Positions 1-64,000 of a stretch of 64,000 nucleotides of DNA are shown here, in pieces. The translations under genes were made by a program, and so were the position numbers. Location: NCBI RefSeq assembly GCF_900105125.1, contig NZ_LT629750.1, forward strand, positions 2,294,001-2,358,000. Direction: 5' to 3'. The notes beneath the pieces were generated by a model. That model made no database searches and was not told the origin of the DNA. It saw only the letters and a program-made list of their open reading frames with translations. The DNA comes from Bradyrhizobium canariense. GTDB taxonomy: Bacteria; Pseudomonadota; Alphaproteobacteria; Rhizobiales; Xanthobacteraceae. Each line of letters opens with the position of its first letter. The first letter of the stretch is position 1.

Positions 1-152
1 GCCTTCGTGTTGATTTGCCTCAAGCCAAAATGCCGCGAAGCAAGGCCGTCGATGGAAGCCGATGGCGATGCCGCAGGCTTGTGTGGAGTTTAGCGGGCTC
101 ACACAGGCCCCTCGCAGGCGAACCAGAAATTGAAGGCGCGCAGTCGATCCGC

Positions 153-350
153 TCAGGCCGGACCGGTCGTCCGGATTGTCGCCATCGCCGGCCTGCCATC
201 TCCGGCCGTCGTGATCCGCGAGGATTCAACCGAGGCGGCACCCAGACGAGCGGCTGTCGAAATTCCGGCGATAGCTATTGCCGCAAGCAGCGCCAGAATC
301 ACGATTTTCAGATGAGTGGTCCGATCCACGCTGTAAAATGAATGATTCAT
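153..350 (-). CDS. Small single-span membrane protein, hypothetical
   Basis: A 65-residue product with a short polar N-terminus (begins MNHSFYSVDR), then a hydrophobic alanine/isoleucine-rich segment at about residues 14-33 that reads as one membrane helix or an uncleaved signal anchor. The ATG at 350 is preferred over one seven codons upstream because a GGAGAGG ribosome site precedes it at good spacing. No catalytic motif is visible. I believe similar short proteins occur in Bradyrhizobium, but I cannot name a family. It stands alone and diverges from the gene at 580; function unknown. Confidence 0.55.
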   Translation of the reverse strand: MNHSFYSVDRTTHLKIVILALLAAIAIAGISTAARLGAASVESSRITTAGDGRPAMATIRTTGPA

Positions 351-507
351 GGCAGCCTCTCCGCACCGCAAGCTACGGCCAACTCGCCGTCCGCCTGAGA
401 AAGAAAGTATGGCTGCAATGGCCGGATCCGCAATTTCGGGCGATCGCTTAAGCCGCCTCCCTTACGTACTTAACCGGAAGCCTTCGGACACGCTCCGTGC
501 GAGGCGC

Positions 508-521
508 TTGACGCAAATCAA
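508..521 (+). promoter_or_regulatory. FixK-type box upstream of the DUF883-like gene
   Basis: TTGACGCAAATCAA matches the FixK/FNR consensus TTGA-N6-TCAA with both half-sites perfect. Its centre is 65 nt before the ATG at 580, and a CATAAA sequence near 541-546 sits about where a -10 element would be if the box is at -41.5. Confidence 0.65.
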
Positions 522-579
522 TGGCACCGCCGCACAGGCGCATAAAGCTCAACGAGCCACGCAAGGAGGATGAGGTGCA

Positions 580-855
580 ATGTTCGCGACAAGCAATCTG
601 GCAGACGAGTTGCACGCGCTCAAAAGCGACGTCTCGCGCCTTCTGAACACGACAGGCGACGGGATCTTCGATGCCTCCCGGAGCCGCGCCGAATCGCTGG
701 CGGATCAGATCAAGGCCGCCTTGAATGAACTGGGCCAGACGCTGGCTGAACAGGAAGACCACGTTGATCACCTGATATCGGATCGTCCGGTCACCACGCT
801 TGCTTCGGCATTCGCGCTCGGCGTCGTCGTCGGTTTCATGCTGCGGAGGTATTGA
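580..855 (+). CDS. DUF883/ElaB-like membrane-anchored protein
   Basis: A 91-residue protein with a long amphipathic, coiled-coil-prone N-terminal part (about residues 5-65) and a single C-terminal transmembrane helix ending in an RRY tail (about 70-91, containing AFALGVVVGFMLRR). This layout is that of the DUF883/ElaB/YgaM family, inner-membrane proteins that in enterobacteria associate with ribosomes and are stress induced. A strong AAGGAGG site precedes the start. It is followed after one base by the holin-like gene at 857, so the two are probably co-transcribed. A FixK-type box 65 nt upstream suggests induction under low oxygen (inference). Confidence 0.75.
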   Translation: MFATSNLADELHALKSDVSRLLNTTGDGIFDASRSRAESLADQIKAALNELGQTLAEQEDHVDHLISDRPVTTLASAFALGVVVGFMLRRY

Positions 856-856
856 G

Positions 857-1444
857 ATGAACACGGAGAACGTCGTCAAGAACCTGCGGGTGCTCTGGCG
901 GACCGACAGGATCATTGCAGATATCCGAATGCGGCACCTGCTGGTCGGCCTCGGATTAAGGGCGTTCGCTGCGCTGATCGCAGCCTTCGGTCTCCTGATG
1001 CTGGAGCTGTCGGCCTATTTTGCATTGGTGCAGATCTGGAACGCCATCACCGCGGCCGCCATCCTCGGCGCGGTCAACTTTGCGATTGCCGCTGCACTGT
1101 TCGTGATTGCCGCGAGGCCCCCGGCGACGCGCGAACTGGAGCTTGCAACCGAAATCCACGGCTCCTCGGTCGAGGCGCTGCAGCTTGAGGCGCGTGCGCT
1201 GCAATCGCAGCTATCCGGAGCGATGCACCATCCGCTGAGCGGCGTATTGCCGCTGCTGGCCGCTGATCGCGATCATCATCAAGAGCCTGAGGAAGCCGCA
1301 GCCGGCCAGCGCCCCTTCGGCAGAACAAGGTTGATAACGACGTGCCGGTCTCGCGTCCACGAGTTCAAGATCAATATCGTCGTGGTTCCGCGCTTTCCCG
1401 TTGAGCAAAACCGATGGAGACGATTTCAATGTTCCCCTATCTGA
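857..1444 (+). CDS. Phage-holin-superfamily-like membrane protein, probably frameshifted
   Basis: Starts one base after the preceding stop with GGAGG at 7 nt spacing. Residues 1-134 look like the small actinobacterial-holin/DUF1469-like proteins: a basic N-terminus, two hydrophobic helices (about residues 30-60 and 65-88) and a charged helical tail. From about base 1259 the open frame turns into low-quality sequence (AADRDHHQEPEE...). Shifting by one base gives PLIAIIIKSLRKP and a stop at 1332-1334, which looks like the natural C-terminal hydrophobic segment. I infer a one-base insertion or two-base deletion near 1250-1259, giving an intact ancestral gene of 857-1334. It could also be a sequencing error. 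As it stands the frame runs on into the next gene. Confidence 0.6.
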   Translation: MNTENVVKNLRVLWRTDRIIADIRMRHLLVGLGLRAFAALIAAFGLLMLELSAYFALVQIWNAITAAAILGAVNFAIAAALFVIAARPPATRELELATEIHGSSVEALQLEARALQSQLSGAMHHPLSGVLPLLAADRDHHQEPEEAAAGQRPFGRTRLITTCRSRVHEFKINIVVVPRFPVEQNRWRRFQCSPI

Positions 1445-1671
1445 AAGGTGCGTTGCTCTTCGCCCTCATTGCTGGCGTCGCCTACGCGGCGAGCGCCATT
1501 CTCGTTCCCGATGTCGTCGCTATCGCCGACACCGACCAGCCGCAACCACATCTCGAGCTCGCGTTCATGCTGAAGGCGATCGAACTGGCCGGCCTCGGCG
1601 GAGTGATTCTGGTGCTGATAAGCGCATTGCCGGTCTGGTTCAGGAACCGATCTGAAACGACGCTTCGATAG
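1429..1671 (+). CDS. Small two-helix membrane protein, hypothetical
   Basis: An 80-residue product with hydrophobic segments at about residues 5-27 and 45-67, ending in a basic tail. The start at 1429 is chosen over an in-frame ATG at 1414 because GGAGA lies 7 nt upstream of it. It is the third gene of the short run that begins at 580 and shares its orientation, so it probably belongs to the same transcript. I recognise no family; a small inner-membrane stress protein is a guess from context. Confidence 0.6.
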   Translation: MFPYLKGALLFALIAGVAYAASAILVPDVVAIADTDQPQPHLELAFMLKAIELAGLGGVILVLISALPVWFRNRSETTLR

Positions 1672-1703
1672 ATATTTGATCCGACCGTTCGGTCTCGATA
1701 TCT

Positions 1704-4397
1704 CTAGAGCATGAGCTTCACGACGCAAATATCGTGTTCGTCCGGATCTGCCTTCACTTCAAACCCAAGGTCCCGGCACATCGCAAGCATCACCGAGTTT
1801 TCGGCAAGCACATCCCCCGAGATGGTCTTGAGTCCTTCGGACCTGGCGTATTCGATGATCAACTGCATCAAGGTCCAGCCGAGCCCCCTGCCCTTGAGAT
1901 CCGATCTGAGCAGGATCGCGTATTCTGCGGTCTCATAGATCGAATCCGAGTGTATTCGCACCACGCCAACGATCTCGTTGGTGGCTTCGTCGAACGCGAC
2001 AAACGCCATCGCACGGGCATAGTCGAGCTGGGTCAAGCGGGCGATGAACGCGTGGCTGAATTCCTTCATCGACGCGAAGAACCGCAGCCGAAGGTCCTCG
2101 CTGGTGACCTGCCGCAAAAGCTCATGGATCAGCGGCTCATCCTCGGGGCGGATCGGACGTACAAACACTCGCCAGCCGTCCTTCACTTCGATGTGCCGCT
2201 GCCATTGCGACGGATAGGGTCGCACCGCGAAATTGGCGGGGCTTGAGCCCGCGAACTTTCGCTCGGCGCGCCCGATTGCGGCACGGGCGTCGACCGCGAG
2301 AACGCCGGTCTCATCCGCCAGCAAGGGATTGATGTCCAACTCGCGAATCTCTGGAATGTCCGCAGCCATTTGCGCCAGCTTGACCAGAACCATCGCCACG
2401 GCATCCGGCTTGACGGCGGGTACGTCCCGGTAAGCGCGCAGCAGGCGCGACACGCGGGTGCACCCGATCAGGTCGTGGGCGAGTCGAAGGTCCAGCGGCG
2501 GAAGCGCCAGCGCCTTGTCGTTGATAATCTCGGCCGCCGTACCGCCGCGGCCAAACACGATGACGGTGCCGAAGGTCGGATCGTCAGCGATACCCAGAAT
2601 GAGTTCGCGCGCCTTCGGCCGCACCACCATCGCCTGGACGATCACGCCGGATATCCGCGCCTCCGGGCGAAGCGCTTTTGCCCGCGCGACAATATCGGCC
2701 GTCGCCGCCCGCACGGCCTCTGCGCTGGTGAGATTAAGCACGACGCCGCCGACGTCTGATTTGTGAACGATGTCCCGCGACATAATCTTCAGCACGACAG
2801 TCACGCCTTGCGCGAGCAGCGCCTGGGCGTGGGTGACGGCTTGCTCGGCATCGGCGGCCGCAAACGTCGGCACCATCGCGATCCCATAGGCCTGAAGCAG
2901 CCGCTTGATCTCGATCGGGTCAAGCCAGTGGCGATCATCGGCGAGCGCCGCCGCAACGATCGCCCGAGCGGCCTCGACATCAGGCACAAACGACGTAGGC
3001 ATGGCCGGAGGCACCTGCGCCAGCGCCTCCACCACCTCCCGATGCCGCACCAGATGCAGAAAGCCCCGTACCGCATCATCCTCGGTGGCGTAGTTGGGAA
3101 TTCCGGCCGCGCTCAGCAAATCACCCATTTTCCGGTCCGCACCGATCCAGACCGCAAGCACCTGCTTGGCGGACTCCTGATGCTCCCGGCGATATTTCTC
3201 GACCACGCCGATCACGGCAGCCGCGATGTCGTCAGCGGCAACGATCGCGGTCTGAACGTTCATGACCAGGATGGCATCGTTGCCGGGATCAGCCAGCAAT
3301 ATCTCAAGCGCCGACGCATAACGCGCCGCATCGGCGTCGCCGACAATCTCCACCGGGTTTGACCTCGACCACGTCGGCGGCAATACCGCATCGAGCTTCT
3401 CTCGGATGACGCGGGTGATGTCAGCGGGAATTCCGCCCAGTTCGACAAGCCGATCGACCGCGAGCAGACCGATGCCGCCGCCATTGGTCAGGATCGCAAG
3501 CCGCTTTCCCGCAGGCGATGCGAGACGCCCCAACGTCTCGGCGCAGTCGAAAAGCTCGCGAAGATCCGATACCCGCAAGATGCCGGCACGCCTGAACGCT
3601 GCATCGTAGACCGCATCCGACCCGGCCAGAACGCCAATATCGGTCGCCGCGGCCTTCGCACCTGGCGCCATGCGGCCGGATTTGAGGACGACGACCGGCT
3701 TGATTCGAGCGGCGGCGCGCGCCGCGGACATGAACTTGCGAGCGTCCTTGATCGCCTCGACATAGAGCAGAATGGCCCGCGTTTTCGCGTCCAGCGCGAA
3801 GTAATCCAGCAAATCGGCAACATCAACGTCGAGCTGATCGCCAACAGAGACGATTCCTGAAAAGCCCACCGCGCGCTGCGCCGCCCAGTCGACCATACCG
3901 GCGGCGACCGCCTTTGACTGAGAGATCAGCGCGAGATTTCCAACACACGGCATGTGCGCGGAGAAACTCGCGTTAAGCGCGGCGCCAGGCATCATAATGC
4001 CGAGGCCATTGGGTCCGATCAGCCTCATGCCATATTTTTTCGCGGTATGCTCTGCTCGTTCCGCCAATGAACCCGCACCCTGGCCGAGCCCGGCGGTGAT
4101 GATCAAGACGCCCACCGCACCCAATCTTCCAGCGTCATCGACGATGCCTGCGACCGCCTTCGCTGGCGCAGTGATTACCACTAATTCCGGAACGAACGGC
4201 AGGTCGTCGAGGCTGCCAACCGCAGCCATTCCGTCGATCTCCGCATAATGCGAATTCACCAGCCCGAATTCGCCTCTGAATTTCGCCGCACGAATATTCC
4301 GGAGAATGGCCCGACCGACGGAGTTCGGCCGAGGGCTCGCGCCGACCAGCGCGACCGAGCGCGGCGAAAGCAAATTTTTCAGACGATAGGTCGACAT
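1704..4397 (-). CDS. ADP-forming acyl-CoA ligase-like / GNAT fusion (Pat-type protein acetyltransferase)
   Basis: An 897-residue protein. In order it has an N-terminal CoA-binding Rossmann domain (about 8-130, GASPRPNSVG), a succinyl-CoA-ligase-like domain (about 150-310), an ATP-grasp domain (about 490-710) and a GNAT acetyltransferase (about 740-897, acetyl-CoA loop RSDLKGRGLG). The NDP-forming acetate-CoA ligases phosphorylate a His in a SHTG motif; here that site reads TDIG (residues 252-255), so the His is missing. This is the pattern of the PatZ/Pat lysine acetyltransferases, in which the ligase part senses ligands and the GNAT part acetylates targets such as acetyl-CoA synthetase. A role in controlling acyl-CoA metabolism is family knowledge; the substrate is unknown. 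It is transcribed away from the gene at 4633. Confidence 0.88.
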   Translation of the reverse strand: MSTYRLKNLLSPRSVALVGASPRPNSVGRAILRNIRAAKFRGEFGLVNSHYAEIDGMAAVGSLDDLPFVPELVVITAPAKAVAGIVDDAGRLGAVGVLIITAGLGQGAGSLAERAEHTAKKYGMRLIGPNGLGIMMPGAALNASFSAHMPCVGNLALISQSKAVAAGMVDWAAQRAVGFSGIVSVGDQLDVDVADLLDYFALDAKTRAILLYVEAIKDARKFMSAARAAARIKPVVVLKSGRMAPGAKAAATDIGVLAGSDAVYDAAFRRAGILRVSDLRELFDCAETLGRLASPAGKRLAILTNGGGIGLLAVDRLVELGGIPADITRVIREKLDAVLPPTWSRSNPVEIVGDADAARYASALEILLADPGNDAILVMNVQTAIVAADDIAAAVIGVVEKYRREHQESAKQVLAVWIGADRKMGDLLSAAGIPNYATEDDAVRGFLHLVRHREVVEALAQVPPAMPTSFVPDVEAARAIVAAALADDRHWLDPIEIKRLLQAYGIAMVPTFAAADAEQAVTHAQALLAQGVTVVLKIMSRDIVHKSDVGGVVLNLTSAEAVRAATADIVARAKALRPEARISGVIVQAMVVRPKARELILGIADDPTFGTVIVFGRGGTAAEIINDKALALPPLDLRLAHDLIGCTRVSRLLRAYRDVPAVKPDAVAMVLVKLAQMAADIPEIRELDINPLLADETGVLAVDARAAIGRAERKFAGSSPANFAVRPYPSQWQRHIEVKDGWRVFVRPIRPEDEPLIHELLRQVTSEDLRLRFFASMKEFSHAFIARLTQLDYARAMAFVAFDEATNEIVGVVRIHSDSIYETAEYAILLRSDLKGRGLGWTLMQLIIEYARSEGLKTISGDVLAENSVMLAMCRDLGFEVKADPDEHDICVVKLML

Positions 4398-4561
4398 GGG
4401 TTCAATAGCTCGGCCGAGACTGGCCCGAAGGATTCAAAGCTCAAAAGTCTCAGCACATCACCGCGCCGTCTGTCGCAACATCTATCCCGGCGCCGTGGCC
4501 GACCGATGACGGTTTCAGCTGCCACGCTCCCGGTAGATTCTCCTTGCCGCAATGGGCGGTA

Positions 4562-4575
4562 TTGAGACAGATCAA
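4562..4575 (+). promoter_or_regulatory. FixK-type box upstream of the DUF2892 and K+ channel genes
   Basis: TTGAGACAGATCAA has perfect TTGA-N6-TCAA half-sites. The centre lies 64.5 nt before the ATG at 4633, the same distance as at 508-521. It also lies 171 nt upstream of the divergent acetyltransferase gene, too far for a classical class II arrangement there. Confidence 0.65.
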
Positions 4576-4632
4576 GCGCTTCACCGGCATCTCATGGAAG
4601 TCTTCCTCATCATCTCACGGAGGCGCAGCATC

Positions 4633-4866
4633 ATGCCGAAAAACATAGGAATGATCGATCAGTACGTGCGGATCGTCTTGGGATTGGCGCTGGTTGCATT
4701 TGCGTTCCAGGACGGCCTATCCGTTCAGGGGTGGCATTGGGCCGGATTGACTGGATTCGTGCTGCTCCTGACCGCGTTCTTCAGGAGCTGTCCAGCTTAT
4801 AGCGTCCTCGGTATTTCGAGCCGCGCGGCTCACCGCCGGTCGGAAGCCGGCCGCTTCGAGATCTAG
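4633..4866 (+). CDS. DUF2892 (YgaP-like) membrane protein
   Basis: A 77-residue protein beginning MPKNIGMIDQYVRIVLG, the typical opening of DUF2892, with two hydrophobic helices (about 12-28 and 36-53) and an FRSCPAYSVLGI motif between the second helix and the tail. In other bacteria this domain is found alone or fused to a rhodanese domain. A GGAGG site lies 9 nt upstream of the start, so this ATG is preferred to earlier in-frame ones. It comes directly before the potassium channel gene and shares the FixK-type box. Precise function unknown. Confidence 0.8.
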   Translation: MPKNIGMIDQYVRIVLGLALVAFAFQDGLSVQGWHWAGLTGFVLLLTAFFRSCPAYSVLGISSRAAHRRSEAGRFEI

Positions 4867-4966
4867 ACAGGTAGCCTGCCCGTTGTCGATCGGGATGAAG
4901 CTTCTTTTTCCTGAAAGGCGGGTTCGCCCCGGCAGGCGCCTTCATCCCAAAGGAATGAACCAGCAG

Positions 4967-6253
4967 ATGTCCTCTGCGAAAGAAGCACGAAAGCCAAAAT
5001 CTCCGGCAGAAAAGGTGAAGGCTTTGCGCCATCGCCTCTATGAAATCATGGAGTACGGGCCGGTCGGCGACCGCACGAGCCGACTCGTGAATTGGTCGAT
5101 CATTCTCCTTATCGTCATCAGCCTTTTCGGTATCATCCTGGCATCGGTGCCGGACCTCAAGGCGAGATATGGGGCCGTATTCACAACAATCGAAAACATC
5201 GCTCTTGTCGTATTTTCTGTGGAATTCGGGATCCGGGTCTGGATCGCAGTCGAGCATGCGCCATTGCGTCATCTCGCGCCGATCCGGGCGCGAATGCTCT
5301 TCATCACCAGTATCGCGGGGTTGATAGATCTCGCGGCGGTATTGCCGTTCTGGCTGGCCTTTCTGATCACACCCGATCTCGAAATTCTGCTGGTCTTCCG
5401 GATAGCCCGTTTCCTCAAGCTGACACGCTACTCTCCCGGCATACGATCGCTGTATGACGCGCTCTACACCGAGCGCCGAGCGCTTGCCGGATGTTTCATT
5501 ATTCTCATGGGCATGACGATTTTCGCCGCGACAATAATGCATTCGATCGAAGGGACCATACAGCCCGATAAATTCGGCACCATACCCGACGCCATGTGGT
5601 GGGCCGTCGTTACGCTCGGTACGGTCGGCTACGGCGATATCATACCCGTCACCGTGCTCGGACGGATCGTGGCTGCTGCCACCATTTTTTGTGGTCTGGG
5701 CATGGTTGCACTGCCAATCGGCATCGTCGCCACGGCATTCTCGAATGAAATCCACCGCAGGGATTTTGTCGTTACCTGGGGACTCGTGGCACGCGTACCG
5801 CTTTTCAGTGAACTATCGGCGGCCGAAATCGCCGATATCATGACGTTGTTACGTGCCCAACAAACAGAAGGCGGCTCCATCATTGTCAAGCGCGGAGAGC
5901 CGGCTCACTCCATGTACCTGATTGCCGCGGGAGAGGTCGAGATCAGGCTCGCGCACAAGAAGATCCGGCTTGGCGCCGGTCATTTCTTCGGCGAGATCGC
6001 TGCCCTTCGCCGCACCCTGCGCTCAGCCACGGTAACCGCGACGAAGCCAACGAGCCTGCTTGTCCTCGATGCCGCTGACCTTGAAATTCTCATGGAGCGT
6101 AATCCCCAGATCGCTGCAAGAATTCGCAATGTGGCACGCCACCGGCTGGGAGAGGATGTTACGTCCGCCCGCGGGGACTTGTTGTCAAAAGAACTGGAAG
6201 ATGAGGCGATCCAGCACCCAGAACTGGACGAAGATTTTCACCGATCAACGTGA
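4967..6253 (+). CDS. Six-helix cyclic-nucleotide-gated K+ channel
   Basis: A 428-residue membrane protein from the chosen start: AAGGA lies about 8 nt before ATG 4967, while a TTG at 4883 and an ATG at 4955 are less convincing. It has an S1-S6 ion-channel domain (about residues 40-255), an S4-like stretch with several arginines, and the potassium filter TVGYGD (219-224). A cyclic nucleotide-binding domain follows (about 270-390) with the phosphate-binding cassette FGEIAALRRTLRSATV, including the Arg that contacts the cyclic nucleotide phosphate. The layout resembles the Mesorhizobium MlotiK1 channel. It is probably co-transcribed with the DUF2892 gene 100 nt upstream, under a FixK-type box. 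Role in membrane-potential control is inferred. Confidence 0.9.
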   Translation: MSSAKEARKPKSPAEKVKALRHRLYEIMEYGPVGDRTSRLVNWSIILLIVISLFGIILASVPDLKARYGAVFTTIENIALVVFSVEFGIRVWIAVEHAPLRHLAPIRARMLFITSIAGLIDLAAVLPFWLAFLITPDLEILLVFRIARFLKLTRYSPGIRSLYDALYTERRALAGCFIILMGMTIFAATIMHSIEGTIQPDKFGTIPDAMWWAVVTLGTVGYGDIIPVTVLGRIVAAATIFCGLGMVALPIGIVATAFSNEIHRRDFVVTWGLVARVPLFSELSAAEIADIMTLLRAQQTEGGSIIVKRGEPAHSMYLIAAGEVEIRLAHKKIRLGAGHFFGEIAALRRTLRSATVTATKPTSLLVLDAADLEILMERNPQIAARIRNVARHRLGEDVTSARGDLLSKELEDEAIQHPELDEDFHRST

Positions 6254-6514
6254 ACCTCACCTCCGATCGGGCGCGAGGTGGCTTATCCAAGTTGAGATAT
6301 CCGCGCTTAGTCCTTCGGCCGCTGGGGCGGGCAAGAGTCACAGTCGCGCTCAGCGCCGGGCTTATCCGGGACTCCTGCCCGGAGGCCTTCGTAGTCCGGG
6401 TCATGCGCCCGACACGGTAATCTCGGTACTCCCGGTTTAGGTGAAGTCGCTTTCTGTCGCATGGAAACTCACCTCGTCCGCTTTTCGTCCGGTGAAAGCT
6501 TTCATATCCGCCAT

Positions 6515-6883
6515 TCAGTTCTGCGGCCGGCTGCTGAGCAGGTTCGACGTGGTTTCGATCATCCGCTCGGCATGCTTGAGAATCCGCTCACAGTCGCGGC
6601 GAACAAAATCGATCTGGTGCTGGCCGCATTGCTCGCCGAGCGTCCTGATATCCTGAACAGAATGTGCGCCGGCCGTTTTTGAAGCGAATTCCGTGAACAA
6701 GCGTATCTCTGCCAGAGCACGATCGAACGCCTCATTACCGACGAAAATCGCCTCCTCCAGCATCATCTTCTGCGCGCCGAGTATAAGATGCAACGCGCGC
6801 TTGTTCGCCAGGGAAATTCGGCTTTCGGCATTCACCGGCGATTCTTTGGAAGCGATGGCGTCCGGCTCGGAAAGAGCTGTCAT
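6515..6883 (-). CDS. Phasin-like helical protein, hypothetical
   Basis: A 122-residue, mostly alpha-helical protein without membrane segments. The region about 25-115 (LANKRALHLILGAQKMMLEEAIFVGNEAF and following) has the amphipathic heptad pattern and size of phasin-2-type proteins, which coat polyhydroxyalkanoate granules, but I see no diagnostic motif. The start at 6883 is preferred because GAGGT precedes it by 6 nt. It diverges from the CBS-BON gene, with a FixK-type box (6976-6989) about 100 nt upstream. A granule or stress-associated role is only a suggestion. Confidence 0.55.
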   Translation of the reverse strand: MTALSEPDAIASKESPVNAESRISLANKRALHLILGAQKMMLEEAIFVGNEAFDRALAEIRLFTEFASKTAGAHSVQDIRTLGEQCGQHQIDFVRRDCERILKHAERMIETTSNLLSSRPQN

Positions 6884-6975
6884 GTCAGACCTCATTCTTA
6901 CATTCTGCTCGAATGATACGCCCTTACTTCTTTCTCGCATTGAGCTGAATCAATTCGATGAAACGGTTGCCCCAT

Positions 6976-6989
6976 TTGACTTGGGTCAA
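6976..6989 (+). promoter_or_regulatory. FixK-type box between the phasin-like and CBS-BON genes
   Basis: TTGACTTGGGTCAA is a perfect TTGA-N6-TCAA box whose arms extend to TTGAC/GTCAA. The centre is 72.5 nt before the ATG at 7055 and 99.5 nt from the divergent start at 6883, so it may serve either or both. Confidence 0.65.
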
Positions 6990-7054
6990 CCGGCGACAGA
7001 CCGGGGCGAATATCCTCGCAAAATCAGCTTTATCCCGAACCTACGGAGGCTCCA

Positions 7055-7783
7055 ATGCGCGCCCATCAGATCATGACCCGCCCTGTTATATCGGTTACAC
7101 CGGAGACCACGATCCTCGAGGCCGCGAACATCATGCTGCGGCGGCATGTCAGCGGTCTTCCGGTGGTCGATGGGACCGGCAAGCTCGTCGGCATCGTTTC
7201 GGAAGGCGATTTCATTCGGCGAAGCGAAATCGGCACACAGCGCAAGCGCAGCCGATGGCTCAAGTTCATTCTCGGCTCCGGCAAAGCAGCCCGCGATTTT
7301 GTTCACGAGCACGGCCGCAAGATCGCGGAGGTCATGACCACGGAACCGATTACCATCGACGAGGAAACGGAACTCGAGAAGATCGTGCAACTCATGGAGA
7401 AAAACAACGTCAAACGCCTGCCGGTAACACGCGGAGACAAGGTCGTCGGAATCGTATCGCGCGCCAACCTCCTACAGGCGGTCGCGAGCCTCGCCCGCGA
7501 GATCCCCGATCCAACCGCCGACGACGACCACATTCGCAACCGTGTCATCGATGCCCTCGAGAAGAACGACTGGTGTCCGTTCGGCCTCAGCGTCGTCGTG
7601 CGGGATGGTATCGTCCATCTGAACGGCATCATTACCGATGAACGCTCCCGGGAAGCTGCGATTGTCGGCACGGAGAACGTTGCCGGGGTAAAGAAGGTCC
7701 ACGACCATTTGTGCTGGGTCGATACCATGTCGGGGATGTATCTGAACTCTCCCGAAGACGACGACCTGGAAAAAGCGAGCTAA
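7055..7783 (+). CDS. CBS-pair and BON domain protein
   Basis: A 242-residue soluble protein. Two CBS domains form a Bateman module: about residues 1-60 (MRAHQIMTRPVISVTPETTI, then SGLPVVDGTGKLVGIVSEGD) and about 90-150 (VMTTEPITIDEETELEKIV, then RLPVTRGDKVVGIVSRANL). A BON domain follows (about 160-230). CBS pairs bind adenine nucleotides and act as energy sensors; BON domains are thought to contact membranes or phospholipids. An ACGGAGG-type ribosome site precedes the ATG. The gene lies 57 nt before the hypothetical gene at 7841 in the same orientation, and a FixK-type box lies upstream. The partner it regulates is not known. Confidence 0.85.
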   Translation: MRAHQIMTRPVISVTPETTILEAANIMLRRHVSGLPVVDGTGKLVGIVSEGDFIRRSEIGTQRKRSRWLKFILGSGKAARDFVHEHGRKIAEVMTTEPITIDEETELEKIVQLMEKNNVKRLPVTRGDKVVGIVSRANLLQAVASLAREIPDPTADDDHIRNRVIDALEKNDWCPFGLSVVVRDGIVHLNGIITDERSREAAIVGTENVAGVKKVHDHLCWVDTMSGMYLNSPEDDDLEKAS

Positions 7784-7840
7784 CCTGACCGACCGGAAAT
7801 ACTGGGCTCTCCACACCTGTTACAACGGAAATATTCTGGA

Positions 7841-8404
7841 ATGTCTTCAACCATCGAGCGGCTTGCTGAACAGATAAGGTCGCTCCAAGACGAGCTCGAG
7901 GCGGAGCTCGCGATCCGCCGGGCCAAACTCAACTATACGCTCCGCAGCGGCAGAGTGCGCTTCGAGGAAGAGGTCCTGCGCGCGCACAAGGCCTTGCGGG
8001 TGGGCCTTGCGCGCTACGTCTTGAATGCCGGCGTGATGCATGTGGTGACAGCACCGGTAATCTATTCTCTGATCATTCCGTTCGTGCTGCTGGATATTTT
8101 CGTTACGATCTATCAGGCGATTTGCTTTCCGGTGTACGGCATCGAAAAAGTCAGGCGTAGCGATTACCTGATATTCGACCGCTATCACCTCGCCTATCTT
8201 AACCTTCTTGAGAAGATAAATTGCGCGTATTGCTCTTACGGCAATGGACTTCTAGCCTATGCCCGTGAGATCGCCGGCCGAACCGAGCAATACTGGTGTC
8301 CGATCAAACACGCCCGTCGCGTTATCGCAGCACATGAGGGCTATGACCGCTTTGCCGAATTCGGCGACGCCGACGCATTTCGAAAGCACTCCCAGGTACC
8401 GTAA
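7841..8404 (+). CDS. Conserved hypothetical protein with two membrane helices
   Basis: A 187-residue protein with an N-terminal coiled coil (about 1-45, IERLAEQIRSLQDELEAEL), two hydrophobic helices (about 65-100, VVTAPVIYSLIIPFVLLDIFV) and a conserved-looking C-terminal part rich in Tyr and Cys (YLNLLEKINCAYCSYGNGLLAYAREI, EQYWCPIKHARR). The CAYC and WCPIKHA elements might bind a metal, but this is speculation. I recognise this as a protein type seen in several proteobacteria without an assigned role. It follows the CBS-BON gene closely and is probably in its operon. Confidence 0.7.
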   Translation: MSSTIERLAEQIRSLQDELEAELAIRRAKLNYTLRSGRVRFEEEVLRAHKALRVGLARYVLNAGVMHVVTAPVIYSLIIPFVLLDIFVTIYQAICFPVYGIEKVRRSDYLIFDRYHLAYLNLLEKINCAYCSYGNGLLAYAREIAGRTEQYWCPIKHARRVIAAHEGYDRFAEFGDADAFRKHSQVP

Positions 8405-8540
8405 CGATGGTACCGTGACGATCGCGTCGTTTACCGCAGGCCCCCTACCACATCACGGCTTGGCGCCTCATCTCTCGATCGACCCTCACCCACCTGACCA
8501 AGTCATGAACTGACTGCCATTGATCAATATGGTCGGCGGA

Positions 8541-8843
8541 TCACTCAGCGGATTTTTTGGCATCTCTTGCCATTTGCAGGCATATCAGCAATTCGACATA
8601 ACTGGGGGTCTCGTCGATGCTGGTTTCCCGAATGCAATTGCCCTTGTCGGCAGCGCTGAATTGTATCCATTGCGGCTGAAGATCGTCGCGTGCCTTCGCC
8701 TCGTCCTGCGCGCATCTTTGCTGTGTCGTCTCCGAGCCGCCTTCGGCGCGGCACTCGCGCGCAATATCGAATTTCGGCACGGTGTCGGCGACGGTAGTGA
8801 AAGGCAGCGAAGCAAATATCACAATCGGCAGGTGCATCAGCAT
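8541..8843 (-). CDS. Small secreted hypothetical protein
   Basis: A 100-residue product starting at 8843, where GGAGAAAAG precedes the ATG. Residues 1-19 (MLMHLPIVIFASLPFTTVA) form a signal peptide with a likely cleavage after Ala. The mature part is small and polar with four cysteines (ECRAEGGS, QRCAQDE, GNCIRET, LLICLQM), which could form two disulfides in the periplasm. A FixK-type box is centred 64.5 nt upstream of the start. I do not recognise a named family. Confidence 0.65.
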   Translation of the reverse strand: MLMHLPIVIFASLPFTTVADTVPKFDIARECRAEGGSETTQQRCAQDEAKARDDLQPQWIQFSAADKGNCIRETSIDETPSYVELLICLQMARDAKKSAE

Positions 8844-8900
8844 ATCTTTTCTCCGGGTAAAGGCACAATTAAACTCTCTCATGCGGTTCCGGCCGGCAGA

Positions 8901-8914
8901 TTGATCAGCGTCAA
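8901..8914 (-). promoter_or_regulatory. FixK-type box upstream of the small secreted protein
   Basis: TTGATCAGCGTCAA has perfect half-sites and is centred 64.5 nt before the minus-strand ATG at 8843. It is 148 nt upstream of the divergent cytochrome gene at 9056. Confidence 0.65.
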
Positions 8915-9055
8915 GCGGATTGCGAGAAAACGTCTGAGGCAGGCGCTGCACCCTTGATCCAGCGCAAGTTTCCGAAGGGCTTGAAGCGCTAGCTCTCAAA
9001 TCAGTATTCTGTCGGGGTCCGTCGGCGGTACCGATTGGAAACATGGGAGGTTCGA

Positions 9056-9526
9056 ATGAGATTGCGCACACGGATCATGACGCTGCTCATGGCTTTCGCC
9101 TTGACGCCGATCGCTCTTGCCCAGTCCGATATGACTGCCGCTGCCGACGGGCAGTACGTTCCGCGGCTCGGCGATATCATGAATGCGATCCAGACGCGAC
9201 ACATGAAGTTGTGGTTTGCCGGCAAGTCTTCTAATTGGGGGCTCGCGGCCTATGAGCTTGGCCAGCTCAAGGCTGGTCTGGTCGAAGCCGCCTCGATGTA
9301 TACGGGCATTCCGGCCACCAATGTCAACACGATGGGAGAACCCGTCCAGTCGATCTCCGACGCGATCGAGGCCAGGGATGGCCGCCGGTTTTCGAAAGCC
9401 GTCGACGAATTGACGGCTGGCTGCAACGCTTGCCATCGGTCGATGGAACGCGACTACATCGTGATACGGGTACCCGACATATCGCCATTCAGCGATCAGG
9501 TGTTTGCGCCGCAAAACAAGCACTAG
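9056..9526 (+). CDS. Periplasmic c-type cytochrome, class II-like
   Basis: A 156-residue protein with a signal peptide (residues 1-23, MRLRTRIMTLLMAFALTPIALA) and one heme-binding motif, CNACH, near residue 136, close to the C-terminus as in cytochromes c-prime and c556. The segment before it (DAIEARDGRRFSKAVDELTAGCNACH) reads as the helix leading to the heme. The start is set by GGAGG just upstream. The gene lies 40 nt before the P-type ATPase start, suggesting a two-gene unit. A role in periplasmic electron transfer or gas binding is inferred from the fold only. Confidence 0.78.
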   Translation: MRLRTRIMTLLMAFALTPIALAQSDMTAAADGQYVPRLGDIMNAIQTRHMKLWFAGKSSNWGLAAYELGQLKAGLVEAASMYTGIPATNVNTMGEPVQSISDAIEARDGRRFSKAVDELTAGCNACHRSMERDYIVIRVPDISPFSDQVFAPQNKH

Positions 9527-9566
9527 ATTGCGCTATACAGCAGCGGAGATGCCGGGCGAGGATCCG

Positions 9567-11945
9567 ATGTTAAACGCTCGACAGCCGGCTGGACAAAAAT
9601 CTGGAAGAGGCAGCGCCGCTGCCGATAGCCATCCCGCCTCGCTTCGCGGCCTGACGAATGAAGAGGCCCGCCACCGCACGTGCGAATTCGGGCTGAACAC
9701 CACGGCAGATGCCGTTCAGCATCCGTTGCGACTGATACTGAGCAAATTTATCGCGCCGGTGCCGTGCCTGCTGGAAGCGGCTATCGTCCTTCAGCTGGTG
9801 CTGGGCGAATATGTCGAGGCAGCGATCATCGCCCTGCTGCTGCTGTTCAATGCCGCATTGGGATATTTTCAGGAAGGGCGCGCGCAGGCCACTATCGCCG
9901 CACTCAAATCCCGGCTCGCGTTAAACGCGGTGGCGCGCCGCGATGGAAGCTGGACGATCCTGCCGGCCGCCGAACTGGTGCCGGGTGACGTCGTCAAGCT
10001 TACGCTCGGCAGCGTCGTCGCCGCCGATGTGCGGATTGCCGAAGGAACGGTCCTGCTCGACCAGTCGATGCTGACTGGCGAGTCTATGCCAATCGAGGCG
10101 ACGTCGGGATCGGATACCTATGCCGGGGCGCTGGTCCGCCGCGGGGAAGCGATAGCCGAGGTCACGGCAACAGGAACGCGAACCAGATTCGGGCGCACCG
10201 CGGAGCTTGTCCGGACGGCTTATGTTGCGAGCTCGCAGCAAAAGGCTGTGCTCCAGATCGTGATTTACCTCGCCGCAATCAACGGTGTCCTGACGGCAGG
10301 CCTCGTGGCCTATGCCTTTATGATCCACATGACCGCGGGCGAGATCATTCCGCTCGCGCTCATTGCCGTTCTGGCCTCTGTTCCGGTCGCTCTTCCGGCG
10401 ACATTCACGCTCGCCACGGCGATCGGCGCACAGGCGCTGGCGAAAAAGGGTGTTCTGCCGACGCGCCTCTCGGCCGTGGATGAAGCCGGGACCATGAACG
10501 TTCTTTGCGTGGACAAGACGGGGACATTGACCCGGAATGAATTGGCGGTCACGGCGATCGTTCCGATGGCGGGTTTCGACGAAGCGGACGTCGTATCGCT
10601 GGCGCGGCTTGCAAGTTCCGACGCCGGGCAGGATCCCGTGGACGCCGCGGTTCGCGCGGCGGCTATCGGAAACCCTCCAGAGGATTTTCCAAAGCTGACG
10701 GCGTTCATTCCCTTCGACCCGGCTACGAAGATGGCGGAGGCGACTGCGATCGACGCAACCGGCGCCACGGTGCGGATCGTGAAAGGCGCGCTTGCCAAGG
10801 TGGCAGAGCTTTCGCAACCGTCGGTAACCGCTTCGACGAAGGCTGCCGAGCTTGAAGCGCGGGGCTTCAGGGTTCTGGGCGTCGCAGTCGGCTCCGGATC
10901 GCCCTTGCGGCTGGCCGGTTTGATTGCTCTCAGCGATCCGCCTCGAACAGACACGGCAGCTTGCATCGCTAATCTGCACGATCTGGGCGTCCCTGTCGTG
11001 ATGGTGACCGGAGATGCTGCGGCGACGGCTGCCGTGGTGGCGCAGGCGGTAGGCATCAAGGGCGGCATCTGCCCGCCCGGATCGATTCCGGCCGAGATCC
11101 GGCCAGAGGATTTTGCCGTCTTCGCCGGCGTCCTTCCCGAAGATAAATTCACGCTGGTCAAGGCGTTCCAGAAAGCCGGTTATAAAGTCGGGATGTGCGG
11201 CGATGGCGCCAATGATGCACCCGCGCTGCGGCAGGCGGAAATCGGGATCGCGGTTTCGACCGCAACCGATGTCGCGAAATCGGCCGCCGGCGTCGTGCTG
11301 ATGGAACCGGGGCTCGCCGGAATTCAGGCTTCCGTCATAGCCGGCCGCGTCGCGTTCCAGCGGATACTGACCTACACATTAAGATCAATCATCCACAAGG
11401 TGCGTCAGATCCTGTTTCTTGCGGCCGGCCTTGTGATGACCGATCACGCCATCCTGACACCGATGCTGATGGTGATATCCATGATCACCGGTGATTTTCT
11501 GGCGATGTCGTCGACCACGGATAATGTTCGACCGTCTTCCCGGCCGAATAGCTGGCGTATCGGGCGTCTGACCCTGGCCGGAACACTCATGGGTATTATC
11601 GACCTTGCGTTTTGTGTCAGCGTGCTGGCGATCGGCAAATACGATCTGCGTCTCGACATCGAGACGCTCAGGACCTTGACGCTGGTGACGCTCGTGTTCA
11701 GCGGCCAGGCGCTGTACTACGTCGTCCGCGAGCGGCGTCATCTCTGGTCGTCTAGGCCGAGTAACATCGTGATCGTGTGCTCAATTGCCGATCTGTTGAT
11801 CATTCCGACGCTTGCGGTCACCGGGACCTTGATGGCGCCGCTGCCGGTTTCGATCGTGCTCAGTATATTCGCCGCTGCGGCAGTATTTGCATTCGTACTG
11901 GATGCGATCAAGCTGACGATATTTCGCCGCTTCCAAATGGACTAG
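9567..11945 (+). CDS. P-type (P3A-like) plasma-membrane H+-ATPase
   Basis: A 792-residue P-type ATPase. It has an actuator domain with LTGESMPIEA, the phosphorylation motif DKTGTLTR (Asp316 with this start), MVTGDAA and the hinge GDGANDAPALR, plus about ten hydrophobic helices. The helix before the phosphorylation site reads PVALPA, without the CPC of heavy-metal pumps, and the length of about 800 residues fits the P3A proton-efflux group. It would pump protons out at the expense of ATP. The ATG at 9567 has GAGG five bases upstream; an ATG at 9549 is possible. Placement in a low-oxygen region suggests membrane-potential maintenance when respiration is limited (inference). Confidence 0.88.
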   Translation: MLNARQPAGQKSGRGSAAADSHPASLRGLTNEEARHRTCEFGLNTTADAVQHPLRLILSKFIAPVPCLLEAAIVLQLVLGEYVEAAIIALLLLFNAALGYFQEGRAQATIAALKSRLALNAVARRDGSWTILPAAELVPGDVVKLTLGSVVAADVRIAEGTVLLDQSMLTGESMPIEATSGSDTYAGALVRRGEAIAEVTATGTRTRFGRTAELVRTAYVASSQQKAVLQIVIYLAAINGVLTAGLVAYAFMIHMTAGEIIPLALIAVLASVPVALPATFTLATAIGAQALAKKGVLPTRLSAVDEAGTMNVLCVDKTGTLTRNELAVTAIVPMAGFDEADVVSLARLASSDAGQDPVDAAVRAAAIGNPPEDFPKLTAFIPFDPATKMAEATAIDATGATVRIVKGALAKVAELSQPSVTASTKAAELEARGFRVLGVAVGSGSPLRLAGLIALSDPPRTDTAACIANLHDLGVPVVMVTGDAAATAAVVAQAVGIKGGICPPGSIPAEIRPEDFAVFAGVLPEDKFTLVKAFQKAGYKVGMCGDGANDAPALRQAEIGIAVSTATDVAKSAAGVVLMEPGLAGIQASVIAGRVAFQRILTYTLRSIIHKVRQILFLAAGLVMTDHAILTPMLMVISMITGDFLAMSSTTDNVRPSSRPNSWRIGRLTLAGTLMGIIDLAFCVSVLAIGKYDLRLDIETLRTLTLVTLVFSGQALYYVVRERRHLWSSRPSNIVIVCSIADLLIIPTLAVTGTLMAPLPVSIVLSIFAAAAVFAFVLDAIKLTIFRRFQMD

Positions 11946-12026
11946 CGGGATCTGATCGAAATCCGGATTATCCTCGGCGCCTCGCTTGACAGGAACCGCG
12001 CAACCACAAATGACGGCCGCTGCGGA

Positions 12027-12863
12027 TTAATGCGACATCAATGTGGGTACCGTCATCGATTCAAAAACGCCTTTTGTGACGCCCCCGAGAACACGTTCTT
12101 TCAGTCGCGAATGGCCATATCCGCCCATGACCAACAAACCGATGTCGTTATCGGCCGCGGTCGACAGGATGGCGTCATGAATATTCGGCCCGTCTGCCTC
12201 GAGCCGTTCGATGCGAATATGGATTCCCCGGCGCGTCAGTTGAACCGCAAGCTCAGCCAAACCCGCATCAACAGCAACGTCGCGATTTTCGTTGACGGCA
12301 ATCACCGTGACGGTCGCGGCTTCGGTCAGGAACGGCATTGCATCCCGCAGGGCGCGGGCAGCCAATCGGCTGCCGTCCCAGGCGATTCCAATGTTGCGGG
12401 CGTTGAGAGGTCCCTTGTGGATGTAAGGCACCATCAGCATGGGCCCGCCGGAATCGAAAAGAACTTCTTGCGGCACACGATCGTCGAAGCCCGGTCGGGA
12501 GTAATCCGGCTGCAGGACGATCGTTAGATCGTAGAGCCGTGCAATGACCCCCATGGTTTTTGCGGCCTCGGCAGGACCTGCGCTGAGGATGCGCGAAGCA
12601 TGTGCGATATTCGCGCGCGTCGCCTCGGCTTCGCATACGGCGATGGCGGCCTCGGCCCTCTCCAATGCCCGGTCGTACTCAAACTCCATGGCGACAAGAG
12701 CGGCGCCGCCATCGGCCACCAGACCGGCGGTGCCAACGGCTTCATAGCCGATAGCGATGGCGTCCAGATGGGCCCCGAGGCTCGCCGTTAGCGATACCGC
12801 GCAGTCAATCACCGGTCCAGGGGAGCGCTCGGACGGAATATGAACCAACAGGGTTTTCAACAT
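12027..12863 (-). CDS. Tandem universal stress protein
   Basis: A 278-residue protein of two UspA-like domains: residues 1-140 (MLKTLLVHIPSERSPGPVIDCAVS) and about 150-278. The second keeps the ATP-binding glycine motif GGYGHSRLKERVLGGVTK near the C-terminus; the first lacks a clear copy. Such two-domain Usp proteins bind ATP and are induced by anaerobiosis and stress. A perfect FixK-type box lies 112 nt upstream. Related in type, but not identical, to the protein encoded at 26507-27334. Confidence 0.88.
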   Translation of the reverse strand: MLKTLLVHIPSERSPGPVIDCAVSLTASLGAHLDAIAIGYEAVGTAGLVADGGAALVAMEFEYDRALERAEAAIAVCEAEATRANIAHASRILSAGPAEAAKTMGVIARLYDLTIVLQPDYSRPGFDDRVPQEVLFDSGGPMLMVPYIHKGPLNARNIGIAWDGSRLAARALRDAMPFLTEAATVTVIAVNENRDVAVDAGLAELAVQLTRRGIHIRIERLEADGPNIHDAILSTAADNDIGLLVMGGYGHSRLKERVLGGVTKGVFESMTVPTLMSH

Positions 12864-12968
12864 CAGCGTACTCCGAAGCGTTCGAAGATGCGTCGCAACG
12901 CTCTCGATCGGCGGTACATCGCCGCTTTAACATCGCGGCAAGAGTAGCGAGCGCCCTCATAACAGGAT

Positions 12969-12982
12969 TTGATACACATCAA
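12969..12982 (-). promoter_or_regulatory. FixK-type box upstream of the first universal stress protein
   Basis: TTGATACACATCAA is a perfect, extended box (TTGAT/ATCAA), centred 112.5 nt before the start at 12863. The longer distance would imply a 5' leader of about 70 nt. Confidence 0.7.
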
Positions 12983-13048
12983 ATTCAAGCAACGTCAGAC
13001 CTTAACCGTGATCGAGCGTGCGACGCCAAGAGCTTTGATAATGCCCGA

Positions 13049-13975
13049 TCAGTACGGCCTGGTCTTCTTGAGGCTTCGACAGGCTGTAACCACCTCGACC
13101 AACAACTCTCTCCTTTGCTCAGCATATCCCGGCGGGCAGCCGTTGCCCGGCTCGCCGGATAACGCCGCGGCGACATGACCAAAGCGCTGGAGGTCACGAA
13201 GATCACCCAGACCGCCCTGCAAGCGTTTCGCCGCTCTTTGCGCATGACGAATCTTCGCGTGGCGGCGTGACGGAAGATTTTCCATCAGCGCTTCCAGCAT
13301 GTAGCGATAGCGTTTGACCTTGATCCTTAGACGGTGACGGCGCGACGCCTCCATCGTCTTGAGATCATGCCCTTTGCGGACCAGCCGCCGATGCCAGTGC
13401 TTGAGTTTCCATTCGCTGTAGGCCTGCAGCGGTTCGGCACGCTCGTCGCGCGCGTTCCGAGCCGAACCTACAAGCCATGGTCCGCTCTCAATCCAGCGCA
13501 GCAATGCCTTCATGAAGCGCTGAAACCGGCCTGAGCGCAGGGAGCGAGCGAGACGGCGATGGTCCTGTATCCTGCGTTGATCGAGACTTTGCTGGCCGGC
13601 CTGGCCTGTCCATGCCCGATACCGCTTGCGTTGAGCGTACAGGATAACGACATCGCTATCGCGCGCGGCGCTGAGCGACGCGTTCAGCCAGGCGATTTCC
13701 CTCTTGATCCTTGGCCATACCGCGTCGACCGTCATCGGAGCAAAGAAGGATACGGCTGCCCGCAACCGCGTGATGGCCATGCGTATCTGGTGAACGGCTT
13801 CGGCATCACCGGCGCAGGCGCTGCCGTGATGCGCCTTTATATTGGCGATGCAGCCCAGTGCGATCCTCTGGAACGCTGTTGCACAATCCAGACGGGCCAC
13901 CGTTGCGGGGACTTTCCTCAGGTGCTGCGCAGGCTTTGGCCCTTCGGTCCGGTCGCTTTGGCTGGCTCGTATCAC
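13049..13975 (-). CDS. CHAD domain protein
   Basis: A 308-residue helical protein with the CHAD signature: the early VHQIRMAITRLRAAVSFF helix (about 62-79) carrying the conserved His, and many Arg/Lys/His along later helices (RHRLRIKVKRYRYMLEAL). CHAD domains bind inorganic polyphosphate. The start overlaps the stop of the upstream gene by four bases (ATGA), so it is translated from the alcohol dehydrogenase/APH-kinase/CHAD transcript. A phosphate or energy-storage role under stress is inferred. Confidence 0.87.
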   Translation of the reverse strand: MIRASQSDRTEGPKPAQHLRKVPATVARLDCATAFQRIALGCIANIKAHHGSACAGDAEAVHQIRMAITRLRAAVSFFAPMTVDAVWPRIKREIAWLNASLSAARDSDVVILYAQRKRYRAWTGQAGQQSLDQRRIQDHRRLARSLRSGRFQRFMKALLRWIESGPWLVGSARNARDERAEPLQAYSEWKLKHWHRRLVRKGHDLKTMEASRRHRLRIKVKRYRYMLEALMENLPSRRHAKIRHAQRAAKRLQGGLGDLRDLQRFGHVAAALSGEPGNGCPPGYAEQRRELLVEVVTACRSLKKTRPY

Positions 13976-15549
13976 GTGCCGCTGTCCGATGCCTCTCCGC
14001 TTTCAGGGAGAAAGGCGGTGCCTCGCCGCAACGTTTCTTCAGGGGCCCCCGAAGCATCGACCACCGACCAGTCCATTGCGCCGATTTCAGCGTCCTCCTG
14101 CGTCATGGCGACATCCCGCGTGGCGTCCGACGCATCGTTCTTACGGCTCGCGATCCGCGCCAGTCTGGTCGAAAGATCCGCCGTCAGAAACAGACCCACC
14201 AAGCGCGCCTTGTGCTCACGGGCCAAACGGGAAAGTGCTGTCCGCCGATCCTCCTGCATGAAGGAAGCATCGAGGATGACCGAGCAGCCCTGGGCGAGAA
14301 CCCGCCGCGCAGCTTCGGAGAGCGCCTCATAGACTCGAACCGACGTGCCGGGCTGGTAGGCCGTTCCCGGCAACGTGGTCTCCCCACTCACACCAAACAG
14401 GTTCTTGCGAACGATGTCCGAGCGAACAATGACGGCGCCAGGCGGCGGCTCGATGATCGCCGCAAGCCCCCGGGCCAGAACCGACTTCCCCGTTCCCGAC
14501 AAGCCGCCGATCGCGACAAGCAGCGGCGGCTTCGGCGCAACCAGACGTCCCGCCAGATCGAAATAACGTTTGGCCTCGCGGCGCGCCGCCTCGCCGTGCG
14601 CCGCGCGTTCGCTCTTTGTAAACAGGACATGCGCTCGAATGGCTGCCCGCATCGAGAGAAACAAAGGCAACGCGGCGAGACCGTCCATATTTTCGTCCGC
14701 CCCTGCTGCAAGGTAGCGATTGAAGACGACGTTTGCGGCGGCCTCGCTTTTGAAATGAAGGAGGTCCATCAGCGTGAAAGCCAGATCGTAAAGGATATCC
14801 GTCGTCGCAATGACCGGATCGAATTCGATGGCGTCGAATAGCAGCGGCCGGCCGTCCACCAGCGCGATGTTGGCGAGATGGAGGTCGCCATGGCAACGCC
14901 GGACGAAGCCCTGTGCGGCGCGCCGGTTCAGCAGCGGGCCCAGGCTTTCGAAAGCGTCATGGCTACGGGCATCGAGCTGATCAATGGCGGCGGGGGCAAG
15001 CTCCCCCGCCGCATGAAACCTGGCGGTATTGCGATCGATGATCGATGGAATAGAGGCGAGCCATGTTTCGCCATTCGTGCGCGGCGCCTTCTCGTGCGAC
15101 CGCAGGATCGTGTCGGTAAGGGCGGCCGCGAGGGACGGGTCGATCGGGTGCGCCTCGGCGAGGCGCTCAAGTGTTTGCCGTTCATCAAAACGCACCATTT
15201 CGACCGCCCATTCGACCGGCGCCCCCGAACCGCCGATTTCAAAGCTGTCATCCGGGCCGCGCGTGATGGCGACGACCCGCCGGTAGAGCTCCGGCGCGTT
15301 GCCCGCGTTGACCTTCAGTTCCTCCTCGCAGGCGTTCTTCCGTTTCTCGAGCGTAGAATAGTCCAGGAAAGGCAGGCGAACGGCGCGCTTGAGCTTGAGC
15401 ACTCGGTCGTTGCCGAGAAAAACGACCGACGCATGCGTGTCGATGCGCTTGCCTCCCCTGGCAGCGCAAAATTCCAACGCATCGAGAAAATCGAGCACCC
15501 GCCCCTGACGTTCGGTTTCGGCAGCAATGGCAGATTGTCCCGCTGTCAT
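13972..15549 (-). CDS. Bifunctional APH-like phosphotransferase / AAA ATP-binding protein
   Basis: A 525-residue fusion. The N-terminal half (about 20-300) is an aminoglycoside-phosphotransferase-like kinase with RCHGDLHLANIAL and the metal-binding FDAIEFD. The C-terminal half (about 335-510) is a P-loop kinase with GGLSGTGKSVLARGL, similar to gluconate kinase or zeta-toxin-type ATPases. The true substrate is unknown, and despite the name it is unlikely to be an antibiotic-resistance gene. It overlaps both neighbours by four bases, so all three are translationally coupled. The operon is headed by the alcohol dehydrogenase, under a FixK-type box. Confidence 0.85.
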   Translation of the reverse strand: MTAGQSAIAAETERQGRVLDFLDALEFCAARGGKRIDTHASVVFLGNDRVLKLKRAVRLPFLDYSTLEKRKNACEEELKVNAGNAPELYRRVVAITRGPDDSFEIGGSGAPVEWAVEMVRFDERQTLERLAEAHPIDPSLAAALTDTILRSHEKAPRTNGETWLASIPSIIDRNTARFHAAGELAPAAIDQLDARSHDAFESLGPLLNRRAAQGFVRRCHGDLHLANIALVDGRPLLFDAIEFDPVIATTDILYDLAFTLMDLLHFKSEAAANVVFNRYLAAGADENMDGLAALPLFLSMRAAIRAHVLFTKSERAAHGEAARREAKRYFDLAGRLVAPKPPLLVAIGGLSGTGKSVLARGLAAIIEPPPGAVIVRSDIVRKNLFGVSGETTLPGTAYQPGTSVRVYEALSEAARRVLAQGCSVILDASFMQEDRRTALSRLAREHKARLVGLFLTADLSTRLARIASRKNDASDATRDVAMTQEDAEIGAMDWSVVDASGAPEETLRRGTAFLPESGEASDSGT

Positions 15550-16529
15550 GGCTGCAACACAGCCGCACCGGTGATCTGTCCCGACCGTAGTCTTGTCAGA
15601 ACCTCATTCGCCTCGCGCAAGGGAAAGGCCGTCGTATGCGTCTTGATACCCGCTTGCGCCGCGATCTTGAAGAATTCGACCCCATCGTTTCGCGTGAGGT
15701 TGGCTACCGAAAGAAGTTGTCGCTCCTCCCAGAGAATATTGTAGGGGAAGGAAGGAATGTCCGACATATGAATGCCGGCGCAGACCACACGGCCGCCTTT
15801 TCGTACCGCGCGTAACGCCAGTGGCACCAGCGAGCCGACCGGAGCGTAGATGATCGCAGCGTCCAGCGGAACCGGCGGCTGTTCGTCCGATGCTCCTGTC
15901 CAACACGCGCCAAGGGATTTCGCCAAAGCCTGCGCTTCCAGGTCGCCCGTGCGCGTGAACGCGTAGACCGAACGCCCCTGCCAGCGAGCCACTTGGGCAA
16001 TGATGTGCCCGGCCGCGCCAAAACCGAAGATGCCGAGATGTTTGCCTTCTCCCGCCATAACCAGCGAGCGCCAGCCGATCAGGCCAGCGCACAGCAAAGG
16101 CGCGATGGCGACGTCATCGCCGGCCTCCCCGAGCGGAAAGCAATAGCGGGCATCGGCAACGAGATGCGTGGCAAAGCCGCCGTCGCGGGTATAGCCGGTG
16201 AACAGCGGACGATCACAGAGATTTTCCCGCCCGCTTTTGCAGTAGGGACATTCGCCGCAGGTGTACCCAAGCCAGGGAATGCCGACGCGCTGGCCTATTT
16301 TAAGGGCCGTTACACCAGCGCCGAGGCTCTCCACCCGACCGACCACTTCATGGCCCGGAATGATGGGATAGCGGATGCCAGGCAGCTCGCCGTCCACCAC
16401 ATGCAGATCGGTCCGGCAGACACCGCAGGCGCCGACTTTCACGCGCACCGAGCCAGCGCCAGGCGCCGGATCTTCCCGTTCTTGAAATTGAAGCGGCGCG
16501 CCGGGCGCCGTCAGGACCATGGCGTACAT
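15546..16529 (-). CDS. Zinc-dependent alcohol dehydrogenase
   Basis: A 327-residue medium-chain dehydrogenase. The catalytic zinc site is visible as CGVCRTDLH and GHEVVGRVE; structural-zinc cysteines appear in CGECPYCKSGRENLC; the Rossmann motif is GIFGFGAAGHI. The family oxidises alcohols or reduces aldehydes with NAD(P). A longer form would start at 16553; I prefer 16529 because the FixK-type box at 16589-16602 is then 66.5 nt upstream, the common distance in this region. First gene of the operon with the APH-kinase and CHAD genes. Fermentative aldehyde reduction at low oxygen is a plausible role (inference). Confidence 0.85.
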   Translation of the reverse strand: MYAMVLTAPGAPLQFQEREDPAPGAGSVRVKVGACGVCRTDLHVVDGELPGIRYPIIPGHEVVGRVESLGAGVTALKIGQRVGIPWLGYTCGECPYCKSGRENLCDRPLFTGYTRDGGFATHLVADARYCFPLGEAGDDVAIAPLLCAGLIGWRSLVMAGEGKHLGIFGFGAAGHIIAQVARWQGRSVYAFTRTGDLEAQALAKSLGACWTGASDEQPPVPLDAAIIYAPVGSLVPLALRAVRKGGRVVCAGIHMSDIPSFPYNILWEERQLLSVANLTRNDGVEFFKIAAQAGIKTHTTAFPLREANEVLTRLRSGQITGAAVLQP

Positions 16530-16588
16530 CGTGCTTGCCGTCCTCACCATCATTATCGACAGCGTATCCGTCGCGGCGCGTAGATAGT

Positions 16589-16602
16589 TTGATCCGCGTC
16601 AA
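16589..16602 (-). promoter_or_regulatory. FixK-type box upstream of the alcohol dehydrogenase operon
   Basis: TTGATCCGCGTCAA has perfect half-sites and is centred 66.5 nt before the ATG at 16529. Confidence 0.68.
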
Positions 16603-16742
16603 GGGACCCGCGTTTGATCCCTTCAAGATATGACGACCAGCAGGGCTCAACCAGGGGGGATACAGATGACTACAAAATCGGCAATCCCGGTCGAGACCCA
16701 GCGTGCTGTTAAGCATCCCATCCACTTGTTGCGAGCAGGACC

Positions 16743-16883
16743 ATGGACATCAAACTAACAATACTCCTTCTCATCATCAGTTCAATTATCGGCCTGTCGC
16801 ACTTTAGCGATGACGAAATGTGGAGGCTTCGTTTCAAACCGATCTGCGCCAAGATAATTTCGAGGACACGCCGGATGATGTAA
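16743..16883 (+). CDS. Possible 46-residue membrane peptide
   Basis: A short frame starting at ATG 16743 with AGGA just upstream. The product opens with a basic/hydrophobic helix (MDIKLTILLLIISSIIGLSH) and continues into a positively charged tail. The single-helix architecture suggests a real small membrane protein rather than noise, but codon bias cannot be judged at this length. It lies in the gap between the alcohol dehydrogenase operon and opgC. Function unknown. Confidence 0.4.
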   Translation: MDIKLTILLLIISSIIGLSHFSDDEMWRLRFKPICAKIISRTRRMM

Positions 16884-16978
16884 CTGTTTGATCTGTGATG
16901 ACTGGACACGGCGCCGGATTTACGCAAACGATATGATACCGATTGCCCTGACATCGACAGTCTTTTGCCGGGTCGGTC

Positions 16979-18094
16979 ATGGTTCCGATTAACGCCGATC
17001 ACCGCGATCTCAGACTCGACCTCTGCCGAGGCTTGGCACTGTGGTTTGTCTTACTCGATCATGTCCCCGACAATGGCATGAGTTGGTTGACACTGCGCAA
17101 CTACGGTTTCAGCGACACCACCGAAGTCTTCTTTTTTGTGTCCGGCTATACCTGCATGATCGCCTACGGCAACGCCCTGCACGAGCGCGGCTGGCGTACC
17201 ACTGTCGCCCGCGCGCTGCAGCGTGGGTGGGAAATTTACGTGGCGTTTCTGCTGTTGCTGTTGGCGTATTTCGCGCTGGTCCAGCTCCTCGGCGGCACAA
17301 AGGAATATCTCGACGACACCAACACCGGCGCGTTCTTTGCCGATTCCGGAGCGGCTGTCGTCCGCATCCTGCTCTTGCAGTACATGCCCGTGAACACGGA
17401 CGTGCTGCCGGCGTTCGTGCTGCTGCACGGCGGATTTCCTGCGTTGCTTTGGCTGCTCAACCGTACCCCATCGGCCACGCTGGCGGGATCGTTCCTGCTG
17501 TATCTGGCGGCACATCTGCTCGATTGGGACCTGCCGGCCTGGCCGCGCGGCGAATGGTACTTCAACCCACTGGCGTGGCAGGTGCTGTTTGTATTCGGCG
17601 CCTGGTACGCCACTGCGAATGCCACTTGGCTGGCATCCTTTGTACAGTCGAATACGGCCATGGCGATTGCGGTGCTCTATCTCGCGTTCAGTTTTGCGGT
17701 GGTACTGAGCTGGCATTTCCACGCCCTTGAAGCTTTGTTGCCGCAGGAATTCATGAAATTGATCTATCCGATCGACAAGAGCAGCCTGTCGCCGTTGCGT
17801 TTGTTTCATTTTCTTGCTCTCGCCGCGATGACGGCACGGCTGCTCCGCCATGACTGGCACGGGCTGATGACCCCGGGGATAATGGCGATGATCCGATGCG
17901 GCGAGAATTCGCTGCCGATCTATTGTTTGAGCGTTCCGCTCGCATTCGTCGCTCAGGTCGTGCTGAAGCAGGTTTACGGCGGCTTTGCGATGCAGGTCGC
18001 TGTCAGTTTCGCAGGGATCGCGCTGATGATCGCGGCTGCGACCTTGATGACCTGGACGGCGAAACTCGACCGCCGCGGGCCCAAGCTGTTTTGA
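16979..18094 (+). CDS. opgC: OpgC-family membrane protein
   Basis: A 371-residue integral membrane protein with about ten hydrophobic helices. The opening DHRDLRLDLCRGLALWFVLLDHVPDN is typical of OpgC and related acyltransferase-3-fold proteins, as is FFFVSGYTCMIAYG. OpgC adds succinyl groups to osmoregulated periplasmic glucans; that substrate is not proven here, so an acyltransferase of other cell-surface glycans remains possible. No operon partner is obvious. Confidence 0.75.
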   Translation: MVPINADHRDLRLDLCRGLALWFVLLDHVPDNGMSWLTLRNYGFSDTTEVFFFVSGYTCMIAYGNALHERGWRTTVARALQRGWEIYVAFLLLLLAYFALVQLLGGTKEYLDDTNTGAFFADSGAAVVRILLLQYMPVNTDVLPAFVLLHGGFPALLWLLNRTPSATLAGSFLLYLAAHLLDWDLPAWPRGEWYFNPLAWQVLFVFGAWYATANATWLASFVQSNTAMAIAVLYLAFSFAVVLSWHFHALEALLPQEFMKLIYPIDKSSLSPLRLFHFLALAAMTARLLRHDWHGLMTPGIMAMIRCGENSLPIYCLSVPLAFVAQVVLKQVYGGFAMQVAVSFAGIALMIAAATLMTWTAKLDRRGPKLF

Positions 18095-18175
18095 CATCCC
18101 GCACAACGCACACGCCACCGCGGCTTGGAATGCACCGATTCCAGGCAGTCGCCATTGCCGGCTGACGAAGGAACG

Positions 18176-18189
18176 TTGAGATAGCTCAA
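18176..18189 (+). promoter_or_regulatory. FixK-type box upstream of the ABC exporter operon
   Basis: TTGAGATAGCTCAA has perfect half-sites extended to TTGAG/CTCAA. It is centred 64.5 nt before the TTG start at 18247, the same spacing as at four other genes here, which also supports that unusual start codon. Confidence 0.68.
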
Positions 18190-18246
18190 GCCGGTTTTCT
18201 TGATCCGACGTACCAACTCCTCGCAGGACAAGGCGCGGAGACTACA

Positions 18247-19362
18247 TTGAACCAGCAAGAGCGAACACTTGGCCAAGCGGTAGATGACGGCCGAGGTGCG
18301 GAAACGACCCGTGACGAGCCGGGCCATATTGTTGCCGCTCACCCGATGCCGGTACCGCTGCCTGTCGGAGCACAGTCGCGCGGTCGCCGTCGATTGCGAA
18401 TGGCGGTCGTAGTCCTCGCCGTTCTCGGCGCGGCCGGGGGCGGCGGTTTCTACTGGTGGAAGCAATCGCATCCGGCGTTGCCCGTCGGCATCGCCTTCGG
18501 CAACGGCCGGGTCGAGGCCGACGAGATCGACATCGACACCAAATTCGCCGGGCGGATTGCTGAACTGCACGCCGACATCGGCGACATGGTCAAGGCCGGG
18601 CAAGTGGTGGCCCGCATGGACACGCGCGACATTCAGCAATCCCTCAAGAAATCTCAGGCCCAGGTGAGCCAGGCGGAGCGCGCGATCGAGGAAGCCAACG
18701 CCAACCTCGTCCAGGCACGGACGCAGCAGACGCTCGCCGCACAGGAAATGGACCGTGCGCAAACCCTGATCAAGAACGGCTGGACGACACAGGAGACGGT
18801 CGATCAGCGGAAGCAGGCTCTGGACGGCGCCAACGCAGGATTAGCCGCCGCCGAGGCCAAGGTCGCCGAGGCCGAACATGCGCGCCAGGCATCGCAGCAC
18901 GATGCGCAGTTCTACACGGTCAACATCAACGACAATGATCTCGTCGCTCCACGTGACGGTCCCATCCAATACCGGATTGCGAATATCGGTGAGGTTCTGC
19001 CGGCCGGCGGCAAGGTCTTCACGATGCTCGATATCGGCTATGTCTACATGGACCTCTATCTGCCCACGCAAGAGGCCGGCCGCGTCAAGCTCGGAGCCGA
19101 TGCCAGGATCTTGCTGGATGCCTATCCGAACACGCCGATCCCGGCGAAAGTGTCCTTTATCGCAAGCCAGTCTCAGTTCACGCCGAAGACGGTTGAAACC
19201 CAGAGCGAGCGCGACAGGCTGGTATTCCGCATCCGGGTGCGGATCGACCCTGACCGCTCGAAGGCTCACGCTGACGCGGTCCGCAGCGGGTTGCCCGGCG
19301 TCGCGTATATCCGCTGGAATCCTTCGGTCGCATGGCCCGCCAATCTGCAGGGATCGCCATGA
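18247..19362 (+). CDS. HlyD-type membrane fusion protein of an ABC exporter
   Basis: A 371-residue periplasmic adaptor with a cytoplasmic N-terminus, one membrane helix at about 58-75 (MAVVVLAVLGAAGGGGFYWW), a lipoyl/barrel half (GRVEADEIDIDTKFAGRIAELHADIGDMV), a long coiled coil (about 125-220) and a second barrel half. It resembles E. coli YhiI, which works with RbbA and YhhJ. The start is a TTG with GGAG six bases before it; no ATG fits as well. The stop overlaps the next start by four bases. It would link the inner-membrane exporter to an outer-membrane channel; the substrate is unknown. Confidence 0.85.
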   Translation: MNQQERTLGQAVDDGRGAETTRDEPGHIVAAHPMPVPLPVGAQSRGRRRLRMAVVVLAVLGAAGGGGFYWWKQSHPALPVGIAFGNGRVEADEIDIDTKFAGRIAELHADIGDMVKAGQVVARMDTRDIQQSLKKSQAQVSQAERAIEEANANLVQARTQQTLAAQEMDRAQTLIKNGWTTQETVDQRKQALDGANAGLAAAEAKVAEAEHARQASQHDAQFYTVNINDNDLVAPRDGPIQYRIANIGEVLPAGGKVFTMLDIGYVYMDLYLPTQEAGRVKLGADARILLDAYPNTPIPAKVSFIASQSQFTPKTVETQSERDRLVFRIRVRIDPDRSKAHADAVRSGLPGVAYIRWNPSVAWPANLQGSP

Positions 19363-22115
19363 GCGGGAGCCCGGTCGCCCGGCTCAACGGCCTGACACAG
19401 ACATACGGCAAGGTCTGCGCGCTTGATCACGTCACGGTCGACATTCCATCGGACTGCATGGTCGGTCTGATCGGCCCTGACGGGGTCGGAAAGTCGACGC
19501 TGCTCGGAATCGTCGCCGGCGCCCGTCAACTTCAGTCAGGTCAGGCCATTGTCCTGGATGGTGACATATCCAGCAGCACGCATCGCACGTCGGTTTGTTC
19601 GCGCATCGCCTATATGCCGCAGGGGCTCGGCAAGAACCTTTATCCCGATCTCAGCGTGCGGGAGAATATCGAGTTCTTTGCGCGTTTGTTCGGGTTGTCG
19701 CATCTCGAGCAGAAGTGGCGAATTACCGAGTTGCTCGACAGCACTTCGCTGACGGAATTTGCCGATCGTCCGGCAAAGAAGCTGTCCGGCGGCATGCGCC
19801 AGAAGCTCGGCCTATGCTGTTCGCTGATTCACGATCCGGATCTTCTGATTCTGGATGAACCGACAACCGGCGTGGACCCGCTGTCCCGCCGTCAGTTCTG
19901 GGAATTGATCGATCGCATTCGTTCGCGTCGCCCCGGCATGAGCGTCATTGTCGCGACGGCCTATATGGAGGAGGCAGAGCAGTTCGACTGGCTGCTCGCA
20001 TTGAACGGCGGAAAAGTTCTTGCGACCGGCTCGCCGACGGAGATCAATGCGGCAACGAAGACCACGAACATAGAGGACGCGTTCATCGCCCTGCAACCCG
20101 AGCGGCAGCGCGACGGTCACCGCAAGCTCGTGGTCCCGCCGCGCGAGCACTCCTCATCCGAACCGATTATCGTGGCGCGCAATCTATCCTGTCGTTTCGG
20201 CGACTTCACGGCCGTGGACGGCGTGAATTTTTCCATCGAGCAGGGCGAGATATTCGGATTTGTCGGTTCCAACGGTTCGGGCAAGACAACGACAATGAAG
20301 ATGCTGACCGGCCTCCTGCCAGCCAGCGAGGGCGAGGCGCTGGTTTTCGGCAGGCCGCTCGATGCCAATGATCTCGATGCGCGCCGGCGCGTCGGCTACA
20401 TGTCTCAATCCTTCTCGCTCTATGGCGAATTGACGGTTCGGCAGAACCTGATCCTTCACGCCCGGCTGTTTCATCTCGATCCGGAAGTGGCGAGACAACG
20501 CATTGCCGATTTGACCGGAAAATTCGACCTCATCCCCTATCTCGACGAACGGGCTGCCGAGTTGCCGCTGGGAATCCGCCAGCGCGTTTCGCTGGCGGTC
20601 GCCATCGTGCATGGGCCGGATCTCTTGATCCTGGACGAGCCGACGTCGGGCGTCGACCCCCTCGCCCGCGACCAGTTCTGGGAGCTGCTGATCGATCTGT
20701 CGCGCAATCAGCGCGTGACGATTTTCGTATCGACCCATTTCATGAGTGAGGCCGCCCGCTGCGACCGCCTTTCCCTGATGCATGCCGGGCGCGTGCTCGC
20801 GACGGACACGCCGGCGGCGCTGGTCAAGGCGCGTCACGCTGCGACGCTTGAAGACGCCTTCATCAGTTACCTTGAAGCAGAGAGCGCCGACGGCAATCTC
20901 GCACCCAAGGGATCGCAGCCAATCGTCTCCGTGGCAGCCGTGAACGATGGCGAAAAACGCAAGGCCGCGCGGCAGGCACGCAGATCGGTGTTCTTTAGCG
21001 CACAGCGCCTGTTCGCGTGCACCGTCCGCGAAGGCCTGGAGTTGATCCGGGATCCCATCAGGCTGACATTTGCGCTGTTCGGAACGACCTTGCTCATGAT
21101 CGTGTTCGGCTTCGGCGTCTCGACCGACGTCAACAATCTGACGTTTGCCGTTCTCGATCGCGATCAAACCCACGAGAGCCGCGCCTATCTTGAGGAGGTA
21201 CGCGGATCGCCCTATTTCGTCGAAAAGCCGCCGCTTGCGGATTATGCCGATCTCGACAAGCGTCTGCAGAGCGGAGAGATTACCGCCAGCATCGAAATCC
21301 CTCCAGGGTTCGGCGAGAACATCAAGCGCGGACGGCCTGCCTGGGCGTCGGCCTGGATCGACGGAGCCATGCCGTTCCGTGCCGAGACGATCCGCGGCTA
21401 TCTGCAGGGAATGCACCAGCTCTATCTGACCGATCCGGTCATCAAAACCACCGTGCAACAGGCCGGTCCGCCGTCCGATATCGAAACCCGGTACAAATAC
21501 AACCAGGATTTCGACAGCGTCTACGCCATGGTCCCGTCGACCATTGCGCTGATGCTGGCGCTGTTTCCCGCGATCCTGATGGCTCTGGCGGTTGTCCGCG
21601 AGAAGGAGCTCGGTTCGATCACCAATCTCTATGTCACGCCGGTTACGCGGCTGGAATTCCTGGTCGGGAAGCAGCTTCCCTACGTCGCCGTTGCGCTGAT
21701 CAATTTTGCGATCCTGTTCACCATGGCGCTGCTGCTGTTTCAGGTGCCGCTCAAAGGCAGCTTTCCGATGCTGTTGTCCGGTGTCATCGTCTATGTGTTT
21801 GCGACCACCGGCTACGGGATGTTGATTTCGGCGTTCTGCAGCACCCAGATCGCGGCCTTATTCGGGACCGCGATCCTCACCATTCTTCCCGCCACGCAGT
21901 TCGCGGGCATGATGACGCCGGTATCGTCGTTGTCCGGCTTTGCGCGCGTCCTGGGGCGATGCTTCCCGATGTCCTATTTCCTTCCAATCAGCGTCGGCAC
22001 CTTCACCAAGGGACTGGGCTTTCAGGATATCGGCACCAACCTGCTGAGCCTGGCGGCGTTCGTTCCAATTCTGACAGGCCTGAGCCTGTTTCTGGTGCGC
22101 AAACAAGAGCGCTGA
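19359..22115 (+). CDS. RbbA-like ABC transporter: two ATPase domains fused to ABC-2 permease
   Basis: A 918-residue fusion. The first nucleotide-binding domain (about 1-235) has Walker A GPDGVGKST, signature LSGGMRQKL and Walker B LLILDEP. The second (about 265-500) has GSNGSGKTTT and LLILDEPTSGVDPL, with the signature weakened to LPLGIRQRV. The rest (about 540-918) is an ABC-2 permease with a large periplasmic loop and six hydrophobic segments. E. coli RbbA (YhiH) has this order. It forms an operon with the HlyD protein (4-bp overlap) and the second permease at 22132. Export of lipids, sterol-like compounds or toxic metabolites is possible; no direct evidence. Confidence 0.87.
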   Translation: MSGSPVARLNGLTQTYGKVCALDHVTVDIPSDCMVGLIGPDGVGKSTLLGIVAGARQLQSGQAIVLDGDISSSTHRTSVCSRIAYMPQGLGKNLYPDLSVRENIEFFARLFGLSHLEQKWRITELLDSTSLTEFADRPAKKLSGGMRQKLGLCCSLIHDPDLLILDEPTTGVDPLSRRQFWELIDRIRSRRPGMSVIVATAYMEEAEQFDWLLALNGGKVLATGSPTEINAATKTTNIEDAFIALQPERQRDGHRKLVVPPREHSSSEPIIVARNLSCRFGDFTAVDGVNFSIEQGEIFGFVGSNGSGKTTTMKMLTGLLPASEGEALVFGRPLDANDLDARRRVGYMSQSFSLYGELTVRQNLILHARLFHLDPEVARQRIADLTGKFDLIPYLDERAAELPLGIRQRVSLAVAIVHGPDLLILDEPTSGVDPLARDQFWELLIDLSRNQRVTIFVSTHFMSEAARCDRLSLMHAGRVLATDTPAALVKARHAATLEDAFISYLEAESADGNLAPKGSQPIVSVAAVNDGEKRKAARQARRSVFFSAQRLFACTVREGLELIRDPIRLTFALFGTTLLMIVFGFGVSTDVNNLTFAVLDRDQTHESRAYLEEVRGSPYFVEKPPLADYADLDKRLQSGEITASIEIPPGFGENIKRGRPAWASAWIDGAMPFRAETIRGYLQGMHQLYLTDPVIKTTVQQAGPPSDIETRYKYNQDFDSVYAMVPSTIALMLALFPAILMALAVVREKELGSITNLYVTPVTRLEFLVGKQLPYVAVALINFAILFTMALLLFQVPLKGSFPMLLSGVIVYVFATTGYGMLISAFCSTQIAALFGTAILTILPATQFAGMMTPVSSLSGFARVLGRCFPMSYFLPISVGTFTKGLGFQDIGTNLLSLAAFVPILTGLSLFLVRKQER

Positions 22116-22131
22116 AAACCGGGCAGGATGC

Positions 22132-23256
22132 ATGCGAAAACTTTCGAACATCTTTTGGCTCGGAACAAAGGAGCTTCGCAGCTTCATGAGCGACTTTGTC
22201 CTGCTGGGCCTTGTCGTTTATTCGTTCTCGCTTGCCGTGATCAGCCAGGCGGAGAGCTATTCGCAGGAGCTGCATAACGCTTCCATCGCGTTCGCCGACG
22301 AGGACCACTCGGAGATTTCGCATCGCATGGCGGCCGCGTTCCTGCCGCCCTATTTCAAGCCGGTGGTCCAGATTCAACAGCGCGATATCGACCGCCTGAT
22401 GAATGCCGGCCAGTACACGTTCGTCGTCGACGTGCCTCCGAACTTCGAACGTGATCTTCTTGCCGGCCGTCAGCCCGGCCTGCAGATCAACGTCGATGCG
22501 ACCGCGATGGTACAGGCAGGATTGGGATCCGGATATGCCCAGCAGATCGTCAGCACCGAAATCAGCGACTTCCTCTCGCGCTCCGAAACGATCGTCCAGC
22601 CTCCCGTCAATCTCGCGATCCGGGTCGCGTTCAATCCCAACGTGACGACGTCCTGGTTCTCGAGCGTGATGGGCATCATCAACAGCGTCAGCATGCTGGC
22701 TATCGTGTTGGCGGGCGCGGCGATCGTGCGCGAGCGCGAGCGTGGTACCATGGACCACCTCCTGGTGATGCCGCTCACGCCCTTTGAGATCGCGATGTCG
22801 AAGATCTGGGCGAATGGACTCGTGATCGCCGTGGCGGTGGCGTTTTCGCTCTATCTGGTCGTCCGGCTGACGCTCGGCATTCCGATCGCCGGCTCTATCC
22901 CGCTATTTCTGGTCGGCACGGTGCTCTATCTGTTCTTTGCAACCTCTGTCGGCGTCTTTCTAGGCACGGTGGCAAGATCGATGCCGCAGCTCGGCCTGCT
23001 CTACATGCTGGTCGCCGTTCCGATGAATCAATTGTCGGGCAGCTCCACCCCGCTGGAGAGCATGCCGCCGCTGCTGGCGAAGATCATGGAGGCGTCGCCG
23101 TCAACCCACTTCGTGTCGTTTGCACAGTCCATCCTCTATCGGGGCGCTGGATTTGGAGTCGTGTGGCCGCAATTCCTCGCCGTCACACTGATCGGTGCGC
23201 TGTTTCTCGGATTTGCTGTGCTGCGCTTCCGTTCCGTCGTCGCCCAGGCCATGTAA
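22132..23256 (+). CDS. ABC-2 type permease (YhhJ-like)
   Basis: A 374-residue permease with an N-terminal helix (about 20-40), a large extracytoplasmic domain (about 45-175) and five C-terminal helices carrying the ABC-2 motif ERERGTMDHLLVMPLTPFEIAMSKIWANG. It begins 16 nt after the RbbA-like gene and should pair with that protein's permease half to form the pore, as YhhJ does. Third gene of the exporter operon. Confidence 0.85.
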   Translation: MRKLSNIFWLGTKELRSFMSDFVLLGLVVYSFSLAVISQAESYSQELHNASIAFADEDHSEISHRMAAAFLPPYFKPVVQIQQRDIDRLMNAGQYTFVVDVPPNFERDLLAGRQPGLQINVDATAMVQAGLGSGYAQQIVSTEISDFLSRSETIVQPPVNLAIRVAFNPNVTTSWFSSVMGIINSVSMLAIVLAGAAIVRERERGTMDHLLVMPLTPFEIAMSKIWANGLVIAVAVAFSLYLVVRLTLGIPIAGSIPLFLVGTVLYLFFATSVGVFLGTVARSMPQLGLLYMLVAVPMNQLSGSSTPLESMPPLLAKIMEASPSTHFVSFAQSILYRGAGFGVVWPQFLAVTLIGALFLGFAVLRFRSVVAQAM

Positions 23257-23303
23257 GCCGCTGCAGGAGATGTCTGCCTTCAATATCTATTGCAGCGGCT
23301 CGC

Positions 23304-23321
23304 ACGCTGTTCAGACAGCGT
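23304..23321. terminator. Hairpin between convergent exporter and phosphoketolase genes
   Basis: Arms ACGCTGT/ACAGCGT of 7 bp with a TCAG loop lie midway between two converging stops. A second, wider inverted repeat (AGCCGCTGCA at 23256-23265, TGCAGCGGCT at 23291-23300) precedes it. There is no clear T-run, so a bidirectional terminator role is only likely. Confidence 0.4.
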
Positions 23322-23348
23322 CAGTCGGACTGATGACGGGCCATCATT

Positions 23349-25760
23349 CTAGCCACCGTCACTTGCCCCTGTTCCGTACGGCCATTTCCAGTTGCTGATC
23401 TCGGGCATGTCCTCGCCGTGCGCGCAGATGTAGCGGCGATGTTCCTGCAAGCGGTCGAGCAACACCTGCTTCAGATGCGCCGCTGCGGTGGCAAGGCCCG
23501 GAACGCGATCGATCACCTCGATTGCGAGGTGAAAGCGGTCAAGCTCATTGAGCACAACCATGTCGAAGGGAGTAGTCGTCGTGCCTTCCTCGGCGAAACC
23601 CCGCACATGCATTCCGTCGTGATTGGCCCGGCTGTAAGTGAGGCGGTGGATCAGATGCGGATAGCCGTGATACGCGAAGATGACCGGCTTGTCGCAGGTG
23701 AACATGGCATCGAATTCCTTGTCGCCGATGCCGTGCGGATGCTGCTCTTTCGGCTGCAGCGTCATGAGGTCGACCACGTTGACGACGCGGATCCTGAGAT
23801 CGGGCAGCTCGCGGCGAAGCAGATCGACGGCGGCAAGCGTCTCGAGTGTCGGCACGTCGCCGGCGCATGCCATCACGACATCCGGTTCGAGCCCGCCGAC
23901 TTCGGTCCCGGCCCAAGGCCAGATTCCGATACCGGCGTCGCAATGCGTCGCCGCCTGCCCCATTGTCAGCCATTGCGGCGCCGGCTGCTTGCCCGCAACG
24001 ATCACGTTGATGCGATCATAGGTGCGCAGACAGTGATCGGCGACCCACAGCAGCGTATTGGCGTCGGGGGGAAAATAGAGCCGAACGATATCGGCCTTTT
24101 TGTTGGCAACGAGATCCACAAATCCAGGGTCCTGATGGCTGAAGCCATTGTGGTCCTGGCGCCAGACGTGGGACGTCAGCAGGTAGTTCAGGGACGCGAT
24201 CGGCCGCCGCCACGGCAGTGCGCGCGAGACCTTCAACCATTTGGCATGCTGGTTGAACATGGAATCGACGATGTGGACGAAGGCTTCGTAACAGGAGAAA
24301 AAGCCATGACGGCCGGTCAGGAGGTAACCTTCCAGCCAGCCCTGGCAAAGATGTTCGCTCAGCACTTCCATCACGCGGCCATCCTGCGCCAGATGGACGT
24401 CATAGGGTTCAATGCCCTCCATCCAGACGCGATCGGTGGCTTCGAACACCGCATCGAGCCGATTCGAGGCTGTCTCGTCCGGTCCCATGATCCGGAAGTT
24501 GCGCGCTTTGGCATTCAGCCGCATCACATCGCGCAGGAACTCGCCCAGCACGCGGGTAGCCTCCGCCTCCGGTGCACCGGCGTGCGGCACCTTCACGGCA
24601 TAGTCGCGGTAGTCCGGCAGGATGAGTTCGCGCTTCAGCAGACCGCCATTGGCGTGCGGGTTGGCGCCCATACGTCGCGCGCCGCGCGGCGGAAGCGCCT
24701 GTAATTCGTCGCGAAGCTGTCCCGCGCTGTCGAACAGTGCTTCCGGCTGGTAGCTGCGCATCCATTGCTCGAGCAATTTGAGATGATCGGGATTGCTGCG
24801 CGGGTCGGCAATCGGGACCTGATGGGCGCGCCAGAATCCTTCGACGCGAAGGCCATCGACCTCCTTCGGTCCAGTCCAGCCCTTGGGGCTTCGCAGCACG
24901 ATCATCGGCCATTTCGGCCGCTGCACCGAACCGCGCCCGTCGCGGGCTTCATTCTGAATGGTCTGGATTCGCTCGATCGCCGATTCCAGCGCTGCTGCCA
25001 TCAACCGATGCATCACCGGCGGATCGTCGCCCTCGACGAAAATCGGTTCGTGACCATAACCGAGAAAGAGGTGGCGGATCTCATCATCCGTCATCCGTCC
25101 TAGAACCGTGGGATTGGCAATCTTGTATCCGTTGAGATGCAGGATCGGCAGTACCGCGCCGTCGCGCGCCGGGTTGAGGAATTTGTTGGAATGCCAGGAG
25201 GCGGCGAGCGGGCCGGTTTCTGCTTCGCCATCGCCCACCACGCAGGCGACCAGAAGGTCAGGATTGTCGAAGGCCGCGCCATAGGCGTGCACCAGGGCAT
25301 AGCCGAGTTCGCCGCCTTCGTGGATCGAGCCGGGCGTCTCCGGCGCCGCGTGGCTCGGAATTCCGCCGGGAAACGAGAACTGCCTGAACAGCTTGCGCAT
25401 TCCGTCGGCGTCGCGACCGATATCGGGATAAATCTCGCTGTAGGTTCCTTCGAGATAGGTGTTCGCCACCATGCCCGGCCCGCCATGGCCCGGACCGCAG
25501 ATATAAATCATATCGAGATCGCGCTGCTTGATGAGCCTGTTCAGATGGGCATAGACGAAGTTGAGGCCGGGCGTGGTACCCCAATGGCCCAGCAGGCGCG
25601 GCTTGATGTGCTCAGCCCGCAGCGGCTCCCGCAACAGCGCGTTGTCGAGCAGATAAATCTGCCCGACCGATAGATAGTTCGCGGCGCGCCAATAGCGATC
25701 GAGCAAAACCAGATGGTCATCGCTCAATGCGGAGTTTCCGGCTGGCAAAGCTTGTTCCAT
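23349..25760 (-). CDS. xfp: Phosphoketolase (xylulose-5-P/fructose-6-P)
   Basis: An 803-residue thiamine-diphosphate enzyme, the usual length. Characteristic stretches are [38 protein letters not shown] and [21 protein letters not shown]. It splits xylulose-5-P (and often fructose-6-P) with phosphate into acetyl-P and glyceraldehyde-3-P (or erythrose-4-P). Here it could draw on Calvin or pentose phosphate sugars to give acetyl-P and ATP when respiration is limited. Transcribed alone, with a FixK-type box 73 nt upstream of the start. Confidence 0.95.
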
Positions 25761-25826
25761 GGGAGCGCCTCTTGTCGTTGTTCAGATGGTGCTGCAAGGG
25801 AGTTAACCCGGTCCCGTCAATTCCGT

Positions 25827-25840
25827 TTGATCCAGAGCAA
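25827..25840 (-). promoter_or_regulatory. FixK-type box (one mismatch) upstream of xfp
   Basis: TTGATCCAGAGCAA matches TTGA-N6-TCAA except for G in place of T in the second half-site. It is centred 73.5 nt before the start at 25760. Confidence 0.5.
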
Positions 25841-26048
25841 TAAAGATTGCTCCACCCCTTACCGACAAGGAGGCAGAAAACCGGCGATGTCATCAAACAA
25901 GAACGCCAGATAAATAATACTGTCACGAATTGAGACGATTGCGCCTCGCCGGCGCTGATCTGCGACGTCGATTGCCAGCGCTTCCCGACGCTCACGGCCG
26001 AAAAGCAATCAGGCCTGCCTAATCTTTCACCGGCGCTGGCGAGGCCGC

Positions 26049-26480
26049 TCACGCCGGTCGTTGTGCGCATTGCGCCAGCGCACGCATGACATCGTTGCGC
26101 GATATAATTCCTGAGAGCCGTTGCTCTGCATTCAAGATCGGAAGGCTTTTGATTCGATGCTCGACCATCAGCTGTAGCACCCGTGGTAGCCGCGTCGCGG
26201 CATCGACATAAATGAATTCCGGAGTCATGACGTCGGCGACCGTCTTTGACATCAGATCGTCATAGCTCGGCACCATGCGGGCTGGCGTAAAGGAAAAGCA
26301 GTTCAGAAAATCGAATTTGGTCACAAGGCCGACGATGTCGCCGTTGTCGCGGACCGGAAAGGCATTGAATCCATCTGCCTCGAACATCTTTTCCAGATCG
26401 CGCATCAAAACGTCCCGCGTCACGGTCTTCACCGTTCGCGTCATATATTCTCCAGCGGTCGCCTCAAGGAACCTATGCAC
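26049..26480 (-). CDS. CBS-pair protein
   Basis: A 143-residue protein made of two CBS domains: about residues 8-66 (AGEYMTRTVKTVTRDVLMRDL, then FNAFPVRDNGDIVGLVTKFD) and about 78-138 (VADVMTPEFIYVDAATRLPRVL, then SLPILNAEQRLSGIISRNDVMRAL). The start is taken as GTG at 26480 because GAAGGG lies 7 nt before it and it begins just after the upstream stress-protein gene; the frame is open further but that part is out of frame with a real gene. Probably an adenine-nucleotide sensor, co-transcribed with the universal stress protein. Confidence 0.78.
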   Translation of the reverse strand: MHRFLEATAGEYMTRTVKTVTRDVLMRDLEKMFEADGFNAFPVRDNGDIVGLVTKFDFLNCFSFTPARMVPSYDDLMSKTVADVMTPEFIYVDAATRLPRVLQLMVEHRIKSLPILNAEQRLSGIISRNDVMRALAQCAQRPA

Positions 26481-26506
26481 GGCAGTACCCTTCCATATTG
26501 GATCCT

Positions 26507-27334
26507 TTAGTGAGACAGGAAAGAACACCGAGATGACTCGGTCGTGAGGTGGCGCGTGACACCGCCGAGTATCCACTCGCGGAGTCGCGAGTGACCATAG
26601 GCGCCTGCAATCACCATTCCGGCGCCGACATTCGCGGCAATCCAGTCGAGTTGCCCGGTGACTTCTGCCGTCGCTTCCGGAACGACAGTGCTCGCTACAA
26701 TACCATGGCGCAGGAGCCAAGCCGCGACGTCCTCGACATGCGACAGCGCATCCGCGCGATAGGCGCCTTCCTCCGGAATTTCAGCGATCGCGACCTCTTT
26801 GGCCACGGCTAGGATCGGCAGCGCATCGAATATGGCCCTGCGCGCTTCTTTCACATCCTTCCAGGCCACCAATACGCTTCTCAGGTCGAGCCATTGGACA
26901 GTGGACGGGACAACGATGAGCGGTCGGCCCGCCCGCATCAGGAGATCGTTCGGATCGGCGGCGACACTAAGATCGACGACGGCTTCCTCCCGCGCTCCGA
27001 CCACAAGAACGTCCGCCGCCCGGGCTTGCTGGACCACGTAATTCGACGGCAAGGCCTGGGCGGAACGCCATTCGACGGATTTTACGCGCTTTTGAACCGA
27101 ACTGCGAAATTCCGCCTCGAGCTCCGACAGCCTTTTCCGGATCGCCTCGGCTTCCTGATCCAGAAGTTTTTGTGCATATTCGCCCTCAGCGAAATACAAT
27201 GGCGCCCTCAGGTCTGAGGCTGCAATGCCGACGATCCGTGCCTCGAAGCGTTCGGCAATATCCCCGGCCACCGCGAGGCAGGCATCATTCGGCTGGTCTA
27301 GCGCCAAACTGACCATGACGGTTTTGTAATCCAT
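26507..27334 (-). CDS. Tandem universal stress protein
   Basis: A 275-residue protein of two Usp domains (about 1-140 and 150-275). The C-terminal one has the nucleotide motif GAYGHSRLREWILGGVTRHL; the first has DVLVVGAREE but lacks the full glycine motif. It is followed 26 nt downstream by the CBS gene, so both likely form one operon. A near-consensus FixK box lies about 98 nt upstream. Confidence 0.88.
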   Translation of the reverse strand: MDYKTVMVSLALDQPNDACLAVAGDIAERFEARIVGIAASDLRAPLYFAEGEYAQKLLDQEAEAIRKRLSELEAEFRSSVQKRVKSVEWRSAQALPSNYVVQQARAADVLVVGAREEAVVDLSVAADPNDLLMRAGRPLIVVPSTVQWLDLRSVLVAWKDVKEARRAIFDALPILAVAKEVAIAEIPEEGAYRADALSHVEDVAAWLLRHGIVASTVVPEATAEVTGQLDWIAANVGAGMVIAGAYGHSRLREWILGGVTRHLTTESSRCSFLSH

Positions 27335-27425
27335 CTCCCGCTCCGCTTCTGTGATCGCTGAAATGTCACTGGGCGAAATGCCCGCAATGCTGCTATGCAG
27401 TTTAAGCGGCGATTCCAGATCAAAC

Positions 27426-27439
27426 CTGACCTAGATCAA
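27426..27439 (-). promoter_or_regulatory. FixK-type box (one mismatch) between the stress protein and fixL
   Basis: CTGACCTAGATCAA (reverse strand TTGATCTAGGTCAG) differs from consensus by one base. It is centred 98.5 nt from the minus-strand start at 27334 and 176 nt before fixL, so the stress gene is the more likely target. Confidence 0.5.
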
Positions 27440-27608
27440 CACGAGGCGCTCGCTTTGCGGATTGCCGGAGTTTGCGCGCACGAAATTCGTGTGGACCGTC
27501 TTTTATTTCAATAGGATAAGAGCTACGGATAATTTCGTCACACCGCACTCCTCGCTCTTGTCCGGATCTGCGGCCCAAAGCATTCGGGGAGCCCAAAAAG
27601 GGCGGATC

Positions 27609-29150
27609 ATGATAGACGTCGACCGCCCGTTTCGCAGTCAGGAACCGTTCGACCAAAACGTGCGCAGCGGGATCGAGGGATCAGGGGTCGGCACCTGGGA
27701 TCTTGAATTTTCGACCCAGGAGCTGAGTTGGTCAAATACCACGCGAAAGCTGTTCGGCGTCTCACCGGAGCAATCGGTCAACTACGATCTCTTTCTTTCC
27801 CTGCTTGATTTGCAGGATCGGGATCGCACCGCCAAGGCTGTGCAGAAGTCCATCGAAACCGGCTGCAATTTCGATATCCAGTACAGGATACACCGGCATT
27901 CGGATGCAGGTCACTGGGTACGCACGCTTGGGGCCATCGTGGACGACGCGGATGGCAAGCCTGCGCGGCTCAGCGGCATCGTGCTCGACATCGACAATGA
28001 GAAGCGCCTCGAGGACGCATTGAGGACGCGCGAAAGACACTTTCGTTCGATCCTCGACACCGTGCCCGATGCGATGATCGTTATTGACGAACATGGCATC
28101 ATGCAGTTTTTCAGCAGCGCTGCCGAACGCCAGTTTGGCTATGCCGAACCCGAAGCGATTGGAAAGAACATCAGTTTGCTGATGCCGGAGCCCGACCGTA
28201 GTCGTCATGATGGCTATCTTGCCCGCTATTTAAAAACCGGCGAGCGGCGTATCATCGGCATCGGCCGCATCGTTACCGGCATGCGCAAGGACGGCACAAC
28301 ATTTCCCATGTACCTCACCATCGGCGAGATGCAATCGGGCGGACGGCCCTACTTTACAGGTTTCGTCCGCGATCTTACCGAGCAGCAGCAGACCCAGGCA
28401 AGATTGCAAGAACTTCAATCCGAGCTGGTTCACGTGTCACGTCTGAGCGCGATGGGAGAGATGGCTTCAGCGCTTGCCCATGAACTTAATCAACCGCTTT
28501 CGGCCATCAGCAACTACATGAAGGGGTCACGCCGGCTCTTGGCTGCCAGCACGGACGCCAACGCGCCGAAGATCGAAGCGGCGCTCGATCGTGCTGCAGA
28601 GCAAGCCATCCGCGCCGGTGAGATCATCAGACGATTGCGCAACTTTGTTTCGCGAGAAGCGTCCGAGAAACGCGTCGAAAGTCTTTCGAAGCTGATAGAA
28701 GAAGCCGGAGCACTCGGTCTCACCGGCGCCCGCGAACAAGGCGTGATATTGCGGTTTAACCTCGATTCATCGTGTGACCTGGTCTTGGCCGATCGGGTTC
28801 AGATCCAGCAGGTTCTCGTCAATCTTTTTCGCAATGCGCTGGAAGCAATGGCTACTTCGACCCATAGAGAGCTTATCGCCTCGAACGCCAAGGTCGTCGA
28901 TGATATGATCGAAATCGCGGTTTCGGATACCGGGCACGGGTTCGGTGACAGCACCCAGGCAAATCTGTTTCAACCCTTCTTCACGACAAAGGAAACAGGC
29001 ATGGGCGTCGGCCTTTCGATCAGTCGAACGATCATCGAAACCCATGGCGGCCGGATGTGGGCCGAGACAAACGACGCAGGTGGCGCGACGTTTCGCTTCA
29101 CGTTACCTGCTGCGTCTGCCAAGGAAATGACGCATGTCGCAGAGCGGTAA
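27609..29150 (+). CDS. fixL: Oxygen-sensing histidine kinase FixL
   Basis: A 513-residue protein with the chosen start (AGGGCGG upstream). Layout: PAS-A (about 20-135), heme PAS-B (about 140-260), then HisKA and HATPase. With this start the heme-ligand His in [10 protein letters not shown] is residue 200 and the distal Arg in GIGRIVTG is 220, the numbers known for Bradyrhizobium FixL. The phospho-accepting His in [13 protein letters not shown] is 291, and the catalytic glycines [10 protein letters not shown] are near the end. Oxygen on the heme inhibits kinase activity; without it FixL phosphorylates FixJ. No membrane helices, so soluble. It overlaps fixJ by 17 bp. Confidence 0.96.
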
Positions 29151-29751
29151 GGTTTATGTCATCGATGATGATGCGGCGATGCGCGACTCTCTCGATTTTC
29201 TGCTGGGTTCCGCCGGGTTCCACGTGCAGCTTTTTGATTCCGCGCAGACTTTCCTCGACGAACTTCCGCGGATGGAGACGGGTTGCGTTGTCACGGACAT
29301 TCGCATGCCCGGAATCGATGGCATTGAGCTGCTACGTCGGCTGAACTCAGGTGTCCGCAGGCTTCCCGTCATCGTCATGACGGGGCATGGCGACGTTCCT
29401 CTCGCCGTTGAAGCCATGAAACTGGGCGCGCTCGATTTCCTTGAAAAGCCGTTCGAGGACGAGCGGCTCGTGAGCATGATCGAAACGGCGCTTTCGCAGA
29501 CCGATAACGGTTCAAAAAACGAGGCGATTACGGCTGACATGGCCTCGCGGGTGGCTTCCCTTACCCAGCGGGAACACCAGGTGATGCTGGGCCTCGTGAC
29601 CGGTCAATCGAATAAGGTGATCGCCAAGGAGTACGATATCAGCCCACGCACCGTCGAAGTCTACCGTGCGAATGTCATGACCAAGATGCAGGCGGGTAAC
29701 CTTTCGGAACTCGTCAGATTTGCGATCCGGGCCGGGATGCTCAAGGATTGA
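29134..29751 (+). CDS. fixJ: Response regulator FixJ
   Basis: A 205-residue regulator with a receiver domain (1-125; acidic pocket D11-D13, phosphorylation site Asp55 in VVTDIRMPG, Lys in FLEKPF) and a LuxR-type DNA-binding domain (about 140-200, [43 protein letters not shown]). It is activated by FixL at low oxygen and should switch on fixK, whose promoter lies 650 bp downstream. Its stop codon lies inside a FixK-type box. Confidence 0.96.
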
Positions 29752-29761
29752 GCTAAATCAA
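29748..29761 (+). promoter_or_regulatory. FixK-type box overlapping the fixJ stop codon
   Basis: TTGAGCTAAATCAA has perfect half-sites. The TGA of fixJ is its bases 2-4. A class II site here would give a transcript start near 29796, suiting the receiver gene start at 29858 but not an alternative at 29795. Confidence 0.6.
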
Positions 29762-29857
29762 TTCCAGTTGACGAAAATCGGCTATCAAGTTTCGATGATC
29801 GACGCCCATCATCCCCGAGCAGGGAATACCGAAATCGACTCTCCAGCCAGGAGAGCG

Positions 29858-30226
29858 ATGGTCTACGTCGTTGATGATGACTTTGACGTCCTTAAATCGC
29901 TGCGATTTCTTTTGGAAACGGAAGGGTTCGACGTCCGGACGTTTCGCAGCGGATCCGCGCTGCTTGCGTCTCGCACCCGACACGACGCAGATTGCCTTGT
30001 CATCGACTACAAGATGGCCGGAATCGACGGGATCGAGCTTGCGCGCAAGCTGCGCGATCTCAACGTCGATACGCCGATCGTTCTGATCACCGGCTATCCG
30101 GACGAAAGCATCCTGACGAAAGCCAGCCTTGCCGGGGTGCGTCAAGTCCTTCTAAAGCCCCATCTGGAGGACAGTCTGGTGGCGTCCGTTCGAAACTTCA
30201 TGGAAACAAACCGCGCCGCGGACTAA
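29858..30226 (+). CDS. Receiver-only response regulator
   Basis: A 122-residue single receiver domain: acidic pair D6-D8 in YVVDDDFD, phosphorylation Asp50 in CLVIDYKMAG, Thr in VLITGYP, Lys in LLKPH. No output domain. AGGAG four bases before ATG 29858 supports this start; the frame also opens at 29795. Lying between fixJ and fixK and having its own FixK-type box, it may act as a phosphate sink or feedback element on the FixL-FixJ pathway (inference). Confidence 0.8.
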   Translation: MVYVVDDDFDVLKSLRFLLETEGFDVRTFRSGSALLASRTRHDADCLVIDYKMAGIDGIELARKLRDLNVDTPIVLITGYPDESILTKASLAGVRQVLLKPHLEDSLVASVRNFMETNRAAD

Positions 30227-30315
30227 AGCCTGAGCCGGCTTCCCGCTTCCGGGAATCGTGATCCTAGGAATCATGGCCTGAGGCGCTGGACGTTGCCAGG
30301 TCAACTCCGGAAGAG

Positions 30316-30337
30316 CCCTTAGGGAAGCCCCCTTAGG
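30316..30337 (+). promoter_or_regulatory. Direct repeat in the fixK promoter, candidate FixJ site
   Basis: CCCTTAGG occurs twice with a 14-bp period (30316-30323 and 30330-30337), 72 to 93 nt before the fixK start. Its TTAGGG/CCCTTA character is reminiscent of FixJ targets, but I cannot confirm a match to the FixJ consensus. Confidence 0.35.
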
Positions 30338-30408
30338 ATATCGACCGAAATGTTCGGGAACGAATATCCTCGGTAAACCCCGGCCATCCCGCATCGAGGA
30401 ATGGCAAA

Positions 30409-31104
30409 ATGCTTACCCAAACAATCAGTGCTACGACCACCAAGGTTGCTCCCGCCTGCCACGCCCAAACCCCACCGTTTGCCGACCAGTTCAGTGTGAT
30501 AGCCCGCTGCTCGGGAGTGGTCGCGACCGAATTCTCCTACAAAAAGGAAGAGGAGATCTACGGAGAAGACGAGCCTGCCGAATATGTTTACCAGGTGATC
30601 CGTGGCGCTGTTCGCACCTACAAGCTCTTGAGCGACGGACGACGTCAAATCGGGGCGTTCCATTTGCCCGGAGACGTCTTTGGCCTCGATCCCGATTCTA
30701 CTCATCGCCTGACAGCCGAGGCGATTACGGACACCACCGTCCGCCTGGTGAAACGCCGGAGCCTTGAAGCGGCAGCTGGATCCAATGTTCAGGTCGCCCA
30801 TCATCTTTGGACCATGACCGCCAGCGACCTGCGGCATGCGGAAGATCATATGCTATTGCTCGGCCGCAAAACCGCTCTGGAACGCGTAGCCACCTTCCTT
30901 CTGGAGATGGATCGCCGGCTCGCGAAGGCGGGCATGATGGCCTTGCCAATGTGCCGCCGCGATATCGGCGACTATCTTGGCCTTACCCTGGAAACGGTGT
31001 CGAGGGCGCTTTCGCAGCTCAACGACCAAGGCATCCTGGCGTTTTCGAGTGCCCGTCAAATCGTGCTCCGCAACCGCCAGCGTTTGGCAGACATGGATGC
31101 GTGA
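30409..31104 (+). CDS. fixK: CRP/FNR-type regulator FixK (FixK2-like)
   Basis: A 231-residue regulator with a cyclic-nucleotide-like sensor domain (about 40-140) and a C-terminal winged helix (about 165-225). The recognition helix region CRRDIGDYLGLTLETVSRALSQL carries the E-x-x-S-R pattern that reads TTGA half-sites. It lacks the N-terminal cysteine cluster of FNR, so it is not itself an iron-sulfur oxygen sensor. Cys182 lies where Bradyrhizobium FixK2 has its redox-sensitive Cys183. It should be activated by FixJ and bind the boxes listed between 0.5 and 29.8 kb. Confidence 0.95.
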   Translation: MLTQTISATTTKVAPACHAQTPPFADQFSVIARCSGVVATEFSYKKEEEIYGEDEPAEYVYQVIRGAVRTYKLLSDGRRQIGAFHLPGDVFGLDPDSTHRLTAEAITDTTVRLVKRRSLEAAAGSNVQVAHHLWTMTASDLRHAEDHMLLLGRKTALERVATFLLEMDRRLAKAGMMALPMCRRDIGDYLGLTLETVSRALSQLNDQGILAFSSARQIVLRNRQRLADMDA

Positions 31105-31163
31105 GCGGAAGCGCAAACTCTAACTCAAACCGGCGATGCGCCACCGAAAAGAAAGGGTATCAA

Positions 31164-31409
31164 ATGAACAATTATCGTGTCTCGTTCTACAAGGACCTGC
31201 TGAATTCGGACGGCCATAATTCCAAATGCCTCCAACAGCAAATTGATGTGCAATCAGACGGCCCCTCCGATGCACTGGTATTAGCTGAACAACGGATCGA
31301 CAGCGCTCGCTTGAATGCGGACCGCATCGAGGTGGTACGCCTGGCCTGCAGTCATAACCATCTGGAACATTCATCTGGGGATTCGGCCGCTCTCTGCAAA
31401 CACACTTAA
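31164..31409 (+). CDS. Small conserved hypothetical protein
   Basis: An 81-residue soluble protein, start fixed by GAAAGGG upstream. It begins MNNYRVSFYKDLLNSDGH and contains QRIDSARLNADRIEVV. The length and opening (Y-x-V-x-F-x-K-x-L) recall small proteins often annotated in Bradyrhizobium near stress genes, though I cannot name a family. It lies 59 nt after fixK on the same strand and could be co-transcribed. Confidence 0.6.
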   Translation: MNNYRVSFYKDLLNSDGHNSKCLQQQIDVQSDGPSDALVLAEQRIDSARLNADRIEVVRLACSHNHLEHSSGDSAALCKHT

Positions 31410-31627
31410 GGCCGTAATGCTCTTTCCATGAAGGAATCCAATACGTATTTGCACTGCGCGGCCCTGCCGGCGGAACTATCCCCGAATAGGTACGCAAGTG
31501 GTAAGCTGAACTGCGACAGCACTGGAGACGAAAGGCCAATGAGCGAAGGCCGACTTTTGTCGGGATCCCCACCACGCTGAGATCGTCGCACCGTTGACGC
31601 CTGGCCAAAGCGGCAAAGCGAGCATCG

Positions 31628-31882
31628 ATGACTGAAATCACTCATTTCGTGGCGTTGCCGTTTGATCTTATCGACGGCAGCCTTGTTGCCGGCAATCCCG
31701 TCGATTGTGCGGATCCCGCCGTCGCGATCCAGACGGCTCAGGGGCAGTGGAAAGTCTTTGGTCACGTCGGCGCTGTTGCGTACAGCCGCACCAGCGATTT
31801 CGGAGCGGGAAAATACAACCAAAAGCACGTGCTGCGCCGGTTTGGACAGGTGCCGGACGAGTACCTCCGAGCAGATCGATGA
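31628..31882 (+). CDS. Small conserved hypothetical protein
   Basis: An 84-residue soluble protein beginning MTEITHFVALPFDLIDGSLVAG and ending in RRFGQVPDEYLRAD. The pattern (MTEITHFVALPF..., GHVGAVAYSRTSD..., R-x-F-G-x-VP) is one I associate with short hypothetical proteins of Nitrobacteraceae, which favours this frame over a 186-codon frame on the opposite strand. The ribosome site is weak. Function unknown. Confidence 0.55.
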   Translation: MTEITHFVALPFDLIDGSLVAGNPVDCADPAVAIQTAQGQWKVFGHVGAVAYSRTSDFGAGKYNQKHVLRRFGQVPDEYLRADR

Positions 31883-31975
31883 CGAATGAGTTACGGATGG
31901 CCGCGCTCGTATTTGACCTTTCCACAACGGCCGCGCTCGCCGAAAACTGGTTGTGCGCCAGGACATGACATGCTC

Positions 31976-33328
31976 TTAGACCGCTCGGCTGTGGAGCTGT
32001 TTCGATCCATCGAGATGCGCGTCAAAGGCGGCAGCGACGCTGCGAACGAGAAAGCGCGAGTCATCGGCCAAAGCCAGCGTAGCGCCGTCAAGCTTGACGA
32101 TGCCATCTGAAATCAAGTTATGGAGACGGGGCGACGATTCCAGGATCGCTTCGGCAGCCGATCCATGCCGCGAACAGATTTGATCGAGATCGACGCCGAA
32201 GTCGCACATGATGCGCTCGATAATTTCGGCCCGTAGGCGATCATCATCAGTCAACGCATAACCTTTGACCGTTGCCAATCTCCCGCTGGTGATGGATCCC
32301 AAATAGGCGCGCGTGTGCACTTCGTTCTGAACGTACCCCCGCGACAAGCGTCCGATGGCGCTGGCGCCGAATCCGAGCAGAATATTGCTGGCGTCCGTCG
32401 TGTAGCCCTGGAAGTTTCTGCGAAGCTTTCCATCCCGGAAGGCGCCGGCCATTTTGTCTCCGGAAAGCGCGAAATGATCCAGCCCGATCTGGAGATATCC
32501 GGCTTTCTTCAACGCGTCTGCGATCGCTTCGAACTGCTGATCCCTTTGAAGGCTGTCGGGAAGCGACGCATCGTCGATCTTGCGCTGGTGCTTCTTGAAT
32601 GTCGGTACGTGCGCATAGCCGAACACGGAAAGGCGATCGGGACGAAGCTCGACGCATCGATGGAGGGTGTCGAGGCAGGACGCGATGGTCTGGTGAGGCA
32701 ATCCATAGATCAGATCGAAATTGACGCCAGTGATGCCAGCCCGCCGAAGGTTTGTCGTGGCGACCGCGGTCTCGTCGAAACCTTGCACCCGATGGATGGC
32801 GTGCTGGACCAGGGGATCGAAGCTTTGCACGCCGAGGCTTGCGCGATTAACCCCGCCATTTGCCAGCGCATCGATCATCGCTACGGTCAGTGTCCGCGGG
32901 TCGATCTCGACGGCGATTTCGGCCGAAGGCGCAATAAAGAAGGAGCGCCTGATCGACGCGATCAGGTCCGCAAAGTGCTCGGGCGCCATGATCGTCGGCG
33001 TTCCACCGCCAAAGTGGATGTGGTCGACCTGGACGCGGTGACCGATCTGGCCCGATACCAGATCGATTTCGCGGCACAAAGAGGAAGCGTAGGCGGCAAT
33101 GGGTTCGTCACGGCGAGCGACCGACGTGTGGCAGCCGCAATACCAGCACATCGACCGGCAGAACGGAACGTGCAGATACAGTGAAGCGCTGGCGCTCCGC
33201 GGGATGGCCTTCAGCCATTCTGCGTAGGTGTCGGGACCTATTGCGGCCGAGAAATGCGGAGCGGTCGGATAGCTGGTATATCTCGGCAATCGTTCGTGTC
33301 CATAGCGAGCCGCAAGATCTTGTCGCAT
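31976..33328 (-). CDS. hemN: Oxygen-independent coproporphyrinogen III dehydrogenase
   Basis: A 450-residue radical-SAM enzyme. The cluster motif CRSMCWYC (CxxxCxxC) followed by GCH is at about residues 55-63, and HFGGGTPT at about 95-102 belongs to the SAM-binding part. It turns coproporphyrinogen III into protoporphyrinogen IX without oxygen, needed for heme synthesis when oxygen is low and typically under FixK/FNR control. I see no consensus FixK box directly upstream here, which is odd. The start at 33328 (GGACGGG upstream) is favoured over a longer form at 33382. Confidence 0.93.
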   Translation of the reverse strand: MRQDLAARYGHERLPRYTSYPTAPHFSAAIGPDTYAEWLKAIPRSASASLYLHVPFCRSMCWYCGCHTSVARRDEPIAAYASSLCREIDLVSGQIGHRVQVDHIHFGGGTPTIMAPEHFADLIASIRRSFFIAPSAEIAVEIDPRTLTVAMIDALANGGVNRASLGVQSFDPLVQHAIHRVQGFDETAVATTNLRRAGITGVNFDLIYGLPHQTIASCLDTLHRCVELRPDRLSVFGYAHVPTFKKHQRKIDDASLPDSLQRDQQFEAIADALKKAGYLQIGLDHFALSGDKMAGAFRDGKLRRNFQGYTTDASNILLGFGASAIGRLSRGYVQNEVHTRAYLGSITSGRLATVKGYALTDDDRLRAEIIERIMCDFGVDLDQICSRHGSAAEAILESSPRLHNLISDGIVKLDGATLALADDSRFLVRSVAAAFDAHLDGSKQLHSRAV

Positions 33329-33391
33329 CGTCGGACCCGTCCGAAGTAATCGACCGCTGTCAGGCGGCCTCGTTGGCCTCAAGTTCCGGAT

Positions 33392-33811
33392 TCAATAGCC
33401 TGCCGCATGGAGGGCCGCCTTGCGCTCGCGCAAAGAGTGGTGAGCGCTTGAAGCTGAAGGCAGGAACGCCAAGCCCGTGGATTCCAGCAGTGGCGCCAAT
33501 CTGCCAGAGCCGTCCGGCCCGGTCCGCTCCGCCCAGCAAGATGCACCCCGCTGGTGTAAGCGGACGGGGATGAATTCCGTTCGCCCCGGTTTGCGGCACA
33601 TGTCGAACCCCGCGCGTGCACAAACGGTCGCGGGAGCAGCTGTTCCCGTCATCCGGGCCAGCAGAGGCCGCACGAATGCGATGGCACCGGCCAACGCCGC
33701 CAGGGGGTTGCCCGGTTTCATCGCAACCTTGAGCACGGCCAGATCGCCGCCGAATCGAACAGCGCATCGCGGACGTGATCCTCGTCGCCCACCGCCTTTC
33801 GGCGACGTCAA
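33392..33811 (-). pseudogene. Decayed C-terminal fragment of a MoeA-like molybdopterin enzyme
   Basis: The minus strand reads GDLAVLKVAMKPGNPLAALA, followed by FVRPLLARMTG, GRTEFIPVRL and SGRLAPLLESTGLAFLP, matching in order the C-terminal half of MoeA (normally KPGKP...LPGNP, FVRP-L-L, G-R-x-E-F/W-x-R, G-x-G-x-L...T-x-G-L). About 14 codons are missing between the KPG and LPG motifs, and just upstream a different frame reads VGDEDHVRDALF, again MoeA-like. So the relic has an internal deletion, a frameshift and no N-terminal half. It lies between hemN and the haloacid dehalogenase operon. Confidence 0.6.
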
Positions 33812-33907
33812 AGACCAGCACCCATAAGACTGCTCCTTTCGAGGGTGGTGTCCAGTCGCGCCCGCCGCGTCTAGCCAGGCCCCCTCCAGCCGGCTGTGTC
33901 CAGCTGA

Positions 33908-34594
33908 TCAGGCCCGCCGCTTGTGACGAGCGATCAGCTGATCAGCCACGTCGTTCAGGTCGCCGCCGACGATCTGCGGCTGAGGACCGACTCCCAAAAT
34001 ATCATTGCCGACGCGCTTGATCAGGGCAGCTTCCCAACCGGCCGCCACTGCGCCGAGCGTGTCCCATGTATGGCAAGCGATCAGACAAAGCTGCGAGGGG
34101 CCGACCCCGAGCTCCCTCTCGACATAGGCGTAGGCTTGGCGCGACGGCTTGTGGTGTTTCACGCCATCCGCGCTGAAGCGTCTTTCGAACAAGTCGACGA
34201 TGCCGCCGTGCTCGAGCTGACGGGTTTGAACCTCAAGCAAATTGTCCGTGAGGGTGAAGAGCCGAAAACCCGCATCGCGCAGCTTGCGAAGCGCAGCTGA
34301 AACCTCGCGGCACGGCGGCATCGTCGAGAATTTTTCCTTGAGTTCCTGCTTGTCCGCGTCATTGATTTTAATGCCCTGTGTATCCGCCAGCATCTTCATC
34401 ACGGCGGCGCCGATATCCGTGAACGGCACGTAGCAGCCAGCGACCGTCAAGGCTGCCGAATACAAGATGAGATTAGCAAACCAGAGACGCATGTCCTGCT
34501 TGTCGCCGAAGATGCGCTCAAACGTCGGCTCCATCGTTTGGAGATCGAGCAGCGTCTCATTGACATCAAAGACAATCAGAGGAAGCGCGGACAT
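33908..34594 (-). CDS. Type II haloacid dehalogenase
   Basis: A 228-residue HAD-superfamily enzyme. The nucleophile is Asp10 in IVFDVNETLLDL, motif II is FTLTDNLLE, and KPSRQAYAYVERELG and CHTWDTLGAVAAGW supply the Lys and acidic residues. Family members release halide from 2-haloacids, e.g. haloacetate or 2-chloropropionate to hydroxy acids, though some act on other substrates. Last gene of a three-gene minus-strand run with an SDR (29 nt upstream) and an alpha/beta hydrolase. Confidence 0.85.
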   Translation of the reverse strand: MSALPLIVFDVNETLLDLQTMEPTFERIFGDKQDMRLWFANLILYSAALTVAGCYVPFTDIGAAVMKMLADTQGIKINDADKQELKEKFSTMPPCREVSAALRKLRDAGFRLFTLTDNLLEVQTRQLEHGGIVDLFERRFSADGVKHHKPSRQAYAYVERELGVGPSQLCLIACHTWDTLGAVAAGWEAALIKRVGNDILGVGPQPQIVGGDLNDVADQLIARHKRRA

Positions 34595-34623
34595 GTCTGA
34601 CTCCGTTTTTTGTCCTGGTCCAA

Positions 34624-35394
34624 TTAGATCGACTTAACCTCACCGCCATCGATGCGAAGTTGGGTACCGGTTATCCACCGTGCGGCAGGAGAAACCAGAA
34701 AAGCCATCAGCTCGGCGATATCTTGCGGCTCCCCATAGCGACCGATGCCAGCCTGCGTCAGGAGCGTCTGCTTTGCCTCGTCGATGCCGACCTTATGCGC
34801 CGCGGCCCATTTTTCGATCATGGACAGGCGCCGACCGGTCATGACCGGCCCCGGAGACACACTGTTGACCTGGATGCCATCCTTAAGACCACGATCGGCA
34901 AACGCCTTGGCCAGGGCGACGATCGCAGCATTAATCACTCCGACCGCTGCTGCCGACGCTGTTGGAATCTCCGCGGCATTTCCGGCGATAAGAACGACGG
35001 CGCCGTTCGTCGCCTTCAAGGCCTCCCACGCGCGAAGCGTCAGCCGACGCGCCCCATGAAGCTTGAGATCCATGCCGGCGTTCCATTGTTCGTCCGTCAT
35101 TTGGAGTAAGTCGACCCCAGGCACGGCGCCAGCGATGTTCAACAGCGCGTCGATCCGACCGAACTTTTCCAACGTTCGACCAACGACGGTTTCGGCCGCC
35201 GCCGGGACCATGAGATCCAGATCAATTGGAAGTGGCTCGGCGCCCTGCGCCCTCACCTGTTCAGCAACCTTTCCAAGCTCGATCCCACCCCGCGCGGCGA
35301 GAACGACAGCCGAGAAGTCGCGAGAAAGCCTGATCGCCGTTGCTCTACCGATGCCGGAGCTCGCACCAGTAACGATCGCTACCGATTTTGACAT
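34624..35394 (-). CDS. Short-chain dehydrogenase/reductase
   Basis: A 256-residue SDR. The NAD(P)-binding motif is TGASSGIG at about 9-16, NIAG follows near 88, and a carboxylate-binding VSPGPVMTGR segment is near 190. The active-site region is unusual: where YxxxK is expected the sequence has AAAVGVINAAIVALAKAF, with no Tyr before the Lys, and Ser is replaced in VVLIAGNAAEIPT. Reductase activity may be altered. The start at 35394 gives the normal SDR opening. Middle gene of the operon with the hydrolase and the haloacid dehalogenase. Confidence 0.8.
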   Translation of the reverse strand: MSKSVAIVTGASSGIGRATAIRLSRDFSAVVLAARGGIELGKVAEQVRAQGAEPLPIDLDLMVPAAAETVVGRTLEKFGRIDALLNIAGAVPGVDLLQMTDEQWNAGMDLKLHGARRLTLRAWEALKATNGAVVLIAGNAAEIPTASAAAVGVINAAIVALAKAFADRGLKDGIQVNSVSPGPVMTGRRLSMIEKWAAAHKVGIDEAKQTLLTQAGIGRYGEPQDIAELMAFLVSPAARWITGTQLRIDGGEVKSI

Positions 35395-35480
35395 TCCAAT
35401 TTCTCTTGCGGTTTCGGACTTTGTGGTCAGGGTGCGGGCGGACCTGCGCTGACCGGCGGCGCATGCCTTGCCATCGCTTC

Positions 35481-36341
35481 TCACTTGGCGCGCGGAAGAA
35501 AATCGCGAATGGCGAGAGCGATCTCTTGACAATGGGTCTCGAGCGCAAAGTGGCCCGTGTCGAAGAAGCGCACTTCCGCTCCTGGAATGTCGCGCTTGAA
35601 CGCTTTCGCACCCGCCGGCAGGAAGAAGGGATCGTTCTTGCCCCAGACCGCCAAAACCGGGGGCTTGTGTTCGCGAAAGTAAGCCTGGAATTCCGGATAC
35701 ATGGCGAAATTGCTCTTGTAGTCGCCAAAGAGATCGAGCTGCACGTCATCGGCACCGGGGCGCGCTAGATAGTAGTTGTCGAGCGAATATCCGTCCGGAG
35801 AAACCAAGGACGTATCGGCGACGCCGTGGGTGTACTGCCATATCGTCGTTTCCGGTGACAGAAAGGCTCGGAGGGCCGCGCGGTTCGCCTCCGACGGGTT
35901 TTGCCAATAAGCGCGGATGGGGTTCCAGCCGTCACTCAGTCCCTCCTCGTAGGCGTTTCCATTCTGGGAGATGATCGCAGTAATGCGCTCGGGACGACGA
36001 ACAGCCATTCGAAAGCCGGTCGGCGCACCATAGTCGAAGGCGTAGATCGCGAAGCGAACGAGGCCGATGACTTCAGTGAACCGCTCGATGACGCCGGCTA
36101 GTGCGGCGAAAGTGTAGGAAAACTTGTCGCGAGACGGCATGTCGGACTGGCCGAACCCGGGCAGGTCCGGTGCTACGACGCGGAAACGGTCGGAGAGAGC
36201 CGGTATCAGCTCGCGAAACATATGACCCGCGGAAGGAAATCCGTGAAGCAACAGCAACGCCGGTGCATCAGCTCGGCCGGCCTGCCTGTAGAACACGTTG
36301 AATCCATCGACGTTGGCCTTGCGGTATTGGATCTTCGTCAT
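35481..36341 (-). CDS. Alpha/beta hydrolase (haloalkane dehalogenase/epoxide hydrolase-like)
   Basis: A 286-residue alpha/beta-fold enzyme. The oxyanion segment HGFP is at 33-36, the nucleophile elbow YAFDYGAPTG places Asp103 as nucleophile, and the catalytic His in FDTGHFALETH is near 264. An Asp nucleophile fits haloalkane dehalogenases and epoxide hydrolases rather than esterases, but the halide-binding Trp that follows Asp in classical haloalkane dehalogenases (DWG) is Tyr here. First gene of the operon ending in a haloacid dehalogenase, so a role in halogenated or epoxide substrates is possible but unproven. Confidence 0.78.
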   Translation of the reverse strand: MTKIQYRKANVDGFNVFYRQAGRADAPALLLLHGFPSAGHMFRELIPALSDRFRVVAPDLPGFGQSDMPSRDKFSYTFAALAGVIERFTEVIGLVRFAIYAFDYGAPTGFRMAVRRPERITAIISQNGNAYEEGLSDGWNPIRAYWQNPSEANRAALRAFLSPETTIWQYTHGVADTSLVSPDGYSLDNYYLARPGADDVQLDLFGDYKSNFAMYPEFQAYFREHKPPVLAVWGKNDPFFLPAGAKAFKRDIPGAEVRFFDTGHFALETHCQEIALAIRDFLPRAK

Positions 36342-36585
36342 AAGGGATCCCCTGGAGGTTACAGCACCCGGTCACTCGTCATGCGCCTCAAGCGGTTAGA
36401 GGGTGGGTGGACGCATCGAGCTTGGTCACACGTAGCTATTTCGCGGATTGCTCTGGTTTGGTGACAAACGCACAAAGATGTTACTCGCCGCTGCTTCCCA
36501 GGTTGGCTGCGGTCGCCGGTGTCGGCGTGGTGATCACGTCAGCGTTCCGACATACGATCGATAATCCCTGAGCCATGGTGTCGGC

Positions 36586-37593
36586 TCACTTGAACTCTCT
36601 GCGATAGGCCGTGGGTGTCCAGCCGGTTGTCTTTCGAAAGGCATTGCTGAACGAGCTGGTTTGGGCATAACCCAAACTGAACGCGATATCCGTAACCGAC
36701 GTCGTTTGATCCGCCAGAAGCAACTTGGCAACCTCCATGCGCCGCTGCACTTGATATTGATGCGCGGGAATTCCGAACGATTGCTTGAACGCCCGGCAAA
36801 AGTGATGCAGGCTCAGCCGAGCAAGTTCTGCAAGTTTCAGCAGGCAAACTTGTTCTCCCAGATGCGCTTCAATGTAGTCGCCGACCGCGCGCGCTTGCCA
36901 ACTGGCGAGCCCTCCACGCCTCACTGTCCGGTCGCGAGCCGCCTCCTGGTCGACGCGAGTTAGCTCATGGGCAAGTACTTCAGAGAGCGCCTCCAGGTAG
37001 GGCATGCATTTGGCTTGGCTGCTTTCAATCGTGTTCTTCAATTTCGATGCCGTCTCCCAGACAAGGGAATCCTCAAAAAAAACTCTAGGCTGAAAGCCGG
37101 CTTCACCATCGTCCGATCGCCGGAAGGCAGCAGGGTCCAAATAGAGAAACGTTACGCGAGTGGACGAGCTGGTCTCGTGCGATTCCCGATAGGCGCATCC
37201 CGCGGGCACGAAAGTGAGCTTATGGACAAAGCTTCGAAGCCTTGAATGTAGACCGTCGATTGACGTCTCGCCGTTCGTCCGCACGCCCTCATTGTATAAT
37301 GCGAGCAAATGCGTGGGTCCCTGAAAGCGAAACTCAATTTTGCTGCCGATCGGAACGTGGACGTTTTCCGAAAACCACCAGTGCCAGCCCGTACCGAGAC
37401 GCTTCACTGGTTCGACGGGGGTTATCTTGACGGTCGGATGGACGACGGTACTGCCGGCTGACGGCAGTGAATTCGAGTCATCGCCAGCGCCGTTCGGCAG
37501 CATACCGATAGCAACGTGATTGACCCGATCTCGAAGCACCGCCACCACTCCGCTTTCGCTGACGTCAGAAGCGCAGGTTGTCATCGCCATCAT
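36586..37593 (-). CDS. AraC-family transcriptional regulator
   Basis: A 335-residue regulator: an N-terminal cupin-like sensing domain (about 50-190) and a C-terminal double helix-turn-helix (about 235-335), with LAELARLSLHHFCRAFKQSFG and VTDIAFSLGYAQTSSFSNAFRKTTGWTPTAYRR. The start is placed at 37593 near a TAGGA site; nearby ATGs at 37584 are equally possible. It lies upstream of the hydrolase-SDR-dehalogenase genes on the same strand, so it may regulate them. The duplicated palindromic element at 37673-37770 lies in its promoter. Confidence 0.82.
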   Translation of the reverse strand: MMAMTTCASDVSESGVVAVLRDRVNHVAIGMLPNGAGDDSNSLPSAGSTVVHPTVKITPVEPVKRLGTGWHWWFSENVHVPIGSKIEFRFQGPTHLLALYNEGVRTNGETSIDGLHSRLRSFVHKLTFVPAGCAYRESHETSSSTRVTFLYLDPAAFRRSDDGEAGFQPRVFFEDSLVWETASKLKNTIESSQAKCMPYLEALSEVLAHELTRVDQEAARDRTVRRGGLASWQARAVGDYIEAHLGEQVCLLKLAELARLSLHHFCRAFKQSFGIPAHQYQVQRRMEVAKLLLADQTTSVTDIAFSLGYAQTSSFSNAFRKTTGWTPTAYRREFK

Positions 37594-37672
37594 CCTATGC
37601 TTGTTCAGCTTCGATAATCGCGAGCAATCCCGGTGAAGCTGTCGAGACCTTTTGCGGATCGAAACAATCCGG

Positions 37673-37770
37673 TACCGAATGGCAGCGCCACCATGCTTTC
37701 GACTGCACGCGCCCACAATCTCTCGGTTGTGATACCCCGTCCCATACCTTGGTATGGGCAAGCTCCGGAA
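37673..37770. repeat. Dispersed regulatory element, copy 1
   Basis: Roughly 100 bp shared with 42068-42177: CCGAATGGCAGCGC, CATGCTTTCGA, then the imperfect hairpin CACAATC-TCTC-GGTTGTG (37714-37731) and the palindrome CCCATACC-TT-GGTATGGG (37741-37758, 8-bp arms). It is about 80-180 nt upstream of the AraC gene. The palindrome has the architecture of StyR/TodT-type response-regulator sites (AwACC-N2-GGTwT). Confidence 0.75.
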
Positions 37771-37813
37771 TTACTTTGCTCTAAAATGTCCCAGGCCGCG
37801 GTGGGCTGGCGCC

Positions 37814-38428
37814 TCAGGTTTCGATATCGAGTGCCTCGGCCATTCGAGCGAGCACCGCCACGGATTTGGCTTCCAACTTTCGCATGACACTGCCGCGATG
37901 CATCTTGACGGTGACTTCGCTTATTGAAAGCTCCTGGGCGACTTGCTTGTTCATGAGCCCCGATGCGACGAGCGCCATCACCTGCCGTTCACGCGCGGTC
38001 AGAAGCGCATACTTCTCCCGCAACTGAGCAATGTGTGCGATATCCTGGCGTCGTTCCTGGTCCTTGCCGATCGCAGCGGCAACGGCATCAAGCAGATCCT
38101 GATCCCGTATCGGCTTGGTGAGAAAATCGACCGCGCCGAGCTTCATGGCCCTCACAGTCATCGGAATGTCACCAAAGCCGGTCATCAAAATCACCGGCAA
38201 CCCGACATTGATGCTCGCGAGATACGCCTGCAGCTCCAAGCCGCTGGTGCCCGGCAACCTCACGTCGAGTACCAGGCACGCAGGCCCATCGGGCAATTCG
38301 ACTTTGAGGAAATCCGAGGCAGAAGCATGGAGAGATACTTGATAGTCCATGGACTGAAGCAGGTCCCCGAGCGCCTCGCGAACCGATCTGTCGTCGTCGA
38401 CGATATGAACAAAGGCTGCGGACGACAT
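37814..38428 (-). CDS. FixJ/StyR-family response regulator
   Basis: A 204-residue regulator with a receiver domain (phosphorylation Asp55 in LVLDVRLPG, Lys in FLTKPI) and a LuxR-type helix-turn-helix (about 140-200, LTARERQVMALVASGLMNKQVAQELSISEVTVKMHRG). The frame opens further upstream, but ATG 38428 gives the normal FixJ-family opening and lies two bases after the kinase stop. It is the natural partner of that kinase and a candidate to bind the ATACC-N2-GGTAT palindromes. Confidence 0.87.
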   Translation of the reverse strand: MSSAAFVHIVDDDRSVREALGDLLQSMDYQVSLHASASDFLKVELPDGPACLVLDVRLPGTSGLELQAYLASINVGLPVILMTGFGDIPMTVRAMKLGAVDFLTKPIRDQDLLDAVAAAIGKDQERRQDIAHIAQLREKYALLTARERQVMALVASGLMNKQVAQELSISEVTVKMHRGSVMRKLEAKSVAVLARMAEALDIET

Positions 38429-38430
38429 TC

Positions 38431-40077
38431 TCAATTTCTTCCCGAAATTTGAATCGATTGGCAGAGCGGGAGGACGAAGGCGAACGTCGCGCCATGCGTC
38501 GTGTTTTCTTCCACCCATAGACGCCCTCCATGGACCGTTACGATCTTACGGCAGATCGAGAGACCGAGGCCGAGACCGCTTTCCTTCGTGGTGTAAAGCG
38601 CATCGAAGAGGCGCTCTCGATTCGCGGGATTGATGCCTACGCCCGTGTCCGTGATCGTTACGGAGACATGACCGTCTGCGGCCTTTGACGAGGCGGTCAA
38701 AATACGGCTCCTTCCCTCTACGTCAGCCATAGCTTCGATTGCATTGCGCACGAGGTTAAGGACGACCTGTTGAATCTGAACCAGATCCGCTGCGATATTC
38801 GGCAATGTTCTGTCGAAGTCGATGCGAAGTATGACGCCGGCGCGTTCGAGTTCCCTTTTTGACAACAGAAGAACCTTTTCGACAGCGTCGTTGATATCAA
38901 TTTTGGTAAAATTTAGCTGCGCGTTTCGCACCAATGATTTGAGGCCAGTGATCACGTCGCTCGCCCTGTGCCCCTGTTCGATAACGCGCACCGCGGACTT
39001 GCGGGCTTCACTGGGCTCGACATGATCACGCGCAAGCCACCGGAGGCAAGCTTCAGCGCTCATGATGATTCCAGTCAACGGCTGATTGATTTCGTGAATA
39101 ATGGAGCCCGCCAGCTCGCCGAGAGACGCCAGCCGTACGGCTCGCGCAAGTTCATTCCGCGCGTCCGTCAGCGCTTGCTCCGCGGCCTTCCGCTCCGTGA
39201 TATCGGTGATGATTCCTTCCAATTCGACATCGCCGCTTGGGCCAAGGTCGAACTGCCCTACCGCGGCGACAGACAATATCGTGCCGTCCCTATGGACGAC
39301 TCTGTACTCTTGGCTGAACGGGGACTTGGTGCTGACCGCCTCTGCGATCGCTTGCTCCAAAGCAGGAAAGTCATCAGGGTGAACGCAACTTTTGAACACC
39401 TCGAAAGGCACCGGATTTATCTCGAGATCAATATCGAATATGCGGTAACATTCGCGCGATGCCCGGGAGAGCAGAGTCCGCGTATTCCAGCGATAGCTGC
39501 CCATGCGGCCGATCTCTTGCCCCTTGACCATCCACATATTGGTCTCACGCAGCGCCTCGAAAAGACTTACGGATTCAAAGGAGACAGCCGCCTGCGAAGC
39601 AAGCATGGACATCACCCAGACGCACCTTGGCGTGAAAATCTCTTCGCCTCGCTCCGCTTCCAGATAAAGGACGCCGATCGTCCACTCTTGATGAACCAAG
39701 GGCAGGCACAACTGGGTTATGTTTCGCGGCGGCGGCTCTGCGGGATCAATGAGCGCAGAGTCTTCCCAGGTAGCATGCCTTATGACGGTCTCTCGACGAT
39801 TAAGGACCCTTTCGCCGAGATCCGCCGGCAACCGGATTTCGCGAGCCGCAGGGTACGAGGTGAAGAACTTAGCTCTTTCGCGCGGAAAGCTCGCGTCGAC
39901 CTTGGCCAGCAGTTCGCCCCCTTCGCTAAGCAGAACGCCACCTCGAGCGACCCCACAATAGCTAAGGGCTTCTCTAAGAAGAGCCTTGGCCAAACCCTGG
40001 TAGCTAATCTCTTTCGAGATTATCTGCAACGCCTTGGCGATCAGCTCTAACTCATGCGCTTCGTCCTCAAGCTTCAT
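38431..40077 (-). CDS. GAF-PAS sensor histidine kinase
   Basis: A 548-residue kinase without membrane helices: GAF domain (about 10-170), PAS/PAC (about 185-298, ending GIITDITERKAAE), HisKA with phospho-accepting His328 in SIIHEINQPLTGI, and HATPase with DTGVGI and GLGLGLSI. It is soluble and should sense a cytoplasmic signal. It sits immediately before the FixJ/StyR-type regulator on the same strand. Its C-terminal kinase core is of the same class as those of FixL and of the large protein at 43575. Confidence 0.9.
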   Translation of the reverse strand: MKLEDEAHELELIAKALQIISKEISYQGLAKALLREALSYCGVARGGVLLSEGGELLAKVDASFPRERAKFFTSYPAAREIRLPADLGERVLNRRETVIRHATWEDSALIDPAEPPPRNITQLCLPLVHQEWTIGVLYLEAERGEEIFTPRCVWVMSMLASQAAVSFESVSLFEALRETNMWMVKGQEIGRMGSYRWNTRTLLSRASRECYRIFDIDLEINPVPFEVFKSCVHPDDFPALEQAIAEAVSTKSPFSQEYRVVHRDGTILSVAAVGQFDLGPSGDVELEGIITDITERKAAEQALTDARNELARAVRLASLGELAGSIIHEINQPLTGIIMSAEACLRWLARDHVEPSEARKSAVRVIEQGHRASDVITGLKSLVRNAQLNFTKIDINDAVEKVLLLSKRELERAGVILRIDFDRTLPNIAADLVQIQQVVLNLVRNAIEAMADVEGRSRILTASSKAADGHVSVTITDTGVGINPANRERLFDALYTTKESGLGLGLSICRKIVTVHGGRLWVEENTTHGATFAFVLPLCQSIQISGRN

Positions 40078-40081
40078 AGCG

Positions 40082-40650
40082 AGATTTCTCGCACTGCCAA
40101 CGATCCTCTAAACATTCCGGAGTAATAATCGACGACGTCCACGGTTGGCGCATCTGGCTTGATCGTGTCCGTCGAGCACGCTGCGCTGTGGATCGCGAGA
40201 AATTACCTTGAGCGAATATCACCAAACCGAAGCGACCGGCGAAGGATGTTGCTTACAATCATACTACCAGCTTTTCCTCATGCATCTAACCGGTATTACG
40301 AAATTCACCAAGTAACGATTCGGAACTGCCGGGGGAACCTCCTTCTGTGATCCCAAGGCCCCTCAGCGAGCGCTGACAGGCCTCCCGCTTGCATGAAGGG
40401 CGTGTCAGCGAAGGACCTTGGAGTGGATTGGGCCACGGAGGTCGGGGACCATCGGCTCCATGCCCGCTCCCACGACAACGCCAAAAGAGAAATCGATCAC
40501 ACACCGTTGGCTGCCGGTGGACTTCTTGATCGAATTTTATCCTGCTGGATGTAACCAACCTCATGGCACGCCCGAATATCTGGACGTGCCTGGACTGCCC
40601 GATCCCGGCCTGCAGAGGAAGAAGCCGTTTCGTGCATTCAGATGGCAGGA
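40082..40650. other. Gap with no supported gene
   Basis: Open frames of 60-160 codons exist on both strands here, but none looks protein-like or has a convincing start site. The stretch lies between the histidine kinase start and the sigma-factor remnant. I see no repeat, RNA gene or clear terminator. Confidence 0.5.
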
Positions 40651-41406
40651 TCAGGTCATGAGCCAAACGAAACCTTCATCTCGATGCGTTACCGATTCTC
40701 TTCGTCTCGATTTTCGGATCCGCTTGATCCGTCCGGCCACAAAGCTCATTCTCGCCCGGGCAAAGCCCACTATCGATGGGCCGCCTGTTTCGCCCGATTG
40801 TCGCAAACCGACATCGAGCACCAGCGGCGGGCGTGTCCCCGCGTTCAAGACACCAAGGCCGCCAATTTCTTCAGACCTCGATGGATGTTGATCTTGACGA
40901 GAGACATGGATGTTGATCTTGACGAGAGACGTGGACTGGCCGGTTGCGCCAGATGCGCTTGCGATGCTGAGGCCCCCCAGCTTTACCAGGCGGATTACGC
41001 TTTCTTGCGCAGGATTCAACTGGCCAAGCAGATGATCCAGGGTGACCGCGCTTACCGCGGCTCGTCCATAATCCTCGACCGGTATCTCCTCGTCTGGTGA
41101 TAACGTCGAGTATCGAGACGCATCACGCATGCAATCGATCCACTTATAGCGCGCAATGGCGAAGACCCAGGCACCGAAAGGCTTCGATGGCGCATAAGTG
41201 TGGCGTTTGGCGTGGATCGCAAGCAGCGTGTTCTGTCTCGCATCCTCGGCTGCGGGATGAGGAAGCCGACGAGCGTAGTACCGGCAGAGCCATGCATCCA
41301 ATTCTCGGAGTAGTTGCTCGTAGGCCTGGCCGTCACCAGTTTGCGCCTTCATCATGAGGCGACCCCATCGCTGCGAACATCTGCTCCAACTCACCCCCTG
41401 GACCAT
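40651..41406 (-). CDS. ECF-type sigma-70 factor, frameshifted by a tandem duplication
   Basis: Region 2 is recognisable (MMKAQTGDGQAYEQLLREL, ARQNTLLAIHAKRHTY, FGAWVFAIARYKWIDCMR), and region 4 begins LNPAQESVIRLVKLGGLSIASASGATGQSTSLVKINIH. At that point a 25-bp unit is exactly repeated (40881-40905 and 40906-40930), which shifts the frame. The 251-residue open frame therefore ends in unrelated sequence. Removing one unit restores INIHRGLKKLAALVS and a stop at 40845-40847, giving a normal 178-residue sigma factor. The recognition helix is split just before its end, so the present product is probably inactive or altered. No anti-sigma gene is evident beside it. Confidence 0.75.
   Translation of the reverse strand: MVQGVSWSRCSQRWGRLMMKAQTGDGQAYEQLLRELDAWLCRYYARRLPHPAAEDARQNTLLAIHAKRHTYAPSKPFGAWVFAIARYKWIDCMRDASRYSTLSPDEEIPVEDYGRAAVSAVTLDHLLGQLNPAQESVIRLVKLGGLSIASASGATGQSTSLVKINIHVSRQDQHPSRSEEIGGLGVLNAGTRPPLVLDVGLRQSGETGGPSIVGFARARMSFVAGRIKRIRKSRRRESVTHRDEGFVWLMT
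40881..40930. repeat. Exact 25-bp tandem duplication
   Basis: Two identical, adjacent 25-bp copies, beginning ATGGATGTTGATC and ending GACGAGAGAC, lie inside the sigma-factor gene. As 25 is not a multiple of three, the extra copy changes the frame. Confidence 0.95.
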
Positions 41407-41531
41407 TGTTCGTACCGTCTGCCGCGGAGGCGCTCCTTCACCGGAGCAACATGGATCCCGAGCAGCTTCGCTCAGCGGGAACGACGGCGCACTTGACGCT
41501 GAGCCGGCGATGCCATTGTCCCGAAGGGTTT

Positions 41532-41897
41532 TCATTGGCGAAGGCTCCTGTCGATGTGATCAAGCAGGGAACTTATTTCGAATGGCTTTCTGAGAAGACA
41601 CAAAGCGCCTCTTGAGGCCGCTTCTTCGTCCAAATGTTTGTCGGTCAGAGCCGTAATAAGGACCACCGGAGTCACAATGCCCTGTTCGTGGAGCGCGCGG
41701 AGCAGGTTAAGTCCGCCCATCCCCGGCATGTGAATGTCGGCAATGATGCAGTGCAGGCCAAATCGGTTTGGGGACACCAGGAATGCCTCCGCCGAGGCGA
41801 AAGGCTCGGCGCGATAGCCGATGGAACGCATCAAATCCACCAGGGACGAGCACAACGCTTCGTCGTCGTCGACAACTGCGATAAAGGGGATTGTCAC
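41532..41897 (-). CDS. Receiver-only response regulator
   Basis: A 121-residue receiver domain with D10-D12 in VVDDDEA, phosphorylation Asp54 in IIADIHMPG, Thr in VLITALT and Lys in LLRKPF. It starts at GTG 41897 (AGGGG upstream); the frame is open to an ATG at 41999, but those extra residues are not receiver-like. No output domain. It precedes the sigma factor on the same strand, and copy 2 of the palindromic element lies upstream. Such orphan receivers may accept phosphate from the large hybrid kinase at 43575 (inference). Confidence 0.8.
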   Translation of the reverse strand: MTIPFIAVVDDDEALCSSLVDLMRSIGYRAEPFASAEAFLVSPNRFGLHCIIADIHMPGMGGLNLLRALHEQGIVTPVVLITALTDKHLDEEAASRGALCLLRKPFEISSLLDHIDRSLRQ

Positions 41898-42067
41898 CGG
41901 ACTTAACCCCTGCGACGTGCGCAAATCACCGAAACGCAATGGGGAAAAGGCCGGCCTCCCGATGAACTTTGGTGCACGATCGATTGCCATTCGAGGCATA
42001 GAAAATCGTTATGCAGCCGCGAACGGACATACATGACATCGTCTCCCTGGTGGGCAACTCCACCTGG

Positions 42068-42177
42068 TGCCGAATGGCAGCGCAACGCGCGGCGAAATCA
42101 TGCTTTCGAGTGCGCCCACCCACAATCTCTCGATTGTGATACCTAGGCCCATACCTTGGTATAGGTCTCCTGCCGGG
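42068..42177. repeat. Dispersed regulatory element, copy 2
   Basis: Homologous to 37673-37770, with an 8-10 bp insertion after GGCAGCGC. It contains the perfect hairpin CACAATC-TCTC-GATTGTG (42121-42138) and ATACC-TT-GGTAT (42151-42162). It lies between the divergent orphan receiver (41897) and the DUF417 gene (42344), in the same orientation relative to the minus-strand gene as copy 1. Confidence 0.75.
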
Positions 42178-42343
42178 ATCAGAGGCTGAAATCCTGCTGG
42201 TGAGTGTGCCTGAAGAAGATCGATTGGGCTCGGATCAAAATTCCGCAAGTTTGAGATATTCGCGATAACGGGTGCGCAGCGTCTGTCTGGAAGCTCTGTT
42301 ATTGCTCGGCCGATCATGTCTTACAGCGCATTGGAGCGGCTCA

Positions 42344-42871
42344 ATGGACCAGCTCATAACGAAACTATCAAAGCTCGAGATCGTCAGGGGTGACCTTGAC
42401 TACCACCTGATTCGCGCAACGATGGTCACGCTTTTCTTCGTCTTCGGCTGCCAGAAATGGTTCGATTATGAAGCACACGCCTTGATCCCGTTCATCAGCC
42501 ACGGACCACTGATCTTCTGGCTGTACCCTGTATTTGGTATACGCGGCGCCACCTTTTTTCTCGGCACTGCTGAATGGCTGTTTGGATTTCTTATGTTTCT
42601 GGGATTTTGGAACAAGAAGCTGGGCATCCTTGGTGCATTGGGTTCGTGCGGGACCTACGTGGCAACGGTAACGATAATTCCGTTCTTTCCGGATGCTTGG
42701 GCAGCACCCGCTGGCGGCTTTCCTGCCGCAACGTTGCCATTCCTCTTTTTGATGAAAGATATCGTGCTGCTTGCCGCCTCAGTCTATCTGCTCAAGCAGG
42801 ATATTCTGCGGGCGAGCAGCACCGAGCGCGTGCCTTTGATGCAGGTCGCCCAAGGAAAAGCAACGCAATAA
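42344..42871 (+). CDS. DUF417 (YkgB-like) membrane protein
   Basis: A 175-residue protein with four hydrophobic helices and the family-like segments FFVFGCQKWFDYEAHALIPFISHGPLIFWLYPVFG and GFPAATLPFLFLMKDIVLLAAS. GGAG lies upstream of the ATG at 42344. DUF417 members are often called RCS-specific or chloramine-inducible membrane proteins; no activity has been settled. It is divergent from the orphan receiver and separated from it by the palindromic element. Confidence 0.82.
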   Translation: MDQLITKLSKLEIVRGDLDYHLIRATMVTLFFVFGCQKWFDYEAHALIPFISHGPLIFWLYPVFGIRGATFFLGTAEWLFGFLMFLGFWNKKLGILGALGSCGTYVATVTIIPFFPDAWAAPAGGFPAATLPFLFLMKDIVLLAASVYLLKQDILRASSTERVPLMQVAQGKATQ

Positions 42872-43574
42872 GGTCTCGTTTGGAAAACGGAACAGGGCAA
42901 TCGAAGGCATCCAATCAATAGTTGGTCGTCCGGCTTTTGCCGAGTGGATGGCCCTGAGCCCGATCGTCCGATGTTGCTCGGACGCACCGCAGGACCGCGC
43001 TGCCGGATATATGCACGGTGGACTACAGCGTTGTTCGTGCCTGCGAAGGTCCCGGTTGCGGAATTTGCTTGCTGGGCAAGATGAGCGAGCGCCCCCGTCG
43101 CTGGTGCGGCGTGGCGGTTTGCGGCCGATAAAAATTTTCCGAAAGGGTGTAACCAGTTTGCTGGTTCGGCCGAATACCTCCCGGCCCGGAACAGCGCTGC
43201 GCATGGCCGGCGCTGTTCCCCGGTCTCGCAGCAGGGTGACTATTGTCCCTTTGAGCCGGAAGTCGGCCGCGAGCGCAGCTCGACCGAACCAGTTGGCCGA
43301 TATCGCGCATTCGCAGCGGGAATGACTGCAGGTAGCGATACGCCGCCTCGCAGCGGACAAGAGAGGACCAGATTTGTCTGATTGAAGCGTCGACCGCGCG
43401 TGGCTGAAAGTGCGCTTTGCAACGCCGAACACGCGCAGCTATTGCGGCGACGAGCGGAGCGATGACGGCTGGTGTACGACATCCTTCAAATGTAGACTGG
43501 CCAACCAGGCCAGAAAAGCGCTTAGCGCTCCTGCCAAGTCGGGCAGCCGCCGGCCAAACTCTGGAGTCCGGCGG
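42872..43574. other. Gap of 700 bp with no supported gene
   Basis: Overlapping minus-strand frames of up to 245 codons run through this stretch and into neighbouring genes, but their products are Arg/Ser/Pro-rich and look like noise. I see no repeat or RNA gene. The promoter of the large kinase gene must lie near its right end. Confidence 0.5.
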
Positions 43575-46500
43575 ATGAATGGGTCTTCTCAAATTTCCAC
43601 CAACGGAATTGATAGTCTCGAAGTCTGGTGGGAGGACGGCGAACGCGTCTTCTGCCGCGAGCGGCGCCCGGATGCTAACGGCAGGGTCAACGACGTTCTG
43701 ATCGTGACATGTGCCGCGGAGCATCCGACACCCGCTAGCCTCGATCGACTTGCCCATGAATACGCGTTGAAGGACGAGTTGGACGGGCCCTGGGCCGTGC
43801 GGCCGTTGGCGCTGATCCGCGAGCGCGACCGAACCATGTTGGTGCTCGAAGATTCCGCCAGCGAACCCCTCAATCGGCTGCTCGGCACGCCAATGGAATT
43901 GGGCCGGTTTCTACATCTGGCCATCGCCATCGCTGCGGCTCTTATACAACTCCACCGGCGCGGTCTCGTCCACAAAGACCTCAAACCGACGAATATCCTG
44001 GTGAACGCCGCGCGAGACGCGGTCAGATTCACGGGATTCGGCATCGCATCTCGTCTTTCACGCGAGCGGCAAGCGTTCGAGCCGCCCGAGACCATCGCTG
44101 GCACCCTCGCCTATATGGCGCCCGAACAAACCGGACGCATGAATCGCTCGATCGATTCCCGCAGTGACTTGTACGCAATCGGCGTCACGCTTTATGAGAT
44201 GCTGACGGGCGCACTGCCGTTTACAGCGGCCGGTCCCATGGAATGGGTGCACTGCCACGTCGCAAGACGGGCGATACCGCCCGCCGAACGGGTGAAGGAA
44301 GTGCCTGGCGCGGTTTCGGCGATTATCATGAAGCTCCTCGCCAAGACGGCCGAGGAACGCTATCAGACCGCGGCAGGCCTCAAGAGTGACCTCCAGCGCT
44401 GCCTTGCGGCATGGGAAGCACAAGGGCGGATCGACTACTTCCGCCTCGGCGAAGACGATAAACCGGACCGGCTCCTGATCCCGGAGAAATTGTACGGAAG
44501 AGAGCGCGAGATCGAAAGCCTGCTCGGCTCGTTCGATCGCGTCGGCCTGAGCAGCACGCCGGGGCTGGTCCTGGTCTCCGGTTATTCCGGCATCGGCAAG
44601 TCCGCCTTGGTCCAAGAGCTCCATACCGCTCTGGTCTCGAGTGGCGGGCTCTTTGCCTCGGGTAAGTTCGATCAGCACAAGCGCGATATCCCCTACGCGA
44701 CACTCGCCCAGGCTTTTCAGAGTCTTATCCGGCACCTTCTCGCGAAGAGCGACGCCGAGCTGGCGCCCTGGCGCGACGCCCTCCGCGAAGCGCTGGACTC
44801 GCTCGGCCGACTCATCGTTGATCTCGTTCCCGAACTGCAGTTGATCATCGGAGATCAACCGCCGGTCCCGGAGGCTTCGCCTCAGGACGCGCAGCGGCGT
44901 TTCCAACTTGTCGTTCGACGCTTTATCGCAGTCTTCGCCCAGCCGGACCATCCGCTGACGCTCTTCCTCGACGACTTGCAGTGGCTGGACACGGCCACGT
45001 TGGACCTGCTCGAGGATCTGTTAACCCGGTCTGGTCTGCGACATCTGCTGCTGATCGGCGCCTATCGTCACAATGAGGTCGATGCCTCGCATCCGCTGAC
45101 GCGAAAGCTCGAGGTCATTCGCCGTGCCGGAGCGCGGGTGCACGAAATCAGCCTGGCGCCCCTCACCCGCGAATGTGTGGAGCAGTTCACGGCGGATACA
45201 CTTCGCTGCGAGCTAGCGCACGCCGCTCCTCTGGCACAGCTGATGCACGAGAAGACCGACGGAAACCCGTTTTTCCTGATCCAGTTTCTGTACGCGCTGG
45301 CCGAACAAGAGTTGCTTACATTCGATCAAGACAAAGCGCAGTGGTGCTGGGATCTCGGTCGTATCCACGCCAAAGGCTACACCGAGAACGTCGCAGATCT
45401 TATGATCGCCAAGCTAAATGGTTTGCCCGACGAGGCGCGGAGAGCCCTGCTGAGGCTGGCCTGCCTCGGCAACAGCGCCGAGGTAACGACGCTCTGTCTC
45501 GTGCACGGGGTATCGGAGCAACAGGTCCACGCAGATCTGCGGGAAGCGGTTCGTCTCGAATTGATCGAGCGTCTGGATAGTTCCTACAAGTTCGTGCATG
45601 ATCGCGTGCAGGAAGCCGCCTATGCGCTGCAGCCAGCGGAAGACAAGCCGGCTCTGCACCTTCGCATCGGCATGGCACTGGCAGCGCATGCGAAGCCGGA
45701 CGAGACGGGCGAGAAGCTCTACGTCATTGCCAACCAGCTGAACCGTGGCGCCGGCGCCGTTACGAGCGAGGCCCAACGGGAACGGATCGTTGCCGTCAAT
45801 CTCGCTGCTGGCCGGCGTGCGCGGGCCGCGACGGCCTACAATGCTGCCATCGCCTATCTAGAGGTTGCGCGCGAGCTGCTCGGAAACGAAGCACATCCGA
45901 GCTGCAGCCCGACGGCGTTCGCGGTCGCTTTGCTGCGTGCCGAATGCGAGCTACTCGTCGGTCAACAGGACGTCGCGGAAGCGCAGTTGCTGGTGCTGTC
46001 GCAGAGTTGCAGGAACGTTCAAGCCAAGGCGGAGGTGACCAGGCTTCGGGCGTACCTGTACACGGCGCGCGGGCAGCTCGAACGCAGCATTGATGTCTGT
46101 CTCGAGTTTCTGCGCCAGGTCGGGATCGACTGGAGTCCCCACCCGAGCGACCGCCAAGTGGATGAGGAGCGCAATTGCCTGCGGCGTCTGGCCGAGGACC
46201 TTTCCGACGATCAGCTTCATGCATTGCCGCCAATGACCGATCCTGGCCATCGAGCAACGATGGCGGTTTTTGCCGACCTTGTTACGCCCGCCCTCCTCAC
46301 CGATCGCAACTTGTGCGACATTATGTTGCTGGCCGCCGCACGGCTCACGCTGCAGCACGGAATTTGCGAGGCGGCTTGTTATCCAATCGTGTGCATGTTC
46401 GGTGTCCTCGCCAGTAATCACGCCGATGCGGAACTCGGATTCCGACTGGTGCAATTTGGCGTTGTCCTTGCCGACCGGCAACCGCAATTGGGAATCAGCG

Positions 46501-49094
46501 GGCGGGCGCTTTTGATATTTGGCCTCCATGTGACGCCGTGGATTCGACCGATCCGATCCGGACAGCCATTCATGCATCGCAGCCTGGAGGTGTCCTTGGC
46601 TGCTGGCGACCTGGCCTTCGCTGCCTACTCACATCGCGGGTTGGTGTCGGTGCGTCTCTTCTGCGGCGACCCGCTCCAGGAAGTCTGCAGGGACGCAGAA
46701 CGGGGGCTAACGTTCTTCTCACAAAACTCGGGTTTCGATCTGCTTGCGGAATTCTTGACCGTCCAAAGGAGTTCAGCGCTTAGCCTGATGGGACGCGACG
46801 AGGAGAATAGCTTCGAAGTGCCCAGCCCAACCGGGCCTTATCCCCACGAAGGCACATGGCCCTTAAGCGCTTTTTTTTACTATACCGCGCACATCCAGAT
46901 CAACGTACTCGCCGGGCGCCACGATATCGCGCTGGCGGTTGCCGAGCGGGTGGACAAGCTTTACTGGGCCGCACGGGCCTATCATGAGGTAGTTGAGTTC
47001 CGGTTTTACACGGGGCTCGCTCAGGCCGCCGCTTACGATGCAGCACCGCCCGAGCGCCGTGCGATGCTCCTCAGCGGCCTCCGTCAGCAGCACCGCAAAT
47101 TATCGATCTGGTGCGCGCGCATCTCGGAGAACTTTGTCGCCCGACAAGCGCTGATCGCAGCTGAGATCGCTCGTATCGAAGGCCGCGAACTGGAGGCGGA
47201 ACGGCTGTACGAAGAATCCATCCGACTGGCCCGGGAAGCCGGCTTCGTGCAGATCGAGGCGATTGCCTCAGAACGTGCAGCCAGGTTTTACGAGGCGCGC
47301 GGCATTCAAACCGTCGTTGTCTCCTATTTGGCGAATGCACGCGACTGCTACCTGCGGTGGGGTGCCGACGCCAAGGTACGGCAACTCGACGAGATGTACC
47401 CGCACCTCCGGAAGAAAGAACCTGTAGTCAGCCCAACGAGTACGATCGGGACGCCGACTGAATACCTCGATCTCGTAACAGTCCTCAAAGTGTCTGAGGC
47501 TGTGTCTGGCGAGATCGTGCTTGAGAAGCTCATTGACACGTTATTGCGCACGGCCGTCGAACATGCTGGCGCGGAACGCGGACTGCTGGTTCTGCCGCAA
47601 GGCTCTGAGCTGCGGATTCAGGCGAGCGCGACGACCGGCCGCGCCTCCATCACGATCGATCCCCGCGACTCGCCCATCTCCGGCGCTGAACTGCCGGAGT
47701 CGCTCGTTCTGTACGCGGCGCGTACGCAGGAAAGCGTCATCCTCGACGATGCCTCGGCGCGCGGCGCGTTTACCAGCGACGAGTACATCCGCCGCAAGCA
47801 CGCCCGGTCGGTCCTTTGCCTGCCACTCATCAAGCAAGGCAAGTCGGTGGCCTTGCTCTACCTCGAAAACAATCTCGCTCCGCATGTGTTTACGCCCGCG
47901 CGGGTCGCGGTTCTCAAGTTTCTTGCCTCCGAGGCCGCGACATCGCTCGATAACGCTCGCCTGTACCGTGCGCTCCAGGAACGGGAATCGAGGATCCATC
48001 GCCTGGTTGATGCCAATATCATCGGGATCTGCATCTTCGGCCCGGAGGGCCACATCGTCGACGCCAATCACTCCTTCCTCAAAACCGTGGGATACGACCG
48101 AGAGGATCTCAACACGGGCCGTTTGCGTTGGACCAACTTGACGCCACCAGAATGGAGCGACCGCAACGCGCTCGCCCATGCAGAGTTGGCAGCGACTGGA
48201 GCTATCCAACCCTTCGAGAAAGAGTACTTCCGCAAAGACGGCAACCGCGCTCCGATTCTGATCGGCGCGGCCGCATTCAATAAGGAACAGGCTGTTGCTT
48301 TCGTGCTGGATCTGAGCGAGCGCAAGCGCGCGGAAGCTGAGGCACGCGAGAGTGAGCGACGCTACCGCGAGGCACAGATGGAACTGGCGCACGCCAACCG
48401 TGTTGCGGTGATGGGTCAGCTTACGGCATCGATCGCCCATGAAGTCAACCAGCCAACCACCGCGGTCGTTGCCAGTGCGCAAGCAGCGCTGCGCTGGCTG
48501 GATCGCCGACCGCCGGAGCTGGAGCAGGTACGTCAGGCGCTGGGCCGTATCGTCCAGAATGGCATGCGGGCAAGCGAAGTGATTGAGCGGATTCACGATC
48601 TCATAAAAAAGAAGCCGCCAAGAAAGGATAGCTTGGCGATCAATGCGATCATCGGCGAGGTGATCGAGCTCACCCAGGCTGAAGCAGCAAGAAACAATGT
48701 CTCGGTACAGACTGCGTTTACGGATGGACTGCCCGAAGTCGTGGGAGATCGGGTCGAATTGCAGCAAGTCGCCGCCAATCTGATACTTAATGCGATCGAG
48801 GCGATGAGCGGAACGACCGAGGGGCCGCGAGAATTGCTGATCCGCACCGCAATGGCTGATTGCGATGGTGTACTTGTCGCGGTGATAGATTCAGGCCCAG
48901 GATTGCTGCCGGCAAGTCTTGAGCGCCTCTTCGAACCTTTTTATACAACCAAACCGGATGGGTTAGGGATCGGATTGTCGATATGCCGTTCGATCATCGA
49001 GGCGCACGGCGGTCGATTGTGGGTCAACGCAAATCTACCGCGCGGAGCCATTTTCCAGTTCACTGTAGCTGCTAAAGGCAGCGGTTCGAACTAG
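43575..49094 (+). CDS. Trifunctional Ser/Thr kinase-like / AAA ATPase / sensor histidine kinase
   Basis: A 1,839-residue soluble signalling protein. Residues about 1-270 form a Ser/Thr kinase-like fold with catalytic loop HKDLKPTN (133-140) and APEQTGR, but the DFG position reads GFG (154-156) and I find no VAIK lysine, so it may be a pseudokinase. An AAA ATPase with Walker A GYSGIGKSALV (336-346) and FLDDLQWLD follows (about 310-620), then a long helical TPR-like part (about 640-1270), GAF (about 1300-1470), PAS (about 1475-1590), HisKA with His1622 in SIAHEVNQPTTAV, and HATPase. The architecture is known in several bacterial phyla; ligands are unknown. It may phosphorylate the nearby orphan receiver. 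Confidence 0.9.
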   Translation: MNGSSQISTNGIDSLEVWWEDGERVFCRERRPDANGRVNDVLIVTCAAEHPTPASLDRLAHEYALKDELDGPWAVRPLALIRERDRTMLVLEDSASEPLNRLLGTPMELGRFLHLAIAIAAALIQLHRRGLVHKDLKPTNILVNAARDAVRFTGFGIASRLSRERQAFEPPETIAGTLAYMAPEQTGRMNRSIDSRSDLYAIGVTLYEMLTGALPFTAAGPMEWVHCHVARRAIPPAERVKEVPGAVSAIIMKLLAKTAEERYQTAAGLKSDLQRCLAAWEAQGRIDYFRLGEDDKPDRLLIPEKLYGREREIESLLGSFDRVGLSSTPGLVLVSGYSGIGKSALVQELHTALVSSGGLFASGKFDQHKRDIPYATLAQAFQSLIRHLLAKSDAELAPWRDALREALDSLGRLIVDLVPELQLIIGDQPPVPEASPQDAQRRFQLVVRRFIAVFAQPDHPLTLFLDDLQWLDTATLDLLEDLLTRSGLRHLLLIGAYRHNEVDASHPLTRKLEVIRRAGARVHEISLAPLTRECVEQFTADTLRCELAHAAPLAQLMHEKTDGNPFFLIQFLYALAEQELLTFDQDKAQWCWDLGRIHAKGYTENVADLMIAKLNGLPDEARRALLRLACLGNSAEVTTLCLVHGVSEQQVHADLREAVRLELIERLDSSYKFVHDRVQEAAYALQPAEDKPALHLRIGMALAAHAKPDETGEKLYVIANQLNRGAGAVTSEAQRERIVAVNLAAGRRARAATAYNAAIAYLEVARELLGNEAHPSCSPTAFAVALLRAECELLVGQQDVAEAQLLVLSQSCRNVQAKAEVTRLRAYLYTARGQLERSIDVCLEFLRQVGIDWSPHPSDRQVDEERNCLRRLAEDLSDDQLHALPPMTDPGHRATMAVFADLVTPALLTDRNLCDIMLLAAARLTLQHGICEAACYPIVCMFGVLASNHADAELGFRLVQFGVVLADRQPQLGISGRALLIFGLHVTPWIRPIRSGQPFMHRSLEVSLAAGDLAFAAYSHRGLVSVRLFCGDPLQEVCRDAERGLTFFSQNSGFDLLAEFLTVQRSSALSLMGRDEENSFEVPSPTGPYPHEGTWPLSAFFYYTAHIQINVLAGRHDIALAVAERVDKLYWAARAYHEVVEFRFYTGLAQAAAYDAAPPERRAMLLSGLRQQHRKLSIWCARISENFVARQALIAAEIARIEGRELEAERLYEESIRLAREAGFVQIEAIASERAARFYEARGIQTVVVSYLANARDCYLRWGADAKVRQLDEMYPHLRKKEPVVSPTSTIGTPTEYLDLVTVLKVSEAVSGEIVLEKLIDTLLRTAVEHAGAERGLLVLPQGSELRIQASATTGRASITIDPRDSPISGAELPESLVLYAARTQESVILDDASARGAFTSDEYIRRKHARSVLCLPLIKQGKSVALLYLENNLAPHVFTPARVAVLKFLASEAATSLDNARLYRALQERESRIHRLVDANIIGICIFGPEGHIVDANHSFLKTVGYDREDLNTGRLRWTNLTPPEWSDRNALAHAELAATGAIQPFEKEYFRKDGNRAPILIGAAAFNKEQAVAFVLDLSERKRAEAEARESERRYREAQMELAHANRVAVMGQLTASIAHEVNQPTTAVVASAQAALRWLDRRPPELEQVRQALGRIVQNGMRASEVIERIHDLIKKKPPRKDSLAINAIIGEVIELTQAEAARNNVSVQTAFTDGLPEVVGDRVELQQVAANLILNAIEAMSGTTEGPRELLIRTAMADCDGVLVAVIDSGPGLLPASLERLFEPFYTTKPDGLGIGLSICRSIIEAHGGRLWVNANLPRGAIFQFTVAAKGSGSN

Positions 49095-49435
49095 ACGGGC
49101 GTCAGCCGAGGGGCAAGCACGGTCTGCATCAAGACAGAACGGTTCAGTCCCGCAGCAAGATAATGGCGCGACATCAGCGCAACTCTGCGTCAATCTCGCA
49201 AACTCAGGAAAAGCGCGCAGACGCCACTTCGCTTAGCATGGGGATACCCGGTGGAGTTTATCCCGCCTCCCCCGAGACCGGGTCACCGCGGCCGCCTACG
49301 CGCGAAGCACGCTTCAGTGGAATGGGCTAGCCTCACACCCGTCCTCGCAACCAGCGAGCGCGCCCGCATCCTGATACGTTCGTCCTTTGGAAGACCCGTT
49401 TTCCTTGATCTCCTGGCGTAAACAACAACTCCGCC

Positions 49436-49451
49436 GGTGGTAATGACCACC
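49436..49451. terminator. Hairpin downstream of gfa
   Basis: GGTGGT-AATG-ACCACC, six-base-pair arms, extended by GC on both sides after one C/A mismatch. It lies between the convergent ends of the large kinase gene and gfa. Confidence 0.35.
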
Positions 49452-49473
49452 AGCGAGAGCTGACGTGATCGCT

Positions 49474-49508
49474 GGCTTCGGCCGGCGGTTGTACCGCCAG
49501 CCGAAGCC
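49474..49508 (-). terminator. Long hairpin downstream of gfa
   Basis: GGCTTCGGC-C-GGCGGT, a TGT loop, then ACCGCC-A-GCCGAAGCC: 15 paired bases with one C/A mismatch, 32 nt beyond the gfa stop. No T-run follows on the minus strand, but position and stability suggest the end of the methanol/formaldehyde transcript. Confidence 0.55.
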
Positions 49509-49540
49509 TAACGCAAAGTCGGCCGATCTAGGCTGCCTTA

Positions 49541-50104
49541 CTAGGCTGCCTTGGATTTCGCCACATGCGTGGCAATCGCATCCATCAGCGGCGGCGACAG
49601 ACAGTCATAAGGCTCAAGCCCCAATTCCTTGAGGCGTGACCTGATTCCAGTCATCTCCGCCGGAGGGACGCCGGATTCGATCACCGAGGATACGAACGCT
49701 GCAAAGCCGGGAGCTGACCAACCGCCTTCGGTGAACAGTTCGGGATGGATGAAGTCGAGACCATAGAACGGATGTCCCTTGTTCTCGATGCGGCCGTACA
49801 TATGCGTACCGCACACCTTGCAGGCGTAGCGCTGGATCGCCGCCGAGGTGTCGACGATCTGGAGCTTGTCGCCGTTTTCAAGAACGCTCACGTTGTCGCG
49901 CGGGACAACGGCGACCACCGAAAACGCCGCGCCCTCCGGCTTCCAGCATTTGGTGCAGCCGCAGGCGTGATTGTGGGCGACATCTCCCTTGATGCCGACC
50001 TTGACCGGCCGGTCCTTGCATTTGCAGACCAGGGTGCCACCGGCAAAGCTGCCCGAGCCTTTCTTTACGCCACTGTCAATCGATGGGTGGATATGAACAG
50101 TCAT
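49541..50104 (-). CDS. gfa: S-(hydroxymethyl)glutathione synthase (Gfa)
   Basis: A 187-residue zinc protein of the Gfa family, full length. Zinc cysteines are visible in CKC (about 28-30), CGCTKCW (about 48-54) and CKVCG (about 94-98). It is reported to speed the reaction of formaldehyde with glutathione, though some work questions the catalysis. It lies 33 nt after the formaldehyde dehydrogenase gene and completes the formaldehyde step of the methanol cluster. Confidence 0.93.
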
Positions 50105-50137
50105 AGGCCTATCCTCCTTGTGTTTGACGCTTTTGAT

Positions 50138-51247
50138 TCAGAACACGACGACCGAACGGATCGACTTGCCCTCGTGCATCAGATCGAAGCCCTTGTTGAT
50201 GTCCTCGAGCTTGAGGACATGGGTGATCATCGGGTCGATCTCGATCTTGCCGTTCATGTACCAGTCGACGATTTTCGGCACGTCGGTCCGGCCGCGCGCG
50301 CCGCCGAACGCCGAGCCCTTCCAGACCCGTCCGGTGACCAGCTGGAATGGCCGCGTCGCAATCTCCTTGCCGGCTTCCGCCACCCCGATCACCACCGAGA
50401 CGCCCCAGCCGCGATGGCAGGCTTCCAGCGCCTGGCGCATCACAGTGGTGTTGCCGGTGCAGTCGAAGGTGAAATCGGCGCCGCCGTCGGTCAGTCCGAC
50501 CAGATGCTGGACGATATCGCCGTCGATCTTCCTGGGGTTGACGAAGTGGGTCATGCCGAAGCGGCGGCCCCATTCTTCCTTGGCATCGTTGACGTCGACG
50601 CCGACGATCTTGTCGGCCCCCACCATCCGCGCGCCCTGGATGACATTGAGCCCGATGCCGCCAAGGCCGAACACCACCACATTGGCGCCCGGCGTGACCT
50701 TGGCGGTATTGACCACCGCGCCGACCCCCGTGGTCACGCCGCAGCCGATGTAGCAGCTCTTGTCGAACGGGGCGTCCTGCCGGATCTTGGCGACCGCGAT
50801 CTCCGGCAGTACGGTAAAGTTCGAGAAGGTCGAGCAGCCCATGTAATGGAAGATGGTCTGACCCTTATGGCTGAAGCGCGAGGTGCCGTCGGGCATCACA
50901 CCCTTGCCCTGGGTGGCGCGGATTTTGGTGCAGAGATTGGTCTTCTGGCTGAGGCAGCTTTTGCACTCGCGGCATTCGGGCGTGTAGAGCGGGATCACGT
51001 GATCGCCCGGCTTGATCGAGGTGACGCCGGGGCCGACTTCGCGGACGATGCCGGCGCCCTCATGGCCGAGGATTGAGGGAAAGATCCCCTCGCTGTCGAA
51101 ACCATCGAGCGTATAGGCATCGGTATGGCAAATGCCGGTCGCCTTGATCTCGACCAGGACTTCACCGGCCCTCGGGCCTTCCAGATCCAACTCGACGATC
51201 TCCAGCGGCTGCTTGGCCTGGAACGCGACTGCGGCGCGTGTCTTCAT
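50138..51247 (-). CDS. flhA: S-(hydroxymethyl)glutathione dehydrogenase (class III ADH)
   Basis: A 369-residue zinc enzyme. Catalytic-zinc residues are in [12 protein letters not shown] and GHEGAGIV, structural-zinc cysteines in [15 protein letters not shown], and the Rossmann motif is [12 protein letters not shown]. It oxidises the glutathione-formaldehyde adduct to S-formylglutathione with NAD. The hydrolase for the next step is not in the window. Order and strand place it in the xoxF-cytochrome-flhA-gfa unit. The symbols frmA and adhC are used for the same gene elsewhere. Confidence 0.95.
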
Positions 51248-51327
51248 CTTATACTCCTGTTGCGCTCTTCAACATCGCAAAACATGCCGTCATCCGCGCT
51301 ACGCTCGTTCACGACTTTTCGACTTAG

Positions 51328-51852
51328 TCATTTGATACCTGTGCAACTGGTCTCGGCCTCCTTGGCCGCCTCCGGCTTGTCTTCGTGCGTGGGCGGCCGG
51401 CCGCCCGGGATGGCGTTGTTGGCGCGTGCGCGCAGATACACGTAGATGTCGTCGATGTAGCACATCACATTGACGTTGGTGGCAAACGACGGCATGACCT
51501 TGTCGTTGGCGGCATCGACATGCTTGCGGCCGTTGGTGACGACATTGACGAAATCGGTGTAGCTCAGCGTCTTCAATGACTCGGCCAGCGCCGGCGCGTA
51601 GCTCGATCCCTCGCCATTGGGGCCATGGCAAACATGGCAGTCCGAATGGTAGCGGCGAAAGCCGGAGAACGTGTACCAGTCGACCATCCCGTCTGCGCTT
51701 ATTTTATAGGTCGGGTTGCCGTCCTTGTCGGCGTATTTGCCGTTATCGGACGAAGCGACGGCCGGATCACCCGACCCGTCGGCGAATGCAGCACTACTTG
51801 CAGAAACGCCCAAGAACACCACGAGCGCGAACTTCCAGCGATTGATCTTCAC
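51328..51852 (-). CDS. c-type cytochrome, methanol-metabolism-related
   Basis: A 174-residue periplasmic cytochrome with a signal peptide (residues 1-24, ending SAAFA) and one heme site CHVCH in YHSDCHVCHGPNGEGSSYAPAL. An axial Met is likely in VMPSFATN. Additional cysteines (MCYIDD, ETSCTGIK) are typical of the four-cysteine cytochrome found beside xoxF genes. It should accept electrons from the XoxF PQQ cofactor. It is 93 nt downstream of xoxF on the same strand. Confidence 0.9.
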   Translation of the reverse strand: MKINRWKFALVVFLGVSASSAAFADGSGDPAVASSDNGKYADKDGNPTYKISADGMVDWYTFSGFRRYHSDCHVCHGPNGEGSSYAPALAESLKTLSYTDFVNVVTNGRKHVDAANDKVMPSFATNVNVMCYIDDIYVYLRARANNAIPGGRPPTHEDKPEAAKEAETSCTGIK

Positions 51853-51945
51853 GTAAGACTGTCCTCATGCAACGTTGAAACAAAATCGGCGCGCAGCACG
51901 ATTGCAGCGCGCCGATTTGTCGTTGGCTCCGCCTGGTGCCGCCCG

Positions 51946-53820
51946 TTATTCGGTCGGCAACGCGAACACCGTCAACGTTCCGCCCAGCGAGGTGTAGGAC
52001 GCCAGGCCGGCATAGCCACCGACGGCGCCAAGGCCCGCGGTGTCGACGGTCTTGTCCTTGGTCGGCAACTTGCCCTGGTCGACGGCGCCATGCCAGGCGG
52101 CGGCGTTTTCAGGCTGCAGCAGACCGGCCGCAAGACCGATACCCGCCCAACCGCCGACGCCGGAGAGAACGCCGACGTATTGCTTGCCACCGTGTTCATA
52201 GGTCATGACGTTGCCGATGATGCCCGACGGGGTCTTGAACTTGTAGAGTTCCTTGCCCGTCTTGGCATCGACCGCCTTCAGATAGCCTTCCAGCGTGCCG
52301 TAGAACACCACGTTGCCGGCCGTTGCCAATGCGCCGCCCCAGGCGGAGAACTGCTCCTTGTTGGACCACACGATCTTGCCGGTCTTGCCGTCCCAGGCGA
52401 TGAAATTGCCCATGTTGGTATCGCCCTTGGGCGGATACATCGCCACGGCGGCACCGACATAGGCCTGACCGGCGGTGTAGGACACCTTGTAGGGCTCGTA
52501 GTCCATGCAGACATGGTTGGTCGGGACGTAGAACAGCTGCGTCTCCGGGCTATAGGCCGCGGGCTGTTCGTCCTTGGTGCCAAGTGCTGCCGGGCAGATG
52601 CCCTTCGAGTTGTGGTCTTCGCCGCCGTGCTGGGTCGAATAGGCGTCGACCACCAGCGGACGGCCATAGGTCTTGGACGACTTGTCCATGTCGACCTTGG
52701 TGGCCCAGTTCACGACAGGATCGAACTTTTCCGCAACCAGCAATTCGCCGGTCGCCCGATCCAGCGTGTAGCCAAAGCCGTTACGGTCAAAGTGCGTCAG
52801 CAGTTTGCGTGCTTTGCCGTCAATGTTCTGATCGGAGAGGATCATTTCGTTGACGCCGTCGAAGTCCCATTCGTCGTGCGGGGTCATCTGGTAGATCCAT
52901 TTGACCTTGCCGGTGTCGAGGTCGCGCGCCCAGATCGACATCGACCAGCGGTTGTCACCGGGACGTTGCACCGGGTTCCAGGTCGAGGGATTGCCTGAAC
53001 CGTAATAGACGAGGTTCAGTTCGGGGTCGTAGGAATACCAGCCCCAGGTGGCGCCGCCGCCGATCTTCCATTGATCGCCCTCCCAGGTGGAGATCGATGA
53101 ATCAGGCCCGACCGGTTTGCCGAGCGAGGTCGTCTTGGCGGGATCGATCAGGGTGTCGGAATCCGGCCCTTCCGAGAAGCCGCGCCAGGCCAGCTTGCCG
53201 TCCTTGATGTTGTAGGCGCTGACCCAGCCGCGAACGCCAAATTCGCCACCGGAAACGCCGATCAGAACCTTGTCCTTGTAGACGAACGGCGCGTCGGTGC
53301 CGGATTGGCCCTTGCCGGCTTCGCCGTCCATCACCGACCAGACTTTTTCTCCCGTCTTGGCGTCGAGCGCGACCAGCGTCGTATCGGCCTGATGCAGGAA
53401 GATCTTGCCGTCGGCATAGGCGACGCCGCGGTTGACGGTGTCGCAACACATGATCGGAATCACATTGGGATCTTGTCTGGGCTCGTATTTCCAGATGATC
53501 TTGCCATCGTGATTCAGATCGAGCGCATAGACCGTGTTCGGAAACGGCGTGTGCACATACATCACGTCGCCAATCACCAGCGGCCCGCCTTCGTGACCGC
53601 GCAGCACGCCGGTTGAGAAGGTCCAGGCTACCTGCAGCTTCTTGACGTTGGAGGCGTTGATCTGATTGAGCTTGGAAAATCGGGTGTTGGCGTCATCGCC
53701 CTGCTGCATAACCCATTGTTTGGGATCCTTGGCCAGCTTGTCCAGCGCCTCGTCGGCGCGCGACACTGATCCCTGTACAGCAATGAGGCCAAGACCGGTA
53801 GCGAGTAGCACCTTGCGCAT
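51946..53820 (-). CDS. xoxF: Lanthanide-dependent methanol dehydrogenase XoxF
   Basis: A 624-residue PQQ beta-propeller enzyme; GGGAGGA precedes the ATG at 53820. The signal peptide runs to about residue 22 ([22 protein letters not shown]). The vicinal cysteines of PQQ dehydrogenases are C125-C126 (IMCCDT). Metal ligands by comparison are Glu193, Asn277 and Asp319. Two residues after the catalytic Asp319 comes Asp321 (DEWDFDG), where calcium-dependent MxaF has Ala; this extra Asp marks the lanthanide-using XoxF type. It oxidises methanol in the periplasm. There is no mxaF here, which supports a lanthanide-only system. Confidence 0.96.
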
Positions 53821-54240
53821 CGTCAATCCTCCCAATTGTTAGCGAAGGGTTCCGTAAAAACGGCCCACTTTTCAGTTTTCTTCGCTGGTATCCCTACCCG
53901 GTTCGGAAACAGAAAACTTGCCCAAGAGGGAAGCGCGTTTGCGCGAAAGCGAACACAACGAACTTTTTGACCAGCGCCCGTGATTTTCGCAGGCGGCGCC
54001 CCCATGCTGCGATGCGTTAGCCGTTTTGACCTCACCCCATTGGCCCGCAACGCGCGACCATTGGTTGAGGTTCCCCTTGACGGCGCTGAAACTAAGTCGG
54101 AGGATTATCAAAGGGATGTCAGGAAGCGTGCTGTTCGAACTGCAATGACCGCCTTAAATTGAGGTAAAACTCGCTCCATCATGACTCGAGGCCTCTCGCG
54201 GCAAGTAGTCATGTTTTGATCTCGAATCGGTGGCTGGATA
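53821..54240. promoter_or_regulatory. Divergent promoter region between xoxF and the AraC regulator
   Basis: 420 bp with no gene. Near xoxF an inverted repeat AGCGAAG/CTTCGCT (about 53838-53887) encloses a small CCGT-AAAA-ACGG hairpin and could lie in the leader. The neighbouring AraC-type protein is the obvious candidate regulator, but I cannot identify its site. Confidence 0.4.
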
Positions 54241-55215
54241 ATGTCCGACACGGTCCGCTCACTTAACACTTCCGGATTGGCGCCGAAGAAGCAGATCCAA
54301 TGTTGGTCAGATGCACTGACCGATCTTTGCGGCCAATTCGACATCGATCCGCTGGAGGCTTCGTCATTCGAAGGCCGGATCAATTACACGACGGTTTCGA
54401 AGCTGAAGCTCTGTCAGATCGAGGCCAGCCAGCATCGGCTGGCGCATACCGCCTCGCGCGCAAAACTCGGCGACCATCCGTTCGTCAAGATACTGTTTCA
54501 GACTTACGGGATTTCGCATTTCGAGCAGAGTGGCCGCCGCATCGAGCTGATACCCGGTGACTGTCTCGCCTACGATGTATCCTGTCCGCACACGATCGTC
54601 AGCCCGACGCTGACACGACACGAGGTGGTCATCGTGCCGAAGGAACTGCTGCAGGAGCGCGGCTTCCGCTTGGCGAAGATGTCGGCATGCAAACTCTCGG
54701 CGCGCACCGGCACCGGCCGGATCGCCTATAACTTTGTGCATGCCGCGTTCGACGAAGCGACCAAGCTGTCGCCGAACAACGCGATCGGGGTAGCCGATGC
54801 GCTGATCGACCTCCTGCTCTTGCCGCTCCGCCAGCCCGACGCAATGTTCGATCGTGTCGGGCCCGAGGCGATGTATGTCCGGGCGCAGTTCTTCATTCGC
54901 GAACATCTACGCGACCCGGATCTTTCCATCGATCAGATCTCGGCGGCACTAAGCTGCACCAAGCGCTATCTGCACATGTTGTTCAGCGACAGGGGTACCA
55001 CCATCAGCGACTACATCCGGCACGCAAGGTTGCAGAACTGCCGCCAGGAGCTGGAGGCCCAGGCCGGAAAAACCATCACGGACGTCGCATTTTCGTGGGG
55101 CTTTTCGAGTTCGTCGCACTTCAGCCGCGTGTTCCGGGAGTATTTCGGAGTTGCTCCGTCTGCAATTCACAAGGCGCAGCACGGTAGTCTGTCCCCGGAC
55201 TTTCCTTGCGAATAA
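54241..55215 (+). CDS. AraC-family transcriptional regulator beside xoxF
   Basis: A 324-residue regulator with an N-terminal AraC-binding-like domain (about 20-195, resembling the FeaR/NtdR-type group) and a C-terminal double helix-turn-helix (about 220-315, LSIDQISAALSCTKRYLHMLFSDRG and ITDVAFSWGFSSSSHFSRVFREYFGVAPSA). It is divergent from xoxF, so it probably controls the methanol genes. AraC-type regulators beside xoxF clusters are known in several alphaproteobacteria, I believe, but the ligand is not. Confidence 0.87.
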   Translation: MSDTVRSLNTSGLAPKKQIQCWSDALTDLCGQFDIDPLEASSFEGRINYTTVSKLKLCQIEASQHRLAHTASRAKLGDHPFVKILFQTYGISHFEQSGRRIELIPGDCLAYDVSCPHTIVSPTLTRHEVVIVPKELLQERGFRLAKMSACKLSARTGTGRIAYNFVHAAFDEATKLSPNNAIGVADALIDLLLLPLRQPDAMFDRVGPEAMYVRAQFFIREHLRDPDLSIDQISAALSCTKRYLHMLFSDRGTTISDYIRHARLQNCRQELEAQAGKTITDVAFSWGFSSSSHFSRVFREYFGVAPSAIHKAQHGSLSPDFPCE

Positions 55216-55405
55216 AACGTCCGCTTCGGCGCGACGAGAGGATATTAGCCTTACACGCTTGCCGCCGCATGCTTTCCCCGCATCAAAGCCTGGGCGCACG
55301 AACTTAAGGGGACGGTCACGCAAACGAACGGCGTCCCGGCATAATTTTGATTCGCTTGACGCTCTTAAGGGCGGCCGGGCGTCGGTCCAATGTTTTGCAG
55401 TCGTT

Positions 55406-55420
55406 GGCAGGACACCTGCC
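55406..55420. terminator. Hairpin downstream of pqqA
   Basis: GGCAGG-ACA-CCTGCC, six-base-pair arms and a three-base loop, 54-68 nt beyond the pqqA stop. A second inverted repeat CGGCTCGAC/GTCGAGCCG (55422-55452) lies between. No T-run is seen, so the terminator call is tentative. Confidence 0.4.
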
Positions 55421-55473
55421 ACGGCTCGACACAGGAACTGCCGGTCGAGCCGGGCCGATCGCTTCGATGCGGT

Positions 55474-55554
55474 CTACTTGCGCGCTGCGCAGGCGTACAT
55501 GTTGATTTCCATGCCCACCGGCACTTCGACAATTTTAGGGGTCTTCCAGGTCAT
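55474..55554 (-). CDS. pqqA: PQQ precursor peptide PqqA
   Basis: A 26-residue peptide starting at 55554 after a GGGAGGA ribosome site. It begins MTWKTPKIVEVPVG and carries the conserved EINMYA, placing Glu16 and Tyr20 at the E-x3-Y spacing that PqqE cross-links to start PQQ synthesis. No pqqB-E genes accompany it here, so it is an orphan copy supplying substrate to enzymes encoded elsewhere. It is on the same strand as the cbb operon, 312 nt after cbbX, and close to xoxF, whose product needs PQQ. Confidence 0.92.
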   Translation of the reverse strand: MTWKTPKIVEVPVGMEINMYACAARK

Positions 55555-55866
55555 TCCATCCTCCCAGGTTTTGGCGCGAACTCCACGCCGAACTTGAAAC
55601 TAGGACCGCGCCCGACATCGCGCAAGTGCGGAAGGTTTGGTGTCGAACGCCTACGGGCCAGTCCTGACAGCCGATATTTCTCTCCCAGGCAAAGCGATTT
55701 CTCTCTCGGACAAAATCCAGCGGCTATTGGTCAATCGGCGCACAAGTTTGCTCCTTCCGGCGGTAGTGCTCCGCTCGTCGGAGCTCGCCACGATTGCGGA
55801 GATAAAACGAGCGCGCGGGTTGCGGAGATTTATCCTCGAGGAACAAATTGCTCGCTAAGTTGATAT
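55555..55866. other. Gap between cbbX and pqqA
   Basis: A plus-strand frame of 73 codons (55637-55858) fits but lacks a clear ribosome site and a recognisable product, so I do not call it a gene. The pqqA promoter probably lies near the left end, unless pqqA is read from the cbb operon. Confidence 0.4.
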
Positions 55867-56802
55867 TCATCCGCCGGAGCTGTTCAAAAACACCCGGCTC
55901 GCCAGCACGTCCGACGCCTCCAGCGACATGATATCCTCGGCGGTCAGCACATGATCGAGATCGGCGACAAGGCGGTTCGCCTGCCGGAGCCTCATACGAT
56001 CGAGCGCGTTGCGGATCGAGCGGGCGTTGGAGAACAACGGCTGGGTCTTGCGCAGACTGATGTACCGCACGAAAGCGCCCCGCGCGTCAGGCGTAAACTT
56101 GTAGTTCATGTCACGCAGCATCAGTTCGGCGATGGCAAGCAACTCATCGTCGGCATAGTCAGGAAAATCGATGTGGTGCGCGATGCGCGACCGGAAGCCG
56201 GGATTGCTGGCGAAGAATTTGTCCATCCGGTCGCCGTAGCCGGCGAGAATGACCACCAGGTCCTCGCGCTGCGACTCCATTACCTGCAGCAAAATCTCGA
56301 TCGCTTCCTGGCCATAGTCACGCTCGTTGTCAGGACGATGCAGGTAATAGGCTTCGTCGATGAACAGGACCCCGCCCATCGCCTTTTTTAGAATCTCCTT
56401 CGTCTTGGGTGCCGTGTGGCCGATATACTGACCCACTAATTCGTCTCGGGTGACGGATACGACATGGCCGCGGCGCACGAAGCCGAGTTTATGCAGGATG
56501 CTGGCAATCCGCAGTGCAACCGTCGTCTTGCCGGTGCCTGGATTTCCGGTGAACGACATGTGCAGTGTCGGCACATCGGACGTCAGATTCATCCGCTTGC
56601 GGATACGCTCGATCAGCAGCAGCGAGGCGATCTCGCGGATTCGCGTCTTGACCGGTTTGAGGCCGATCAGTTCGCGGTCCAGCTGATCGAGCACCTCGCC
56701 AATGCCGACTTCGTTGAATTCGCGGCGCAGATCGACCCGGTCCGCCGGAGCCGGTTCGGACTCATTCTGTGAGATCGCGGGTGAAACGGCTTGCACGTTC
56801 AT
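55867..56802 (-). CDS. cbbX: Red-type Rubisco activase CbbX
   Basis: A 311-residue AAA+ protein. Walker A is [10 protein letters not shown] (about 89-98), Walker B is [11 protein letters not shown] (about 143-153), and [11 protein letters not shown] carries the arginine finger region. CbbX remodels inhibited red-type (form IC/ID) Rubisco by pulling on the large-subunit C-terminus. The start overlaps the cbbS stop by four bases. Last recognisable cbb gene of the operon. Confidence 0.96.
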
Positions 56803-57224
56803 TTGCCCCCGTAGCGTAGGCCTTCGGGACGATCGACGGCATACGATTTGGTCGTGTATCGGATGTTGCGGCCGGCAACTTCATGGCGCTCGAGCCGGAA
56901 GCCAGGTTCATCCTTTGGCCGGTTGACGATGAACGACAGCCGCACCGATTCCCAGCCATGGCTGGAATCGAACGCAGACATCCGGATGTAGCGGTCGCCG
57001 TAGACCTTACGGCACTCGTTCAACTCCATCAGCACGCCTGCGGCATCCCGCAGATCGAACATTGGCAGGCCCCACATTTCCCAGAAACTATTGCGGGGAT
57101 GCGGATCGTCGGTGAATTCGATGTTCACCGCCCAGCCCTTGCCGAGGCAATACTGCACCTGCCGGGAGATCTGCTCGTCGGTGAGGTCTGGCAGGAACGA
57201 AAAGCAGCCTTGGGTAATACGCAT
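56799..57224 (-). CDS. cbbS: Rubisco small subunit (red type)
   Basis: A 141-residue small subunit. It opens [19 protein letters not shown], continues with [19 protein letters not shown], and has the extended C-terminal part (residues about 110-141) that forms the central beta-hairpin barrel of red-type Rubisco. It begins 11 nt after the cbbL stop. Confidence 0.97.
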
Positions 57225-57235
57225 GATCCGGCTCC

Positions 57236-59829
<2,594 letters not shown>

Positions 59830-59863
59830 CAGAACCTCCGTGTCATTCTTTGCGTGTGGACCA

Positions 59864-61903
59864 TCATGCGTAGGTTGCGGCCATCCGTGACCGCGTGATG
59901 CAGCGTTGGGCTGCCATAGCGACGGCGTCCGCGGTAATCCCGAATTCGCGATAGAGCGTTTCTGCCGGAGCGGACGCCCCAAAGCCGGTCATGCCGATAA
60001 ATTCGCCGTTGTCGCCAAGCCAGCGCGCCCAATCGCCTTCAACCGCGGCTTCGACGCCGATCCTCGGCGCGCGTCCCAGCACCGCGGTGCGGTACTCGCG
60101 TGATTGCAGCCGAAACAGATCGAAACACGGCGCCGAGACGACGGCGGCGCGGACGTCGTACCGCTCGAGCAGTTTCGCCGCCTGCAGCGCGATCGCCACC
60201 TCAGAGCCGGTTGCGATCAAAGTCACGTCGCGGCCATTTTCCGGTTCGACAACCACGTAGGCGCCGTAGGCCACCTGATTGACGTCGCCGTCGACAACGC
60301 GAAACGTAGGGAGCGCCTGCCGCGACAGGCACAGCACCGAAGGGCTGGTTCCCGCCTGCAACGCGCAATCCCAGGCCTCGGCGGTCTCGACGGCGTCGCC
60401 CGGCCGGAACACCAGCAGGTTGGGAATCGCCCGCAGCGACGCCAGATGCTCGACCGGCTGGTGGGTGGGTCCATCCTCACCAAGTCCAATGGAGTCATGC
60501 GTCATGACATGGATAACGCGCACTCCCATCAACGCCGCCAGCCTGATCGCGGGGCGGCTGTAGTCGGCAAAACTGAGAAACGTGCCGCCATAGGGAATGA
60601 ACCCGCCATGCAGCGCGATGCCGTTCATCGCGGCCGCCATGGCGTGCTCCCGCACACCATAGTGAATGAAGTTGCCCTCGAAGAAATCGGCTCGCACCGG
60701 CTGATGCGTCTTGGCACGGGTCAGATTGGAGTGGGTCAGATCAGCCGAACCGCCGAGAAAATTCGGCAGCGCTCCCGCGATGTCGTCGATCACGAGCTGC
60801 GACGCTTGCCGGGTTGCAATATTCGGACGGTCGGTCGCGAAGCGATCGCGTATCTGCGCCATCGCGCCGGCATATTCGCAGGGCAGATTTCGGTTCAGCG
60901 CATCATGAAATGCCGAACGCGCAACGGTGTTAAGGCGCCGGGTGCGCTCGATCCAGCTACGACGGGCAGCGTGTCCGCGTGCTCCGATCTCGTACCATTG
61001 ATTGAGGACAGCTTGCGGAAGCTGGAACGGCTCGTGCGGCCAGTCCAGCGCAACGCGTGTCTTTGCGACCTCGTCGGCGCCAAGCGGCGCCCCATGCGCT
61101 TTTTCCGTGCCCTGACGGTTCGGCGCCCCGAATCCGATGACGGTGCGACAGGCAATCAGCGACGGGCGGTCGTTGTTTCGGGCCTGTTCGATCGCAGCAG
61201 CAATCGCTTCGGGATCGTGGCCGTCGATACGGCTCGCCGACCAGCCCGAAGCCCTGAAGCGCGCAAGCTGGTCATCCGAACATGACAGCGACGTCGCGCC
61301 ATCGATCGAAATCTGATTGTCATCGAACAGCACGATCAGCCGGTTGAGCCGGAGGTGGCCGGCCAGCGAGATCGCTTCATGGCTGAGGCCTTCCATCAGA
61401 CAGCCATCGCCGGCGATCACGTAAGTATAATGATCGACGAAATCGTTACCGAAGCGCGCATTCGTCAACCGTTCGGCCAACGCCATGCCGACCGCCGTGG
61501 CGATGCCCTGCCCGAGCGGCCCTGTAGTCGTCTCGACGCCCGCCGTATGACCGTATTCAGGATGGCCCGGCGTCTTCGATCCCCACTGCCTGAACGCCCT
61601 GAGTTCGTCTGACGTCATTCCCTCATAGCCCGTCAGGTGCAGCAGCGCATAGAGCAGCATCGATCCGTGGCCGGCAGACAGGACGAAACGATCGCGATCC
61701 GGCCATGCCGGATCGGCCGGGTCGAATTTAAGGAAGCGCGAAAACAGCACCGTGGCGACGTCGGCCATGCCCATCGGCATGCCGGGATGACCTGACTTGG
61801 CCTTTTCGACCGCGTCGATTGCCAGGAAGCGGATCGCGTTGGCCATTTCCGTGTGGAAAACATCGGGGCGGCCGGCAATACAGGACAGAGCTGGAGCGGT
61901 CAT
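59864..61903 (-). CDS. cbbT: Transketolase
   Basis: A 679-residue thiamine-diphosphate enzyme. It opens with [20 protein letters not shown] after a short lead and carries [12 protein letters not shown] and the cofactor-binding GDGCLMEG. It moves two-carbon units in the regenerative part of the cycle. Its start overlaps the cbbP stop by four bases. Confidence 0.95.
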
Positions 61904-62775
61904 ACGGTGCGCCTCTTGCGTTCCATCAGTTGCAGGATCAGCGGGGTGAGAATGAGCTGCATCGCGAGATCAAGCTTCGATCCGTGGATCACGATCGAAT
62001 TGGCGCGCGACATGAAGCTGTTCGGGATCATCGACAGCAGATAAGGAAAATCGATGCCGCGCGGATTCTTGAGGCGGATCACCACCATCGATTCATCCGG
62101 CGTTGGAATCCATCGCGCGATAAACGGGTTCGATGTATCGACCGTCGGCACCCGCTGAAAATTGATATCGGTCTCGGCGAATTGCGGACAGATGTAGTTC
62201 ACATAATCCGGCATCCGCCGCAGGATGGTATCGGTCACCGCTTCCGCGGTGTAGCCGCGGTCACTGCGGTCACGGTGCAGCTTCTGGATCCACTCCAGAT
62301 TGATGACCGGCACGACGCCGATCTTGAGATCGGCATATTGCGCGATATTGACCTTGTCGGTGACGACGGCGCCGTGCAGGCCTTCGTAGAACAAGAGATC
62401 GGACTTTTCCGGCAGCGGTCCCCATTCGGTAAACGTGCCCGGCTCCGCGCCGTACAACTTGGCTTCGTCATCGTCGTGGACGTAATGCCGGGTCGTTCCG
62501 GTGCCGGATTCGCCGTAGTCGCGGAACACCCGTTCCAGCTCCTCGAACAGGTTGGTTTCCGGACTGAAATGACTGAAATGCTTGTTGCCGCGCTCGCCTT
62601 CCTCCGACATCTTTGTACGCATTTCGAAGCGGTTGTAGCGGTGAAACGCGTCGCCTTCGATATAGGCTGCGGATACCTTTTCACGCCGGAAGATATTCTC
62701 GAACGTCTTTTTCACCGACGTCGTGCCGGCGCCCGATGAACCCGTGATCGATATGATGGGATGACTGCGCGACAT
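61900..62775 (-). CDS. cbbP: Phosphoribulokinase
   Basis: A 291-residue kinase of the proteobacterial type. The P-loop reads [10 protein letters not shown], with Thr in place of the usual Lys as known for this group, and [15 protein letters not shown] holds the catalytic region. It makes ribulose-1,5-bisphosphate with ATP. Second gene of the operon, 12 nt after cbbF. Confidence 0.96.
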
Positions 62776-62787
62776 GTTTTATCCTGC

Positions 62788-63825
62788 TCAGCGAAACAGG
62801 CCGCGCCGCGCAAACAGCGGTGCGTCGCTATTGTCAAACATCGGTTCGATACCTTCGTGGATGGCCGCGACGTCGCGAACGCCTCGCACCGAGCCCATGA
62901 TCAGCGGCACGCGCTGGTGCGGTGTTTTCGCTCCCAGTTCCAGAATTCTCCGGCGCCCGGTCGATGCCGCGCCACCCGCCCATTCCATCACCAGCGCCAT
63001 CGGATGGGCCTCGTACAGCAGGCGAAGCCTTCCTTCGCGATAGCCGGGGCGGGCATCGGCCGGATAGAGAAACACACCGCCGCGCACCAAAATCCGAAGC
63101 GACTCCGCAACCAGCGAACCGATCCAGCGCATGTTGAAATCTGCCGCGCCGCCGCCATTGGTGCCGGCGAGACATTCGTCGATATAGGCGCGAACCGGAC
63201 CATGCCAGTGCCGGCGATTGGATGCGTTGATGGCGAATTCGGGCGTATCGGGCGCGACCCGAACGCCCGCTGCGGTCAGCACAAATTCCTGCGTGCGCCG
63301 GTTCAGAATGAAGATATCGACGCTCGCATCAAGCGCGAGAACCAGCGTGGTTTGCGGGCCATAGACGATGAACCCGGCGGCGCACTGCGCCGTGCCCGGC
63401 TCAAAGAAGGTCGAAAGAATATCGTTGCCCCTGGGGCGGATCGAAAAGATGGTGCCAACCGAGATATTATTTTCGAGATTGGCCGAGCCGTCGAGCGGAT
63501 CGATCGCCACACATAACGGCGCATCGGGATGCAGGGTTTCCGGCAGCGCCGCTTCCTCGGAGAGAACCGCGGCGACCGGGGTATTGCGCAATGCCCGGCG
63601 CATCATTTCATCGGCAGCAACGTCGATATCCTTTTGCTGATCGCCGTCGGAATTGATACCGCCATTCCGTCCGGTGATGCCCACGAGCGGCCCATCGGCA
63701 ATCAATGCGGCAAGATCGACCGCGGCGGCAGCGATGGCCTTGATCACGTCGCCGACCGCGGCGCCCAGCGGCGTCTGCGATGCGGACCGTTCGAGATGCG
63801 AACGCAAGGTTACGCGCTCGTCCAT
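62788..63825 (-). CDS. cbbF: Class I fructose-1,6-bisphosphatase
   Basis: A 345-residue phosphatase with the metal-site motif AIDPLDGSANLENNISVGTIFSI and the substrate stretch GGVFLYPADAR. First gene of the cbb operon as read on the minus strand; the 146-bp gap upstream is shared with the divergent gene at 63972. Confidence 0.96.
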   Translation of the reverse strand: MDERVTLRSHLERSASQTPLGAAVGDVIKAIAAAAVDLAALIADGPLVGITGRNGGINSDGDQQKDIDVAADEMMRRALRNTPVAAVLSEEAALPETLHPDAPLCVAIDPLDGSANLENNISVGTIFSIRPRGNDILSTFFEPGTAQCAAGFIVYGPQTTLVLALDASVDIFILNRRTQEFVLTAAGVRVAPDTPEFAINASNRRHWHGPVRAYIDECLAGTNGGGAADFNMRWIGSLVAESLRILVRGGVFLYPADARPGYREGRLRLLYEAHPMALVMEWAGGAASTGRRRILELGAKTPHQRVPLIMGSVRGVRDVAAIHEGIEPMFDNSDAPLFARRGLFR

Positions 63826-63971
63826 GGACGTCTCCCCTGTGCCCTCTTTCGGGGCGTCTCAAAACGTCTCGCCGTCCGGCAATCCGTCCCCTAAGGAAGC
63901 GCAATTTGCTGAATTAGGGAAATTTTGTTATCTTTGGCAGTGACAAAGTTTTTATTATAAAGGTGGTTGCG
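63826..63971. promoter_or_regulatory. cbb operon control region
   Basis: Divergent 146-bp gap, AT-rich on its right side. It has the palindrome TTTAT-T-ATAAA (63951-63961) and the inverted repeat CTTTG/CAAAG with a 7-bp spacer (63932-63948), which are of the kind LysR-type regulators such as CbbR use (T-N11-A-like). Exact CbbR sites cannot be set by eye. Confidence 0.5.
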
Positions 63972-64000
63972 ATGGCGGGCCGGTTTTTGCGCGAATTGAC
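63972..64000 (+). CDS. cbbR: Start of a divergent gene, probably cbbR (cut by the window edge)
   Basis: An ATG with AGGTGG five bases upstream opens a frame reading MAGRFLRELT to the edge. Divergent position beside cbbF is where the LysR-type activator CbbR is usually encoded, and this opening would fit. Only nine full codons are present, so the call rests on context. Confidence 0.5.

Follow-up and report, generated by a model that had tools for sequence, protein, structure and literature searches.

Does Bradyrhizobium canariense keep an oxygen sensor, its regulators and many of the promoters that they would control together on one stretch of DNA? In this work we have analysed a 64-kb window (contig NZ_LT629750.1, positions 2,294,001 to 2,358,000, all coordinates below being counted from its first letter), and we are confident that here much of the regulon of a FixLJ-FixK low-oxygen cascade lies crowded around the cascade genes themselves. 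A motif scan found 10 perfect TTGA-N6-TCAA sites in the window, all within the first 30 kb and none at 30-64 kb; all lie between genes, one of them overlapping the stop codon of fixJ. The ten sites of the original prediction were each recovered on rescanning; eight have perfect half-sites, as had been claimed, the two at 25827 and 27426 carry one mismatch each, and two perfect boxes, at 10 and 6940, had been overlooked. A check proposed at that time, a scan with a position matrix, was run over the window with a matrix built from 15 boxes of the island. Thirteen sites ranked clearly at the top, all of them in the intergenic DNA of the first 30 kb (only 3.6 kb) and none in coding DNA; 11 of the 13 were training boxes, so that 8954 and 27426 are the only independent finds. 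The claim that no boxes lie between 30 and 64 kb holds for perfect sites but not for the published wider FixK2 consensus, TTG(A/C)-N6-(T/G)CAA: this region is not wholly empty, because the box TTGCGCTCGCGCAA (33420..33433, minus strand), before hemN, fits that consensus. So do the other boxes in promoter regions, save 27426, which is off by one base.

Could such a cluster arise from base composition by chance? Some of the lone boxes elsewhere are surely random, since a scan of the 7.84-Mb genome gave 24 matches to the reversed-pattern control vs 137 perfect sites. Twenty block shuffles of the window, however, yielded on average 0.5 perfect sites vs the 10 found, in agreement with the original estimate of fewer than one by chance in 64 kb, and the rest of the genome holds 1.0 perfect site per 64 kb. 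GC lies between 0.56 and 0.64 throughout the window, and 80 related loci (1528 kb) contain 337 perfect boxes vs 4 reversed-control matches. On the strength of the shuffles and of the footprinting in relatives, we reject compositional chance, to which we give practically no probability. Moreover, the window edge cuts the island, which extends upstream for 8.4 kb more with fixGHI, fixNOP and an FNR-type regulator; the fixN box there is 65.5 nt from the start. The whole island has 14 perfect boxes in 38.2 kb vs 0.6 expected (P about 5e-15, before correction for about 205 windows).

At the centre of the cascade is the haem-PAS sensor kinase FixL (27609..29150, plus strand; ATG start, with TTG at 27462 possible), in which Pfam recognizes PAS, HisKA and HATPase domains. 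Its haem PAS can be aligned along its full 130 residues with solved FixL chains, with which it shares the RSRHD stretch; the histidine of this stretch we take to be the haem ligand. FixJ (29134..29751, plus) follows directly and has a receiver and a GerE/LuxR DNA-binding domain. The perfect box over the fixJ stop codon (29748..29761, plus) is 103.5 nt before the gene of a receiver-only, FixT-like protein (29858..30226, plus); among orthologues, a box lies 3' of fixJ in 23 of 26, with the stop codon inside it in 22 of 26. We tried and rejected an Fe-S type of FixT, as this receiver family has no conserved four-cysteine motif, and neither has FixT of S. meliloti. FixT of S. meliloti and C. crescentus inhibits FixL autophosphorylation (PMC7078487), RPA4249 of R. 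palustris has been described as a FixT homologue (PMC13327599), and bll2758 of B. diazoefficiens shows positive fold changes in low oxygen (PMC6515984). The gap between the receiver gene and fixK contains a conserved block (30316..30351, plus) which possibly represents one or more FixJ sites. FixK itself (30409..31104, plus) is of the FixK2 type, with a CRP/FNR fold, a reactive cysteine near the HTH and no N-terminal CxxC cluster. It aligns full-length to the solved FixK2 chain 4i2o (357 bits) and has cysteine where 4i2o, presumably the C183S structure of FixK2, has serine at the C183 place. The HemN-type radical SAM enzyme (31976..33382, minus; start approximate) lies beyond. The letters of its box, TTGCGCTCGCGCAA, are those of the bsr7087 box of B. 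diazoefficiens, where hemN2 (bll7086) carries TTGCGCGAGCGCAA (PMC9104804 Table 2); in the related loci a box precedes 0/5 hemN orthologues.

Which genes would this regulator serve? For the fractions below we counted orthologues (at least 40% identity, full upstream sequence, 80 related loci) that have a perfect box in the 300 nt ahead of them. At the left end of the window, the box at 10..23 (minus) is 64.5 nt before an MlaE-type permease whose TTG start, at -48, falls outside the window (box in 35/35). The box at 508..521 (plus) is 65.5 nt before the gene of a 91-aa DUF883-like membrane protein, which with a Phage_holin_3_6-like partner forms a unit (580..1444, plus); the DUF883_C match is far under the cut-off and that of the partner just under it. 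By product and order this unit is the counterpart of bsr6066-blr6067 (PMC9104804 Table 2), and its box was found before 12/13 orthologues. The next box (4562..4575, plus) lies 64.5 nt before a 77-aa YgaP-like transmembrane protein (4633..4866, plus), where it is perfect in 5/6 orthologues and present in relaxed form in 6/6, and 171.5 nt from an acyl-CoA synthetase of the ADP-forming type fused to GNAT (1704..4397, minus). The ion channel with a cyclic-nucleotide-binding domain, of K+ channel type (4895..6253, plus), had been named as a target, but it is second in the unit that the YgaP-like gene heads; we rejected it as a direct first target, its assumed ATG start being 326.5 nt from box 4562, and in 6/6 orthologues no box lies immediately before it. 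Two boxes then stand close together: 6940..6953 (minus), 63.5 nt before a 122-aa protein with no Pfam match (6515..6883, minus; box in 24/29), and 6976..6989 (plus), 72.5 nt before a CBS-CBS-BON protein (7055..7783, plus; 36/55). Box 8901..8914 (minus) is 64.5 nt before a 100-aa protein with a hydrophobic N-terminus (8541..8843, minus), which has no orthologue among the 80 loci. Nearby, TTGATCCAGCGCAA (8954..8967, plus), letter-identical to the FixK2 box of B. diazoefficiens nosR (PMC5582078), is 95.5 nt before a 156-aa cytochrome c'-like protein (match below the cut-off), which is followed by a P-type cation ATPase (9056..11945, plus).

Further to the right, the universal stress protein gene usp1 (12027..12863, minus; 29/43) has a box at 12969..12982 (minus), 112.5 nt away. 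The genes of a Zn alcohol dehydrogenase, an APH/AAA_33 kinase and a CHAD protein (13049..16529, minus) probably form one operon, judging by their overlaps, with a box (16589..16602, minus) 66.5 nt before adh (45/58). The box at 18176..18189 (plus) is 64.5 nt before an HlyD adaptor with a TTG start, followed by an RbbA-type fused ABC protein and an ABC-2 permease (18247..23256, plus). At 40% identity, none of the three has an orthologue in the 80 loci. A box stands before HlyD in only 6 of 13 other loci, two of these six boxes lying at the extrapolated start or past it; HlyD has a box in L088 and L089, the two other genomes most closely related. Phosphoketolase (23349..25760, minus) has a one-mismatch box, TTGATCCAGAGCAA (25827..25840, minus), 73.5 nt upstream; only 1/4 of its orthologues have a box within 300 nt. 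The gene of a second universal stress protein, usp2 (26507..27334, minus; Usp match just below the cut-off), is preceded by the imperfect TTGATCTAGGTCAG, read toward usp (27426..27439, minus; one mismatch). A perfect box occurs before only 2/21 usp2 orthologues; with at most one mismatch it is present in 20/20 vs 6.8% of random stretches. Perfect boxes are weakly conserved for the acyl-CoA synthetase (8/49), the kinase (16/80) and fixK (1/31), and well conserved for the receiver gene (23/23). None was found before the operon-internal genes fixJ (0/24), mlaD (0/33), chad (0/17) and the second gene of the DUF883 unit (0/14), and the reversed pattern gave 2 matches upstream of all genes in the 80 loci. 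In the related loci the boxes thus come back ahead of the same unit-leading genes but not of operon-internal ones, and many of them do so in Bradyrhizobium, Rhodopseudomonas and Afipia relatives.

The individual spacings of the original prediction agree with ours to within about 1 nt. Near-constant spacing, which it had also proposed, describes half of the boxes, with 8/16 box-target pairs at 63.5-66.5 nt (8/18 with 8954 and 33420 included); the six pairs beyond those at 63.5-66.5, 72.5 and 73.5 nt are at 58.5 (twice), 92.5, 98.5, 103.5 and 112.5 nt. As a strict rule it is weakened, because relatives show a broad peak and gene-specific second peaks: 49/286 of their pairs fall at 63.5-66.5 nt and 122/286 at 57.5-71.5 nt; for adh, 28/49 relatives keep 63.5-66.5 nt. 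A distance of about 65 nt is consistent with ordinary FixK promoter geometry, that is, transcription starting 40.5 nt from the box, as at B. diazoefficiens nosR (PMC5582078), plus a leader of about 24 nt, where leaders in B. japonicum are typically 20-40 nt.

Is FixK the protein that uses these boxes? The FNR-type paralogue upstream (247 aa, window -4017 to -3274) could be their main user instead. It belongs to CRP/FNR, has an N-terminal cysteine cluster, CSLCDVRSLGIC (CxxC-x7-C), lies in the island next to the fixN genes, is possibly FixK1 or AadR, and has a DNA-binding region resembling that of FixK2; the consensus sites of FNR and FixK overlap. However, its own gene is preceded by a box in 17/17 overlap-resolved orthologues (17/26 once other CRP/FNR proteins above 40% identity are admitted) and therefore looks like a FixK target itself, and similar targets in B. 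diazoefficiens drop up to 93-fold in the fixK2 mutant (PMC9104804). The fold changes are -92.6 for bsr6066, -90.9 for the CBS gene blr6074, -10.0 for phosphoketolase bll2518, and -33.1 to -5.6 for the possibly corresponding ABC/HlyD unit bll7988-7986, in which the gene order differs from that of the window. We thus consider the paralogue an unlikely main user. Still less probable is a reading in which a different CRP/FNR protein, such as one of the NnrR type, owns the boxes and FixLJK is a mere neighbour. Many CRP/FNR proteins can occur in a genome of this group, and the passages of PMC9104804 drawn on here put their number in B. diazoefficiens at 16, but the fixK2 dependence of similar genes speaks against this reading, as does the FixK regulon predicted for Bradyrhizobiaceae and other alphaproteobacteria by Dufour et al. 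in 2010, which in the passages used names the same functions (PMC2908626).

The gene families, boxes, spacing and conservation observed here suggest how FixK control would work in the B. canariense strain. As oxygen falls, haem-bound FixL would phosphorylate FixJ, which would turn on fixK, probably via the conserved block ahead of it. FixK would then bind the boxes as a class II activator, with transcription starting about 40 nt downstream; together with short leaders, this would place start codons at about 65 nt. Predicted targets serve high-affinity respiration (fixNOQP and fixGHIS types), oxygen-independent haem synthesis (hemN), carbon flow of the fermentation type (phosphoketolase, alcohol dehydrogenase), and functions in stress or dormancy (Usp, CBS-BON, kinase-CHAD, ion transport, exporter, lipid transport), and the receiver, having a FixK box before its gene, may damp FixL in a feedback. 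Perhaps, in this family, the box at the fixJ stop codon drives the receiver gene that lies between fixJ and fixK, so that FixL has its own brake, and the fused island serves survival in low oxygen as a module complete in itself, independent of nitrogen fixation and photosynthesis; we put this forward tentatively, as something rather less probable than not. A genome search found no nitrogenase reductase gene (three partial nifH matches, covering at most 45 of 271 positions and one just over the cut-off, were read as other P-loop ATPases) and no photosynthetic reaction-centre gene, which points to low-oxygen survival as the basic job of the gene set.

How does the island compare with known systems? 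The original prediction, with sensor, regulator and many box-bearing targets in one place, finds good support in the FixL and FixK matches to solved chains, in the recurrence of boxes before orthologues and in the FixK2 dependence of similar genes in B. diazoefficiens. As for its less usual targets, HlyD and the ABC parts are not new, being in the 2010 predicted regulon. In the passages concerned, the latter also shares FixJ, FixL, phosphoketolase, CBS, kinase, Zn-ADH and cytochrome c with the window; these passages give a list of orthologue groups, with physical clustering and box-to-start spacing absent from them (PMC2908626). FixLJ-FixK2-FixK1 of B. diazoefficiens USDA110/110spc4 has the same sensor, regulators and box, and many of its targets resemble those here (Usp blr2761, CBS blr2762, the fix genes blr2764-2769, genes of bll6060-blr6074, phosphoketolase, hemN2 and the ABC/HlyD unit), and genes like those of the window depend on FixK2 there or go up when oxygen is low. 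By locus tags, however, these lie in separate blocks (about 2758-2769, 6060-6074 and others), whereas in B. canariense they form one island. Of the loci labelled Rhodopseudomonas (in R. palustris, aadR is Rpal_4713 and fixK is Rpal_4729), 7/9 hold an FNR-type gene, mla, acyl-CoA synthetase, kinase, Usp, CBS-BON, fixL, fixJ, receiver and fixK in a stretch of about 20 kb, while the RbbA-type operon, opgC and phosphoketolase are absent from the loci examined. Photosynthesis genes are under FixK in R. palustris (PMC13327599), in contrast to the lack of a detected reaction-centre gene here. On pSymA of Sinorhizobium meliloti, fixI, fixG, fixP, fixO, fixN, fixK, fixJ, fixL, a Usp-like gene and boxes also lie together, but with 6 perfect boxes in the 45 kb scanned vs 14 in 38 kb here and with fewer stress genes recognized when window proteins served as queries. 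What is new is mainly the fused, dense island in a genome with no detected nitrogenase reductase or reaction centre, and also the FixK box across the fixJ stop codon before a FixT-like gene, kept in 22/26 relatives. A single stretch of DNA thus offers the sensor, the regulators and about fifteen target promoters to view at once, and the known picture of FixK control is unchanged: the island is real yet largely ordinary, a dense case of the low-oxygen control known from its relatives.

The scan of the window, which covers bases 2294001-2358000 of a 7.84-Mb genome assembled as one contig, found ten perfect FixK boxes (TTGA-N6-TCAA at 10, 508, 4562, 6940, 6976, 8901, 12969, 16589, 18176 and 29748), where block shuffling leads one to expect 0.5; the whole genome holds 137, versus 24 for the reversed pattern. 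All ten boxes listed in the original prediction were recovered, but the perfect sites at 10 and 6940 had been overlooked. By our own gene calls nine of the ten perfect sites are wholly intergenic; the tenth, 29748, shares 4 bases with the end of fixJ. When one mismatch is tolerated, the window has 37 sites versus a shuffled mean of 18.8, and therefore the signal resides in the perfect and near-perfect sites. A matrix scan ranked 13 sites clearly at the top, every one between genes and within the first 30 kb. The wider FixK2 consensus matched 21 times in the window (2.3 expected from shuffles): eight matches lie in coding DNA (610, 15175, 17087, 30856, 46468, 48469, 53813 and 60806) and are probably due to chance, and 13 are intergenic, namely the ten perfect sites and those at 8954, 25827 and 33420. 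The 8954 site has the letters of the B. diazoefficiens nosR box (PMC5582078), and the FixK2-type variant at 33420-33433, TTGCGCTCGCGCAA, which stands before hemN, has those of the bsr7087 box (PMC9104804). The claim that boxes are missing from 30 to 64 kb thus holds for the perfect form, of which the pattern scan found none there, but not for the wider consensus.

The window edge cuts through the island, and boxes continue upstream of it, at -8427 before fixG, -4852 before fixN, -4046 before a 47-codon reading frame and -3188 before an FNR-type regulator; fixH, fixI, fixO and fixP were likewise recognised upstream. The stretch from -8427 to 29748 spans 38.2 kb and contains 14 perfect boxes, versus 0.6 expected. 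Conservation was followed in 80 related loci, the 80 best of 198 relatives; most carry a Bradyrhizobium label, and the rest include Rhodopseudomonas and Afipia. In their 1528 kb we counted 337 perfect boxes versus 4 control matches; the boxes stand before leading genes and are absent before inner ones. The imperfect 27426 box (at most one mismatch) precedes the second universal stress gene in 20 of 20 orthologues, versus 6.8% of random stretches.

Near-constant spacing between box and start codon had also been proposed. With start codons picked by reading frame and ribosome-binding sequence, the distance is 63.5-66.5 nt in 8 of 16 box-target pairs of the island, and uniform placement reaches such clustering at 5e-6 or less (200,000 draws), a figure to be taken as a guide since the starts were self-chosen. 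Orthologues of the Zn alcohol dehydrogenase gene are similarly tight (28 of 49 at 63.5-66.5). Leaders in B. diazoefficiens are typically 20-40 nt, and for its nosR one start lies 40.5 nt from the box and another at 67.5 (PMC5582078); a box-to-codon distance of about 60-80 is therefore expected. Among relatives only 49 of 286 pairs fall at 63.5-66.5 and 122 at 57.5-71.5, while other genes cluster near 90-104, so the spacing reflects promoter geometry and a common leader length and is no general constant.

FixK aligns end to end with FixK2 (4i2o), with the place of the reactive Cys conserved, and encoded beside the fixN genes is another CRP/FNR protein, whose N-terminus bears a Cys cluster. A perfect box follows fixJ in 23 of 26 orthologues; in 22 its first half-site includes the TGA stop codon, and in one the box lies 8 bases past the stop. 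No box was found after the other three copies (L011, L012 and L014), which look rearranged, because fixJ there runs on into receiver- or fixK-like sequence. In an alignment of 17 junctions, conservation past the fixJ end falls mainly on the box. Between fixJ and fixK lies a receiver-only gene that retains the usual acidic residues; RPA4249, its counterpart in R. palustris, is described as a FixT homologue in a figure legend (PMC13327599), and in S. meliloti and C. crescentus FixT is an inhibitor of FixL (PMC7078487). The window scan found no FixK box in the receiver-fixK gap. Alignment of relatives revealed a conserved block there, which we take for one or more candidate FixJ sites and which resembles the R. 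palustris FixJ motif, GTACGTAG (PMC13327599), only in part.

Among 61 sampled genomes of the family, our own included, the APH/AAA_33 kinase gene occurs in 44, a strong FixL match in 41 and both in 36. The two lie within 30 kb on one contig in at least 10 of these 36, ours included, a lower bound because many assemblies are fragmented; in the sole same-genus genome sampled over 600 kb separates them. Strong matches to the RbbA-type protein occur in 25 of the 61 genomes (72% at best outside our own), and our own genome has a second copy, 71% identical, at 3397618-3400350. Of 13 other loci examined, 6 have a relaxed-consensus box near HlyD; the two closest loci are among these six, and in two of the six the box is at or past the extrapolated start. 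Neither a full NifH nor a photosynthetic reaction centre was found in the genome.

Other features were seen nearby and elsewhere. The Usp, CBS, P-type ATPase and APH/AAA kinase genes at window 7055-16529 are reminiscent of the mycobacterial DosR dormancy gene set. A 1894-aa fusion (protein kinase-AAA-GAF-PAS-histidine kinase) lies at 43410-49094, and a Calvin-cycle cluster without perfect boxes at 55867-63825, about 25 kb from fixK, comprising RuBisCO large and small subunits, aldolase, transketolase, PRK, FBPase and an AAA protein (CbbX type by position). A second dense cluster, at genome 3235504-3286004 (L004-L006), packs 17 perfect boxes into 50.5 kb; 14 of them lie outside our gene calls, and the cluster is richer in TTGAC/GTCAA than the first island. 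Its neighbours are DnaK/small-HSP-like genes (named from sequence starts only), two Usp genes, baeRF, an ETR1_N kinase with response regulators, MMPL and a CNBD-pyridine-nucleotide-oxidoreductase protein. A further perfect box, at L001:4752-4765, lies 17 kb upstream of the island and 110.5 nt before a PhaC gene; phaC2 of B. diazoefficiens is a FixK2 target (PMC9104804).

Our searches of open-licence papers turned up nothing on the fused island or a box over the fixJ stop codon, although such a paper may exist. The predicted FixK regulon is best defined in Bradyrhizobiaceae and includes FixJ, FixL, ABC parts, HlyD, phosphoketolase, CBS, kinase and Zn-ADH (PMC2908626). For B. diazoefficiens, fixK2 dependence and boxes of similar genes appear in Table 2 of PMC9104804, positive low-oxygen fold changes are given for bll6060-6074 genes, blr2761, blr2762 and bll2758 (PMC6515984), and Bll2758 is named as a candidate regulator (PMC4999443). 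The proposed match of our genes to those of B. diazoefficiens relies on product names and gene order. The FixK island is real, dense and conserved, and is one more case of a kind already known.
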